64,000 nucleotides of DNA from Uranotaenia lowii (Eukaryota; Arthropoda; Insecta; Diptera; Culicidae): the NCBI RefSeq assembly GCF_029784155.1, contig NC_073691.1, forward strand, positions 125,674,714 through 125,738,713, written 5' to 3'. Below the pieces are notes generated by a model. The model was not told the origin of the DNA. It saw only the letters and a list, made by a program, of their open reading frames with translations, and searched no databases. Both the position numbers and the translations under genes were made by a program. Every line of letters begins with the position of its first letter. Positions within the stretch are counted from its first letter, which is position 1. Positions 1 to 64,000 of this stretch are shown piece by piece.

Positions 1-30
1 CTACATATTTACAAACTGATCAACTTGCAG

Positions 31-160
31 TAGGGGAGATAAGGGCATAATGGCCACCTTAAGGAAAACGCTTATTTAACCATAGAGAACAGCTGTAATA
101 TGTGAATTACATCATTGTTTCGTTTTCAGACACTCAAATAGTCTATTACCTAATTGATCT
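31..160. mobile_element. end of a TA-target GGGGA... element, left of the satellite
   Basis: Starting with TA at 31-32, the sequence GGGGAGATAAGGGCATAATG resembles both ends of the element at 26,629-32,084 (GGGGAAGAGGGGGCATAATG). I read this as a terminal inverted repeat of the same family. The rest up to the satellite is AT-rich with no coding signal. The opposite end of the element is not seen in the window, so the fragment is either truncated or the satellite grew inside it. Confidence 0.4.
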
Positions 161-3100
161 AAATTCTCTGACTCTAGTTCTAGTAGTGCCACCTATACTG
201 GGTTGTTCGGGACAGTCTCTAGAACACTCCTGATATAGTGGCTACGAGTTTATATCGAGGTATTTGAACAACATTTTTCAAACATTGAAATTGCATTTTT
301 TTTATTTTCAACAAAAAATCTGCATACTGAACTTTGAAACACTATAACTCGCCTCTGACCCTAGTTCTGGTAGTGCCACATATACTGGGTTGTTTGGGAC
401 AGTCTCTAGAACACTCCTGATATAGTGGCTACGAGTTTATATCGAGGTTTTTGAACAACATTTTTCAAACATTGAAATTGCATTTTTTTCTATTTTCAAC
501 AAAAAATCTGCATACTGAACTTTGAAACCCTATAACTCGCCTCTGACCCTAGTTCTGGTAGTGCCACCTATACTGGGTTGTTCGGGACAGTCTCTAGAAC
601 ACTCCTGATATAGTGACTACGAGTTTATATCGAGGTTTTTGAACAACATTTTTTTAAACATTGAAATTGCATTTTTTTTTATTTTCAACAAAAAATCTGC
701 ATACTGAACTTTGAAACCCTATAACTCGCCTCTGACCCTAGTTCTGGTAGTGCCACCTATACTGGGTTGTTCGGGACAGTCTCTAGAACACTCCTGATAT
801 AGTGGCTACGAGTTTATATCGAGGTTTTTGAACAACATTTTTCAAACATTGAAATTGCATTTTTTTAAATTTTCAACAAAAAATCTGCATACTGAACTTT
901 AACACCCTATAACTCGCCTCTGACCCTAGTTCTGGTAGTGCCACATATACTGGGTTGTTTGGGACAGTGTCTAGAACACTCCTGATATAGTGGCTACGAG
1001 TTTTTATCGAGGTTTTTGAACAACATTTTTCAAACATTGAAATTGCATTTTTTTTTATTTTCAACAAAAAATCTGCATACTGAACTTTGAAACCCTATAA
1101 CTCGCCTCTGACCCTAGTTCTGGTAGTGCCATCTATACTGGGTTGTTCGGGACAGTCTCTAGAACACTCCTGATATAGTGGCTACGAGTTTATATCGAGG
1201 TTTTTGAACAACATTTTTCAAACATTGAAATTGCATTTTTTTTTATTTTCAACAAAAAATCTGCATACTGAACTTTGAAACCCTATAACTCGCCTCTGAC
1301 CCTAGTTCTGGTAGTGCCACCTATACTCGGTTGTTCGGGACAGTCTCTAGAACACTCCTGATATAGTGGCTACGAGTTTATATCGAGGTTTTTGAACAAC
1401 ATTTTTCAAACATTGAAATTGCATTTTTTTTTATTTTCAACGAAAAATCTGCATACTGAACTTTGAAACCCTATAACTCGCCTCTGACCCTAGTTCTGGT
1501 AATACCACCTATACTGGGTTGTTCGGGACAGTCTCTAGAACACTCCTGATATAGTGGCTACGAGTTTATATCGAGGTTTTTGAACAACATTTTTCAAACA
1601 TTGAAATTGCATTTTTTTTTATTTTCAACGAAAAATCTGCATACTGAACTTTGAAACCCTATAACTCGCCTCTGACCCTAGTTCTGGTAGTGCCACCTAT
1701 ACTGGGTTGTTCGGAACAGTCTCTAGAACACTCCTGATATAGTGGCTACGAGTTTATATCGAGGTTTTTGAACAACATTTTTCAAACATTGAAATTGCAT
1801 TTTTTTTTACTTTCAACGAAAAATCTGCATACTGAACTTTGAAACCCTATAACTCGCCTCTGACCCTAGTTCTGGTAGTGCCACCTATACTGGGTTGTTC
1901 GGGACAGTCTCTAGAACACTCCTGATATAGTGGCTACGAGTTTATATCGAGGTTTTTGAACAACATTTTTCAAACATTGAAATTGCATTTTTTTAAATTT
2001 TCAACATAAAATCTGCATACTGAACTTTAACACCCTATAACTCGCCTCTGACCCTAGTTCTGGAAGTGCCACCTATACTGGGTTGTTCGGGACAGTCTCT
2101 AGAACACTCCTGATATAGTGGCTACGAGTTTATATCGAGGTTTTTGAACAACATTTTTCAAACATTGAAATTGCATTTTTTTCTATTTTCAACAAAAAAT
2201 CTGCATACTGAACTTTGAAACCCTATAACTCGCCTCTGACCCTAGTTCTGGTAGTGCCACCTATACTGGGTTGTTCGGTACAGTCTCTAGAATACTCCTG
2301 ATATAGTGGCTACGAGTTTATATCGAGGTTTTTGAACAACATTTTTCAAACATTGAAATTGCATTTTTTTAAATTTTCAACAAAAAATCTGCATACTGAA
2401 CTTTAACACCCTATAACTCGCCTCTGACCCTAGTTCTGGTAGTGCCACCTATACTGGGTTGTTCGGGACAGTCTCTAGAACACTCCTGATATAGTGGCTA
2501 CGAGTTTATATCGAGGTTTTTGAACAACATTTTTCAAACATTGAAATTGCATTTTTTTTTATTTTCAACGAAAAATCTGCATACTGAACTTTGAAACCCT
2601 ATAACTCGCCTCTGACCCTAGTTCTGGTAGTGCCACCTATACTGGGTTGTTCGGGACAGTCTCTAGAACACTCCTGATATAGTGGCTACGAGTTTATATC
2701 GAGGTTTTTGAACAACATTTTTCAAACATTGAAATTGCATTTTTTTTTATTTTCAACAAAAAATCTGCATACTGAACTTTGAAACCCTATAACTCGCCTC
2801 TGACCCTAGTTCTGGTAGTGCCACCTATACTGGGTTGTTCGAGACAGTCTATAGAACACTCCTGATATAGTGGCTACGAGTTTATATCGAGGTTTTTGAA
2901 CAACATTTTTCAAACATTGAAATTGCATTTTTTTTTATTTTCAACAAAAAATCTGCATACTGAACTTTGAAACCCTATAACTCGCCTCTGACCCTAGTTC
3001 TGGTAGTGCCACCTATACTGGGTTGTTCGGGACAGTCTCTAGAACACTCCTGATATAGTGGCTACGAGTTTATATCGAGGTTTTTGAACAACATTTTTCA

Positions 3101-6100
3101 AACATTGAAATTGCATTTTTTTTAATTTTCAACGAAAAATCTGCATACTGAACTTTGAAACCCTATAACTCGCCTCTGACCCTAGTTCTGGTAGTGCCAC
3201 CTATACTGGGTTGTTCGGGACAGTCTCTAGAACACTCCTGATATAGTGGCTACGAGTTTATATCGAGGTTTTTGAACAACATTTTTCAAACATTGAAATT
3301 GCATTTTTTTTTATTTTCAACGAAAAATCTGCATACTGAACTTTGAAACCCTATAACTCGCCTCTGACCCTAGTTCTGGTAGTGCCACCTATACTGGGTT
3401 GTTCGGGACAGTCTCTAGAACACTCCTGATATAGTGGCTACGAGTTTATATCGAGGTTTTTGAACAACATTTTTCAAACATTGAAATTGCATTTTTTTTT
3501 ATTTTCAACGAAAAATCTGCATACTGAACTTTGAAACCCTATAACTCGCCTCTGACCCTAGTTCTGGTAGTGCCACCTATACTGGGTTGTTCAGGACAGT
3601 CTCTAGAACACTCCTGATATAGTGGCTACGAGTTTATATCGAGGTTTTTGAACAACATTTTTTTAAACATTAAAATTGCATTTTTTTTTATTTTCAACAA
3701 AAAATCTGCATACTGAACTTTGAAACCCTATAACTCGCCTCTGACCCTAGTTCTGGTAGTGCCACCTATACTGGGTTGTACGGGACAGTCTCTAGAACAC
3801 TCCTGATATAGTGGCTACGAGTTTATATCGAGGTTTTTGAACAACATTTTTCAAACATTGAAATTGTATTTTTTTTTTTATTTTCAACAAAAAATCTGCA
3901 TACTGAACTTTGAAACCCTATAACTCGCCTCTGACCCTAGTTCTGGTAGTGCCACCTATACTGGGTTGTTCGGGACAGTCTCTAGAACACTCCTGATATA
4001 GTGGCTACGAGTTTATATCGAGGTTTTTGAACAACATTTTTCAAACATTGAAATTGCATTTTTTTTTATTTTCAACGAAAAATCTGCATACTGAACTTTG
4101 AAACCCTATAACTCGCCTCTGACCCTAGTTCTGGTAGTGCCACATATACTGGGTTGTTTGGGACAGTCTCTAGAACACTCCTGATATAGTGGCTACGAGT
4201 TTATATCGAGGTTTTCGAACAACATTTTTCAAACATTGAAATTGCATTTTTTTTTATTTTCAACGAAAAATCTGCATACTGAACTTTGAAACCCTATAAC
4301 TCGCCTCTGACCCTAGTTCTGGTAGTGCCACCTATACTGGGTTGTTCGGGACAGTCTCTAGAACACTCCTGATATAGTGGCTACGAGTTTATATCGAGGT
4401 TTTTGAACAACATTTTTCAAACATTGAAATTGCATTTTTTTTTATTTTCAACGAAAAATCTGCATACTGAACTTTGAAATCCTATAACTCGCCTCTGACC
4501 CTAGTTCTGGTAGTGCCACCTATACTGGGTTGTTCGGGACAGTCTCTAGAACACTCCTGATATAGTGGCTACAAATTTATATCGAGGTTTTTGAACAACT
4601 TTTTTCAAACATTGAAATTGCATTTTTTTTTTTATTTTCAACAAAAAATCTGCATACTGAACTTTGAAATCCTATAACTCGCCTCTGACCCTAGTTCTGG
4701 TAGTGCCACCTATACTGGGTTGTTCGGGACAGTCTCTAGAACACTCCTGATATAGTGGCTACGAGTTTATATCGAGGTTTTTGAACAACATTTTTCAAAC
4801 ATTGAAATTGCATTTTTTTTTATTTTCAACGAAAAATCTGCATACTGAACTTTGAAACCCTATAACTCGCCTCTGACCCTAGTTCTGGTAGTGCCACCTA
4901 TACTGGGTTGTTCGGGACAGTCTCTAGAACACTCCTGATATAGTGGCTACGAGTTTATATCGAGGTTTTTGAACAACATTTTTCAAACATTGAAATTGCA
5001 TTTTTTTAAATTTTCAACATAAAATCTGCATACTGAACTTTAACACCCTATAACTCGCCTCTGACCCTAGTTCTGGTAATGCCACCTATACTGGGTTGTT
5101 CGGGACAGTCTCTAGAACACTCCTGATATAGTGGCTACGAGTTTATATCGAGGTTTTTGAACAACATTTTTCAAACATTGAAATTGCATTTTTTTTTATT
5201 TTCAACAAAAAATCTGCATACTGAACTTTGAAATCCTATAACTCGCCTCTGACCCTAGTTCTGGTAGTGCCACCTATACTGGGTTGTTCGGGACAGTCTC
5301 TAGAACACTCCTGATATAGTGGCTACGAGTTTATATCGAGGTTTTTGAACAACATTTTTCAAACATTGAAATTGCATTTTTTTTTATTTTCAACGAAAAA
5401 TCTGCATACTGAACTTTGAAACCCTATAACTCGCCTCTGACCCTAGTTCTGGTAGTGCCACCTATACTGGGTTGTTCGGGACAGTCTCTAGAATACTCCT
5501 GACAAACATTGAAATTGCATTTTTTTAAATTTTCAACAAAAAATCTGCATACTGAACTTTAACACCCTATAACTCGCCTCTGACCCTAGTTCTGGTAGTG
5601 CCACCTATACTGGGTTGTTCGGGACAGTCTCTAGAACACTCCTGATATAGTGGCTACGAGTTTATATCGAGGTTTTTGAACAACATTTTTCAAACATTGA
5701 AATTGCATTTTTTTTAATTTTCAACAAAAAATCTGCATACTGAACTTTAACACCCTATAACTCGCCTCTGACCCTAGTTCTGGTAGTGCCACCTATACTG
5801 GGTTGTTCGGGACAGTCTCTAGAACACTCCTGATATAGTGGCTACGAGTTTATATCGAGGTTTTTGAACAACATTTTTCAAACATTGAAATTGCATTTTT
5901 TTTTATTTTCAACGAAAAATCTGCATACTGAACTTTGAAACCCTATAACTCGCCTCTGACCCTAGTTCTGGTAATGCCACCTATACTGGGTTGTTCGGGA
6001 CAGTCTCTAGAACACTCCTGATATAGTGGCTACGAGTTTATATCGAGGTTTTTGAACAACTTTTTTCAAACATTGAAATTGCATTTTTTTTTATTTTCAA

Positions 6101-9100
6101 CGAAAAATCTGCATACTGAACTTTGAAACCCTATAACTCGCCTCTGACCCTAGTTCTGGTAGTGCCACCTATACTGGGTTGTTCGGGACAGTCTCTAGAA
6201 CACTCCTGATATAGTGGCTACGAGTTTATATCGAGGTTTTTGAACAACATTTTTTTAAACATTTAAATTGCATTTTTTTTTATTTTCAACAAAAAATCTG
6301 CATACTGAACTTTGAAACCCTATAACTCGCCTCTGACCCTAGTTCTGGTAGTGCCACCTATACTGGGTTGTACGGGACAGTCTCTAGAACACTCCTGATA
6401 TAGTGGCTACGAGTTTATATCGAGGTTTTTGAACAACATTTTTCAAACATTGAAATTGTATTTTTTTTTTTATTTTCAACAAAAAATCTGCATACTGAAC
6501 TTTGAAACCCTATAACTCGCCTCTGACCCTAGTTCTGGTAGTGCCACCTATACTGGGTTGTTCGGGACAGTCTCTAGAACACTCCTGATATAGTGGCTAC
6601 GAGTTTATATCGAGGTTTTTGAACAACATTTTTCAAACATTGAAATTGCATTTTTTTTTATTTTCAACAAAAAATCTGCATACTGAACTTTGAAACCCTA
6701 TAACTCGCCTCTGACCCTAGTTCTGGTAGTGCCACCTATACTGGGTTGTTTGGGACAGTCTCTAGAACACTCCTGATATAGTGGCTACGAGTTTATATCG
6801 AGGTTTTTGAACAACATTTTTCAAACATTGAAATTGCATTTTTTTTTATTTTCAACAAAAAATCTGCATACTGAAATTTAAAACCCTATAACTCGCCTCT
6901 GACCCTAGTTCTGGTAGTGCCATCTATACTGGGTTGTTCGGGACAGTCTCTAGAACACTCCTGATATAGTGGCTACGAGTTTATATCGAGGTTTTTGAAC
7001 AACATTTTTCAAACATTGAAATTGCATTTTTTTTTATTTTCAACAAAAAATCTGCATACTGAACTTTGAAACCCTATAACTCGCCTCTGACCCTAGTTCT
7101 GGTAGTGCCACCTATACTGGGTTGTTCGGGACAGTCTCTGGAACACTCCTGATATAGTGGCTACGAGTTTATATCGAGGTTTTTGAACAACATTTTTCAA
7201 ACATTGAAATTGCATTTTTTTTTATTTTCAACGAAAAATCTGCATACTGAACTTTGAAACCCTATAACTCGCCTCTGACCCTAGTTCTGGTAGTGCCACC
7301 TATACTGGGTTGTTCGGGACAGTCTCTAGAACACTCCTGATATAGTGGCTACGAGTTTATATCGAGGTTTTTGAACAACATTTTTCAAACATTGAAATTG
7401 CATTTTTTTTTATTTTCAACAAAAAATCTGCATACTGAAATTTAAAACCCTATAACTCGCCTCTGACCCTAGTTCTGGTAGTGCCATCTATACTGGGTTG
7501 TTCGGGACAGTCTCTAGAACACTCCTGATATAGTGGCTACGAGTTTATATCGAGGTTTTTGAACAACATTTTTCAAACATTGAAATTGCATTTTTTTTTA
7601 TTTTCAACAAAAAATCTGCATACTGAACTTTGAAACCCTATAACTCGCCTCTGACCCTAGTTCTGGTAGTGCCACCTATACTGGGTTGTTCGGGACAGTC
7701 TCTAGAACACTCCTGATATAGTGGCTACGAGTTTATATCGAGGTTTTTGAACAACATTTTTCAAACATTGAAATTGCATTTTTTTTTATTTTCAACGAAA
7801 AATCTGCATACTGAACTTTGAAACCCTATAACTCGCCTCTGACCCTAGTTCTGGTAGTGCCACCTATACTGGGTTGTTCGGGACAGTCTCTAGAACACTC
7901 CTGATATAGTGGCTACGAGTTTATATCGAGGTTTTTGAACAACATTTTTCAAACATTGAAATTGCATTTTTTTTTATTTTCAACGAAAAATCTGCATACT
8001 GAACTTTGAAACCCTATAACTCGCCTCTGACCCTAGTTCTGGTAGTGCCACCTATACTGGGTTGTTCGGGACAGTCTCTAGAACACTCCTGATATAGTGG
8101 CTACGAGTTTATATCGAGGTTTTTGAACAACATTTTTCAAACATTGAAATTGCATTTTTTTTATTTTCAACAAAAAATCTGCATACTGAACTTTGAAACC
8201 CTATAACTCGCCTCTGACCCTAGTTCTGGTAGTGCCACCTATACTGGGTTGTTCGGGACAGTCTCTAGAACACTCCTGATATAGTGGCTACGAGTTTATA
8301 TCGAGGTTTTTGAACAACATTTTTCAAACATTGAAATTGCATTTTTTTTTATTTTCAACGAAAAATCTGCATACTGAACTTTGAAACCCTATAACTCGCC
8401 TCTGACCCTAGTTCTGGTAGTGCCACATATACTGGGTTGTTCGGGACAGTCTCTAGAACACTCCTGATATAGTGGCTACGAGTTTATATCGAGGTTTTTG
8501 AACAACATTTTTCAAACATTGAAATTGCATTTTTTTAAATTTTCAACAAAAAATCTGCATACTGAACTTTAACACCCTATAACTCGCCTCTGACCCTAGT
8601 TCTGGTAGTGCCACATATACTGGGTTGTTCGGGACAGTCTCTAGAACACTCCTGATATAGTGGCTACGAGTTTATATCGAGGTTTTTGAACAACATTTTT
8701 CAAACATTGAAATTGCATTTTTTTCTATTTTCAACAAAAAATCTGCATACTGAACTTTGAAACCCTATAACTCGCCTCTGACCCTAGTTCTGGTAGTGCC
8801 ACCTATACTGGGTTGTTCGGTACAGTCTCTAGAATACTCCTGATATAGTGGCTACGAGTTTATATCGAGGTTTTTGAACAACATTTTTCAAACATTGAAA
8901 TTGCATTTTTTTAAATTTTCAACAAAAAATCTGCATACTGAACTTTAACACCCTATAACTCGCCTCTGACCCTAGTTCTGGTAGTGCCACCTATACTGGG
9001 TTGTTCGGGACAGTCTCTAGAACACTCCTGATATAGTGGCTACGAGTTTATATCGAGGTTTTTGAACAACATTTTTCAAACATTGAAATTGCATTTTTTT

Positions 9101-12100
9101 AAATTTTCAACAAAAAATCTGCATACTGAACTTTAACACCCTATAACTCGCCTCTGACCCTAGTTCTGGTAGTGCCACATATACTGGGTTGTTTGGGACA
9201 GTGTCTAGAACACTCCTGATATAGTGGCTACGAGTTTATATCGAGGTTTTTGAACAACATTTTTCAAACATTGAAATTGCATTTTTTTCTATTTTCAACA
9301 AAAAATCTGCATACTGAACTTTGAAACCCTATAACTCGCCTCTGACCCTAGTTCTGGTAGTGCCACCTATACTGGGTTGTTCGGGACAGTCTCTAGAACA
9401 CTCCTGATATAGTGGCTACGAGTTTATATCGAGGTTTTTGAACAACATTTTTTTAAACATTGAAATTGCATTTTTTTTTATTTTCAACAAAAAATCTGCA
9501 TACTGAACTTTGAAACCCTATAACTCGCCTCTGACCCTAGTTCTGGTAGTGCCACCTATACTGGGTTGTTCGGGACAGTCTCTAGAACACTCCTGATATA
9601 GTGGCTACGAGTTTATATCGAGGTTTTTGAACAACATTTTTCAAACATTGAAATTGCATTTTTTTTTATTTTCAACAAAAAATCTGCATACTGAACTTTG
9701 AAACCCTATAACTCGCCTCTGACCCTAGTTCTGGTAGTGCCACCTATACTGGGTTGTTCGGGACAGTCTCTAGAACACTCCTGATATAGTGGCTACGAGT
9801 TTATATCGAGGTTTTTGAACAACATTTTTCAAACATTGAAATTGCATTTTTTTCTATTTTCAACAAAAAATCTGCATACTGAACTTTGAAACCCTATAAC
9901 TCGCCTCTGACCCTAGTTCTGGTAGTGCCACCTATACTGGGTTGTTCGGGACAGTCTCTAGAACACTCCTGATATAGTGGCTACGAGTTTATATCGAGGT
10001 TTTTGAACAACATTTTTCAAACATTGAAATTGCATTTTTTTTTATTTTCAACAAAAAATCTGCATACTGAACTTTGAAACCCTATAACTCGCCTCTGACC
10101 CTAGTTCTGGTAGTGCCACCTATACTGGGTTGTTCGGGACAGTCTCTAGAACACTCCTGATATAGTGGCTACGAGTTTATATCGAGGTTTTTGAACAACA
10201 TTTTTCAAACATTGAAATTGCATTTTTTTTTATTTTCAACAAAAAATCTGCATACTGAACTTTGAAACCCTATAACTCGCCTCTGACCCTAGTTCTGGTA
10301 GTGCCACCTATACTGGGTTGTTTGGGACAGTCTCTAGAACACTCCTGATATAGTGGCTACGAGTTTATATCGAGGTTTTTGAACAACATTTTTCAAACAT
10401 TGAAATTGCATTTTTTTTTATTTTCAACAAAAAATCTGCATACTGAAATTTAAAACCCTATAACTCGCCTCTGACCCTAGTTCTGGTAGTGCCATCTATA
10501 CTGGGTTGTTCGGGACAGTCTCTAGAACACTCCTGATATAGTGGCTACGAGTTTATATCGAGGTTTTTGAACAACATTTTTCAAACATTGAAATTGCATT
10601 TTTTTTTATTTTCAACAAAAAATCTGCATACTGAACTTTGAAACCCTATAACTCGCCTCTGACCCTAGTTCTGGTAGTGCCACCTATACTGGGTTGTTCG
10701 GGACAGTCTCTAGAACACTCCTGATATAGTGGCTACGAGTTTATATCGAGGTTTTTGAACAACATTTTTCAAACATTGAAATTGCATTTTTTTTTATTTT
10801 CAACGAAAAATCTGCATACTGAACTTTGAAACCCTATAACTCGCCTCTGACCCTAGTTCTGGTAGTGCCACCTATACTGGGTTGTTCGGGACAGTCTCTA
10901 GAACACTCCTGATATAGTGGCTACGAGTTTATATCGAGGTTTTTGAACAACATTTTTCAAACATTGAAATTGCATTTTTTTTTATTTTCAACAAAAAATC
11001 TGCATACTGAACTTTGAAACCCTATAACTCGCCTCTGACCCTAGTTCTGGTAGTGCCACCTATACTGGGTTGTTCGGGACAGTCTCTAGAACACTCCTGA
11101 TATAGTGGCTACGAGTTTATATCGAGGTTTTTGAACAACATTTTTCAAACATTGAAATTGCATTTTTTTTTATTTTCAACAAAAAATCTGCATACTGAAC
11201 TTTGAAACCCTATAACTCGCCTCTGACCCTAGTTCTGGTAGTGCCACCTATACTGGGTTGTTTGGGACAGTCTCTAGAACACTCCTGATATAGTGGCTAC
11301 GAGTTTATATCGAGGTTTTTGAACAACATTTTTCAAACATTGAAATTGCATTTTTTTTTATTTTCAACAAAAAATCTGCATACTGAAATTTAAAACCCTA
11401 TAACTCGCCTCTGACCCTAGTTCTGGTAGTGCCATCTATACTGGGTTGTTCGGGACAGTCTCTAGAACACTCCTGATATAGTGGCTACGAGTTTATATCG
11501 AGGTTTTTGAACAACATTTTTCAAACATTGAAATTGCATTTTTTTTTATTTTCAACAAAAAATCTGCATACTGAACTTTGAAACCCTATAACTCGCCTCT
11601 GACCCTAGTTCTGGTAGTGCCACCTATACTGGGTTGTTCGGGACAGTCTCTAGAACACTCCTGATATAGTGGCTACGAGTTTATATCGAGGTTTTTGAAC
11701 AACATTTTTCAAACATTGAAATTGCATTTTTTTTTATTTTCAACGAAAAATCTGCATACTGAACTTTGAAACCCTATAACTCGCCTCTGACCCTAGTTCT
11801 GGTAGTGCCACCTATACTGGGTTGTTCGGGACAGTCTCTAGAACACTCCTGATATAGTGGCTACGAGTTTATATCGAGGTTTTTGAACAACATTTTTCAA
11901 ACATTGAAATTGCATTTTTTTTTATTTTCAACAAAAAATCTGCATACTGAAATTTAAAACCCTATAACTCGCCTCTGACCCTAGTTCTGGTAGTGCCATC
12001 TATACTGGGTTGTTCGGGACAGTCTCTAGAACACTCCTGATATAGTGGCTACGAGTTTATATCGAGGTTTTTGAACAACATTTTTCAAACATTGAAATTG

Positions 12101-15100
12101 CATTTTTTTTTATTTTCAACAAAAAATCTGCATACTGAACTTTGAAACCCTATAACTCGCCTCTGACCCTAGTTCTGGTAGTGCCACCTATACTGGGTTG
12201 TTCGGGACAGTCTCTAGAACACTCCTGATATAGTGGCTACGAGTTTATATCGAGGTTTTTGAACAACATTTTTCAAACATTGAAATTGCATTTTTTTTTA
12301 TTTTCAACGAAAAATCTGCATACTGAACTTTGAAACCCTATAACTCGCCTCTGACCCTAGTTCTGGTAGTGCCACCTATACTGGGTTGTTCGGGACAGTC
12401 TCTAGAACACTCCTGATATAGTGGCTACGAGTTTATATCGAGGTTTTTGAACAACATTTTTCAAACATTGAAATTGCATTTTTTTTTATTTTCAACGAAA
12501 AATCTGCATACTGAACTTTGAAACCCTATAACTCGCCTCTGACCCTAGTTCTGGTAGTGCCACCTATACTGGGTTGTTCGGGACAGTCTCTAGAACACTC
12601 CTGATATAGTGGCTACGAGTTTATATCGAGGTTTTTGAACAACATTTTTCAAACATTGAAATTGCATTTTTTTTTATTTTCAACAAAAAATCTGCATACT
12701 GAACTTTGAAACCCTATAACTCGCCTCTGACCCTAGTTCTGGTAGTGCCACCTATACTGGGTTGTTCGGGACAGTCTCTAGAACACTCCTGATATAGTGG
12801 CTACGAGTTTATATCGAGGTTTTTGAACAACATTTTTCAAACATTGAAATTGCATTTTTTTTTATTTTCAACGAAAAATCTGCATACTGAACTTTGAAAC
12901 CCTATAACTCGCCTCTGACCCTAGTTCTGGTAGTGCCACATATACTGGGTTGTTCGGGACAGTCTCTAGAACACTCCTGATATAGTGGCTACGAGTTTAT
13001 ATCGAGGTTTTTGAACAACATTTTTCAAACATTGAAATTGCATTTTTTTAAATTTTCAACAAAAAATCTGCATACTGAACTTTAACACCCTATAACTCGC
13101 CTCTGACCCTAGTTCTGGTAGTGCCACATATACTGGGTTGTTCGGGACAGTCTCTAGAACACTCCTGATATAGTGGCTACGAGTTTATATCGAGGTTTTT
13201 GAACAACATTTTTCAAACATTGAAATTGCATTTTTTTCTATTTTCAACAAAAAATCTGCATACTGAACTTTGAAACCCTATAACTCGCCTCTGACCCTAG
13301 TTCTGGTAGTGCCACCTATACTGGGTTGTTCGGGACAGTCTCTAGAATACTCCTGATATAGTGGCTACGAGTTTATATCGAGGTTTTTGAACAACATTTT
13401 TCAAACATTGAAATTGCATTTTTTTAAATTTTCAACAAAAAATCTGCATACTGAACTTTAACACCCTATAACTCGCCTCTGACCCTAGTTCTGGTAGTGC
13501 CACCTATACTGGGTTGTTCGGGACAGTCTCTAGAACACTCCTGATATAGTGGCTACGAGTTTATATCGAGGTTTTTGAACAACATTTTTCAAACATTGAA
13601 ATTGCATTTTTTTAAATTTTCAACAAAAAATCTGCATACTGAACTTTAACACCCTATAACTCGCCTCTGACCCTAGTTCTGGTAGTGCCACATATACTGG
13701 GTTGTTTGGGACAGTGTCTAGAACACTCCTGATATAGTGGCTACGAGTTTATATCGAGGTTTTTGAACAACATTTTTCAAACATTGAAATTGCATTTTTT
13801 TCTATTTTCAACAAAAAATCTGCATACTGAACTTTGAAACCCTATAACTCGCCTCTGACCCTAGTTCTGGTAGTGCCACCTATACTGGGTTGTTCGGGAC
13901 AGTCTCTAGAACACTCCTGATATAGTGGCTACGAGTTTATATCGAGGTTTTTGAACAACATTTTTTTAAACATTGAAATTGCATTTTTTTTTATTTTCAA
14001 CAAAAAATCTGCATACTGAACTTTGAAACCCTATAACTCGCCTCTGACCCTAGTTCTGGTAGTGCCACCTATACTGGGTTGTTCGGGACAGTCTCTAGAA
14101 CACTCCTGATATAGTGGCTACGAGTTTATATCGAGGTTTTTGAACAACATTTTTCAAACATTGAAATTGCATTTTTTTTTTATTTTCAACAAAAAATCTG
14201 CATACTGAACTTTGAAACCCTATAACTCGCCTCTGACCCTAGTTCTGGTAGTGCCACCTATACTGGGTTGTTCGGGACAGTCTCTAGAACACTCCTGATA
14301 TAGTGGCTACGAGTTTATATCGAGGTTTTTGAACAACATTTTTCAAACATTGAAATTGCATTTTTTTCTATTTTCAACAAAAAATCTGCATACTGAACTT
14401 TGAAACCCTATAACTCGCCTCTGACCCTAGTTCTGGTAGTGCCACCTATACTGGGTTGTTCGGGACAGTCTCTAGAACACTCCTGATATAGTGGCTACGA
14501 GTTTATATCGAGGTTTTTGAACAACATTTTTTTAAACATTGAAATTGCATTTTTTTTATTTTCAACAAAAAATCTGCATACTGAACTTTGAAACCCTATA
14601 ACTCGCCTCTGACCCTAGTTCTGGTAGTGCCACCTATACTGGGTTGTTCGGGACAGTCTCTAGAACACTCCTGATATAGTGGCTACGAGTTTATATCGAG
14701 GTTTTTGAACAACATTTTTCAAACATTGAAATTGCATTTTTTTAAATTTTCAACAAAAAATCTGCATACTGAACTTTAACACCCTATAACTCGCCTCTGA
14801 CCCTAGTTCTGGTAGTGCCACATATACTGGGTTGTTCGGGACAGTCTCTAGAACACTCCTGATATAGTGGCTACGAGTTTATATCGAGGTTTTTGAACAA
14901 CATTTTTCAAACATTGAAATTGCATTTTTTTCTATTTTCAACAAAAAATCTGCATACTGAACTTTGAAACCCTATAACTCGCCTCTGACCCTAGTTCTGG
15001 TAGTGCCACCTATACTGGGTTGTTCGGGACAGTCTCTAGAACACTCCTGATATAGTGGCTACGAGTTTATATCGAGGTTTTTGAACAACATTTTTTTAAA

Positions 15101-15683
15101 CATTGAAATTGCATTTTTTTTATTTTCAACAAAAAATCTGCATACTGAACTTTGAAACCCTATAACTCGCCTCTGACCCTAGTTCTGGTAGTGCCACCTA
15201 TACTGGGTTGTTCGGGACAGTCTCTAGAACACTCCTGATATAGTGGCTACGAGTTTATATCGAGGTTTTTGAACAACATTTTTCAAACATTGAAATTGCA
15301 TTTTTTTTTATTTTCAACAAAAAATCTGCATACTGAACTTTGAAACCCTATAACTCGCCTCTGACCCTAGTTCTGGTAGTGCCACCTATACTGGGTTGTT
15401 CGGGACAGTCTCTAGAACACTCCTGATATAGTGGCTACGAGTTTATATCGAGGTTTTTGAACAACATTTTTCAAACATTGAAATTGCATTTTTTTTTATT
15501 TTCAACAAAAAATCTGCATACTGAACTTTGAAACCCTATAACTCGCCTCTGACCATAGTTCTGGTAGTGCCACCTATACTGGGTTGTTCGGGACAGTCTC
15601 TAGAACACTCCTGATATAGTGGCTACGAGTTTATATCGAGATTTTTGAACAACATTTTTCAAACATTGAAATTGATTTTTTTG
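161..15683. repeat. 188-bp satellite DNA array, about 82 tandem copies
   Basis: The same ~188 bp unit repeats head to tail without a break. Its landmarks are CTCTGACCCTAGTTCTGGTA, CTCTAGAACACTCCTGATAT, a run of about 9 T and CTGCATACTGAACTTTGAAA. Monomers differ by single bases and by the length or ending of the T run (TTTTATTTTC, TAAATTTTC, CTATTTTC). The first and last copies carry the most private changes, as expected at the edges of an array kept uniform by unequal exchange. One copy, near 5,500, lacks about 46 bp. No open frame is conserved between monomers. The array may be pericentromeric or interstitial heterochromatin; position alone cannot say. Confidence 0.97.
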
Positions 15684-16453
15684 TTGAAAAAAATTGTCTT
15701 CGCTTGTCTACGGTAGGAGTCGAGAGGGTCAAAAATCTCATATTTCTGTCCGCGTGGTATCTGAAGGGCCCCAGAAGTATTTCTTCAGTTCATTAGTTAT
15801 GTCTAATAAAAATTCTATCCATTAACAATAACAGAAACGTATAAGTCGGTTCCAAATAAAGTTTGAAAACATTATAGCAGAGCTTTTTCTAGCGAATCAT
15901 AGATGGCGCTAGTCTAGTGAAATGTTTCAAAACTGACTAGCAGTGGTTGAAATGTTTTGTTCCTAGCTATGAAAATGTTTTGTTCCTAACTTGACACAAG
16001 CGTTGTTCGGAGTTTTCAAATCCACACTGAAAAAAATCTAAAATAACTGGTCTATCCCGTGCCAGTCTATCATCGTTGAGAGCTGGGAGATGACAACAAA
16101 AACAGCTGATAAAGGTAAAGGTGGTGCTTTTTTATATTGTAATTCAGATGATAACAGCATTTTCTCTTTGTTGGTTCATTTTGCATATAATCCGCTGAAC
16201 TAATTGACTGTGCAAATAAAATTAAATTAGATTTTACAATACAAATTGACTGTGACTTAAATTTGGATCTAATAAATAGTTCTAAAATGTAAGTAATCTT
16301 GAACGAGTTCGATTGCTTTATTTTTTTTAAATAAAAAAAATTGACCGCAATAAAATACTCGAAAGTTTCTTTATATTTTACGGAATTTAAATTGAAAATA
16401 ATATCACTGAAACCCATTTCATGTTTTAGTTGAAAATCAACAGCCGAGGGGAA
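15684..16453. other. spacer between satellite and NDOR1 start codon
   Basis: No protein or RNA gene is recognised here. The left part begins right after the truncated last satellite monomer. The right part is AT-rich and should hold the NDOR1 promoter and 5' UTR, but I see no clear TATA box. An internal near-duplicate (GAAATGTTTTGTTCCTA around 15,950 and AAAATGTTTTGTTCCTA around 15,970) is present. Confidence 0.6.
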
Positions 16454-17285
16454 ATGCTAGCTCGTAAGCTAACGATTCTTTACGGAAGCCAATCCGGGAC
16501 GGCCCAGGATTTGGCCGAACAGATATGGCGTGATTCCAAGCTGTACCATCTTCAGGGCTCGGTAGCTGCCATGGACGATTACGATATTGGTCGATTGATC
16601 GAGGAACGTTTCGTGGTGCTTGTCTGTTCCACTTATGGCCAGGGCGAAGAGCCAGACAATATGAAGCGATTTTGGAAATTTTTGTTACGAAAAAGTCTGC
16701 CAGCTGATTCATTGTGTGGCATGTGGTTCGGTGTGCTGGGGCTTGGAGATTCCCGATACCCAAAGTTCAACTACGTAGCAAAGCGTCTGCACAAACGGCT
16801 ACTTCAGCTGGGAGCCAATGCCATAGTGCCAGTAGGCCTCTGCGATGATCAGCACGACCTTGGCTATGGTGCCGTGTTCATGCCGTGGATCGACGATTTT
16901 TGGAATAAACTGTTGGAATTGAGCCCCCTACCAGCAGGTCTTAACAAACTGGACGAAAGTCCCCGCGAATATCGATGGAAGGTAGAACGATATATGGAAG
17001 AAATAGCCATTGAGCTTGGCTGTGACATGTACGGGGAATTCAAAGTGGACAATTGTTTCACATCTCAGGTTGTGGAAAACAGACGCACAACAGCCCCGAA
17101 TCATTTCCAGGACGTACGATTTATAACGTTTCCAAAAAAAGAAGTTAACTGGAAACCAGGCGATGTAGTTTACGTAAGACCTCACAATTCACCTAAGGAC
17201 GTCGACTGTCTGTTCGAAATTTTCCACGAACATAATCTCGATATGCACAAAGATACTGTGATTCTGATAAAGGAAATTGATAACG
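16454..17285 (+). CDS. NDOR1: NADPH-dependent diflavin oxidoreductase 1, coding exon 1 (FMN domain)
   Basis: First coding exon of a 583-aa diflavin reductase (Tah18/NDOR1 family). The family passes electrons from NADPH through FAD and FMN to anamorsin/CIAPIN1 for cytosolic iron-sulfur cluster assembly. This exon encodes residues 1-277 plus one base: the flavodoxin-like FMN domain with YGSQSGTA (about 10-17), CSTYGQGEE (about 58-66) and VLGLGDSRYPKFN (about 94-106), then the start of the linker/FAD module. The start is the ATG at 16,454 (context GAAATG), placing the FMN loop ten residues in, as in the family. The frame is open further upstream but has no earlier ATG. The exon ends at a GTGAGT donor (17,286) in phase 1. 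The next exon lies 32.8 kb away and rejoins in frame. Confidence 0.95.
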
Positions 17286-17545
17286 GTGAGTACGGAAAAT
17301 AAATTTCATTCAAGTTAAATTCTGCCATCTCTAAAATGTGTTATCTTCGACACTTCAGAAATAGGTAGTTAGGTCGATGGAATTGACTTCTTCAAACATA
17401 TGTTTTAAAGGTTTTTTTCCGGATTTCTAGTATTTTTTTCTGCATTGGCTTTTGTTGGCTCCCGCAAAGCGATTTTCAAGTATGATTTTCCCTTTTTTCA
17501 CAGTTTAGATTTTAAAAAACAACCCGAAATATTACGTTCAACAGT

Positions 17546-17551
17546 TTTATT
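17546..17551 (-). terminator. polyadenylation signal of IMP4
   Basis: AATAAA on the minus strand (TTTATT on the plus strand), starting 18 bases past the IMP4 stop codon. The spacing is short but usual for compact insect 3' ends. Confidence 0.65.
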
Positions 17552-17568
17552 AATCATATTCATGAATT

Positions 17569-18507
17569 TTACTGCACATCATCCTCCTGTTTCCAACCGT
17601 CGTCGTCCGAAAGAAATCTTCGCTTCGATGCCGTGTTCATGTAAGGCCTATAAACCCACTCTGTGTCCGCAGCGTCCAGCTCATCCAAAGTACCGAGCTT
17701 GATTTGGTACAGCTTGAGTTGAAAGCGTGGTCCTACCTCGGTTATTACCAGTTCACGATCAATCGTCCGGAACGTGTGATGACGGAAGCTAATGTAGTCT
17801 TCGTGGTTGGCAAACGTCATCACCCGTTTTGAGTCTTCCTTAGGCACCGGGAAAAGATATTTCAAAATCGACATTGTCCGCTCGCCTAATTTGGTTTTGA
17901 AATTATGAAAAATCAAATGTGGCTTCTGTTCGCTCATTGGTCCTATTTCCGGGATATCGTGCCGCATTACAACCCCGGAAAGATTGAACGAAGCTGTTGG
18001 TCCGTACGGCAGATGACAGATGATCAAATTGTCGGGAACACCACGATGTTCATGTACCACAATGAAATCCGTAACATTGTTAGCTCGACAGGCATGTATC
18101 AGCTGCTTCATCTCAAAATTACCACGATTCATACGTTGCGCGTTCGGGAAAATCAACCGCAACTCTTTTACGAATTGTTTCAACTTAGCCGAAGGATCCC
18201 TGGAGGTAGTTATCATAATTTTGGGATCCTCGCATCCAGCATATCGGTATTCGTCATCCTGAGAGTTGGCACTATTGGCTCCGCCACTGACACCGCCTAT
18301 TTCTGCAGCTCTTCTGGGCCCTTCGTCTGTCCACTTGAGCTTGTCCTGAAGTGCTAGGGCGTCTCGCTTTAGATCCCCATGAATCGGTGTGTGCGTTTCA
18401 AGTGCCTTTTTAATCTTTGCCTTCTTATCCTGCATAGACTTGTGTTTGTTTTCAACTGCTTTCCGGTATAGGTACTCCCGCCGGAGTCGAGCCTGGCGAC
18501 GCAGCAT
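17569..18507 (-). CDS. IMP4: U3 small nucleolar ribonucleoprotein IMP4
   Basis: Complete intronless 312-aa protein, close to the ~290 aa of animal IMP4. IMP4 works with IMP3 and MPP10 in the U3 snoRNP/SSU processome, aiding U3 pairing with pre-rRNA for 18S maturation in the nucleolus. The N-terminal region is basic and charged (MLRRQARLRREYLYRKA). A Brix domain fills about 95-285, beginning with KIMITTSRDPSAKLKQFV (TTSRDPS at 100-106) and including RGNFEMKQLIHACRANNVTD, IICHLPYGPTASFNL, a GERTMSILKYLFP stretch and EVGPRFQLKLYQI. A short acidic tail ends EQ-rich/DDVQ. The start ATG has AAA before it, a good context. The gene sits antisense in the first intron of NDOR1, 284 bp after the donor, so the two transcripts overlap. 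No disabling change is seen. Confidence 0.95.
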   Translation of the reverse strand: MLRRQARLRREYLYRKAVENKHKSMQDKKAKIKKALETHTPIHGDLKRDALALQDKLKWTDEGPRRAAEIGGVSGGANSANSQDDEYRYAGCEDPKIMITTSRDPSAKLKQFVKELRLIFPNAQRMNRGNFEMKQLIHACRANNVTDFIVVHEHRGVPDNLIICHLPYGPTASFNLSGVVMRHDIPEIGPMSEQKPHLIFHNFKTKLGERTMSILKYLFPVPKEDSKRVMTFANHEDYISFRHHTFRTIDRELVITEVGPRFQLKLYQIKLGTLDELDAADTEWVYRPYMNTASKRRFLSDDDGWKQEDDVQ

Positions 18508-18695
18508 TTTAATTGATTATAAACTACAGACCTTAACTTTAAATTATGAAGATGGAATCCACTCTCCTTGAATTGAATTGAACCACACCGCACATGAACG
18601 CGTGTTTTCGACCGGTTGTATAAATTGTAAACAAACTTTGATGGCTGATACGAGGGGTGCATTAGTGAGTTTTTTTTATGATAAACTGGGTTGCC

Positions 18696-19131
18696 AGGTG
18701 CCCAGATTTGTCTGTAAAACCAAGACTTTTGACCCTTCGTCCAGATATTGGTCAGACACAGATTTTGCCCAGATTTTTGCTGAGAGTGCCAAGATTTTAC
18801 AGACTTTTAAATTTGAGTGAAGAAATCAATATTCATGTATCGGATTTGATCCGTAAGTACCAGATCTCGCGTGTATCCATTGGCATTTGACCAATCATTC
18901 ATTAAGCATATTTTTTAAAACAATAAGATCGGCATGGTACGCGGTAGGAAACAGTGTTTGTTATATAGTTCTCAACTCGAAAATAACCCACATACCACCC
19001 ACCCCCCCCCCCCCCCCCCCGCTCACACGCACGCCAAATTTCTTGTTTAGTACCTAAATTTGTGATCTTTCTTATGCACAGACACACCCAGACTTTTTTT
19101 CAAAATTACCCAGATTTTTTATCTTCAACAC
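18696..19131. mobile_element. possible hAT-like MITE (CAGGTG ... CACCTG)
   Basis: Begins CAGGTGCCCAGATTTGTCTG and ends ...AACACCTG, so the ends match over six bases only. Copies of a CCCAGATTT/CCCAGACTT word occur near both ends. No 8 bp target duplication is visible, so the boundaries are tentative. A 19-C run lies inside. Confidence 0.3.
19002..19020. repeat. poly-C tract (19 C)
   Basis: Nineteen uninterrupted C residues preceded by ACCACCCA. The run is long enough for the exact length to be unreliable in an assembly. Confidence 0.85.
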
Positions 19132-19621
19132 CTGATGATAAATGAAATGATTAATTCTAGAGTTTGTTTTGATTAGGTCGTATGAACCAATATATACAAA
19201 ATAGAGTTATTTGCTGCAAACGATTGATAAACATGTATTTTATCTTTGGTAAAAAATTGGTTTCATTTTATCATTAAATAAATTTTAAACAATGATTTGA
19301 ATTTAGGACGTATAATGACTTCAACATTTTTGAGTGCAATTTGGTTTTTGCGTCATTTTGCATTGCCGTGTATTTGCCGTGATGCAAAAGGTCGCTAAAA
19401 CAATTCGGCAGGTTGGTTTTTACGACGTTATGCTTCGTCGCGGACAAGTTCTTTACCAATTGATCCAAGTGATGAAAATTCGAAAAAATATGAAAGAAAA
19501 CTGTGTCCAGGTGTGTTCATTATTGTTCTAATAAACAAATGGCTCCTAAATTGAGATAGGTGAGTACCATAAGCTTCACTTTTCACTGTATGAATAGTCA
19601 GTATTATTTTCTTCATTACAG

Positions 19622-20897
19622 AGGCAAACAAAATTATCAAAAGAGATGGATGCTTTTTTACACTCCTCGAGCGGCCAGTAGCGCTAATGGTAGTGGTCGG
19701 AAATATCCTGGTGGACTTCCAAGGGCCAGTCCCACAGAGCGATACTTAGAAATGCCGTCGATCAATGATTTCCGTATACTAACTGGATGGGATTATCATT
19801 CAAAACCTTTCTTCAATCAACTCCAAATGATTAGTGAAGATTTTGGCCAATCACGGAAAATAATAAAAAGGTGAAATTTACCGAGACAGCAAAGGTGAAT
19901 GCTCGCAAAAGCCAAAAAGGTAACTTCTACCTATTCGAGGTGAAACTCACCTCACAGCGAGGTAAAATATACCTGAAACGAAGAATGAAAAAAGGTACAA
20001 TTCACCGAGAAAAAATGTGAATCCAAAAAAGGTAAATTTCACCTCGTAGCGAGGTGAAGTTCACCTGAATTGAGCTGAATGAAAAAGTATAATTCACCTA
20101 GAAAGAAAGGTAAATCCAAATAAGGTAAAACTTACCTCGTAGCGAGGTGAAGTTGACCTGGATTGAGCTCAACAAAACGGTACAAATCATCTCGAAAAAA
20201 AAGTAACTATTTGACGAATCCGTTTATTGAGGTTAAGCTGTTTTGCCGTTGAGGAACAAGTTCTGCTTCGTGCACAATATGTGAAAATCGGAACCAAATG
20301 GTAAGTTTTTTCTTAGATTTCATTTAGTTGTGCTGGTTCTCTTCATAATACTTTGCTTTTGTTTCAGATCGGCCCACAGAGCTTCGTGTTGTTTTCCCGT
20401 CAGCCTTCAGATATTATTCCGGACAAGCCGGACCTGACAAGCTTGGCGAACAAAGGACTTGCCTCAACAATTTTTAAAGAACACGGTGATATATTTCAAA
20501 AATAAATATTAGGTAACTCCCTATTTATTTCAAATAAATACCAATTTTTTCATGAATTGTGTCTTTTTTAAATTAATTATTATTGAAGAAACCAATCAAA
20601 CAAACAAGCATTTACCTTTTAAATCAGTGAATGGGAAAACGGTATTATTTACTATTTTGCTAGGTGAATGAGAAAATGGTAAAATCTACCTTTTTGCTAG
20701 GTGAATTGAAAAAAGGTAAAATTTACCTTTTTGCTAGGTGAATGAAAAAAAGGTAAAATTTACCTCGAAAGAGGGGTGGAAAAAATTCACCTCGCAAAAA
20801 GGTAAATTTTACCTTTTTTTTTATTTTCCGTGAATTAAATCAGTTTTTGCTACCAAAATTATCGATTGTTAAAAAGGACCTTTGCGCCAAAAGATAA
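19622..20897 (+). CDS. unidentified exon-like open frame, interrupted by a 981-bp MITE
   Basis: A plausible intron (GTGAGT at 19,560 to ...TTACAG at 19,621, 62 bp) precedes an open frame that runs to 19,851 and contains YQKRWMLFYTPRAA and ILTGWDYHSKPFF. The MITE at 19,852-20,832 interrupts it. Removing the MITE and one AAT duplication lets the same frame continue for 20 codons (…EDFGQLNQFLLP…CAKR) to a TAA at 20,895. A donor-like GTAAGT follows at 20,910. I do not recognise the product. It may be an exon of a nested host gene or cargo of an older transposon. The upstream exon and start codon are unresolved. Confidence 0.35.
19852..20832. mobile_element. TIR element with GGTAAAATTTACC words, AAT target duplication
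   Basis: Ends CACGGAAAATAATAAAAAGG and the reverse complement of ...TTTATTTTCCGTG form a TIR of about 30 bp. It is flanked by AAT on both sides (19,849-19,851; 20,833-20,835). Subterminal regions hold many inverted copies of GGTAAAATTTACC / GAGGTGAAATTCACCT-type words; on the left they form imperfect ~95 bp repeats around CTCGTAGCGAGGTGAAGTT. No transposase, so it is non-autonomous. The core carries a spliced-gene-like cargo. A lone end of the same family lies at 52,237. Confidence 0.85.
20248..20506 (+). other. gene-like cargo inside MITE 19,852: exon, 67-bp intron, exon, AATAAA
   Basis: Donor GTAAGT at 20,301, acceptor TTGTTTCAG ending at 20,367, AATAAA at 20,501-20,506. The spliced frame is open from just after a TGA near 20,247 through exon 2 (IGPQSFVLFSRQPSD...KEHGDIFQK) to a stop overlapping the AATAAA. 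The only in-frame ATG is the last three bases of exon 1, directly at the donor. The core is less AT-rich than the element ends. No family recognised. Confidence 0.35.
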
Positions 20898-20937
20898 ATG
20901 CAATATGTCGTAAGTACATCTTCATTGATAAGAACAG

Positions 20938-21670
20938 CCCGAATAGGATTGCACCGTGAAAAAACCATGAATTCCATATTCACAGACCATAAATTGTATG
21001 GTTTACACCATCATTATAATCGTCCACGATACCGTGAATACACATTGGAATTCATAGTTTACGACCATACATTTCATCGTTTTGGCGAAAATAACCATGA
21101 AAAAGGGGTATTGTTATGCAGCGTGACCATGAAAAAAATGGCGATTTTCCATACATTGAAAAGCCCAAAAATATGAAGTTCATTGTTGTAGCATCTTCCA
21201 ATTTTTCATAGTAAAATCATGAAAATCCGATGATTTTCATTGTTAAACCGCTGTAATAAAAATTTTTGCTCATGGTGGGTATTTTGTTCTCGGTTTTTTT
21301 CTGTCATCATTTTCTTATTTTGTTTTAATAAAAATACAAATAATTTTTTTAACATTTATTATTTATTCTCATAATTTTAACACTTTACTCACACATTTTA
21401 TCATTCACTGGCCGGTCTGAGGCGGGTTCCGACATTCCGTCGTTCTGAGGCGAATTCCGGCATTCCGTAGCCGCCCCCAGTATCCATTGGCTATCGCCTC
21501 CTGTGCCATATGCAGTCGTTCGGTTGTATTTTGCTAGAATCAATAGAAAAATATTATAAAGATTGTTAAATTGGATTTATTGACTCACCGTTTCGCCAAT
21601 CTCCAAACACTTCGAAATAACTTTTAAAAAAATCCTCTAGCCCCGATTACCGATCGAGAATGATTGCGGG
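20938..21670. mobile_element. CCCGAATAG-family element with CATGAATTCATGG-type words (tentative right end)
   Basis: Left end CCCGAATAGGATTGCACCGT, followed by about 300 bp homologous to the left arm of the element at 61,324 (shared GTGAAAAAACCATGAATT and ATTAACCATGAAAAA-like blocks). The right end is taken at ...ATGATTGCGGG (21,670), which matches CCCG only weakly. No clean 2 bp duplication is seen, so the right border is provisional. The core holds its own cargo on the minus strand. Confidence 0.5.
21357..21660 (-). other. gene-like cargo inside element 20,938 (minus strand)
   Basis: On the minus strand, exon 1 ends …GAAACG at a GTGAGT donor (21,588). A 55 bp intron ends TTGATTCTAG (21,534). 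Exon 2 follows, and AATAAA-type signals lie near 21,357-21,366. The spliced frame is open for about 60 codons (…VISKCLEIGE, then TQNTTERLHMAQEAIANGYW…) to a TGA. It has no resemblance to the cargos of the related elements at 59,958 and 61,324. No known family recognised. Confidence 0.35.
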
Positions 21671-21838
21671 ACTTGACTCAGCAAATTCGAACCGAATAGA
21701 CGTGTGTTGCCAATTTTAGTAGAATTAAGCTGTGATTGTGCTATTTATTTTAGAATTAACCAATTTTGATCCGTACTACCAACTTGTTCGTCTTTAATTT
21801 ATTACCGTGCCGTTAAAATATAGTGTGTATTGAGTGGA

Positions 21839-22516
21839 ATGAGCGTAAACAAAGCTGCCCCCGACGGGGCAGCGGCTACAAACAATAATGATAACCTCAA
21901 ACCAGTTCATACTCCGGACGACCAAGAGATGGTAGATATCATTAAAAACATGAATGACCAACATAATCAACCTGATCAAGTAAGTCAAAATGAACCAGAA
22001 ATAGAACCGGGGAGAAAAGTATACCAGAAATTTAATTACTGCGAAACAGATAGTAGACCATACAGAGTTATTGTAGAGAACACAGACCTGAAAAGAAGAA
22101 AATATATTAATAGGCTTCAAATTGGGATAGTATTGAACCAATTAGGCTTCGACAAATGTATCGACGACATAAAAAAAACCGGACGTAACAAAGCTACTGT
22201 TTATGTTGGAAACATGAAGGATGCCAACAGATTAGCTGACTGTCAGAGTTTACTCTTGAAAGGATACAAATCGTACATCCCCAAAAAGTTTGTTACTGTA
22301 ACGGGAGTTATTTCCGATATCCCTTTAGAACTGAATCCGAATGAAATTTTTGAAAATGTGATTTGTGATGTCAAAGTGGAATCAGTGTTCAGAATGACAA
22401 GGAGATATAACGAGGAAAGGATCCCAACCAACCGAGTAGGTATTGTGTTCAGAAGTAATATGTTGCCAAGGTATGTAAGATTGTTTTCTGTGATAAATCG
22501 AGTCGAACCATTCATA
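21839..22516 (+). CDS. I-type element ORF1 (gag-like), 5' part
   Basis: First 226 codons of a 490-codon nucleic-acid-binding ORF1. The start is the ATG at 21,839; the frame is open a few codons upstream but has no other ATG. The N-terminal third is polar and Q/N/D-rich (TNNNDNLKPVHTPDD). It is followed by a domain containing RKYINRLQIGIVLNQLGF and KSYIPKKFVTVTGVISDIPL, typical of the region before the zinc knuckles in I/Jockey-type gag proteins. The reading frame reaches codon ATA at 22,514-22,516, then leaves gag homology exactly where the CCCAAG element begins. The missing part starts at 40,034 in the same frame. Confidence 0.8.
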
Positions 22517-23239
22517 CCCCCAAGTAACAATTTTAGTTTTATAAGAAACTGGAAGTGTACTTCCAATCTGAGTTCTAAAAAAACCTCTAGTTTTATAAAC
22601 CCCATTAAAACATCTATAAAACACCTATAAGTGTAAAAAGGCCCACCTACAGGAGGTCCTGAAGAGAAAAATTTCAAGTGTCTTATAAGACAACAAGGTT
22701 GTAAAAGAGGATTGCTAAGAGCTGTTTTAAGACAATCAATTCTCGATGCAGAAAACAAATTCTTCCGCGAAGCAATCGTTTCCAATGAAAGGTTTTGAAA
22801 ATGCATTTAATAAAATAAGTTAATCGGACTCATCACCCAACAATAATTTTGATCAGCCAAGATACAAAATGACTTTTATTATTATTTTATTCAAACACAT
22901 AATACATTTTCTCACTTTTCTCAAGGTTAAAGTTAATGCGCTTCCAGTTTTTTCCATTAATTTTTCTTAAAATTGATGAATATAATGCGCCCCCCAGAAA
23001 TGTTTAAAAAACTAGAGTTTAATAAATATTTTTTAAATTGTAAGATAGTTCCGATAAATTTCGATGACCGTTTCTGTTCTTCAACATAAATATTTGGTAC
23101 CATTATTGGTGCTGACAACATTTTTCGTAGCTATTCATGATTAATATCGCTCTATACTGCAATATTAAATGAAAAAATATTTTGAATTTTGATAATTTCA
23201 TCAGAAAATGGCGATTTATTCAAAAAACCTATAAGTCTT

Positions 23240-23715
23240 GAACAAAACATTTACACAACCTAACGATCTTGTGACGGACCATTCTGAGTGCTATTATTCC
23301 CGAGAACACCAATATAATTTGTTTCAGTATAGCTGTCAGTGCGATCAAATTCAAAATAAAACAATGTTCCGGAAATGCCGTCCCGATGGAGATTTTTTTT
23401 CGCAACTGCTAGACGGGACCAGAAAGCAGCAAATATGGGTCGGAAAGTCTCTCAACTTACAGGTAAATATGCTGAATTGTCATTTCTAAGGAGCACAGGA
23501 GTATAATCCACATTGCTTTCAGATTCTGGGGAGAAGAATCATCGTCGTTTGTTGATGGAACACAGGAAGGCGATTAAATTGAAACCGACCGGGAGTGCAC
23601 TAATGTTTATTAAAAAATCTTATTTTCCGACTCTGAAACTGCAGCTCCGAATATAGTTGATAGCAGACGGCAAATCGATGACTTGCTCTGAAAATCGCAG
23701 CAGAATCTTAATAAA
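23240..23715 (+). other. gene-like cargo of the CCCAAG element
   Basis: A frame containing FRKCRPDGDFFSQLLDG and KQQIWVGKSLNLQ reaches a donor (CAG then GTAAAT at 23,463). A 60 bp intron ends TTGCTTTCAG (23,522), a second exon follows, and AATAAA lies at 23,710-23,715. No known protein is recognised. It has the same exon - short intron - exon - AATAAA plan as the other cargos in the window. Confidence 0.3.
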
Positions 23716-24309
23716 AATGGAACCTATAAATGTGCAGGACGGATTGACTTGAGGGCTTTAAGTGTTGAAAAAACAAGTCATTCATTAGTGGTTAATGTAA
23801 AAAAGTGAATTGATAGTTAACTTTTAATAAAATCTAAAAAGAACATAACATCAAAAAAACATCTGTGAATTGTTTTCCTATTATCGACCACAATCGACAC
23901 AGCAGAGAAATGTTCACATGATAGGTAGGCCTCGGGGCTCAGGGAACGCTCTGGTTCCCGCGCCTCTTATTCTTTTATGTCCTATAGGATCACAGGAAAG
24001 GAATTTTTTCGCTCTCATAATTGCTCATAAATTGCAGTACGAATGAAGATATTTTCCTAACTTTCTCTGACTTATTGTATATCATCCATTCTGATATGCG
24101 ATGCAATGATTGATTCCCAATCATAGTGGCACTCGATGGGGTTGAAGATGGAGCTACTTCCAGGAGAAAGTTCGACGATACTAACTGTAGTGCTTGGTGA
24201 CAAAACTCGATCTCAGTTGTCTCCCGAAACAGCTTCTTCCTTCATCGGGGGGGAAAAAATTAGACAAATATTCCATTTGGTGGTAAACATTTGAGACGAT
24301 GCCACACAT
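23716..24309. other. AT-rich interior of the CCCAAG element
   Basis: No gene or clear repeat recognised. A GC-richer patch near 23,930-24,000 lacks an open frame. It ends at the 8 bp target copy CCACACAT (24,302-24,309) of the hAT-like element. Confidence 0.5.
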
Positions 24310-25227
24310 CAGGGTTGTCAGATGTTTTTTTAAAAAATCTGTATCGGCCTCATGAAAAAATCTGTATTTATCTGTATTTGAACTTTAACGACCAAAAACT
24401 TATATTATTGTTTTCTATGTAAGCTTATCGCCTAATACGCTATTTGGAAATCAGTAAATGGTCTTAACGTATTCATTATTCACAAATTGACAATTCATTT
24501 CATTAATTGAACTTAATTTAGAGCAGGGGCGAGAAACCTTTTGAACCAACGCACAGTGGTCCAAAATGCGAAAAACGTGATCGTTGCTTATAACTTTTTT
24601 AGGTCACATTTTAGCATATCGGTGTCTTGGGAAAAGTTTGTCAGTAAAATCAGCTCTATAATAAAAAACTATTATTTTTCTGATTAATCCCCCTACAAGT
24701 GAGATCAAATTTCTAACTTCTCTGTTATAGGCTTTAGCTCTTTGATGTCTTCGACAAACTTGTTAAAAATCAAATTTTCTACAACTTTGTCTCAGATGCC
24801 AAGTTTCTAAAATAATTATTATCCGAGATATCGGCCAAATAAGAAACTTAACCTTTAAAAATCAGTTTTTTGATAATAACTTTTTTCAGTAAATTTTAAG
24901 TTTAATAAAATGTTCCACAAAGATGTTTGTCTTACTAAAATACACCACTTTGTTGAACATTTTAAGTTTGTAAAATGTGAAACTGCAGAGCTATGTTAAA
25001 AAGATTACTGAAAATAGGGCTTTTTCATACCTTATTTTTCAAACACCGGGCAACATCGGGCAGCCCGCTTTAGATGCAAAATAAAGTCGAAGATTTCGTC
25101 TACAAGATGCAGGTACAATTGTCAGTATCCACTTGTATCCAAGCGAGATACATCAATTTGACTTTTCCATGTTTGCATTAAAAACAACGATTTCTATGAA
25201 AGCACATACAGCGCATTCTACTAGGTA

Positions 25228-26427
25228 CAGTTGCGTTCAAAAAAGAATGAAATCGCATGAAGCTGCGCACCCACTTCCAACTTTGACAAGCTGCCATTTC
25301 TCTCTCGGTTTATATTTTTTCATGAAAATTTCACACAATCTAGTTCAACTATCCAACTAACACTTCACAAAATTTAAAGTCTTTACAATGACGGGAAACA
25401 AAGATACAGCTATTTCCGTTGAAAAGGGAAATTTGGAACTGCTTCACTAAATTTGCTGTATCTTTGACAATATTCATTGAAAAGTTTTGAAATTTTGTTA
25501 AGAGATGTAAAAATGTTTGATCTAATACCAGGCTAAGTTTCGTCAAAATCGATGAACGTGATCAAAAATGGTGCCGGATTGAAAATGAGGTTCATTATCG
25601 CCCAGCAGACGATTTCATTCTTTTTTGGACGGATGTTTGTATGGAAAACATCGTAATCCATGTACTCTTGTTTTTTTCTTTCACAATACAAAAATTTATC
25701 AAAAATATTGTTGTAAATAGCTAAAAACATCATTCGTACTTTGTTTCGAAAAAGAAAATGTTCCAACATGGTTCAAAATAAAAAGAACAGAGTTTCAGTA
25801 ATGACCTGCTAATTACACCGATAAACAAATTTGATCCACAATTAAAGCGAATATTCTATTCGCTATTTTGTTTCAATACCAGCTCTGTTGGAATAATTTC
25901 TATTTCTAAACAAAGCAAAAATGAAGTTCCTATCAATTTACAACATTCTTTGTTATAAATGTTGATTTTGTAAAAGAAAAAAACCAGAATACATAGATTA
26001 CGATGTTTTCCATACAAACATCCGTCCAAAAAAGAATGAAATCGTCTGCTGGGCGATAATGAACCTCATTTTCAATCCGGCACCATTTTTGATCACGTTC
26101 ATTGATTTTGACGAAACTTAGCCTGGTATTAGATCAAACATTTTTACATCTCTTAACAAAATTTCAAAACTTTTCAATGAAAATTGTCAAAGATACAGCA
26201 AATTTAGTGAAGCAGTTCCAAATTTCCCTTTTTTTACGGGAATAGCTGTATCTTTGTTCCCCGTCATTGTAAAGACTTTAAAATTTGTGGAGTGTTAGTT
26301 GGATAGTTGAACTAGATTGTGTGAAATTTTCATGAAAAAATATAAACCGAGAGAGAAATGGCAGCTTGTCAAAGTTGGAAGTGGATGCGCAGCTTCATGC
26401 GATTTCATTCTTTTTTGAACGCAACTG
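25228..26427. mobile_element. Tc1/mariner-like palindromic MITE
   Basis: Flanked by TA (25,226-25,227; 26,428-26,429). The ends CAGTTGCGTTCAAAAAAGAA are inverted copies, a sequence type usual for Tc1/mariner TIRs. The two arms of roughly 560 bp pair almost to the centre, with divergence rising inward, so this is a long hairpin without a transposase. It contains no gene; open frames in it are by-products of the palindrome. Confidence 0.85.
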
Positions 26428-26429
26428 TA

Positions 26430-26626
26430 CGTGTGTTTTCTTCTAGCTTTTCCCTGCGCGATGTCAGAAGCAAAGGTTTGGAAGCGCATTTGTATTATTA
26501 GTACAGGTTATTGTGTGTTCAATTAAAATAGATATCCTCTACAAGCTGGAGATGCTAATAATACAAATGCGCTTCCAAACCTTTGCTTCTGTCATCGCGC
26601 AGGGAAAAGCTAGAAGAAAACACACG
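26430..26626. mobile_element. 197-bp hairpin MITE with TA flanks
   Basis: CGTGTGTTTTCTTCTAGCTT and its inverse close a hairpin with arms of about 75 bp and a loop near 26,505-26,555. TA flanks both sides, each TA shared with the neighbouring element. Confidence 0.85.
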
Positions 26627-27329
26627 TAGGGGAAGAGGGGGCATAATGCCCACGTTAAGAAGAAAGCCTTTTTTTTAGAACACATTTGAAAAGATTAACT
26701 TTAATTTTCGATTGTGTTTGGAAGTTTGGTTTATTTTTTGTCTGAATCTGATTGTTAGAATAACTGGAAGGTCAAAAAAGGCCACAAATTTAACGAAGTT
26801 TGAAGAGAAGGTAGAAAATTGGATTTCAGATTCAGTAGGGGCATAATGCGCATACACAGTAAATGAAAATTACCGAGTTCGGTAATTTAGTTTACAGAAA
26901 CTGTTCTGTAATTCGAAAATTTTCGGTAATTGATCAATCTGACGTCTAGTTTTTACCGAGTTCGGTAAACCGGTTCTTGATTTACCGATGTTCGTTAATT
27001 TTTATGTAAACAAATAACTTTGCCGTAAATTTTCGGTAAAAAAACACCGAAAACTGTAAACCAGTGTGCCGCTGTCAAACCAAGCGTCAAAACTGTCTCT
27101 TTCTGTTACCTTTAATGTAAAGGCATCTCGCTTGCGCCTCCTTTCTCGCTCATACATCCGTGTTCAATCGTCTCTCGTGTGCTCCATTTATAACCACACA
27201 AGCGTCGCCATTTTCGTCGGTTCGCGTGTGAAATTGTGTGGCTTGCAAGTTTTTGTGGTTTTATTTTTGTAGGTCGTTTTTTGTTTTGGTTCGAGTGTTG
27301 TTTTGGTTTGCGCTCGCGCAGCCCTCCAG

Positions 27330-28211
<882 letters not shown>

Positions 28212-28269
28212 CGCACAGCATCTATATTACTTACAAATTATGCTGGTAAGTTTTTTTTGCAGTCTTAAA

Positions 28270-29253
28270 CTGCCCCTATTTGCATATGAGTGCCATGTGC
28301 ATTTTCATCGTTTTTGAGTTATCGATCGAAGTTTGTTCGTAAAATTTCGTAAATATTACCCATGGTGTGTCCCTTGTGGAAAATAATCGCATATCCTAAG
28401 TCCAAAATTTAGCGCTAGAGCATACAATTGAGGGAAACTGTAGATAGAAAATGTAATAAATTTAATGCTAAAACATTAATTTACATAAAAAATTGAACGT
28501 ACAGTAGTGAAACGATTCCGAAATAATCTGTTTCTTAATATAAAAAAACATTAACAAGTAGCAGGAAAACTCTCCTGAAATGGATTTCTGTCATAAATCG
28601 ATAAACAACGCTCAATAGATTAGATTTCGGACAGGATGGATCCTCAGCGGGTAGTTTTGATAATCCAATGTTTAATCCATGGGTGCCACTTGAAGTGTTG
28701 TTTCGAAAACAAAATAACTAACTTTTGTAATCTTCTTTCTTCTATATCTACAATAATATCAATATCACTGTTTTCGTTTATTACCTTCAAAGATGTTCCC
28801 GGAAGAAGTCTTCTGCTTCGTCTTGGAGTTCAGCAAACCTTTGGTCGGAACTATCCACGTATCCGTAAACTTGAATTAAAGTCTGATAAATTCGTAGCAA
28901 TGTTCAACGAATGAAAACAAAATTTTGAACGTGTTAGAAAAGTACTTGCAATTTGTCACCAGCACTGATAACTTTAGTACAAGAGACCCATTTGCGATTA
29001 ATTTCCGCTGGAGGGTTCAAAATATTCGCATATGAGTCTCATGAGTATTTTATTGTATTTTCTCTGTTTAGTACTTGTAAGTATTGGCGCAGAAAGAAAC
29101 AAGAGTATTTTTTGAAGTGTTTTCTATCCAAACTATAAATAGGTTATCCATCAAATGAATATGATTGTTTTCATAAAAACAAGTTTCAAACTTGACAAGC
29201 GTTTTTTCAGTTTGCACTTTTTACACATGAGACTCATATGCGAATAGCGGCAG
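28270..29253. mobile_element. TIR element CTGCC(C/G)CTATT..., flanked by TAAA
   Basis: Left CTGCCCCTATTTGCATATGA and right read inward CTGCCGCTATTCGCATATGA, with TAAA on both sides (28,266-28,269; 29,254-29,257). A further copy of TTCGCATATGAGTCTCATGA occurs inside at about 29,025. An exon-like stretch follows a TTCAAAG acceptor-type site near 28,790. No transposase. Nested in the element at 26,855. Confidence 0.7.
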
Positions 29254-30285
29254 TAAACTGGGATTAATTTATTTATGTTTTTTTTTTATTCTCGTTATAC
29301 ATATAAATATGATAACTATCTTGAATCAATTAAATAAGTTTAGAAGCCTAGTGTTATCAAGTTTTGATTTCACGGTATAAAATTTTTAATAAAATTAAAA
29401 TTTCTCAAATATTCCAGGTTCCATTATGCACTACCCAGAGTATAAGAAATACATATGATAATTTAGTGGCAGTTAGTGCTGCGTTCATAGCAGTAACACT
29501 GTGCAGGAAAATCTTCACTGATCAGTTCTGGCCAGGGATTCGCGTATTCCAATAATGCGGAAATAAGAACATCGAAGAGAGCGACGAACCATATGACCTT
29601 GCAGCCACCGTTGGATAAGAGTCACCGGATTCACAGAAGGTATGATAATCAAGCAAGCATCCTTATCCTTATTCAGAATCCACAAAGGTTAACAAAGTCT
29701 GTTTGTTGGTAAGCTATTCTAAAAATTAAAGAATTTGAATTAAAAGAAATGTATGCCTCTAATATTTGTGTTCCGAAAGCTCATTTGTGTCTGAGACGAT
29801 CTAATTTTATGTCAAAAACGATGGTTCCCTTTTGTGCATCAAATCTGATTTAAATTTACATCATCGTTAATACAATATTAGGTCTAAAATGCCAATAAAT
29901 TGATGTTTGAAAATTTTTGGCTTCAAGCGTTTTTGTTTTCTCTGGTGTAATTTTATGTCAAAAGTGATGCTTCAATTTTGTGCATCCAATTTGACATAAA
30001 TTTACACCAAAAAATTAATAGTGTGTAAGTAAAAAATATGTTTAAAATAGTTAATCGGCATAATCACCCCACCAAAATTATCAACAGCCGTCGCACTAGT
30101 GGTAAAAGCATTCATCCAGCTGTTGCAAAAATGCACAGCAGCTGAATTCCGCCAGCATCAACTAAAATTTGCATATCTGCTTTTTTTAGGGCGAAACGAT
30201 AATACCGCCGGTACAGGAGTTATCCGAAGTTTCAGTCGCAACAATCGTCATTATCGGTAATTTTTAACAAACCTTGGAAAACGTT
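29254..30285. other. interior of element 26,855 without recognised gene
   Basis: AT-rich sequence with a GC-richer exon-like patch at 29,415-29,640 that has an acceptor-like TTCCAG before it but no supported frame. Two diverged copies of a GATGTAAATTT/TGACATAAATTTAC-type motif lie near 29,850-30,010. Confidence 0.4.
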
Positions 30286-30670
30286 CAGTAATTTCAGCTA
30301 AGGATGGGCATCGCATAACATGAAATGACTCGAGTCTCCAGAAGATACTTCAAGCGAGAAAATTTCACTTCTGAAGAACATACCTAGGACCTTAGAGACT
30401 ATGTCAAATTCATGTTTTCGCATGAAGCGGAGATGTCTTCTGAAACGAAATTTCCAACTTGTATTATTTCTTGTCAGACGCCATGAAGTTCGAAGTGAAA
30501 TGACACGAGTCGAAAATTTCAAGAAGACACGTTCGTTTTAGGCGAAAACATCGATTTGACGGAGCCTGGTTTATATATGTTCTTCAGAATTGAAATTTCT
30601 CAATTGAAGTGTTTTCTGAAGACTCGAATCATCTCGCGTAATGTGCTGTGCATTATAAGCTGAAATTACC
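30286..30670. repeat. inverted repeat (foldback MITE-like)
   Basis: GTAATTTCAGCT at about 30,288 and its inverse at about 30,665 open two arms of roughly 100 bp, which share GACTCGAGTCTYCAGAA-like and TTCTGAAGAACATA blocks (about 30,328-30,396 and 30,560-30,640). Imperfect pairing; no coding content. Confidence 0.6.
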
Positions 30671-31150
30671 GAACCTTTTACGGGTTTCGGTAAAAATTAC
30701 CGAAAATTTTACAGTTTTCGGTAAATATTACCGGTATTTCGGTAATAATCACAGAAATTTCGGTGAAAATTACCGTTTTTTTGGTAAAAGTTCCCGATAT
30801 TTCTGTAATAGTTACTGAAATACCGGTAATATTTATCAGCATTTTGAGAAGATTTACCGGCATTTCGGTAATTGTTACAGGTGTTTCGGTAAATTCTACC
30901 GGTCGATCGGTGAAAAATACCGAACTTTTACAGCTTTTCGGTAAAAAAATAACGGTATTTCGGTAATAGTTTTAGATAATTCGGTAATAATTACAGGTAA
31001 TTCGGTAATATTTTCAGGTTTTCGGTAATTTATTAAGGAATTTCTGTAAATCTTACCGGTTGTTTGGTACTTGCTACCAAGCTTTTATAGTTTTCCGGTT
31101 AAACATTACCGGCCTTTCGGTAATAATTACAGGCATTTCGGTTGTACAAC
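30661..31150. repeat. subterminal array of TTCGGTAA words
   Basis: About twenty copies of TTCGGTAA or close variants, alternating with TTACCG, at spacings of 15-35 bp. They belong to the right arm of the element at 26,855. Confidence 0.8.
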
Positions 31151-32766
31151 ACCGTTGTTCGGTAATATAACGAGCTGTCACGATGACAACTGTCAATAAT
31201 TTGACAGATGATCTTAGATATAATCAGCCGAGTTTCGATAATTTTTTACCGAAAAAGATCTGTAAATTTGACAGCTGTCACTTCTCCGCCATGGAAAAAT
31301 TACCGAACAGTTTAACGATTTCCACATGTTAGGATTTCGGTAAAAAAATTACCGAACTCGGTAATTTTCGTTTACTGTGTATGTGTGTACCCAATCGCGC
31401 CGTTCAACGTTTAATAAGTGTTTATTGATACAAGTGCCTCCGAAAGTGTTTTCCAGGTAAAAACACTTCTATTCTACTTCACAGATGGAAAAATGTATTG
31501 CTACGCGCAGTGCTGCCAGATATACTGAAATTCTTGTGAATAGTTAAATAAATCTATATTAAATTTAGGAATTTTAAATATATTCTTTTATATTCAAGTA
31601 ATGTTTTCCAATACAACTTATAAATATCTTTGTAATGGTTGTGATGAAACTGCATATAAATTTAATCAAATATGAAACATGCTTGTAGATAAACGGACAT
31701 GGCGCGTTTTGCCCCACCTAGACATGTTTATTAAAAATCGTTCAAAATAACATAAAAAATAATTGAATAAGGAAATTTTTCGTTTTGTGATGATTTTCAA
31801 GACCAATGTTCATCATTGTAACAGATGTCAGGTAATTTTTTTTGGCGATAGATGCCGTAATTCCTTACGAAAGTGAAGGCACAAATAACAAGCAATATGG
31901 CTTGAAAAGTATTTTTGGTTTTTTGCAGGGATTTATCGCATATTTGATACTAGTTTTTGTACAAAAGGTTTCTACTGTTAATTAGAAGGGAATAGCGTAC
32001 CGAATTCTTAAAATAAGTGTATATCTAGCTAGATATCGCAGTGGGGCGTTTTGCCCACACTGGGCATTATACCCCCAGTTCCCCTACCTTAAGTAGAATG
32101 CGCTGTATGTGCTTTCATAGAAATCGTTGTTTTTAATGCAAACATGGAAAAGTAAAATTGATGTATCTCGCTTGGATACAAGTGGATACTGACAATTGTA
32201 CCTGCATCTTGTAGACGAAATCTTCGACTTTATTTTGCATCTAAAGCGGGCTGCCCGATGTTGCCCGGTGTTTGTAAAATAAGGTATGAAAAAGCCCTAT
32301 TTTCAGTAATCTTTTTAACATAGCTCTGCAGTATCACATTTTACAAACCTGAAATGTTCAACAAAGTGGTGTATTTAAGTAAGACAAACATCTTTGTGGA
32401 ACATTTTATTAAACTTAAAATTTACTGAAAAAAGTTATTATCAAAAAACTGATTTTTAAAGGTTAAGTTTCTTATTTGGCCGATATCTCGGATAATAATT
32501 ATTTTAGAAACTTGGCATCTGAGACAAAGTTGTAAAAAATTTGATTTTTAACAAGTTTGTCGAAGACATCAAAGAGCTAAAACCTATAACAGAGAAGTTA
32601 GAAATTTGATCTCACTTGTAGGGGGATTAATCAGAAAAATAATAGTTTTTTATTATAGAGCTAATTTTACTGACAAACTTCTTCGAAGACACCGATATGC
32701 TAAAATGTGACCTAAAAAAGTTATAAGCAACGATCATGTTTTTCGCATTTTTGACCACTGTGCAAC

Positions 32767-33532
32767 GGGTCAGTTTTATTTCAAAATATTCTCGGCGGGC
32801 CGCGCTAATATGAAATAAAACTCGTCAATCATTTATCGAGCTCTATAGATAATAACAAAAAGATTTGCTAGATAATAAAAAGTTAAATCGTAATAATTAC
32901 AAATTTTTAGTGATTTTTTTATTTCAAATCATTTATTTTAAATCTTTGAAAATATAGTTTTTCAATTAACTTTAACTTCTTCGCAAACATTCGTTCTTCC
33001 AAACATAGACATCATTTGCATAACATTTTTCCTTAAAAACGTACGATGCACAAACACGTTTAACGCCTTTCCATATAATAATCATTTTTATCTTAACTGG
33101 CGGTATCTACTCATTACTTTCTTTAAAAGTCTTCTGGAGCTATCTATCTATATCACAGCAATAACTAAAAAACTAGAGATACATTTTTTTATTTTTGTGG
33201 TTCAAATTCACTGATCTGAATTTCGGTGTTCTGTACGTATTTCCAAAAAAAATCCACAGTTAAAATTGGCCCTACGAAGCCCTGATTTTTTTTCCTGCAA
33301 TTCGCGAAAAACATTTTTAATATAACGTGTCAACCAAATTTGCTGAAATCCTGGGAATAACAAAAAATTCACAGGTTGCCAAGCAAATTTTAGGAGAGTC
33401 TACATTCTTTATTGTTTTTAAGCTTTATTTAATAGATTTTATTAATTAAACTTTAGTGCTACTGGGAAAAGATTTCGAAGGCCTGTTGAAGGAAATATCT
33501 TGACGTTTTGAATATGAATTCCTATTTACCAA
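32767..33532. other. interior of second hAT-like element, no gene seen
   Basis: AT-rich sequence beginning with the hAT-type GGTCAGTTTTATTTCAAAAT and the GGCGGGCCGCGC patch. No conserved frame. Confidence 0.5.
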
Positions 33533-34002
33533 CCCGAATACGAAAATATTGTAACACAACAGTTCCTGTAGTCGTTATAAAACGATAAGAAACAGCGTAA
33601 AAAAACTTTTAGAAAATGATACCTGATACCATAAAAAACATTGCACTTATCTTGAATTCCAAAACGACGGTCTGTTGAATATGGCGTTAAGTTATGTTAC
33701 TGTTTAAAACTGTTAAAACCTTTATATGGAGGAACTGTACTACAAACAGTTTAAATAACGTCCAGAAAACGCTATTGGAAAACGTAATCAGACAACCAAA
33801 CTGTTAATATTACAGTTTTTTGAAGAGTAATCTTTTATCAAAACAGTAACAGTAATAATTATCAAACGATTCAAAATAAGGTTTTCTCCAACGTTATCCA
33901 GAACCGTACGTCAATACCGGTCTCACACACACATAGATGGAAATGTTTTGGAAATTTTCGGATGTTTGATATCAATTCAACTTTTTTCACATAATCTTTA
34001 TC

Positions 34003-34330
34003 TTTATTACACTTGGTTTACTTACAAATGGTGAAAATTCAAAACCTGTTGATACCGCATAGTTTGATGATTCTTGCAGAAAGATCCTACCCGGCCATGG
34101 GCATAGCATATGGATTCTCGTAGCTCCAGCGCTACGGAATGCTGGGAAGCCATCGTCACCCGGGTGATGAACGGACGAGGAAGCTGAAATTAATGTATGG
34201 ATCATTACTCTTTTTTATATATAAAGAATTTATTACGTTAATATACTTACTGTAATTATTTCCGGTAGCTTCCGCAGAACGAACCAGCCAGTATAGAATC
34301 CCGCGATTTCGGCGGAGCGAAAATTGTTGT
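34003..34330 (-). other. gene-like cargo of element 33,533 (minus strand)
   Basis: Exon 1 ends …ATTACA at a GTAAGT donor (34,250). The intron is 67 bp with acceptor ATTTCAG (34,184); exon 2 and AATAAA (34,003-34,008) follow. The frame is open across the splice for over 90 codons, including LYWLVRSAEATGNNYT and SSVHHPGDDGFPAFRSAGA, to a TGA past the AATAAA. GC content is clearly above the flanks. Product unknown. Confidence 0.35.
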
Positions 34331-34559
34331 TGTTTTTTTGTGTGTTTATTTTCCAGTTGTCTACAGTGGTGCCGACTAGACCGATTTTTAAAAATTGTAC
34401 CGATATGAAATTAAAATGTGAAATTTAAAAAAAAATTCTAACTTTTACGTTTTAAAGTCGGCCTTTTGCATTCATGCTACACTCCCAATTTGTAATTGTT
34501 GGTTGTTTTTTTATAACATGCATTATTTTCAATGACAAATGAACTAAAATTGTAATTAA

Positions 34560-34942
34560 AGCGGGCCACAGACTACACAGCATTTCTACAAATGCGATGA
34601 AATTCGATGATATTTTGTCGTTGTGAACACGATTTGCATCGTTTATGGCACTGCTTGAGTGACCGCGCAAATGGTTTGAATACAATCGGTAGGGATCGAA
34701 ATATTTTGTACATACCCCCCTCTGTGGCATGGAGTTTGATGCTGCTTGTACAAAATCCAATCCATTTACTCAGCCCCAGCCGGGTGGAGGTGTTTTTTTG
34801 TTGTTGTTTTTGCTGTTTTCGCCAGCCATCGTTCTGTGTTTGCGTGAAATTTGTTTGTATCGTGTGTGGGCGAACATAGATCAAACAATCGTCGTGGAAT
34901 CATCGAATTTGCCTACGCCATTTGTGTAGTCTATGGCCCGCT
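34560..34942. mobile_element. TAA-target MITE (PIF/Harbinger-like)
   Basis: Ends AGCGGGCCACAGACTACACA and, read inward, AGCGGGCCATAGACTACACA (19 of 20 identical). TAA on both sides (34,557-34,559; 34,943-34,945). 383 bp, no coding capacity. TAA/TTA duplications are typical of PIF/Harbinger elements. Confidence 0.85.
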
Positions 34943-35015
34943 TAAGTCAATGAATTCGTAAAAAAAACTTTTATAATAATCTTACATAATGAGCGTTCTT
35001 GAAAGCATCTTGTAA

Positions 35016-35194
35016 AGCCGATGACATAGTGAGAGCGAATTGGCGAACGTGATCAATGCGAACTCAAGCGGTGGAACAAATTGGCATCTCCTTCGTCGCA
35101 TTGAATGTCAGGTTTAAACGATTCACATACATTTCCATCAAATGTGGTTCGCCGCATTAATTCGCATCGCATCGCGTGCACTATGTCATCGGTC
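35016..35194. mobile_element. 179-bp TAA-target MITE
   Basis: Ends AGCCGATGACATAGTG and, read inward, GACCGATGACATAGTG. TAA at 35,013-35,015 and 35,195-35,197. Subterminal TTCGC words. Same general type as the elements at 34,560 and 39,644. Confidence 0.8.
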
Positions 35195-35893
35195 TAAATC
35201 ATGAGCTTAACTTCTAATAGTAAAAATATTAAATTATTTTCATAAATGTGCACTTATTTTGTACAAAACCAACTGGCATCTCTGATCGGGCGTTTCGTTG
35301 ATTTTGACGTGCGAGTATGACAGAAGGATGAACGGTTTGTTCAACGGTCCGAGTTCAGTTTTAAGATTAATGAAAAATTCTAGGAAATCGTTCATATCAT
35401 TCTTTCACCTTTCCAGATACCATAGCACGTTTTCACATGAACGTTCATATTTCGTTTGTTATCGTTGGCGAAGTAAAGTTTAGAAGAACAGCTACGTTTA
35501 CAGATACAATCACTATTTCTGAAACCGTAGAAGTATCGTAGCGACTGTTGAAAATACGGTTTTTTAGTATGCGGGAAGTGAAAAGACTGAATTTGTCAGC
35601 GTTTGCTATAACATCAGAGAACATTTCCACAGATTTTTTGAATCAAATACAAAATAACAATAAAGGGTTTCATCATGAATGTTAATTTTTTTTCCGGCAC
35701 TTTTCATGCTGAGTTTTAAATCAATTAATAACGAAATTAGCATTTTTTTTTCAATTTGATAAAATAATAATGTTTTCAAAAAAAAAAAAAAATTATCATA
35801 CAACTTTATCTTTGACAAAAATATGAAAATCATCATTATGTGCTCATAAATATTCTTCCGATTTTTTTAATTTGCGTTTGCCGACTTTCATTT

Positions 35894-36074
35894 ATTTTTT
35901 TTTTTTTAAAGACATACACCGTCTTAGCCGATTTAGGCTTTACAGACTGAACAAATGACGTGGACAACTTAAGATTAACATTTAACACCCAGTACCGAGT
36001 TGGGAATCGAACCCATGCCATCAGTGGGCTAGCGATTACCGTCCTACCACGCTAACCACTCAACCACCGAGACG
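35894..36074 (-). mobile_element. tRNA-derived SINE (Feilai-like)
   Basis: On the minus strand the head reads like a tRNA: a Pol III A box TGGTTGAGTGG (36,056-36,066) and a perfect B box GGTTCGATTCC (36,003-36,013), about 50 bp apart including a GCGTGGTAGGACGGTAATCG stretch. A tRNA-unrelated part follows and ends in an A run (T run on the plus strand at 35,894-35,907). Feilai-type SINEs of Aedes have this layout; the family name is inference. Confidence 0.8.
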
Positions 36075-36388
36075 TATTTAGTTATCGATTTTGAATTTAA
36101 AAACGCTCAAGAAAAATTAGGACCCTTTGAAAAACACATTGAATGTTACATTTCTGAAAAAAGTCCCCAATATGAATGTTCGAGGGATAAATGCAAACAG
36201 AAACGCGTAAATTACATATTTAAACAAGTCATCGCCGTATCAACTATTTCTGGTTTATTGGCTGGTATTTTATGATATATAACGAACTACCGCAGGCAAA
36301 AATTGCGAAAATAATTCAATTCGGAAAGGCTTCGCGGGCTGCACATTGGGGTCTCGAGGGCAGCGAATTGCTCATCTCTGATCTAGAT

Positions 36389-36755
36389 TGCTAAGTTTTT
36401 TTTTGTTAGTTATAAAATTATTACTAAAGGCTAATTAACTCACGCCAGATGAAAACATGCAATTTTGGTGACCGCAACCTAACAACCTTAGGACAAATTT
36501 TAAAAGTTTGTCACATTTGAACAACATTTTGTTGAGCATCTTTTCATTTTAATACAGAAAACTTTTAAACTATGTTTTTAATTGTCTAAATCGGAAGACA
36601 AAATGCTTAAGATTTAGCTCCATGATTTTGAGTTATAATTCTTAATAATTAACCATATAACTATGAATGTTATTCTGAATTCAGAATCTCATTTCTGTTA
36701 TCTAAATTTTCCCAGCCTTATTTCTAAAATCTTAAAATTCACAAATGTATATTTA
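36389..36755. other. AT-rich interior of first hAT-like element
   Basis: No gene or repeat recognised between the right flank of the second hAT-like element and the element at 36,756. Confidence 0.5.
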
Positions 36756-37910
36756 CCCAAGCAACCAGAATTCCCTTAAAAAGGTTCCATAGAAGCTTAA
36801 TCAGCTCTCGTTTGTGTCTGAAGAGAATGCTAATCAGCCCAAAATTTAAGTTCTTAAAGCTACTTTCAAGTTCGTTTAGGGGGCTGTAGAGAACGCTATT
36901 CAGCTTCTAAGAGAATGTCAAGAAACTTCTACGCGCCGAAAAAAAAATCCATTTGACAGATTGCTCTGACAACCACATGTCAGATTGCTAGGCTGCCGGT
37001 CTATCATGGTCTATCTCATTGATTTTAATTATATTGTTTTGATTACAAAAGCTGCTTACACGCCTAGAGAATTGAACCGCTGCTCTTTAGGTTGCAATGA
37101 AACTCACCAGCCTCTCGACCAATCCAGCAATAGCTAATTGCCACTGAAATAATTAGTATTTAAACTTAATGTCATTTGAGATGATTGAGTGGGTTGGTCA
37201 ATAGAAGGTACCTTATTTCGTTCAAAGGACTTTCAGTACACAATATGATTCATAACAAAAATTCGCATCATCAAAAATTTATTCGAATATCTTATTTAAC
37301 ATTTATAAGAAAAATTCGAAAAAATCTTGAATTCCATTTGTAAATATCAGTACAGATATAAACAAAACAAATACCATGACAAGAAATTGACAGACATTTT
37401 TGACATGTCGCTTAGAATTCCCATATAGGTTCTTTAAAACACCTTCAAGTATCTTAATGGTGCGCTTTAGAATGTTACGTGAACGTTATCGACCTTCCTG
37501 AAAAACATTTTTGACATGTCGCTTAGAATTCCCATATAGGTTCTTTAAAGCACCTTCAAGTATCTTAATGGTGCGCTTTAGAATGTTAAGCGAACGTTAT
37601 CAACCTTCTTGAAAAACATTTTTGACATGTCGCTTAGATTTCCCATACAGGTTCTTTAAAGCGCCTTCAAGTATCTTAATGGTGCGTTTTGAAATGTAAC
37701 GCGAACGTTATCGACCTTCTTGAAAGAAGTTCCATTAAAAGCGCTTAGAAGTTCCGTTATCGATAGTTTAACCTTTCAAAGGGCGATGGAAGTTCCTGAG
37801 TAACTTTTACGCGACAAGAGTCACCTGAGGTTCCCGTAATACATTTTTTCAGCCAAATGTGAACTTCGGAGTTCGGAGTTAAGTAAAAACGCGACTTTTG
37901 GTTGCTTGGG
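36756..37910. mobile_element. CCCAAGCAACC-TIR element with TA flanks
   Basis: Left CCCAAGCAACCAGAA, right read inward CCCAAGCAACCAAAA, TA at 36,754-36,755 and 37,911-37,912. Many AGTTCC/GGAACTT words lie within, plus a three-copy 111 bp tandem repeat. Its TIR start matches that of the much larger element 22,517-40,031 in which it sits. No transposase. Confidence 0.85.
37395..37727. repeat. three tandem 111-bp repeats
   Basis: Copies start at 37,395, 37,506 and 37,617 with CATTTTTGACATGTCGCTTA. Each contains TATCTTAATGGTGCG and GAACGTTAT, differing at a few positions. Confidence 0.9.
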
Positions 37911-37912
37911 TA

Positions 37913-39355
37913 AGTACGAAAATTGAATTCATGTTATGATTGAAAGTTACACAAGGGAAAGTCATTTATGTTTCCTATGTTTTAATACTTAATTTATTTT
38001 GGAAGATTTTGGGTTCCTAAATTCAAATGAATCAATTTCAAAAGGAAATTTTAATATTTCCTTTTAAATCCCAAAAATAAACCTACATGAATATGTACAA
38101 CAGATTTTAAACCTTTCTGTTGTCTTTCATTCAATCAATCTTGCTTAGATATTTTAGTTTCAGAAACACAACGCTTTAAAAAATTAAATAATATCTTAAT
38201 AATAAATCTGGCATCATTCAAAAAAGTTTTTGAGAATTTGATATTTAGGATTTTAACTAATTTTCCAACCTTGCCAAAGTCTACAAAACGTTTTGACTGG
38301 TGCCTCGAGAAATATGAAAGATTTATGTTGTTCATTAAATTTAGTTCAAAATTTCCATTTTTTTGTTGAATTGGAACAAAAATGACAAAACGGAAACTTT
38401 TATCACTTTTTCCTCCAAAGTCAAAATTACTCGCGGTCCTCGAAAAAGTCGATAACTAAATTGAAACATTTTTTTTATATCTTTGTCATGTAGTTTTGCC
38501 AGCGCATAAATTTATTGAATGCATTTTTTAACCTATTTTTAGTATTTATATCTAAAATAAGAGCCTATATTACTCTTATATTGCTTGAAATTTTCTGCCA
38601 TGTGTTATCGATAAAAATTGTAAATCTAATTTTTAAATCCGTAGCACATTTAGGACTAACTATGAAAAGTTGTATTTATGAACTAAAACTGGTTTCAATA
38701 AGTGGGCTGGCTTAAAAAAATTACTGCATATCGTATAAGAAATTAATTTGTTTTAAAATTAAAAGTGTTCTCCTACTTTATAAAGTTAAAGAGTTTTGAA
38801 TAAAAAAACTGACGATGCAAACCTAATTGAATCTTAAATAAGAATTTTCTATATGATTCTCAATCTTTTTCTTTTTATATGATAATCATAAATACCACCC
38901 TACTTTATAGATATCAAACTTAAGGAGAAGAGATTTTATACTGATTTTATTATCAAAATTTGTGTACTCTGTTTGGCGGGCTATCGTTCGACGTTAAAAC
39001 AATAAAGTTATGCTGTTGAGAAAAAGAGACTATTAAAGCTCCTACTAACCTATAATAAATGATGGTCATAGTCTTCACAAAAGCTTACTTGTAGAAGTTA
39101 ATGGTCTGGATAAATTATGTGATGTTGCAAGCATTTACGGTATACTGTAGTTCGAAAGATAAGGGTTTAAAAAGATTTAGCTCAGTTAGCCCGTGGAAAC
39201 CGTTTCATCAACAATTGATTTAGATTTTCTAAAAAATCTGTATAAATCTGTATTAATATTTAAAAATCTGTATAAAAATCTGTATCTGTATCTTATCTGT
39301 ATTGACGTTGAAAAATCTGTATAATGCAGAATAATCTGTATATATGACACCGCTG
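37913..39355. other. AT-rich right part of the first hAT-like element
   Basis: No gene supported; short open frames are fortuitous. The last ~130 bp repeat AAATCTGTAT up to the right end at 39,355. Confidence 0.5.
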
Positions 39356-39363
39356 CCACACAT

Positions 39364-39640
39364 ACACATTTTGACATTTCGATCGGATTTGGACTGTCAC
39401 CCTTTGTTGGTTTTCTAGAGAGGTTTAATAATTGCTTTGTAGTGCTCTACTGAACCAAAAAAATTAAAGGTTATAAAACATTCATATTTGTTGTTGTTTT
39501 CATCAAGGTTGGTTTTCTAGAGAAGTTTAATAATTGCTTTTTAGCGCTCTTCTAAACCAAAAAAATTAATGGTTATAAAACCAACACAAAATTTGACAGG
39601 AGTTCTATAAAAATATTCTATAGTGGTTTTTAAGCTATCT
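39364..39640. repeat. two tandem copies of a ~100-bp block
   Basis: TTGGTTTTCTAGAGAGGTTT (about 39,404) and TTGGTTTTCTAGAGAAGTTT (about 39,510) start two diverged copies, each ending in a GGTTATAAAAC word. This is the right subterminal zone of the CCCAAG element. Confidence 0.7.
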
Positions 39641-39643
39641 TAA

Positions 39644-39908
39644 AGCACAGAAAACAGACGTACAAGCTCGAACAAAAAACCGTCAAAAAAGTGTGTAAAA
39701 TTTCAAATGCTATCACCAAAAAAATACGTTAGAAACTGACTGCAAACAGTGCCATCTATTGCGCCGTTCAAGAGTTACAAATCAACTTTAAAGTGCCCAG
39801 TTTTCGAAAAGGCATAATTGTAGCCAAAAAACAAAAATTAGTTCAAAAAGGGTGTTGGAATTTTTACACACGTTTCGTGGGCTAGCTTGTACGTCTGTAC
39901 TCTGTGCT
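39644..39908. mobile_element. 265-bp TAA-target MITE
   Basis: Ends AGCACAGAAAACAGACGTAC and, read inward, AGCACAGAGTACAGACGTAC. TAA on both sides (39,641-39,643; 39,909-39,911). No coding content. PIF/Harbinger-like by its target. Confidence 0.85.
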
Positions 39909-40033
39909 TAAAGGGCAATCATATAGAGTTCCTTATAAATTTCGTTACAAAGCAAACAATACTTTATAAATCCCTTATACAACAACTTTTTTTTTTAATA
40001 AAACCATTTAGAGTTTAAAATGTTGCTTGGGCA

Positions 40034-40828
40034 CGTCCTATTATATGTTTTAAGTGTCTTAGGTACAACCATCTATCCAAAAACTGCCAAAGTTCCGTAC
40101 TTAGATGTAATAACTGCACTGACGAAGCGAATGATGGACACGAGCCATGTCCAAAGATACCATATTGCTTTCACTGTAAAAAAGAGGGCCACATTACCAC
40201 GGACAGGACCTGTCCCCAGCGCAAAAAGGAAACGGAAACACTAGCGATTATGGCGAGACGAAATGTGACGTACCAAGAGGCGAGAGAATTATTTAATATT
40301 CCAACAATCAATCAATTTGATGCACTTAGAAACGCAGAAGACTTCCCCGCTCTACCTGAAACCTTTGCTCAGGTATTAGCTAGTGGAAATCAAGGGCGAT
40401 CAACAAACTTTAGAAAAAAGAACGAATCTACAATAAATTCAAAAAACAATTTCCAGAAACAAAATAAACAGTTCACAAATAATAGAAATACAAAAACAAA
40501 AGAAATGGAGGAAGAAGAAGCAGGGGTAGCTAGTTTATTGGGTATGTCTAAAAGAGATTTTTTGAAAAAAAGGAGGCTTGAAGAAGAAGAGGGAGAACAA
40601 ATTAGCAAAAGAGTTAACAACAATCATCGCACTTCGGAAGCTGATAGATTTAGACACGAAATTAAAACACAAATTGTAATGAAACAAGACCATGAAACGT
40701 TGATTGCAGGTATAATAGGAAAAATTGCTAAGATTCTTCAAAATCATGGTATAGCAGGCGAAGAAATTACAGCCAGCATTGTTGGGGAGCTGAAAAACAT
40801 TGCTGGAGGCCACAGAGATGGCACATAA
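40034..40828 (+). CDS. I-type element ORF1, 3' part with CCHC zinc knuckles
   Basis: Codons 227-490 of ORF1, in the same frame as 21,839-22,516 once 22,517-40,033 is removed. It opens with RPIICFKCLRYNHLSKNC (C-x2-C-x4-H-x4-C), then CNNC…C and CFHCKKEGHITTDRTC knuckles that bind element RNA. The C-terminal part is Q/N- and charge-rich, with FDALRNAEDFPALPETFAQV and EEEEAGVASLLGMSKRDFL. It ends 12 bases before the ORF2 ATG. As it now stands it is cut off from its start by the insertion. Confidence 0.8.
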   Translation, partial: RPIICFKCLRYNHLSKNCQSSVLRCNNCTDEANDGHEPCPKIPYCFHCKKEGHITTDRTCPQRKKETETLAIMARRNVTYQEARELFNIPTINQFDALRNAEDFPALPETFAQVLASGNQGRSTNFRKKNESTINSKNNFQKQNKQFTNNRNTKTKEMEEEEAGVASLLGMSKRDFLKKRRLEEEEGEQISKRVNNNHRTSEADRFRHEIKTQIVMKQDHETLIAGIIGKIAKILQNHGIAGEEITASIVGELKNIAGGHRDGT

Positions 40829-40840
40829 ATAAATATAACC

Positions 40841-43800
40841 ATGGATAACAATTTTAAAATTCTTCAGACAAACATACAAAGTTTAACAAAAAACAAAAAC
40901 GAACTTATACATGAAATAAACACAAATAAATTCGAAGCCGTACTACTTACAGAGATCTGGGTAGATCCAAACAATCTCAATACAAAACGATACAACATCT
41001 CTGGATTCCACAATATATTAGCTCCACGTGAAGATGCCTACGGGGGAGTTGGAATATATCTGAATGACCAGATTCATTTTAATAAAATTAAATTGACATC
41101 TACAGAAAAATTCGAAACATTAGGAATTAAATTGACCAAATTAGACTTTGTGTTAGTTGTTGTCTATGTAAATCCTCGTTTAAGCGTCCATGAACTCAAA
41201 AGTGCCGTTACAATTTTATTACAAGAACTAAACAATTATAATAAGGTAGTCATAGGTGGAGATTTCAACAGTCATCATGAGATATGGGGATGTCAAACAA
41301 CTCAAGGAAAAGGTAGAGCAGTACATGAAGCTATTGTTGATTCAAATTTTGTTTTACTTAACACTGGTGAGAAAACGTATATTCCTGGAATTATTAATCA
41401 AAACTTTAGTGCTATTGATCTCTCATTATGTACAGCTAACTTGTACAGTAACACCAAATGGTCAACACAACAAAAATCTTTTGGAGGAAGTGGTCACCTA
41501 TTTGTGATCATTTCTGTGAATTTGCAATGGAGGAGAAAAGCTAAAACTTACTTTGATAGAAAAATGATAGGAGAACAAATTGCCAAAATACAACATTGGG
41601 AATTTGAAGACCTACAAGAACTCTCAGGAAAATCTAAGAATATAATAAAAAACAATAAAAAGATAAGTGACCATAATGCAAAGTATTATTGGAGCACAGA
41701 ATTATCTAAACTATATACAGAAAAACAAAATGCACTAAAAAACTATCATACCTCTTGCAACAGCAATAACTTAATACAATGGAAAAAAGCTTCCGCCAAA
41801 TTCCAAAAGGCTAAACTAGTTCACATTAGAGAGAAACTACAAGAATTGTCATCATCAATAGATCCTCTTAATATGAAACAAAATTGGAAACTTGTTAGGG
41901 GATTAAAAGGATCTTCTGTTAAAAACATAAAGGTCAATTGCATAAAAGAACATAGTCAGCTAGCTAACGAGTTTCTACTACTAAATTTTGGAGAAAGTAG
42001 AAGAGAAACCATAGCACCTCCACATGAAAGGACAAGAAATAACATAATAGATACAACTAAATGGAAATCCATTATAAACAAAAAACCCAAAAGATCATCT
42101 CCAGGAACAGATCATCTAACATATGACATGCTTCGAATGTTAGATTGGAAAAGTACAGCGAAAATTATTGAAATTCTAAATGAAATCTGGAGAAAGGGTA
42201 GCCTACCAGATCACTTGAAAGAGATTAAGATAATTCCAATACTCAAACCAGACAAACCACCAGAAGAAGTAACATCTTTCAGACCGATAGCATTACTCTC
42301 CACCATAACAAAAACCCTCAACACCGCGGTACTAGAAGATATTAACAAAACTTTATATACATCAAAAATACTACCTGATACTTCCTTCGGGTTTAGAAAA
42401 AATATGTCCACAGAGAACTGCGTGGCATATGCCACTAACTTTATCATGGAAAGCAAAAGAAAAGGAATGACAGTAATTGGAGTATTTTTTGATTTTAAAA
42501 ATGCTTTCAATTCGATAGATGTCAGCCAACTGAGAGATATAATGACGTCACATAATTTTAGTCCTGATTGTATAACATGGATATACAATTTTCTAATTAA
42601 TAGAAAAACTATTATCCACACTGAAGAAGGACCAGTGGAACATGTAGTTTCAAGTGGATTACCGCAAGGAGATGTTCTTTCCCCTACACTCTTCAATATA
42701 TATACTTCAAGCCTCCATGAAACAAACCTCGACCCAGATGAAGCTACCCTTCAATTTGCAGATGATTTTGTTAAATTGATCAGATCAAAAAACGAAAACC
42801 AAGCTTTTATAAAAATGCAAAGGAGAATAGATTTGTTCGTTAGAAAAGCCTCAGATTTAGGACTCGTCATAAACTGCGCAAAAACGAAAGCTATGATTTT
42901 TAAAAACAGTGCGAAAGTTATTAATCTAAAAATAAACGGCGAAACACTAGAAACAGTAAGGAACTATAAGTACCTGGGTATTACCCTAGACCAAACATTA
43001 AGATACGGCATACATATAAAAACAATGATTGATAAGATACACGATAGACAGAAAATGCTCAAAGTCATCGGAAGTATCAAAAGTGGAGCAAACCCTCGTG
43101 TTATGATGCTATACTACAAAGCTCTGTATGGAGGTTTCCTTAATTACGGTTCAATATTTTATGGAGGAGCAAGCAAGACTTACATTGAGAAGTTAGAGGT
43201 TACAAATAGACAATGTCTTAGAATTGCGACAGGATGTTCAAAGTCGACACCTATAAACACACTGGCAGCAATAGCAGGAGAAGGGCCCTTATACCTCAAA
43301 CGGATCTATTTAACGAAGAAGAGAATATTGCAACATGTATATAGGAACGACTTGATTGCTCAGCAATTACAAAGTTTAGACCAGCATAATGTAACTCACA
43401 AAAAACAAAACACTTATCTGGAACAAGTATATCTTGAAAACATGAATGAATTTCAACAGATATACTTACAACACACTACGAACAATCAAACTCCCAATGT
43501 TTTAATCTTGGACCAGATTCCACAAACACAAATAAGGAAAAAACAACAGTCAGCGGAAGTGATGAGGAAAGAAGTTATACACATGCTAAACACTCAATAC
43601 CCAACATACACACAAATATACACGGACGCATCAAAACACGAAAACAAATGCGGAATAGGAATATTCGAAGAAGATGACAGTAAAGAAACTAGTATGCAAT
43701 TGGATAACGAAGTCTCTATAACCACAGCTGAAATGATTGCTATCAAAACCGCACTGGAAAACGTAAACACAATTATAGCAAACAGGACATTAATTCTTAC

Positions 43801-44446
43801 AGATTCCCAAGCATCATGTAGAATCCTAAATCAGCAATTAGAAACAAACGAATTCGACGAACTTACCTTCCAAATAATAAAACTAGCCGAATCGAAAAAA
43901 GCAACCATACAATGGATTCCTGCGCATATACAAATCGTGGGTAATGAAAAAGCAGACACTGCGGCTAAACAAGGGCTGTCGAGCCCATGCATACTAGTGA
44001 ATAAATCACGGATCAGTGATAAGACACTGAAAGCAAAAAATGAGTGGATAAATTCAATCAACAGATGGTACCAGGAGTACGTACATACATCACAGAAAGG
44101 TTCGAAATTCTACCGCTTTCAAGCAGCTTTTAACCGAAAACCATGGTACTGGAACAGCAAACTGAAAAACACAGAAATTAGAACCATGAATCGAATATTA
44201 AGTGGGCATGATTATTCACCCTATTGGCTTGGTATAATGAGAGTTCGTGACTCAATATACTGCGAGCTCTGCGAAGAACCGTTCACAACCGAACACATCA
44301 TCCTATATTGTATACAGTTTAACCATCTACGGAACTATCACGATTGGGACAAATTTACCAATCTTCTCGAATTATTTCGAGATTTCGATGAAGCACGTAT
44401 GAAAGAAGTGTTATCTTTTTTGGAAAAAACGAAACTAAAAATTTAA
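40841..44446 (+). CDS. I-type element ORF2: endonuclease, reverse transcriptase, RNase H
   Basis: Uninterrupted 1,201-aa polyprotein for target-primed reverse transcription. Residues 1-225: APE-type endonuclease (QTNIQSLTKNKNEL, LLTEIW, GGDFNSHHEIWG), with the terminal SDH motif read as S-G-H (G218). About 400-700: reverse transcriptase (SSPGTDHLTYDML, FRPIALLSTITKTLN, FGFRKNMSTENCVA, SGLPQGDVLSPTLFNIY, catalytic FADD at 639-642, YKYLGITLD). About 925-1,045: RNase H (YTDAS with D929, TAEMIAIKTAL, LTDSQAS, WIPAHIQIVGNEKAD). C-terminus: CELCEEPFTTEHIILYC finger. The start is the ATG at 40,841, 12 bases after ORF1. The RNase H places it in the I group. No frameshifts, so it is a young or slowly decayed copy. 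Confidence 0.93.
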   Translation: MDNNFKILQTNIQSLTKNKNELIHEINTNKFEAVLLTEIWVDPNNLNTKRYNISGFHNILAPREDAYGGVGIYLNDQIHFNKIKLTSTEKFETLGIKLTKLDFVLVVVYVNPRLSVHELKSAVTILLQELNNYNKVVIGGDFNSHHEIWGCQTTQGKGRAVHEAIVDSNFVLLNTGEKTYIPGIINQNFSAIDLSLCTANLYSNTKWSTQQKSFGGSGHLFVIISVNLQWRRKAKTYFDRKMIGEQIAKIQHWEFEDLQELSGKSKNIIKNNKKISDHNAKYYWSTELSKLYTEKQNALKNYHTSCNSNNLIQWKKASAKFQKAKLVHIREKLQELSSSIDPLNMKQNWKLVRGLKGSSVKNIKVNCIKEHSQLANEFLLLNFGESRRETIAPPHERTRNNIIDTTKWKSIINKKPKRSSPGTDHLTYDMLRMLDWKSTAKIIEILNEIWRKGSLPDHLKEIKIIPILKPDKPPEEVTSFRPIALLSTITKTLNTAVLEDINKTLYTSKILPDTSFGFRKNMSTENCVAYATNFIMESKRKGMTVIGVFFDFKNAFNSIDVSQLRDIMTSHNFSPDCITWIYNFLINRKTIIHTEEGPVEHVVSSGLPQGDVLSPTLFNIYTSSLHETNLDPDEATLQFADDFVKLIRSKNENQAFIKMQRRIDLFVRKASDLGLVINCAKTKAMIFKNSAKVINLKINGETLETVRNYKYLGITLDQTLRYGIHIKTMIDKIHDRQKMLKVIGSIKSGANPRVMMLYYKALYGGFLNYGSIFYGGASKTYIEKLEVTNRQCLRIATGCSKSTPINTLAAIAGEGPLYLKRIYLTKKRILQHVYRNDLIAQQLQSLDQHNVTHKKQNTYLEQVYLENMNEFQQIYLQHTTNNQTPNVLILDQIPQTQIRKKQQSAEVMRKEVIHMLNTQYPTYTQIYTDASKHENKCGIGIFEEDDSKETSMQLDNEVSITTAEMIAIKTALENVNTIIANRTLILTDSQASCRILNQQLETNEFDELTFQIIKLAESKKATIQWIPAHIQIVGNEKADTAAKQGLSSPCILVNKSRISDKTLKAKNEWINSINRWYQEYVHTSQKGSKFYRFQAAFNRKPWYWNSKLKNTEIRTMNRILSGHDYSPYWLGIMRVRDSIYCELCEEPFTTEHIILYCIQFNHLRNYHDWDKFTNLLELFRDFDEARMKEVLSFLEKTKLKI

Positions 44447-44467
44447 TATAAATTGGCAACACTTATT

Positions 44468-46248
44468 CACACGCTGAAAGTCAGTCAAAATAGTCGAAAT
44501 AGTGCACGCTCATTTTTGTTTAACCATTTGCGAATGAAAAATAACCATTTTTTAGTTTTTTCTGCAGAACTGCCAATATGGTTATTTTTCATAAATATTT
44601 CATGTTACAATTTTAACCATATTCCAACTTTTCGGTTATTTACCAAAAAAAGAATGAAAATTTAACCTCAATCGAAAAAAAACATTGTATAATGGCAAGC
44701 TGTACGCGTTGTTCGGAAGTTTTTTATCCGATTTCGGATGGATTTCACCGGAAGGGTTAAAAGTATTTCAATTTTAGGATCAAATAACATAGCACACCTG
44801 CTGCTGGAAGGTAATTCATTGCTAATATTATCCTTGAGTTCGACAACAAATTTATTTGTAGGAAACTTATGACCAATCTTTAATACCATTCTTCCTCTCA
44901 TAGTCAGTTATCAGGTACTATGGCCATCCTGTTTAGGATCTTAAAAATGCCCTACATCCTACAGCGGGCTACCACTGGCAGGCCAGAGAAGCCATGAGGT
45001 TTGTATTCTTTTCAATATGTGGATCGTCAGCAGTTCCGGTATTGCTTAAGCATAATTATGCCATTTCAGGATGGCAAATCAGGATAACTTCCGGAAGAGC
45101 AGCTGGATACCGAAATGCGAAAATTCGACGTGATAGATTTGTTTGCCGTCACCCTGATGCCACCCTTCAAAAATTCAACTGAATGTCGGCAGAGCAGAAC
45201 CATTTAAATAGGACTACCACTCCGGATACTTTCAAGGTTTCGATGCCTTGCGGAAAAGGATGAATTCTCATTCCGACAATTCCATCGAATCGGAAGTAAA
45301 ATATCTCCTGGTGCTTTAACCACCTTAAAGACCGCAACAAAATCATGTTTCCCTGCCAAGAAGACTCCGAGGGCAATCAAACAAGTACTCCCGTTGGGAA
45401 CAAAAATTGGTAAAATATTTTCTGACATATGTATTTATGATTTTCTTTTAAAATGTTTTATTTAATTTCAGGAAGTCGAAATTCTAGTGTTAGTCATCAA
45501 AAGCATAACAGACCACCACTTCCAGCGCAGCTGTTAGCGTTTCCTGTTTTGGCTTCGCTGCCGATCAGCGATACAGTCCTCATCTTTTTTTGCTACCCCG
45601 TACGCTACTTAGTTCCAGGAGCCGAATCATCAACTCTACAAGCTACTTCCTCCTGCGCCACGTTCACCGATAATGGCTTCACCTCCTCTACCAGCTACCG
45701 GTGTCAACATTACCAACAATCATCCGGCCCCAATAAACTTGAAAGCACCTAAAAAGAACGTCCTTCAGTCAGCCAATCCGTTTGAAGGCTTCCACTTGTC
45801 TAGGCCCAACAGCAAGCTTCAGGGAATAGTTTGTAGCGAGCATATTCTACAACAGCTGGCACGAAAACAATGTACCGTCCCAGAAGGACTTTGATTTCTG
45901 TCGCCAAAAAACCTATTTAGAATAAAAATATACTAAATACTATCACTACTCTTTCTTCGGTTTCGATGATTTCGCGATTGAACGAAAAATGACGATTTTT
46001 ATCGAAAATTTTATGACAAATCCTCATGAATCTAAAAAAGCAACTCATTTGAATTTCGGTTGAAAAATAACCATTTTTCAACTTCTCCTCCTGAATCCCA
46101 TTCGGATGAAAAATAACCATATTCAAACATCTCCCTGAGAAGTCATTTTATGACTTCTCATGGAGAACTCATAAAATGACATTTCCCGGGAAAAGGTCAA
46201 AAATGGTTATTTTTGAATCATAAATGGTTTAATAGTTTCTAGCGTGTG
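44468..46248. mobile_element. CACACGCT-TIR element with AATAACCATTT words
   Basis: Starts CACACGCTGAAAG and ends, read inward, CACACGCTAGAAA. Near both ends it repeats AATAACCATTTT/AAATGGTTATTT words (44,521-44,640; 46,060-46,235). Clean target duplication not seen. It lies just after the 3' end of the I-type element. Non-autonomous; core carries gene-like cargo. Confidence 0.65.
45070..45926 (+). other. gene-like cargo of element 44,468
   Basis: Acceptor-type GCCATTTCAG at 45,069, an exon, donor GTAAAA at 45,410 and acceptor TTAATTTCAG at 45,471 (62 bp intron). A second exon includes a GC-rich stretch (45,480-45,890) with partial frames such as PPLPATGVNITNNHPAPINL, and AATAAA is at 45,921. 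No protein family recognised and no single frame spans everything. Confidence 0.3.
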
Positions 46249-46653
46249 GTGTTATAGAGTGACATTCTCTGGCCATCAACATAAAACGAAGAAGAAGAAG
46301 AAGAAGAAGAGAATGATTGCGGACAGGAAAAAAAACGTGCCGTGAGCTGCAGCTGTCAAAAAACCACCCATACACGATAAACTTGGAAATGTGGATTCTT
46401 GAAAAAAATGCGCTCGCCGGATGTTCTTTTTAGTATTAAGTTCATGGTCACATTTAAATTCAATGGGAAATGAATGTGATACCATGGTTCTGTTCTATTC
46501 GGGAGAATAAAGGCGAATTTCGGGTACATCATCATGTTCTGCGTTCATTTTGATATTAAATTTAGCATTTGCAGTCGAATTCGACCAGCAATTAAAAAAT
46601 AAGAATTAAAAGGCTGATGTTTAAGAACTTCAACATCGATTTTCTCAAAACAT
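46249..46653. other. short spacer with GAA microsatellite and a CCCGAATAG end
   Basis: (GAA)7-type run at about 46,289-46,310. TTCTATTCGGG ending at 46,503 is the inverted end of a CCCGAATAG-family element, with an ACCATGGTATCACATTCAT-type subterminal region on its left. The partner end was not found, so this is a fragment. Confidence 0.45.
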
Positions 46654-48656
46654 CCCGAATACGAAAATATTGTAACATAACAGTTCCTGTTGAAGTTATA
46701 AAACGATTAGAAACAGCGTAAAAAAACGTTTAGAAAATGATATCTTAAACCATAAAAAACATTGCACTTATCTTGAATTCCAAAACGACGGTCTGCTGAA
46801 TATGGCGTTAAGTTATGTTACTGTTTAAAACTGTTAAAACTTCTATATGGAGATACTGTTCTGCAAACAGTTGCGATTACGTACCAAAACCACTAACGAA
46901 TAACGTATTTTTAGCATCGAACTGTTTTTGTTACAGTTTTTTTAAAAGTTCTCTTGTATCTGAACATTTACAGTAAAAGTTGTAAAACGATTCGATATTA
47001 CGTTCTTCTGTACCCTATCCTGAATCGTAAGGGAATGCAGCACGCACACACTCACGCAAGAAAGTTTCGTTTATTTGTAAAAACACTCATTTTATAAATT
47101 TATAATTGTTTATTCCTTTCAATTCTACGATGTATAAAAACATATTTCCTCCACCAGAAAGTATAATTCCGGAAACACAGGTGAGACGCTGGCTTAGCCG
47201 CTGATCACTGCTGTATCCAAAAGAGTTCGGGACATTGCTCCTTCCAGCGAGACCTTGGTCCTCCAGCTCCGTTTTCTGAAATAAAGAAAACCTTCGTATA
47301 TTTCATTTGAATATTTATTTACTGTTAATCGAATTTACCTGGTACATCGCTGGTGCTCTTCTTCCGGTTTGTCCCGGTAATATATCCATCCGTCGGACCA
47401 CAATCGGTGAAAACTTGTTGCTGCTGGTATGCGGGATTAGGACCTGAAAAACGAAAACTTGTTTTTTTTTGTGTTCTTTTTCTCGGTCAGTTGACAGCAC
47501 TTGGCAGTGATGCCGACTAGACGGATTTAAAAAAAATTGAACCATTATGAGATTAAAATGTGATTTATAGCTAAATAGAAAATATAGATACTTATATAGC
47601 TCTGAGGCTTCTAGAAACAGACAAATTTCGAGGACACAGAATTTAAATAACTGATTATTGAAAACTAACAAAACGAAAGGAGAAATGATATTTCTCAAAC
47701 TTGAAAGCAGCGTACACAGATACAGATTTTTTTTCTTTTATCATTTTATTAATTAACGATGAATAAAGTCATGCATGAAATGAGCAAAACCGATGTTTTA
47801 CTTTAGTCGGTGAAAGAGTTGAACAATCAATTTGTGAATGTAGCATGATTTATAATTAACACGTGTTAATGAACATATTAAATCAATAAACAAAAGAGTA
47901 ATTTTGTAACTCAACTTAATGCTTAATGTAGACTGCGTGAGTATAATTAAGAATAGAATTTCAAAATATTATGTGTTTATAGGCATCCTTATGAAAAACT
48001 TTAAATTCTACCTAACATTTCAAAATCATCAACTCTTGCACTGAATGTTACCAACTGAATAATCTGAAATTAATTTAAGTTAATCCTTAATTAATTTTGA
48101 TTAGTTTAGAGCTGGAGCGCAGCGTGTTTGCTTAGCTGTACTGCACACTTCATAACTTAAGAGACTTGAATAAACAGTCTGAAGACTATAGAGTCTATAA
48201 AATTCAATAGTCTCTTTAGGCAGATCAGTGCGAATTCTATCATTTAGCTACACACTAACCGCTTTTGGTATACCTTGAACATATAACTGCGACTGCCAAA
48301 CATTGAACGGAATCCTACTTTCAATACAACAGACAATAAGTGCTGAATTTTTCAAAACGATGGATCTGGCACCTATGACACGGTAATTTTGACGTAAGTT
48401 TGGCAGAAGACATGGACGCTACGCGTTATTGTTCGATAATAATCTAACGGTAATTGATAAATTTGAAGTAAATCGTAATATCATTCATTAACCTTTTCAG
48501 ATACCTTCATCTTTTAATGTATACGTTTATTTATCGTTCTTAACGTTGTCGACAGACAGTTCAAAATAAAAGCTACGTTAACAGATACAATCACTATTTC
48601 TAGAGTCGTAAAGGTATCGTATTGACTGTTTGAGATATAGTTTTTTGCTATGCGGG
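46654..48656. mobile_element. CCCGAATACG element, copy 2
   Basis: Left CCCGAATACGAAAATATTG, right read inward CCCGCATAGCAAAAAACTAT, AT on both sides. It shares its ends and several internal blocks with the element at 33,533 and is about 2.0 kb long. The cargo lies on the minus strand in the left half. The rest (47,700-48,500) is AT-rich without recognised genes. Confidence 0.8.
47109..47443 (-). other. gene-like cargo of element 46,654: two exons with open spliced frame
   Basis: Minus strand: acceptor TTTTTCAG, then a 105 bp exon 47,443-47,339 (35 codons, includes MDILPGQTGRRAPAMYQ), donor GTAAAT, 63 bp intron and acceptor TTTATTTCAG. A second ex­on starts at 47,275 and encodes KTELEDQGLAGRSNVPNSFG onward. 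AATAAA is at 47,109-47,114. The frame stays open through both exons, about 90 codons in total. No known family. Confidence 0.38.
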
Positions 48657-48725
48657 ATGCCAAGTGGTTCTTACGACCTAATCAAAACAAACTCTAGAAT
48701 TATTCATCGCTGCCAGCGTTGGAGA

Positions 48726-49079
48726 CAGCCTTGCCAGATCTACGGATTTTAAGCACTTCTATGGAGACGGATCGATGCTCGAAATCTACCGGTTTTCAGC
48801 ATTTCCTACGGATTATCGAAAAAATTCGAGGGATTCTGCGGATAAATCAAAATTCTACCTGACGATAAAAAAAAAGGTCATCAAGTTTTATTTCACTGAA
48901 ATCAGTATTATAAGGCGTCAGCACTAAATTTTACTTCGGAAGTCCGGACTCTGAAGGAAGTCTGTGTTTTGTTGCCAGTTCACCAGCGACGTTTCTTAAA
49001 ATTTTATTAAAATTCACAATACATGTTTCGATTTCCGTCAAATCTACGTACTTGACCGGTTTTAAATCTGGCAACGCTG
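48726..49079. mobile_element. hAT-like MITE with perfect 8-bp duplication GTTGGAGA
   Basis: Ends CAGCCTTGCCAGATCTACGG and, read inward, CAGCGTTGCCAGATTTAAAA. GTTGGAGA flanks both ends (48,718-48,725; 49,080-49,087). The interior repeats ATCTACGG/ATTCTACC-type words. 354 bp, no coding capacity. Confidence 0.88.
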
Positions 49080-49097
49080 GTTGGAGAACATCCTGGG

Positions 49098-49501
49098 CAG
49101 GGGTGCCAGGTAGTTTTGACAAAAATCAGGACAGTGCGATGAATAAAATCAGGATTTTTCAGGACACCAGTAAATTGATGAAAATAACATGCAGCTCTAC
49201 TTAGATTGCATAACTAAAAGCGAAATACACTTGATGAAGACGCCTCAAATTATGCAACTAAAGCCAGAAGAACCTTGGCTGGCTGGTCGATATCGAAAAA
49301 CACTCTTTAGATATCATTTGAACCAAAGATAATCATCGGTTAAACAGGCTAAAATATTTTATTAAAGATTTGTTTGATTTACTCACCATTTCACAATAAA
49401 TTTAGTTACAGATTAGATATTTCTAAAAAATCAGGACAAATCATTACGGCCTCTCGAAAATCAGGACAAATCCTGAAAAATAAGGACACCTGAAACCCAT
49501 G
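49098..49501. mobile_element. hAT-like MITE with near-perfect 8-bp duplication
   Basis: Left CAGGGGTGCCAGGTAG, right read inward CATGGGTTTCAGGTGT. Flanks ATCCTGGG and ATGCTGGG (7 of 8). AAATCAGGACA is repeated near both ends. No gene. Confidence 0.6.
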
Positions 49502-50046
49502 ATGCTGGGTTGCCTTGTGCCCAGATTTGTCTATAAAACAAACTTTTGATGCTTTTGATTCTTCGTCCAAATTATGATAAATAAAGATGTGCTAGTATCA
49601 CTATTCCAGGCGGATTTTAAAAGCATTAAAAGTTCCTACTTTAGAATAAAAATACATACACTAGAGCTCCGCTTATCCGTGACACCATTTTTATAAAATC
49701 CACGTAAAGTTGTGTTTTATCACCGCGATATATTAATCGTTATGCTATTTAATCGACGTTTTCAGTGAGTTTAAAGTCTAATGTTGCCTAAACGTAGATT
49801 AAATAATATACAAAAATCCATGTATTTAACGAGCTAGAGCAAAATAAGAAATTCTCAATTGAGCTCGTCTAATCCGAGGATTCACTTGTTCGAGGTGGCG
49901 CTTCCCCCGATTATCTTTCATAAGTGAAGTTCTACGTTCTACTGTACATATATGTAAATATAAAACTAATATCCTCATCTGAGACTCCTGAAGTACTATT
50001 ACGCCTGAAGATACTTTGCTCCAAATATTATCGTTTCCTTTTTCAG
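49502..50046. other. 3' end of NDOR1 intron 1
   Basis: Contains a partial copy of the GGGTTGCC..GTGCCCAGATTT repeat also at 18,688. Otherwise AT-rich, ending with the pyrimidine-rich acceptor at 50,046. Confidence 0.5.
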
Positions 50047-50534
50047 AAATGCCTGTGCCAGAAATTCTTAAAAAACCGTTAACACTTGAACTTGTTGCTA
50101 GCCAGTACTGGGACTTGACGGCCATTCCAAGGGCTCGGGCCTTTGCCGTACTCGCACGCACTTGCACTGATGAACTGGAAAAGGAAAAGCTTCGAGAGTT
50201 TTCCACCTACGAGGGTCAAGAGGAGTTATTTTCGTATGCAAACAGACCGCGACGAACCATTTTGGAGGTACTGAAAGACTTTCCCCACGCTAGTAAGGCT
50301 CTGACACTACCAGCACTCTTTGAGTTGTTTCAACCGATCAAACCACGTGCGTTTTCGATAGCATCTTCGATTGGGAGCGGTAAGTTGCAGATATTAGTTG
50401 CCGTTATCGAATATCGCACAAAGCTGCAAGAGCCGCGAAGGGGCATTTGTTCAAACTGGCTTAAGAATTTATCGGTGGGATGTACTATACGAATGTGGAC
50501 TCGCGGTGGAACATTCCAGCTACCGAAGGATTCC
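50047..50534 (+). CDS. NDOR1: NDOR1, coding exon 2 (FAD-binding/connecting domain)
   Basis: Residues 278-440. It includes LVASQYWDLTAIPRARAFAV and LREFSTYEGQEELFSYANRP, RRTILEVLKDFPHASKA, the FAD-contacting RAFSIASS (about 378-385, equivalent to RxYS(I/S)SS in cytochrome P450 reductase relatives) and EPRRGICSNWL. Starts after TTTTTCAG in phase 1 and ends at a GTAGGT donor in phase 0. Confidence 0.95.
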
Positions 50535-50589
50535 GTAGGTGCATTTTTAATCTGCGAGAATTTTTGTTAATTTTTTTCTTTTTATTCAG

Positions 50590-51021
50590 ATGATTCCAAT
50601 AGTAATGGTTGGCCCTGGAACTGGCCTGGCTCCGTTTAGAGCTATTATTCAAGAACGTGAACTTTTGTATGATACTGAACGCGTAGGACCGCTGGTTTTG
50701 TTCTTCGGATGCCGCCAATCCCAATCCGATTTCCATTGCGAGGAAGATTTACGAAGATGGGAAAACTCCGGACTATTGACACTGTTTTGTGCCTTTTCAC
50801 AGGACCAGAAAGATAAAGTTTACGTTCAACATTTAATAAGTAAGCAAGGTGCATTGCTTCGCAAATTGCTAATGGAGCTGAACGGTGTATTTCTTGTATC
50901 TGGAAGTTCGAAGAATATGCCAGAAGCCGTTCGTGAAGCCCTTGGGGAAGCCATTGGAAGTTCTTTGTACGTTGATGAAATGATCAAAAGCGATCGCTAT
51001 CAGGAAGAAACATGGGCTTAA
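50590..51021 (+). CDS. NDOR1: NDOR1, coding exon 3 (NADPH-binding domain)
   Basis: Residues 441-583, following a 55 bp intron ending TTTATTCAG. It contains VGPGTGLAPFRA (about 447-458), FFGCRQSQSDFHCEEDL, LFCAFSQDQKDKVYVQHLI, VSGSSKNMPEAV and the family's conserved C-terminal ETWA. The full protein is 583 aa, against about 597 in human. The stop (51,019-51,021) is 45 bp from the THOC3 stop on the other strand. No AATAAA is seen directly downstream, so its 3' UTR probably runs into THOC3. Confidence 0.96.
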   Translation: MIPIVMVGPGTGLAPFRAIIQERELLYDTERVGPLVLFFGCRQSQSDFHCEEDLRRWENSGLLTLFCAFSQDQKDKVYVQHLISKQGALLRKLLMELNGVFLVSGSSKNMPEAVREALGEAIGSSLYVDEMIKSDRYQEETWA

Positions 51022-51040
51022 GTATTGGTTTGTGAAAGGT

Positions 51041-51052
51041 GTTTATTTTATT
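51041..51052 (-). terminator. polyadenylation signal of THOC3
   Basis: On the minus strand AAATAAAATAAA, i.e. two overlapping AATAAA hexamers about 15-25 bases after the THOC3 stop, lying within the NDOR1 3' side. Confidence 0.6.
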
Positions 51053-51066
51053 TCAGAAATACATAT

Positions 51067-51846
51067 CTATTCTGTAAATCCCCAAACTTTTAGGCTACCA
51101 GCGTCTCGTCTCCTATCATTCGCATCCTTATCATCACAAGCGTAGGCCAACATATATTGTTTAGGGTGCCACGCCACAGTGAAGGTGGCTGCGTCAACTG
51201 AAATATCAGCAACTTTCTCCCCTGTATCAGTGTCGCCAATGTCGATAATAAGATCTTCACTGGCTGATGCCAACAGCCTTCCATCGTGACTGAAAGAAAT
51301 CGTTCGCACAGGCCAATCCAACCTGGAAAATACTCTCAAACACGCCAACTCTTCTGCGTCCCATAACGAAACCAAAGCATCTGCTGATCCTGTTGCAAAA
51401 TATTTCCCAGTAGGATCAAATTCGATGCAAATGCAGGTGCTTGGATGAGCTTTCAGCACCTGTTGTAAATTCAATTCCGGGTAGTTCAATATGTGGATAC
51501 AACCTTGACCATTTGTCAGGAAAAATACATCGCTACCATTACTCCAAGCAATTTCGTTCACCTCGAATGTAAACTGTTCTTCGGCCAAGATTTTAAACAT
51601 CCGAGCATCGATAAACGTAACTAAATCTTCTTTGTTTCCTACAGCAATCGTATTGCCATCGGGAGACCAGGTTATATTTATGTTTTCTCCCTTCGTATTG
51701 ATGATGTTAGCACATTTTCCAATGCGGGCATCCCAAATTCGAACCGTCTTATCGCCACTGGCAGTGCTCAAAAGATCCGGTAACGAAGCGTGCCAACACA
51801 ACTGATCCACCGAACCTGTGTGGCCACGATAAGTGCTTTCCTTTTT
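51067..51846 (-). CDS. THOC3: THO complex subunit 3, coding exon 2 (WD40 repeats)
   Basis: 259 residues completing a 322-aa WD40 propeller protein (human about 351). THOC3/Tex1 is part of the THO/TREX complex, which couples transcription and splicing to mRNA export in the nucleus. Diagnostic stretches: YRGHTGSVDQLCWHASLPDL, TASGDKTVRIWDARIGKC, NTKGENINITWSPDGNTIAV, FEVNEIAWSN, HPSTCICIEFDPTGKYFATG, SADALVSLWDAEELACLRVF, SRLDWPVRTISFSHDGRLLA and TVAWHPKQYMLAYACDDKD. The order and wording match animal THOC3 rather than other WD40 proteins. It follows a 62 bp intron (51,847-51,908; GTAAGT…TTTCAG) in phase 0. Converges on NDOR1. Confidence 0.96.
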   Translation of the reverse strand, partial: KKESTYRGHTGSVDQLCWHASLPDLLSTASGDKTVRIWDARIGKCANIINTKGENINITWSPDGNTIAVGNKEDLVTFIDARMFKILAEEQFTFEVNEIAWSNGSDVFFLTNGQGCIHILNYPELNLQQVLKAHPSTCICIEFDPTGKYFATGSADALVSLWDAEELACLRVFSRLDWPVRTISFSHDGRLLASASEDLIIDIGDTDTGEKVADISVDAATFTVAWHPKQYMLAYACDDKDANDRRRDAGSLKVWGFTE

Positions 51847-51908
51847 CTGAAATGCATTCAGGTATAACATCCAGTACGAAAAACGCATTCGGGTTGCTAT
51901 TCACTTAC

Positions 51909-52097
51909 CAAACTTTCCCGGTCCAGCGTAAAAATGACTACAGATTTGTCGAATGAACCGGAGGCTAACCGGCGTCCATCACAATTCCAGCCAACCGAGT
52001 GCACTTTGGCGGTGTGAGCTTTAGTGGCTTCACGGGTTTTGTTGTGGGATTTGAAATACTCCTGCAGCTCTTCGACGTGTGATTTTGTTGAAACCAT
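51909..52097 (-). CDS. THOC3: THO complex subunit 3, coding exon 1
   Basis: First 63 residues: MVSTKSHVEELQEYFKSHNK, then AHTAKVHSVGWNCDGRRLAS and FDKSVVIFTLDRESL, the first WD repeat. ATG at 52,097 has A at -3. Ends at a GTAAGT donor in phase 0. Confidence 0.95.
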
Positions 52098-52236
52098 CGT
52101 TGCAACCGAATGTTGGAATATTTGAGAGAGTATTTCTTACCGTAAGAAAACGAGAATTTATAAGCGTTTATTCGTGTTAATTTTTTTATTCAGGAAATAA
52201 TGTTTTGTTTGGCCGAGGGGTGCAACAATCAATTTG
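52098..52236 (-). promoter_or_regulatory. THOC3 5' region
   Basis: The short unique stretch upstream of the THOC3 ATG should hold its 5' UTR and promoter. No clear TATA box or other element is recognised. Transposon-derived sequence begins at 52,237, so the promoter is compact or includes transposon DNA. Confidence 0.35.
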
Positions 52237-52500
52237 TACACGGAAAATAAAAAAAGGTAAAATTTATCTCGAAGCCTGCTTACCCAGGAAAAATCGGCCC
52301 GAAATCGGTCCGATTTTTGTCCGTTTATCTGCTCGATCGGTCCGAAATCTTATAAGAAATCGGGCCGAGTTTAATAGAAAATCGCGCGAAAATGAAACAC
52401 TTTTTCGGACGCACGGATTAAAAACTCTACAGGTTGTTATCAAAATTCGTATGTTAGGCTTTTCTATATCACAGATTTTTGGTTGAACCCATTATATTGT
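52237..52500. mobile_element. two truncated MITE ends near THOC3
   Basis: CACGGAAAATAAAAAAAGGT after TA (52,235-52,236) is a lone end of the family at 19,852. TA at 52,281-52,282 then starts a different end, CCCAGGAAAAATCGG, followed by CGGCCCGAAATCGGTCCG-type palindromic words to about 52,400. No partner ends seen. Confidence 0.5.
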
Positions 52501-52605
52501 TTAATCAACGTCGATAACTACGAATAAACTAACGTTACAGTAAAGTTGATTTGGCTGTAGGAGATTACTCAACTACTTATTGCTAAAACAGATCAACAGC
52601 TGGTA

Positions 52606-53691
52606 CACGCAGCGAAAAGATTTTTCATTTCAAAGGAAAGTGCCGCAAAAACAAAGGATTTTTTCCTTTGATTTTGGGATAAACAAAAATTCCTTTGATT
52701 CAAAGGCATTTTCCTTTGTTTCAAAGAATTTTTCTTTTGAAAAATCTTTGAATCAAAATATTAATGCTTTGAAACAAAAAAGAGTTCCATTTGATGCAAA
52801 GTTGTTCTCGTTTGCTACAATGTAATTTAGATTTAGATTTAAAAGGATTGGTTCATTGAACCATTTTCCTTTTATTCCAATTGGAAGGAATATTTTCTGT
52901 TGTCCCGAAGTTCCTATTAGGAATTTTGAATAATAAAAAGAAAGAATTTACATTTTAAATTCATTTTTATTCACAAAATAACACTAAAACTGGTTCACTA
53001 TAATTTTGGTCCTAATTTTGGCCTGAGGGGGCCGCTCAATATACTTATACAATATACAATATACTTATACAATATAGACTTCTGGAAGCAGCTCCGGTTG
53101 CTAGCTTTAGTGGTCATCTCAACTGGTGATTACCGCTGAAGATCGGGCCGGAGATTATGAGACCGCTGGATTTGGGGCGAAATCTGCCGCGGTCCTGTAA
53201 TGTAAGAGTTTATATAAAATCTTAAACATTCACTTTTTTGATTAATGGATTAACACACACTTACCATTCTTCATCCTGAATCCTCCTAAAGCTATCTCTG
53301 ATTCACTAGTTTTGATTTTCAACACAACCGGACAAACTTTATTTGAAATTCGGTTCTTGCTCAATCCAAAATATCTTCTAAGTTAAAAATTTTAATTTAA
53401 AGAAATCATTCCTTTCTGTTGAAAACAATTTTCTTTGGTTGACAGAAAATTTACTTTGTTTTTAACGAAATGTGCAATTGAACAAATTTCTTTTGAATCA
53501 AAGAATTTGTTCAAAATCAAAGTCCAAAATTCTTCAGTTCAAAAAATTAATTCTTTCTTTCAAAAATTTTTCATTTGAATCAGAACGATAATTCATTGAT
53601 TCAAAGAAAACAGGAGTTTGATTAAAAAAACTGAATGTTTTGATTCAAAGTCAGTTTTGTTTTGTATCAAAATCCAAGTTTTCTCTGCGTG
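52606..53691. mobile_element. TA-flanked CACGCAG-TIR element with CTTTGATTCAAAG words
   Basis: Left CACGCAGCGAAAAGATTT, right read inward CACGCAGAGAAAACTTGG. TA at 52,604-52,605 and 53,692-53,693. Both ends (to about 52,800 and from about 53,400) are built of CTTTGATTCAAAG/TTTGAATCAAA words. The core holds minus-strand cargo. No transposase. Confidence 0.85.
52966..53290 (-). other. gene-like cargo of element 52,606 (minus strand)
   Basis: Exon 1 ends GAAGAATG at a GTAAGT donor (53,264). A 70 bp intron ends ACATTACAG (53,195), exon 2 follows, and AATAAA is at 52,966-52,971. Two frames cross the splice: ATG (last bases of exon 1) with DRGRFRPKSSGLIISGPIFS… for 23 aa, or MKN with GPRQISPQIQRS… for about 20 aa. 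Both stop well before the AATAAA. Function unknown. Confidence 0.3.
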
Positions 53692-53693
53692 TA

Positions 53694-54428
53694 GATTTGG
53701 TTATTTTTTCCCAGTCAATCTGATAGTTAGTTCTCAAACATCACTGATGCTTGACTAGACCTCGAATTTTGTTCAACCAACATTGATTTCCAAGAAGAAC
53801 AAGTAATATATTTATTTGGTTTAGGAATTCAAAAAAGTAAAAGACAAAGGAGGTTTTGGAGTTTTTTCAGGAAAAGTTGACCGTCACCAAGTAGCAAAAA
53901 GGTCGGTAATGCTAATTTCTTTTTTAAGTTGTTTTTGTTTGTATAAAATTATTCACTTTTAGAAAAATAAGTTATCAATAAATAAGCCGGTGTACTCACC
54001 CGCGCACAACCGGAACCGGCGCTGTAGACTACTGATCCCTTGCTACGTCGGAACCGGTGCTATTGTCTGCCAGACCGGCCCAAAACAGAAATATTTGCGT
54101 AAACTGTGCCGGGAGATGGTCTTTTTCCGGCACAAATTCGACCACGTGTGTTTTGACATTTGGAAAATTTGGGGTGCGTTGCTAAAATAATCAATTTTAT
54201 TTCATGATTATTAATTTTATCTTTCAGGAATAATATTTTATCTTACCGGCGCGTTGCTAAATTACTCATTGAGTTTCTTGAAAGATTAATCGTATCTTTT
54301 GGAAATAGTTTTTACTCGTTTCTAGCGAAGGCACATTAGCAATGACTCAAAAGAAATTCTAACTATCTATATAATCAGAATCGAATAATTTGAAAGATTC
54401 AAAGCATGGTTCCTTGCTATGCGGGTAC
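53694..54428. other. AT-rich region with one GC-rich patch, no gene recognised
   Basis: The patch 53,985-54,180 (several CCGGAACCGG-like and GTGCCGGGAGATGG stretches) has a short open frame but no ATG start, splice context or recognised motif. TTGCTATGCGGG near 54,425 resembles the right end of the CCCGAATACG elements, without a convincing partner. Confidence 0.4.
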
Positions 54429-54819
54429 TTATATAATAGATTCAACTACAAACTTCTAATTGTCCTTACGCAATCAACTATCAATATAATGCATTCAACT
54501 GTATGATTTATTTTATGCATTCAACTATAAATACAATAGATTCAACTACAAACTGCTGATTGACCTTATGCAATCAACTATGAATATAATAGATTCAATT
54601 TTAATGGTATAATTGATTCAATTGTAATGGTATAATTGATTCAACTGTAGATATGGTAGATTCAATTACAATTGTATGATTGATTATAGGCATTCAACTA
54701 TCAATATAATAGATTCAACTGTAGTGGTATAATTTATTCGACTGTAAATATGATAGATTCAACTGTAGTGGTATAATTGATTCAATTGTCAATACGATAG
54801 ATTCAACTACAATTGTATC
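54429..54819. repeat. degenerate ATTCAAC minisatellite, left part
   Basis: Quasi-tandem units of 30-60 bp built from AATAGATTCAACTA and GGTATAATTGATTCAA words. The Gypsy element is inserted in this tract; it resumes at 59,681. Confidence 0.8.
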
Positions 54820-54997
54820 TGTTATATTATACATCGAAGCGCCCCCGTTTGTAACACCATGACACCAACACACTTACACGCATACTATTTGGCGGGCAGT
54901 TTATTCTCGCATCGCGTCCGGCTCGGATCATAAAACTGATACCTCGTTAAATAATAAAGTTGTTAAAAGTTAATTCCGGTGTTTTTATTCCGAACTA
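54820..54997 (+). repeat. 5' LTR of the Gypsy element (178 bp)
   Basis: Runs from TGTTATATTATACATCGAAG to ...TTTATTCCGAACTA, identical to 59,497-59,674. Contains AATAATAAAG, a possible polyadenylation signal. Confidence 0.95.
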
Positions 54998-55002
54998 GAA
55001 CA

Positions 55003-55014
55003 TGGTGTCAGAAG
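55003..55014 (+). promoter_or_regulatory. primer-binding site, tRNA-Leu type
   Basis: TGGTGTCAGAAG starts five bases after the 5' LTR and matches the complement of the 3' end of a eukaryotic tRNA-Leu (…CTTCTGACACCA). Confidence 0.7.
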
Positions 55015-55171
55015 CTGACGTGTGCTTCTTAAGTTTTCCGGCTTCGTTGTGATATATCGCGAAGTTGATATCGTTGATCCCCCGGACTTAAGTGCAGTGA
55101 AAAAATATCACTAGAAAAGCCGTTAAGCGGCCATTTTGTGAAAAAAGCTGAATTTGTGAGTCCTCATTAAA

Positions 55172-55876
55172 ATGGATCACAACCAGTTTAAAGTTTTCAT
55201 CGACCAACAAGCCAGATTTTTTCAACAACTTGTCCAGTCGGTGAGCAGTGGAAATGGATCCCGAGGAGGAGAATCCTCAACCCATCAGCCATGTGCCTCT
55301 GGAGTTTCCGTTCCCCTACCGTCCCCTTTGGCATTGGACGGTGATATGGCCGAAAATTACGATTTCTTCGAAAGGAGCTGGCAGGAGTATGCAAGCGCAA
55401 TTGGTATGGATCAGTGGCCAGACACGGATAACAAGAAAAAGGTTAGTTTTCTGCTGTCCGTAATCGGGGAGCCGGCCAGAAAAAAATTCTTCAATTTTGA
55501 GCTGACCGAAGAGCAGAAAGTGAACCCGGAAGCGGCGCTTAGAGCAATTAAAGCGCTAGTAGTGCCGAAACGAAACTTGATCGTGGATCGTCTGGATTTT
55601 TTCGGGGCAATGCAATTTTCTGGTGAATCAGCTAACGATTTTTGCTCCCGGCTGAAAATGCTTGCTAAACTCGCCCGGCTTGGTGATCTCGCAACGGAAT
55701 TAGTTACATTTAAGCTGGTCACTTCTAACAAGTGGTCACATCTGCGGACAAAATTGTTGACCATTACGGATGTCACTTTGGAGAAGGCGATGGACCTTTG
55801 CAGAGCTGAAGAAATCGCCTCGTCTCGTGGAGTCGTGCAGTCGAACTCGGCGCAGGAAACCAGCAATCGGAAGTGA
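55172..55876 (+). CDS. Gypsy gag (capsid part)
   Basis: 234-aa frame starting MDHNQFKVFIDQQARFFQQL. It holds a capsid-like domain with ENYDFFERSWQEYASAIGMD, LSVIGEPARKKFFNF, FSGESANDFCSRLKMLAKLA and WSHLRTKLLTI, as in Mag/Gypsy gag. It stops at TGA (55,874). The zinc knuckle that normally follows is in the -1 frame just downstream (CKFCGDHHEFIKGKC), i.e. in the pol frame. This is either programmed -1 frameshifting or a mutation. Confidence 0.85.
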   Translation: MDHNQFKVFIDQQARFFQQLVQSVSSGNGSRGGESSTHQPCASGVSVPLPSPLALDGDMAENYDFFERSWQEYASAIGMDQWPDTDNKKKVSFLLSVIGEPARKKFFNFELTEEQKVNPEAALRAIKALVVPKRNLIVDRLDFFGAMQFSGESANDFCSRLKMLAKLARLGDLATELVTFKLVTSNKWSHLRTKLLTITDVTLEKAMDLCRAEEIASSRGVVQSNSAQETSNRK

Positions 55877-58800
55877 ATAAAATAAAAAAATCGAAGGAAA
55901 AACCGGAGAAACTACCCCTTTGTAAATTCTGCGGGGATCACCACGAGTTCATCAAAGGAAAGTGTCCAGCATTCGGAAAGCGGTGCACCAAATAGGGAGG
56001 AAAAAACTACTATAGAAAAGTGTGCAAATCGAATGACAAATCGAAGAGTCGTCGATTTAAAAAAGTGAAAGAAGTGAAAAATAGTGATACAGAAGAGTCG
56101 GACAGTGATTCGAATTGTGAAACGTCTTCGCAAGAAAGTGAGGCAGAGTACGAAATTGGAAAAGTGTATGACAATTCGAAAACTGGTGGAAGTGTTTTGG
56201 CCGAACTGGACCTAAAATTTAACAAAAAATGGAAAGCAGTTATGTGTGACTTAGACACTGGTGCAAACACAAGTTTAATTGGCCATGATTGCCTAGTGAA
56301 ACTTTCTTGCGATAGTCGTCCTGCTATCCTGCCGACGAAGTTCCGACTACAGGGGTTCGGAGGAAACCCAATAAAAGTGATTGGACAAATAAAAGTGCCC
56401 TGTCGTCGACGTGATCGAAAGTTTATCCTGGTACTCCAGGTAGTGGAAGGAGATCATCGACCGCTGTTGTCTGCTAAGGCATCCCGTGAGCTGGGGTTCG
56501 TGAAATTCTGTCAATCGGTTTCGTTTACGGAGCCAACAGCAAACCAAGTGGAGCGACTGCTAAACATCTACAGAATTGAGGCTCAAGGATTAGTGGATGA
56601 ATATAGTAACCTCTTCATTGGATATGGGAGGCTGCCCGGAGAGGCCTCTCTTGAAGTTGACAGTTCGATAACGCCGTCAATTCAACCACCCCGGCGTGTC
56701 CCAATAGCGGTTCGTGATAAGCTGAAGAAGGAAATAGAAATGCTCGAAAAAGACGGTATAATAGTCAAGGAAAACCGACACACCGAGTGGGTAAGTAACC
56801 TCGTAATAGTCCAACGGGGTGGGCCAGACTCGGGGGTTCGTATCTGTTTGGATCCAGTACCTTTGAACAAAGCCTTAAAACGACCCAACTTGCAATTTGT
56901 TACCCTTGACGAAATTCTCCCGGAACTGGGAAAAGCAAAAGTGTTCTCTACCGTCGATGCTCGAAAAGGTTTTTGACATGTAATGCTTGACGAAGCCAGC
57001 AGTAAATTGACCACCTTTTGGACTCCATTTGGCCGGTACCGCTGGACTCGTTTGCCTTTCGGTATTGCACCAGCACCCGAAATTTTTCAAATTAAGCTGC
57101 AAGAGGTAATACAGGGGTTGAAGGGGGTCGAGTGCATTGCCGATGATCTTTTAATTTATGGCGCAGGTGATTCCCTCGAAGAAGCTCTGATTAACCATAA
57201 CGAGAACTTAAAACAACTATTTTGTCGTTTAGAACAACATAACGTCAAATTAAACAAATCCAAACTTAAGTTGTGTGAGAGATCGATTAAATTTTATGGC
57301 CACATACTTACGGATCAGGGTCTCCAACCAGATAACGACAAAATAACAGCTATTCGAAACTATCCGACTCCATCAAATCGTAAAGAGGTACACAGATTTG
57401 TAGGAATGGTAAACTATCTCGGTAGATTTATCCGAAATTTGAGCATAAACCTAACCAACTTAAGAAAATTGATTTCCGAATCATTTCCTTGGCAGTGGAC
57501 TACAGTTGAGCAAGAAGAATTCGAAAAAGTTAAAGCTTTGGTTTCAAATAGTAGCACTCTGAAATATTATGACATAACCCAACCGCTTACCATCGAATGC
57601 GATGCAAGTAGTACTGGCTTAGGAGTGGCTATATTCCAGCGTGATGGGGTTATAGGTTATGCTTCAAGAACGCTTTCTGCAACAGAAAGAAACTACGCTC
57701 AAATCGAAAAAGAGCTATTGGCCATTCTATTCGCCTGTGTACGTTTCGATCAGCTGATAGTAGGAAATCCCAAAGCTACAGTTAAAACCGATCACAAACC
57801 TCTCATAGCGATATTCAAAAAACCATTGCTTTCCGCCCCCCGCCGATTACAACACATGCTATTAAATCTACAACGTTACAACTTATCGGTAGAATTTGTA
57901 ACCGGCAAAGAAAATGTGGTCGCTGACGCTCTCTCACGTGCTTCTACGGCATCGTCAGATCTAGATTGCTATAAGAAGAATACCATCTACAAGATTTTCA
58001 AGAAGGTTGAAAATGTTAAATTGAGCTCATTTCTGAGCGTGTCGGATAGCAAAATAAAAGAAATCATCGAGCAAACTGAAAATGACCCCACGATGCAGCT
58101 GATTTTGCGCTACATTCAGAATGGTTGGCCAGTCTCCGTTGACCAGGTACCCGATAGTGTGAGAGTATATTTCAGCTACCATAACGAACTGTCCACTCAA
58201 GATGGCTTGATTTTTCGAAATGATCGAATTGTGGTTCCACACATTCTTCGAAGAAACCTCATTGACAGCTGCCATACCAGTCATAACGGTATCGAAGCGA
58301 CTTTGAAACTCGCTCCAAACTCCGCTCCAATCTCTTCTGGCCTGGAATGTCGTCGCAAATAAAAGATGTTGTTCAACAATGTACCATATGTGCCAAACAC
58401 GCTCCATCTCAATCCAATCCCCCGATGTTGAGCCATGACATTCCTGTTCATCCGTTCCAGCTCGTTTCAATGGACGTGTTCTTCGCGGAGTACAAAGGAG
58501 CAAAGCGTAATTTCCTTATTACTGTGGACCATTACTCCGACTTTTTCCAGCTCAACATTTTAAACGATCTCACCCCCGACTCTGTGATTGCTTCGTGTAA
58601 GGAAAATTTCTCTCGACATGGGGTTCCGCAGCGGGTTGTCTGTGACAATGCCACCAATTTTACCAGCCAAAAAATGGTTAAGTTTTCATTGGATTGGGAT
58701 TTCCAGCTTGTCTCTTCCGCTCCCTATCATCAACAGGCCAATGGGAAATCCGAAGCTGCCGTAAAAATCGCCAAACGCCTATTGAAGAAAGCAGAGGAGA

Positions 58801-59474
58801 GTGGTACGGATTGTTGGTACGCTTTATTGCACTGGCGCAATATTCCAAATAAGGTGGGTTCAGGCCCAGTAGCTCGCTTGTTTTCACGATCTACTCGCTG
58901 TGGTGTGCCGGTAGCAGCTGAACGATTGTGCCCAAAAGTAGTAGAAAATGTTCCACCTGCAATTGAGAAAAACCGCAAGAAAGCCAAGTACTACTACGAC
59001 AAGAAATCGAAGCCACTACCTGAGTTGCAAAAAGGAGCTCCGGTACACGTACAACTTAGACCTGACACATCCAAAACCTGGTCACCAGGCACAATAGCCA
59101 ACTGCCTCAACGACCGTTCGTATTTGGTGAATGTTGATGGTGTGGACTACCGTCGCTCGCTGGTACATTTGAAGCCACGTAAAGAACCTGAAACACCGCC
59201 TCTCAGCTTGCCATCCACGGTTCCGAATCCAAGCGAAGCAGTTTATCACAATCCTAAAGACTCACAACCGAATTCCTACACCCGAAATGACGATTTCGCC
59301 GATGGTCAAACTCAACATTCCGAGAAACAGCCAACTGCTTTGTTTACCCGAAATGAAAACACATCGCCTGCTGAGTCTTCGCCCACAAGCACGGAGAAAA
59401 AAACACAAGCGCCGCGCCCAAAAAGGATCGTTCGTGCTCCAGCAAAACTCAAAGATTATGACCTGGACTTTTAG
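55877..59474 (+). pseudogene. Gypsy pol (zinc knuckle, protease, RT, RNase H, integrase), broken
   Basis: In order: zinc knuckle CKFCGDHHEFIKGKC (about 55,921); TAG stop near 55,996; protease LDTGANTSLIG (about 56,250); reverse transcriptase from about 56,690, with a TGA (56,974-56,976) at a site usually Trp in the GF-x-HV motif; the same frame resumes with RLPFGIAPAPEIFQ and IADDLLIYG; RNase H around ECDASSTGLGVAIFQRDG and DHKPLIAIF; a frameshift near 58,300; then integrase with QCTICAKH, catalytic D (SMDVFF), D (CDNATNF) and E (GKSEAAVK). It ends DYDLDF at 59,474. At least two stops and one frameshift, so it cannot make a full polyprotein. Lesions are described only, not repaired. Confidence 0.9.
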
Positions 59475-59483
59475 CCGTTTTTG

Positions 59484-59496
59484 AGAAAAAGGAGGA
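59484..59496 (+). promoter_or_regulatory. polypurine tract
   Basis: GAGAAAAAGGAGGA immediately precedes the 3' LTR, the expected plus-strand primer site. Confidence 0.75.
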
Positions 59497-59674
59497 TGTT
59501 ATATTATACATCGAAGCGCCCCCGTTTGTAACACCATGACACCAACACACTTACACGCATACTATTTGGCGGGCAGTTTATTCTCGCATCGCGTCCGGCT
59601 CGGATCATAAAACTGATACCTCGTTAAATAATAAAGTTGTTAAAAGTTAATTCCGGTGTTTTTATTCCGAACTA
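59497..59674 (+). repeat. 3' LTR of the Gypsy element
   Basis: Same 178 bp as the 5' LTR with no difference seen; one extra A separates it from the GTATC duplication. Confidence 0.95.
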
Positions 59675-59680
59675 AGTATC

Positions 59681-59718
59681 ATTAATTTTAGGCATTCAAC
59701 TATAAATATAATAGATTC
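59681..59718. repeat. ATTCAAC minisatellite, right part
   Basis: GGCATTCAACTATAAATATA and ATAGATTC continue the tract interrupted by the Gypsy element. The Copia LTR begins directly after. Confidence 0.7.
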
Positions 59719-59862
59719 TGTTGAAACACGTGGATGTTGAATTGCGTCTAGATCATAGTAAGCGATTATATGTTAGTCATAAGAATGCAATTTGAAATAA
59801 ATTTAATCCTGTTCTAACTGCCAAGCAGAGTAGTTTGTTTTACGGCTCTCGTCCGAATACCA
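59719..59862 (+). repeat. probable 5' LTR of the Copia element
   Basis: Starts TGTTGAAACACGTGGATGTT and ends ...GAATACCA. The 3' LTR is outside the window, so the borders rest on TG...CA and the primer site that follows. Confidence 0.55.
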
Positions 59863-59865
59863 ATA

Positions 59866-59876
59866 GGTTATGGGCC
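59866..59876 (+). promoter_or_regulatory. Copia-type primer-binding site
   Basis: GGTTATGGGCC matches the internal initiator tRNA-Met segment used by Drosophila copia (primed by a tRNA half-molecule). Confidence 0.55.
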
Positions 59877-59957
59877 TTTTGAGAGTTCGTGAAGAAATCG
59901 AAGCGCATCAAGAACTGAAGATTTGAATCATCAAGCAGTTTTAAGATGAACGGTCAA

Positions 59958-61057
59958 CCCGAATAGCAAAGACCATGATCCATACCATAACCGAACAGTG
60001 ATTTTCAATTTAACAATAAAATTCATAGTAATTTCAAGATCATTATCAACCTTCAAAAATTTTGAAATCTCCATGTTTTCTAAGGTAACCTTGAAATGTA
60101 TAGTCAATTCATGATGTTTCACAGTTGCCGAATACATCAGAAACATGGTATGACAGTAATTATCTTATGATATTTATTGTGACAGTGAATTTCATGGTTA
60201 AAAGCCAATCCAAACCAAAACGAATATTGGTAAGCTTTCGCTATTTTAACCTATTTTCTATTTATCGTGTAGTTGCTTTTCGCTAAAATAAATTTTTCGT
60301 GAGCACCTTATGTTTACGCGCCATATTTGTCCGGACAGTGTTTTGTGTTCAATAATTTTCGAACAAAGATTCCTATATACGGTGAGAACTTTTTAAAACT
60401 TGTTTTTCCTTTTATCAATTTCTATGTTTGTTTCTTTTCTTTCTAGGAGCTGCTAAAAGTCGGTCTAGCATACGAAACTATTGTCACCGTCGAATGGAGT
60501 CGATTTTCACGCCAATGTATCCGAACATGACGGAGAAAGAGAAGTCGGTGGAAAAAACTACATGGATATATTCTCTATCCAGGAAGAAAAATGTGATCAA
60601 TGATCCTAAAATGTAAGTGGATTTGTTAAAATAAAAGTATCGATAAAAATTTAGAATTTGATTAAAATAATCCGAAACCCCCCTATCAAAATATACATAA
60701 TTTGTGAACCATGAAATTATACGGTAAAAAAATATTTAAAAACGACGAAAATTCATTGTAGGACAATAAATTTCACAGTTCCTATTAGAAAAACTGGATG
60801 CTAAAATAACCATCAACATAATAGTTTCGTGTTTTCAAATGTATGGGAAAAAGTTGATTTTTTCATGGTTAAGTTGCTTAACAACCCCCCTTTTTCATGG
60901 TAATTTTTGCCAAAACCATGGCTTTTATTGTCGAAAACATTGAATTTGACAGTGAATTCAAGGTTTCAATACCATAATATTCATAGTATAAACCATAAAA
61001 TACATGGTAGAGTAAAAATGAAATTCATAGTTTTTTCACCTTACTTTTTTATTCGGG
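59958..61057. mobile_element. CCCGAATAG-family element, insertion 1 in Copia gag
   Basis: Left CCCGAATAGCAAAGACCATG, right read inward CCCGAATAAAAAAGTAAGGT, AA on both sides (59,956-59,957; 61,058-61,059). Subterminal zones repeat CATGGT/ACCATG and TTCATAG words. The right arm is homologous, in reverse orientation, to the left arms at 61,324 and 20,938. Core carries plus-strand cargo. Confidence 0.9.
60312..60635 (+). other. gene-like cargo of element 59,958
   Basis: Frame APYVYAPYLSGQCFVFNNFR…PIY runs to a donor (GTGAGA at 60,382). A 65 bp intron ends TTTCTTTCTAG (60,446), and exon 2 continues in frame (GAAKSRSSIRNYCHRRMESI, FTPMYPNMTEKEKSVEKTTW…) to a stop at about 60,616, with AATAAA at 60,630-60,635. 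About 80 codons are open across the splice. Unknown product. Confidence 0.4.
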
Positions 61058-61323
61058 AAACCAATCCGAACGGAGTTAACTCGCCGGGCGCCGGTCACAG
61101 TCGCAGCCAGAATTCCTTGGCTCTGCCGTCGATCGAGCTTCTGATGGGACGAGACAACTGGTCAACCTGGAAGTTCGCTGTGCAGACATTTTTGGAGCTG
61201 GAAGACCTGTGGGAAGCGGTCAAGCCGGGTCAGAACCCTGACGGAAGTTTCGAGAACGTGGATGCAGATAAGGATAGACGAGCACGTGGGAAAATCATTC
61301 TCCTGCTCGACCCCGTTAATTAT

Positions 61324-62356
61324 CCCGAATAGAAAAACATTGTGAAAAAACCATGAATTTCATTTTCACACTACCATGGATTTTACGGTTGACACATGAA
61401 TATCATGGTGCAGGAAACCTTGAATTAACTGTCAAGTTAATCTTTTTCGACATTGAAATTTATGGTTTTCGCGAAATTAACCATGAAAAAAGGGGGTTGT
61501 TAAGCAACTTAACAATGAAAAAATCAACTTTTTTCCATACATTTCGGAACACAAAACGATAATATTTATGGTTATTTTAGCTTCCAGCTTTTTACAAGGG
61601 AATCGTGATATTCATTTTACTTTCATTGTTTTGACGATGATCATTAATTTTCACATTTTTTTCATGGATTTTATATTTTTTCGCTTCAGCTCATATTGCA
61701 TTGCTTATAGTTAGGGAAATAAAAAAAACAAAAAGATTCATTTATGTCATAATATTTATTCACAAATCACAATCCACTTACAAATTTACATAAATATTTC
61801 TTTGAGAGTCACTGTTTCTTCGCGAGTTCTATGTATACTAGCTCAGGTTGAGCTCCAGAAATCCTTCTTGAGAAATCCACCGTCACAGAATTTGATTTTT
61901 CGGCAGACATCCGGTAGCGCGATTCTCCGTGGACTGATCTGCCTCAACATCGTTTGCTTCTCCTGAAATAAAAAAAAAACATAAGTTTCAAACAGCTTAA
62001 TCCTTAAAATCGATACAACATACCATTATTTTAAGTGAATTTACAGCTCTTGGGCAAAGTTTGAACAAAAAAAAATTCAAACACCTTCGCGTACCACGTG
62101 CACCAAACCTGATGAAAATTTTCGTTTGACAGCAAATGCTACACGCTCGTTTTGAAATCCAACCAACTAGGCAGAACATACAGTGAAATAATATATTTTT
62201 ACAGTGGTTTTCATGGTTGCTGTAATATTCATGGTAATTTCATCTTCATACACAAATTTTACTTCCAAGGAAAGATTTTGATTTTACATTGTTATTCACT
62301 GTTATGTTAAAAATTATTGTTTATTTACTGTAAGACCGCGGTCTTGGCTATTCGGG
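61324..62356. mobile_element. CCCGAATAG-family element, insertion 2 in Copia gag
   Basis: Left CCCGAATAGAAAAACATTGT, right read inward CCCGAATAGCCAAGACCGCG, AT on both sides (61,322-61,323; 62,357-62,358). Deletion rejoins the gag frame (…DPVNY then VHVRD…). Word arrays of CCATGAA/TTCATGG. Cargo on the minus strand. Confidence 0.92.
61752..62179 (-). other. gene-like cargo of element 61,324: putative 91-aa spliced ORF
   Basis: ATG at 62,179 opens MFCLVGWISKRACSICCQTK and continues 52 codons to an exon end …SLKIM at a GTATGT donor (62,023). A 61 bp intron ends TTTTATTTCAG (61,963). Exon 2 (EKQTMLRQISPRRIALPDVC…KKDFWSST) stops at 61,843. AATAAA follows near 61,757. In frame throughout. Cys-containing, basic; no family recognised. 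Confidence 0.4.
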
Positions 62357-62831
62357 ATGTGCATGTGAGGGACGTGCGAACCGCTCGAGAAACGTGGTCA
62401 CGCCTGGAAGCAGCATTTGAAGATTCCGGATTAACCCGGAAAGTTGGATTGTTGCGAAAACTTATCACGACTAATTTGGATTGTTGTGATTCCATGGAAA
62501 CCTTCGTAAACAGTGTCATAGCAACCGCACATCAGTTGCGTGGCATTGGTTTCGATATCAGCGACGAATGGGTGGGCACGTTGTTGCTTGCTGGTTACCT
62601 GAGGAGTATCGCCCCATGATTATGGCGCTTGAAAATTCGGGAGCAGCGATAAATGCGGACATCATCAAGACCAAATTGCTGCAAGAAACGAGAGTGCCGT
62701 CGTCTGGTGTTGCTTTTGCTGGTAAAAAGCATGGTCACAAACCGAAGCCGGAGGAAAAACCATCATCAAGCAACGGTCCCAAGTGTCGACGATGTGGAAA
62801 ATTCGGTCACTTTGCCAAAGCATGTAAGGTA

Positions 62832-63756
62832 CACCGGGGTAAGTGGGGACGCGGGGTAAGTGGGGACGGTGGCTATTAAAACAATACTGTGTACTATTTT
62901 TTCAAACTTTTAATGCAGAATGTTAAATTTACTTGTAATCAATCCAATAACTGTAAACGAGTTACGGTTCCGACAATTGCGGATGTTTACGGTGACTTTT
63001 TGTAAATTTTCTATTTTTAACTACGATGTGGAGTTGATGTACATCTTTTTCAATCGCAAATTTCTCGTAAACTAGCTGGCTCTTGACGAAAAATTCTACA
63101 TTGAAACAATCCTTACATTCGAAACAACCAGTTAGGAAAAGAAACGACGGTTAAAAATTGAGAAAAAAGGGTTTATTTGCAAAAATCTAAAATTTTGTCT
63201 CCAAACCCTACCTGGGGTAAGTGGGGACGGCTTTATAAAACTTGATGTTTACACATTTTTTCAATTTTCTCTCCTTCATTCAATACAATTTAGCTTTATT
63301 TAGGATTTAGATAAAGAAAAATTGGAAAAAGTACTTGTTTTTTCTAAAATAATTATATATTTTCGATAATATCGGATTACACACAATAATTATTGAAAGA
63401 TGCCTTATTAATAGTACCATGAACTTTTTTCGAAATTTCGGACGGTTCGAGCAATAAAGTAACACATTCAACCAAAAAAACACAAATTTGTTGAAAATTT
63501 CCTGAGAAATCAAAGGGAAAATCTACCGTCCCCACTTACCCCATAAAGCGGGGCAAGTGAAGACACCAGCAGTCCATAACAATTTACGTGAGAACTTTTT
63601 TCGCTTTGCTTCTATCAAGCTCATCTCTTCAGCATTTGTGAAAAACATGTTCACCATCATATTGAACGCAATTTTATCAAAATTGACCCACTGCTGATTT
63701 TTTAATGATTTTTTAAAGTTGAACTATATGAAAACCCGTCCCCACTTACCCCGGTG
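62832..63756. mobile_element. TA-flanked CACCGGGGTAAGTGGGGACG element in Copia gag
   Basis: Perfect TIR CACCGGGGTAAGTGGGGACG at both ends, TA at 62,830-62,831 and 63,757-63,758. GGGGTAAGTGGGGACG also recurs inside, at 62,852, 63,214 and inverted at 63,526. The rest is AT-rich and non-coding. It splits Copia between the gag knuckle and the protease. Confidence 0.92.
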
Positions 63757-63762
63757 TACCTT

Positions 63763-64000
63763 ACTTCGAAACGCTCAGGTAATGCTTGGTGCACCGTTTT
63801 GTCCACGTTTGCTGGGGAAGACAACAGCTGGTACTTCGATTCTGGAGCATCGTGTCACTTTTCGAAGTCGGAGAAAAATTTGCTGAATGTCAAGAAGTCC
63901 AGCGGAACGGTTATAGCAGCGAACAAAGGAGCCATGAAAGTAGTCGCCATAGGTGAAGTTGAAATTTTGCCCGAATGCTGTCCGAAAGACCCTCCGATTG
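63763..64000 (+). pseudogene. Copia protease region, partial at window end
   Basis: Frame beginning near TSKRSGNAWC, with NSWYFDSGASCHFSKSEKNL (the D-S-G active site of Copia proteases) and GTVIAANKGAMKVVAIGEVE. It is one base out of phase with the knuckle frame across the preceding insertion, and truncated by the window edge. Confidence 0.85.

Follow-up and report, generated by a model that had tools for sequence, protein, structure and literature searches.

Small inverted-repeat elements in the window

The window is the whole stretch of Uranotaenia lowii DNA that was analysed (64,000 nucleotides of contig NC_073691.1), and it holds about ten small elements with terminal inverted repeats (TIRs), most of them enclosing a short core that resembles a spliced gene, the cores differing in sequence and alike in build (Table 1). 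Six elements measure 0.9–1.1 kb and at least four terminal types occur in all. TIRs together with a target-site duplication (TSD) were established for A, B, D, F, G, H, I and M, and the repeats of the elements with CCCG ends (B/H/I and D/F) span only ~8–9 bp. Transposase-sized frames are absent from these elements, the longest in a list of frames of at least 110 aa being 140 aa from stop to stop (in F), and no autonomous CCCG-end element was recognised within the window; the small elements are probably unable to move by themselves. An earlier sequence-only reading had listed A to I. Its positions hold for A, D, F, G, H and I, whereas B is split by an insertion and C and E lack a clear TSD. J and M have the same build as the listed elements, though absent from that list.

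Several elements are nested. M is interrupted by A, B and F, measures 984 bp without these inserts, and carries A after its splice acceptor. The two parts of B lie 24.6 kb apart through the Jockey-type insertion, with a ~15-bp duplication, AGAATGATTGCGG(G)AC, at 21657 and 46310. The right end of C was assumed to be 24240 in our tests; because the likely partner of its left end lies near 40031, the core at 23463 may be foreign to C. H and I both sit inside one Copia-type gag, the frame of which closes once I is removed, the in-frame reading of H having been made by eye. A fragment of an MRP-type ABC transporter lies in K, a further TIR element of the window, which shows that elements of this sort can contain gene pieces here. 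IMP4 of the window is 90–91% identical to that of Culex, Wyeomyia and Toxorhynchites, from which the stretch is probably culicine. Arm-sequence patterns had no match in IMG/VR and GTDB contigs, as expected for insect DNA, and a BLAST search of the H/I region against phages gave none.

Table 1. Positions and signals of the elements and associated features in the window
Feature	Position	Strand	Ends and duplication	Intron	Poly(A) signal	p value or remark
Element M	19157..48697	+	TIR CTAGAGTTTGTTTTGATTAGGTCGTA, AATT both sides	19560-19621 (+)		
Element A	19852..20832	+	CACGG ends, CACGGAAAATAA; TSD AAT	20301-20367	20501	p = 0.007
Element B, poly(A)-side part	20938..21672	-	CCCGAATAG end	21588-21534	21367	p = 0.020
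Element B, upstream part	46325..46503	-	TSD AG			On the far side of the Jockey-type insertion
Jockey-type non-LTR retrotransposon in B	21673..46309	+				Type named by eye; C, D, E and others nested inside
Listed element C	22519..40031	+	Left end CCCAAGTAAC; likely partner end CCCAAGCAAC near 40031; no clear TSD			
Intron-like signal of C	23463-23522	+				p = 0.10
Element D	33533..35575	-	CCCGAATAC ... GTATGCGGG; TSD AA	34250-34184	34008	p = 0.19
Poly(A)-side arm of D	33533..33933					81.5% identical to F arm 46651-47054
Strip upstream of D core	34340..34442					Kept in F, 40-column windows 0.64-0.88
Two small TIR elements nested in D	34561-34941, 35017-35193					
Listed element E	44468..46248	+	CACACGCT ends, 8-bp match; no clear TSD			Spliced core unsupported (p = 0.50)
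Element F	46654..48656	-	CCCGAATAC ... GCTATGCGGG; TSD AT	47338-47276	47114	Intron score 19.0
Element G	52606..53691	-	CACGCAG ends; TSD TA	53264-53195	52971	p = 0.033
Element J, single end	53694..54425	-	CCCGCATAGC, end at 54425	54246-54182		Intron score 15.9; poly(A) rule unmet
Element H	59958..61057	+	TSD AA	60382-60446	60630	p = 0.013
Element I	61324..62356	-	TSD AT	62023-61963	61760	p = 0.013

Splicing, poly(A) and coding signals of the cores

Cores were tested for a GT–AG intron of 50–80 bp followed by a poly(A) signal, with 150 dinucleotide shuffles each. The sequence-only reading had credited its listed elements with such cores, and this held for six of the nine (A, B, F, G, H and I; p = 0.007–0.033), while C (0.10), D (0.19) and E (0.50) were not significant against shuffles. 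None of 15 comparison stretches, two of which were later found to contain J and part of M, fell below 0.05 (6/9 versus 0/15, Fisher p = 0.0006). The best hit of F in the shuffle test, to which its p value of 0.013 refers, is on the opposite strand (47181-47247) and scores 19.3, against 19.0 for the core counted for this element.

A scan of the window right of 15.7 kb returned 13 passing candidates, eight of them in M, A, B, F (two), G, H and I, which make up 22% of the length (p = 0.0025). Leaving out M, which the scan itself had revealed, seven of 13 lie in elements (p = 0.007); with F also counted once, six of 12 do (p = 0.02). The intron of M has a scan score of 18.0, its poly(A) rule having been satisfied by a signal within the arm of A, and M without its inserts has ATTAAA 228 nt past the acceptor. 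The splice matrices were untrained; the best introns at three real-intron stretches of the window score 11.7–14.6 with them. Cores had also been described as less AT-rich, and exon GC is indeed above that of both the intron and the remaining element sequence in 10/10 cores, a contrast independent of the splice score except for the T-rich tract. CCGG is in excess in these exons (24 observed, 7.4 expected).

Splice and poly(A) signals that arose by chance, or have no function, in a GC-richer and fast-changing interior seem an unlikely explanation. This would fit the results for C, D and E, the higher wrong-strand score in F and a minus-strand candidate in the arm of A (score 22.1, without poly(A) signal), but the excess over comparison stretches, the scan (p = 0.0025–0.02) and the uniform GC contrast all argue against it.

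The evidence for coding, judged from the sequence, is mixed. Open frames across the splice, noted earlier in six elements, do exist; against block-wise shuffles, sense frames reach p ≤ 0.03 in five of ten elements and antisense frames in two of ten, and sense frames are longer than block-shuffled ones overall (combined p = 2e-5 over 10). In A, G and I the donor is immediately preceded by an ATG (AATG). Only A, B and C come near coding sequence in codon usage, the remaining seven scoring -0.08 to -0.22; host codon usage is of limited use as a coding test, since true frames of the window's transposon genes score low too. Pfam gave no family at cut-off, transposase families included, in the core frames tested; SpoVAB (E = 0.028), V4R (0.18) and NOG1 (0.24) did not reach it and, like three PDB matches (E = 0.3–0.7), were set aside, the companion search giving no match. 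A THAP-like remnant in E was an idea formed by eye, with no Pfam match. The B peptide had no homologue, nor had nine joined core peptides in a database that includes mosquito proteins; this last search needed an estimated ~76% identity to a protein of ~280–900 aa, hence it does not refute gene capture.

Like arms around unlike cores

Homologous arms with unrelated cores, which had been reported for B, H and I, are confirmed there and recur in D and F. Between D and F, identity drops to 0.35–0.38 at the core edge and the second exons give no alignment. The cores point the same way within each CCCG-end group (B/H/I 3/3 towards the same arm, D/F 2/2), which is weak evidence because random orientation within the two groups would give this in five elements with a probability of 1/8. 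From poly(A) signal to terminus the distance is 430, 428 and 437 nt in B, H and I, and 476 and 461 nt in D and F.

Comparing eight elements, exon 2 minus its final 60 nt gave 1/28 pairs at p < 0.05, which is chance level. The other parts gave three (upstream), two (exon 1), five (intron) and three (beyond the poly(A) signal) of 28, the intron matches being put down to composition. The 3' ends are alike in 7/28 pairs (p < 0.05), with TGTAAGTGGATT common to H and I. Together with the near-constant poly(A) distance, this suggests that the elements keep a resident 3' end, at the least, instead of gaining a new one each time, which tells against the cassette reading given below. Common ancestry of the cores at the DNA level was unsupported (36 pairs, both directions, 40 shuffles). 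Core z-scores were 4.9 for B/D reversed, 4.6 for G/I, 3.3 for H/I, 3.2 for B/H and below 3 for other pairs except D/F, whose 11.0 arose because the compared segment took in the conserved upstream strip. Translated comparison of ten elements gave 2/45 pairs for exon 2 and 4/45 for exon 1 at p ≤ 0.05, about chance.

A second option proposed earlier, that the transposons carry and disseminate functional microprotein genes, now appears very improbable. Long sense frames across the splice, the AATG at the donor and the coding-like codon usage of A, B and C would suit such genes, but exons are unrelated between elements with like arms, at both DNA and protein level, and a reading frame conserved among members was not found across the ten elements. 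Antisense frames are equally unlikely under shuffling in 2/10, the codon scores of seven elements are low, and the B peptide is without homologue.

A closer rival, possible if somewhat doubtful, is that the cores are left over from the transposase genes of the transposons themselves. The elements would then have arisen by internal deletion from different autonomous families, each core retaining the promoter, the first and last exons, a single intron and the poly(A) site of such a gene. This would account for the fixed direction, the poly(A) signal beside the arm at constant distance, the position of the ATG in A, G and I, the similar 3' ends, and the shared build of elements that differ in terminal type. 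One would expect a coding end to stay recognisable longer than an arm, yet D and F retain a poly(A)-side arm at 81.5% identity and an upstream strip at 0.71–0.88 around unalignable second exons. Moreover, no transposase domain was detected in the frames tested, and the joined peptides had no protein match.

Possible cassette exchange and known Pack-type elements

The observation is largely real: ends, duplications, signals, direction and unlike exons between like arms are all present in the DNA. We tentatively favour reading it as non-autonomous TIR elements whose spliced cassettes can be exchanged but keep a fixed direction, in a build like that of Pack-type elements. The arms would hold the signals for a transposase supplied from elsewhere, and the cassette between them (exon, short intron, exon, poly(A) signal) would be swapped as a whole unit in a fixed direction. 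Exchange could thereby leave the arms and promoter-like strip of D and F alike while their exons diverge sharply from the cassette edge onwards. The most probable route would be DNA-level, Pack-type-like acquisition of a gene piece, putatively from the host, with its 3' end, and the cassette may be retained by selection in the orientation where transcription would be spliced and would end before the second arm. A further strong acceptor opens the cassette of F (47444, score 11.0, 105-nt exon), as if it had been cut from a longer gene. Of the Pack-type capture originally suggested, like ends with different spliced cargo are borne out, whereas a parental gene was not found in Pfam and peptide searches.

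Quite unlikely, in our estimate, is a convergent design across unrelated TIR groups, in which a spliced cassette and 3'-end signal in the same direction would prevent self-pairing RNA that feeds small-RNA silencing. Processing layout and direction would be conserved, and sequence or protein not; the CCGG excess might, at a similarly long shot, be a further mark of such a design.

Should the layout prove to recur throughout the genome, transposons would have supplied mosquito genomes with a great many short, spliced transcription units, from which false gene models, new exons and intronic terminators could arise. It would also allow direct tests of a 3'-end and one-direction preference in gene acquisition by DNA transposons, and of transcript processing as a shield of the element from silencing.

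Ordinary MITEs and internal-deletion derivatives are short and non-autonomous, with arms kept and interiors free to vary. Their definition includes no recurring exon–intron–exon–poly(A) layout in fixed direction of the sort seen here. As in Pack-TIRs, TIRs with TSD are present and like ends enclose unlike cargo (B/H/I, D/F), C and E being unclear and J having one end; no transposase is encoded, as judged from frames of at least 110 aa and Pfam on the core frames tested. Animal Pack-TIRs likewise have TIR ends flanking a small non-TE piece, internal pieces having a median of 224 bp and some being captured terminal exons and 3' UTRs; they are defined by a parental copy, and the available text describes no direction rule for them (PMC8277862). 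Plant Pack-TYPE elements are also non-autonomous TIR elements, with captured coding DNA, but belong to plant superfamilies and have cargo traced to genes, according to the accessible part of PMC8903248.

The present elements had been called a kind rarely described in insects. In its available sections, Tan et al. 2021 (PMC8277862) agrees, reporting no Pack-TIR in insect reference genomes, with low TIR content as the reason, and one Pack-TIR family in fly populations, whereas the portion of PMC5225508 at hand describes >300 Muta1-derived Pack-MULE-like elements in Aedes aegypti, ~20% of them with host-gene pieces. Those Muta1 derivatives resemble the present elements in being non-autonomous TIR elements of a mosquito, alike at their ends and variable inside. 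The former have 8–9 bp duplications and 145-bp TIRs, the latter 2-bp, 3-bp, TA or AATT duplications and other ends; assignment to the Mutator-like (MULE) superfamily, defined there by 8–10 bp duplications and a long TIR, was rejected on the 2–4 bp duplications found here. While ~20% of Muta1 interiors are alignable to host genes, the present interiors share a recurring spliced build, with no parent found. The kind is therefore already known from the Pack-type elements described in Aedes aegypti (PMC5225508, as far as its available text extends), and the present elements are a variant of it.

Genomic setting and element ends

The window is nuclear mosquito DNA, probably of culicine origin, an assignment based on its IMP4 protein, which shares 90–91% identity with its homologues in Culex pipiens, Wyeomyia and Toxorhynchites. 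A 188-bp satellite array (97–98% matches) fills its first 15.7 kb. The ORF list contains two blocks of what we take to be a diflavin-reductase-like gene, with IMP4 between them on the opposite strand, and a presumed WD40 gene. The space between the two blocks, which holds the small TIR elements A–F, is probably one large intron.

Coordinates and ends of features in the window (TSDs of B, D, F, H and I were read from flanks)
Feature	Position	Ends or repeats	TSD or flanks
A		CACGG	AAT
B	right end 46503	CCCG	AG, 2 bp
C	left-end partner likely near 40031		
D		CCCG	AA, 2 bp
F		CCCG	AT, 2 bp
G		CACGCAG	TA
H		CCCG	AA, 2 bp
I		CCCG	AT, 2 bp
J	lone end 54425	CCCG	
K	26855–31379	33/34 first end bases match	TA
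M (separate element)	19157/48697	inverted repeat	AATT at each side
Satellite array	166–15682		
Diflavin-reductase-like gene (presumed)	16430–17302, 49992–51021		
WD40 gene (presumed)	~51067–52150		
Repeats on either side of K and fold-back	24551–25227, 32085–32763	inverted, 679 bp, 97.6% identity	
Large fold-back element	25225–26430		
TIR element	36756–37910	CCCAAGCAACC	
Tandem array	54431–54818		
LTR retrotransposon	54820–59674	178-bp direct repeats	
Repeat in Copia-type element	62824–63764	28-bp inverted repeat with GGGGTAAGTGGGGACG, complementary throughout	

A search of the window for CCCG ends returned B, D, F, H and I, plus the lone end of J. B is divided by a Jockey-type retrotransposon (Jockey-type and Copia-type are our own labels, presumed by eye), with AGAATGATTGCGG(G)AC repeated at 21657 and 46310, and is 914 bp long without this insertion. 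A single Copia-type gag harbours both H and I as insertions, and its reading frame is restored across I on removing I, and also across H with a join set by eye. A, B and F are insertions within M, which without them measures 984 bp and has an intron score of 18.0. The TIR element with ends resembling the far end of C contains a 111-bp tandem array (3.1 copies). The LTR retrotransposon adjoins another tandem array and is probably a recent insertion, since its direct repeats are 100% identical.

Predicted spliced cores

The sequence-only reading placed a spliced core (exon, short GT-AG intron, exon and poly(A) signal between two arms) in each of the nine listed elements, A–I. Introns of 50–80 bp were scored with untrained splice matrices and a poly(A) rule, and the best intron per element was compared with 150 shuffles. 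Six elements stood out (A, p = 0.007; F, H and I, 0.013 each; B, 0.020; G, 0.033), C and D were not significant (0.099 and 0.185; the extent of C, to 24240, was assumed in statistical tests), and E had no support for a gene-like build (0.503). The top-scoring intron in F lay on the other strand (19.3, against 19.0 for the core's own). None of 15 hand-chosen comparison stretches was significant (p = 0.106 to 1.0; Fisher's test, 6/9 against 0/15, p = 0.0006); two of these stretches were later found to include J and part of M, whose introns failed the poly(A) rule, the signal lying beyond the stretch.

A scan of 48.3 kb gave 13 intron candidates scoring at least 15, eight of them within M, A, B, F (two), G, H and I, together accounting for 22% of the scanned length (p = 0.0025; 0.02 under the strictest count); the other five were at 15713, 23463 (the C stretch), 28192, 39088 and 52142. 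Exons had the highest GC in all ten cores (0.37–0.48, against 0.15–0.37 in introns and 0.26–0.36 in the rest of the element). In A, B, F, G, H, I and M we regard the gene-like organisation as genuine, and in J and D as likely.

CCGG, an excess first spotted by eye and then counted, was the most over-represented tetramer in core exons (24 seen, 7.4 expected), occurring in nine of ten cores (A, B, C, D, F, G, H, I and J, with seven in J and none in M). Host coding sequence of the window showed no such excess (10 against 9.3); one non-coding comparison stretch did (13 against 6.5).

Like arms, unlike exons

Common arms around unrelated cores, as proposed from sequence alone, were borne out. The poly(A)-side arm is common to B, H and I (271–308 bp, 70–81% identity), and another to D and F (~400 bp, 81.5%), yet among eight elements compared as DNA few pairs were alike at p < 0.05 in exon 1 (2/28) or in exon 2 minus its last 60 nt (1/28); in translation, ten elements gave 4/45 and 2/45 pairs, respectively. 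With the shared arm as reference, the cores point the same way in B/H/I (3/3) and in D/F (2/2), group ends corresponding by eye, and the core of J agrees with its single end. As chance agreement of the two groups would be 1 in 8, direction is suggestive only. The terminus lies 430, 428 and 437 bp from the first poly(A) signal in B, H and I, and 476 and 461 bp in D and F. Element layout and direction are therefore conserved while exon sequence is not.

Whole cassettes may have been cut from genes and exchanged, as in Pack-type elements, a reading we tentatively prefer; in its favour are the sharp edges of D/F identity (0.71–0.88 in 40-column windows directly upstream of the core, then 0.35–0.38) and the acceptor with which F opens. 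Only slightly less likely is that the elements are deletion derivatives of autonomous elements and retain a resident gene end, a reading favoured by the constant poly(A) distance, the likeness of 3' ends (7/28 pairs at p < 0.05) and the ATG-donor pattern (AATG at the end of exon 1 in A, G and I). Our guess is that the cassette would end transcription before the second arm, which fits direction and layout.

Coding potential, parents and known systems

The open frames earlier noted across the splice stand in part: sense frames exceeded block-shuffled length in 5/10 cores at p ≤ 0.03 (combined 2e-5), but so did antisense frames in 2/10. On a host codon-usage scale where true frames average +0.09 and wrong frames −0.17, A, B and C scored +0.06, +0.01 and −0.01, and the other seven −0.08 to −0.22; such values are compatible with coding because the window's own transposon genes score low as well.

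Protein relatives of the cores, a check suggested by the sequence-only reading, did not emerge: the Pfam search of the core frames tested gave no family at its cut-off, the B peptide no protein match, and nine joined core peptides no match at E ≤ 10 among 5805 candidates. In contrast, the same kind of search readily picked up a frame-broken MRP/ABCC nucleotide-binding-domain fragment (~27.36–28.21 kb; Pfam 3.6e-8; PDB MRP1 1.8e-53) in the TIR element K, a candidate Pack-type element with a recognisable parent family.

Within a limited library and set of terms, the portions of the literature covered held no report that we noticed of a recurring, direction-fixed spliced cassette in insect TIR elements. 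The Pack-type subject of PMC8903248 is plants. Tan et al. 2021 (PMC8277862) give 370 Pack-TIRs in 100 animal genomes; their reference genomes of insects yielded none, and flies a single family. In Aedes aegypti, according to PMC5225508, more than 300 non-autonomous Muta1 derivatives have mostly variable interiors, and ~20% carry host-gene pieces.
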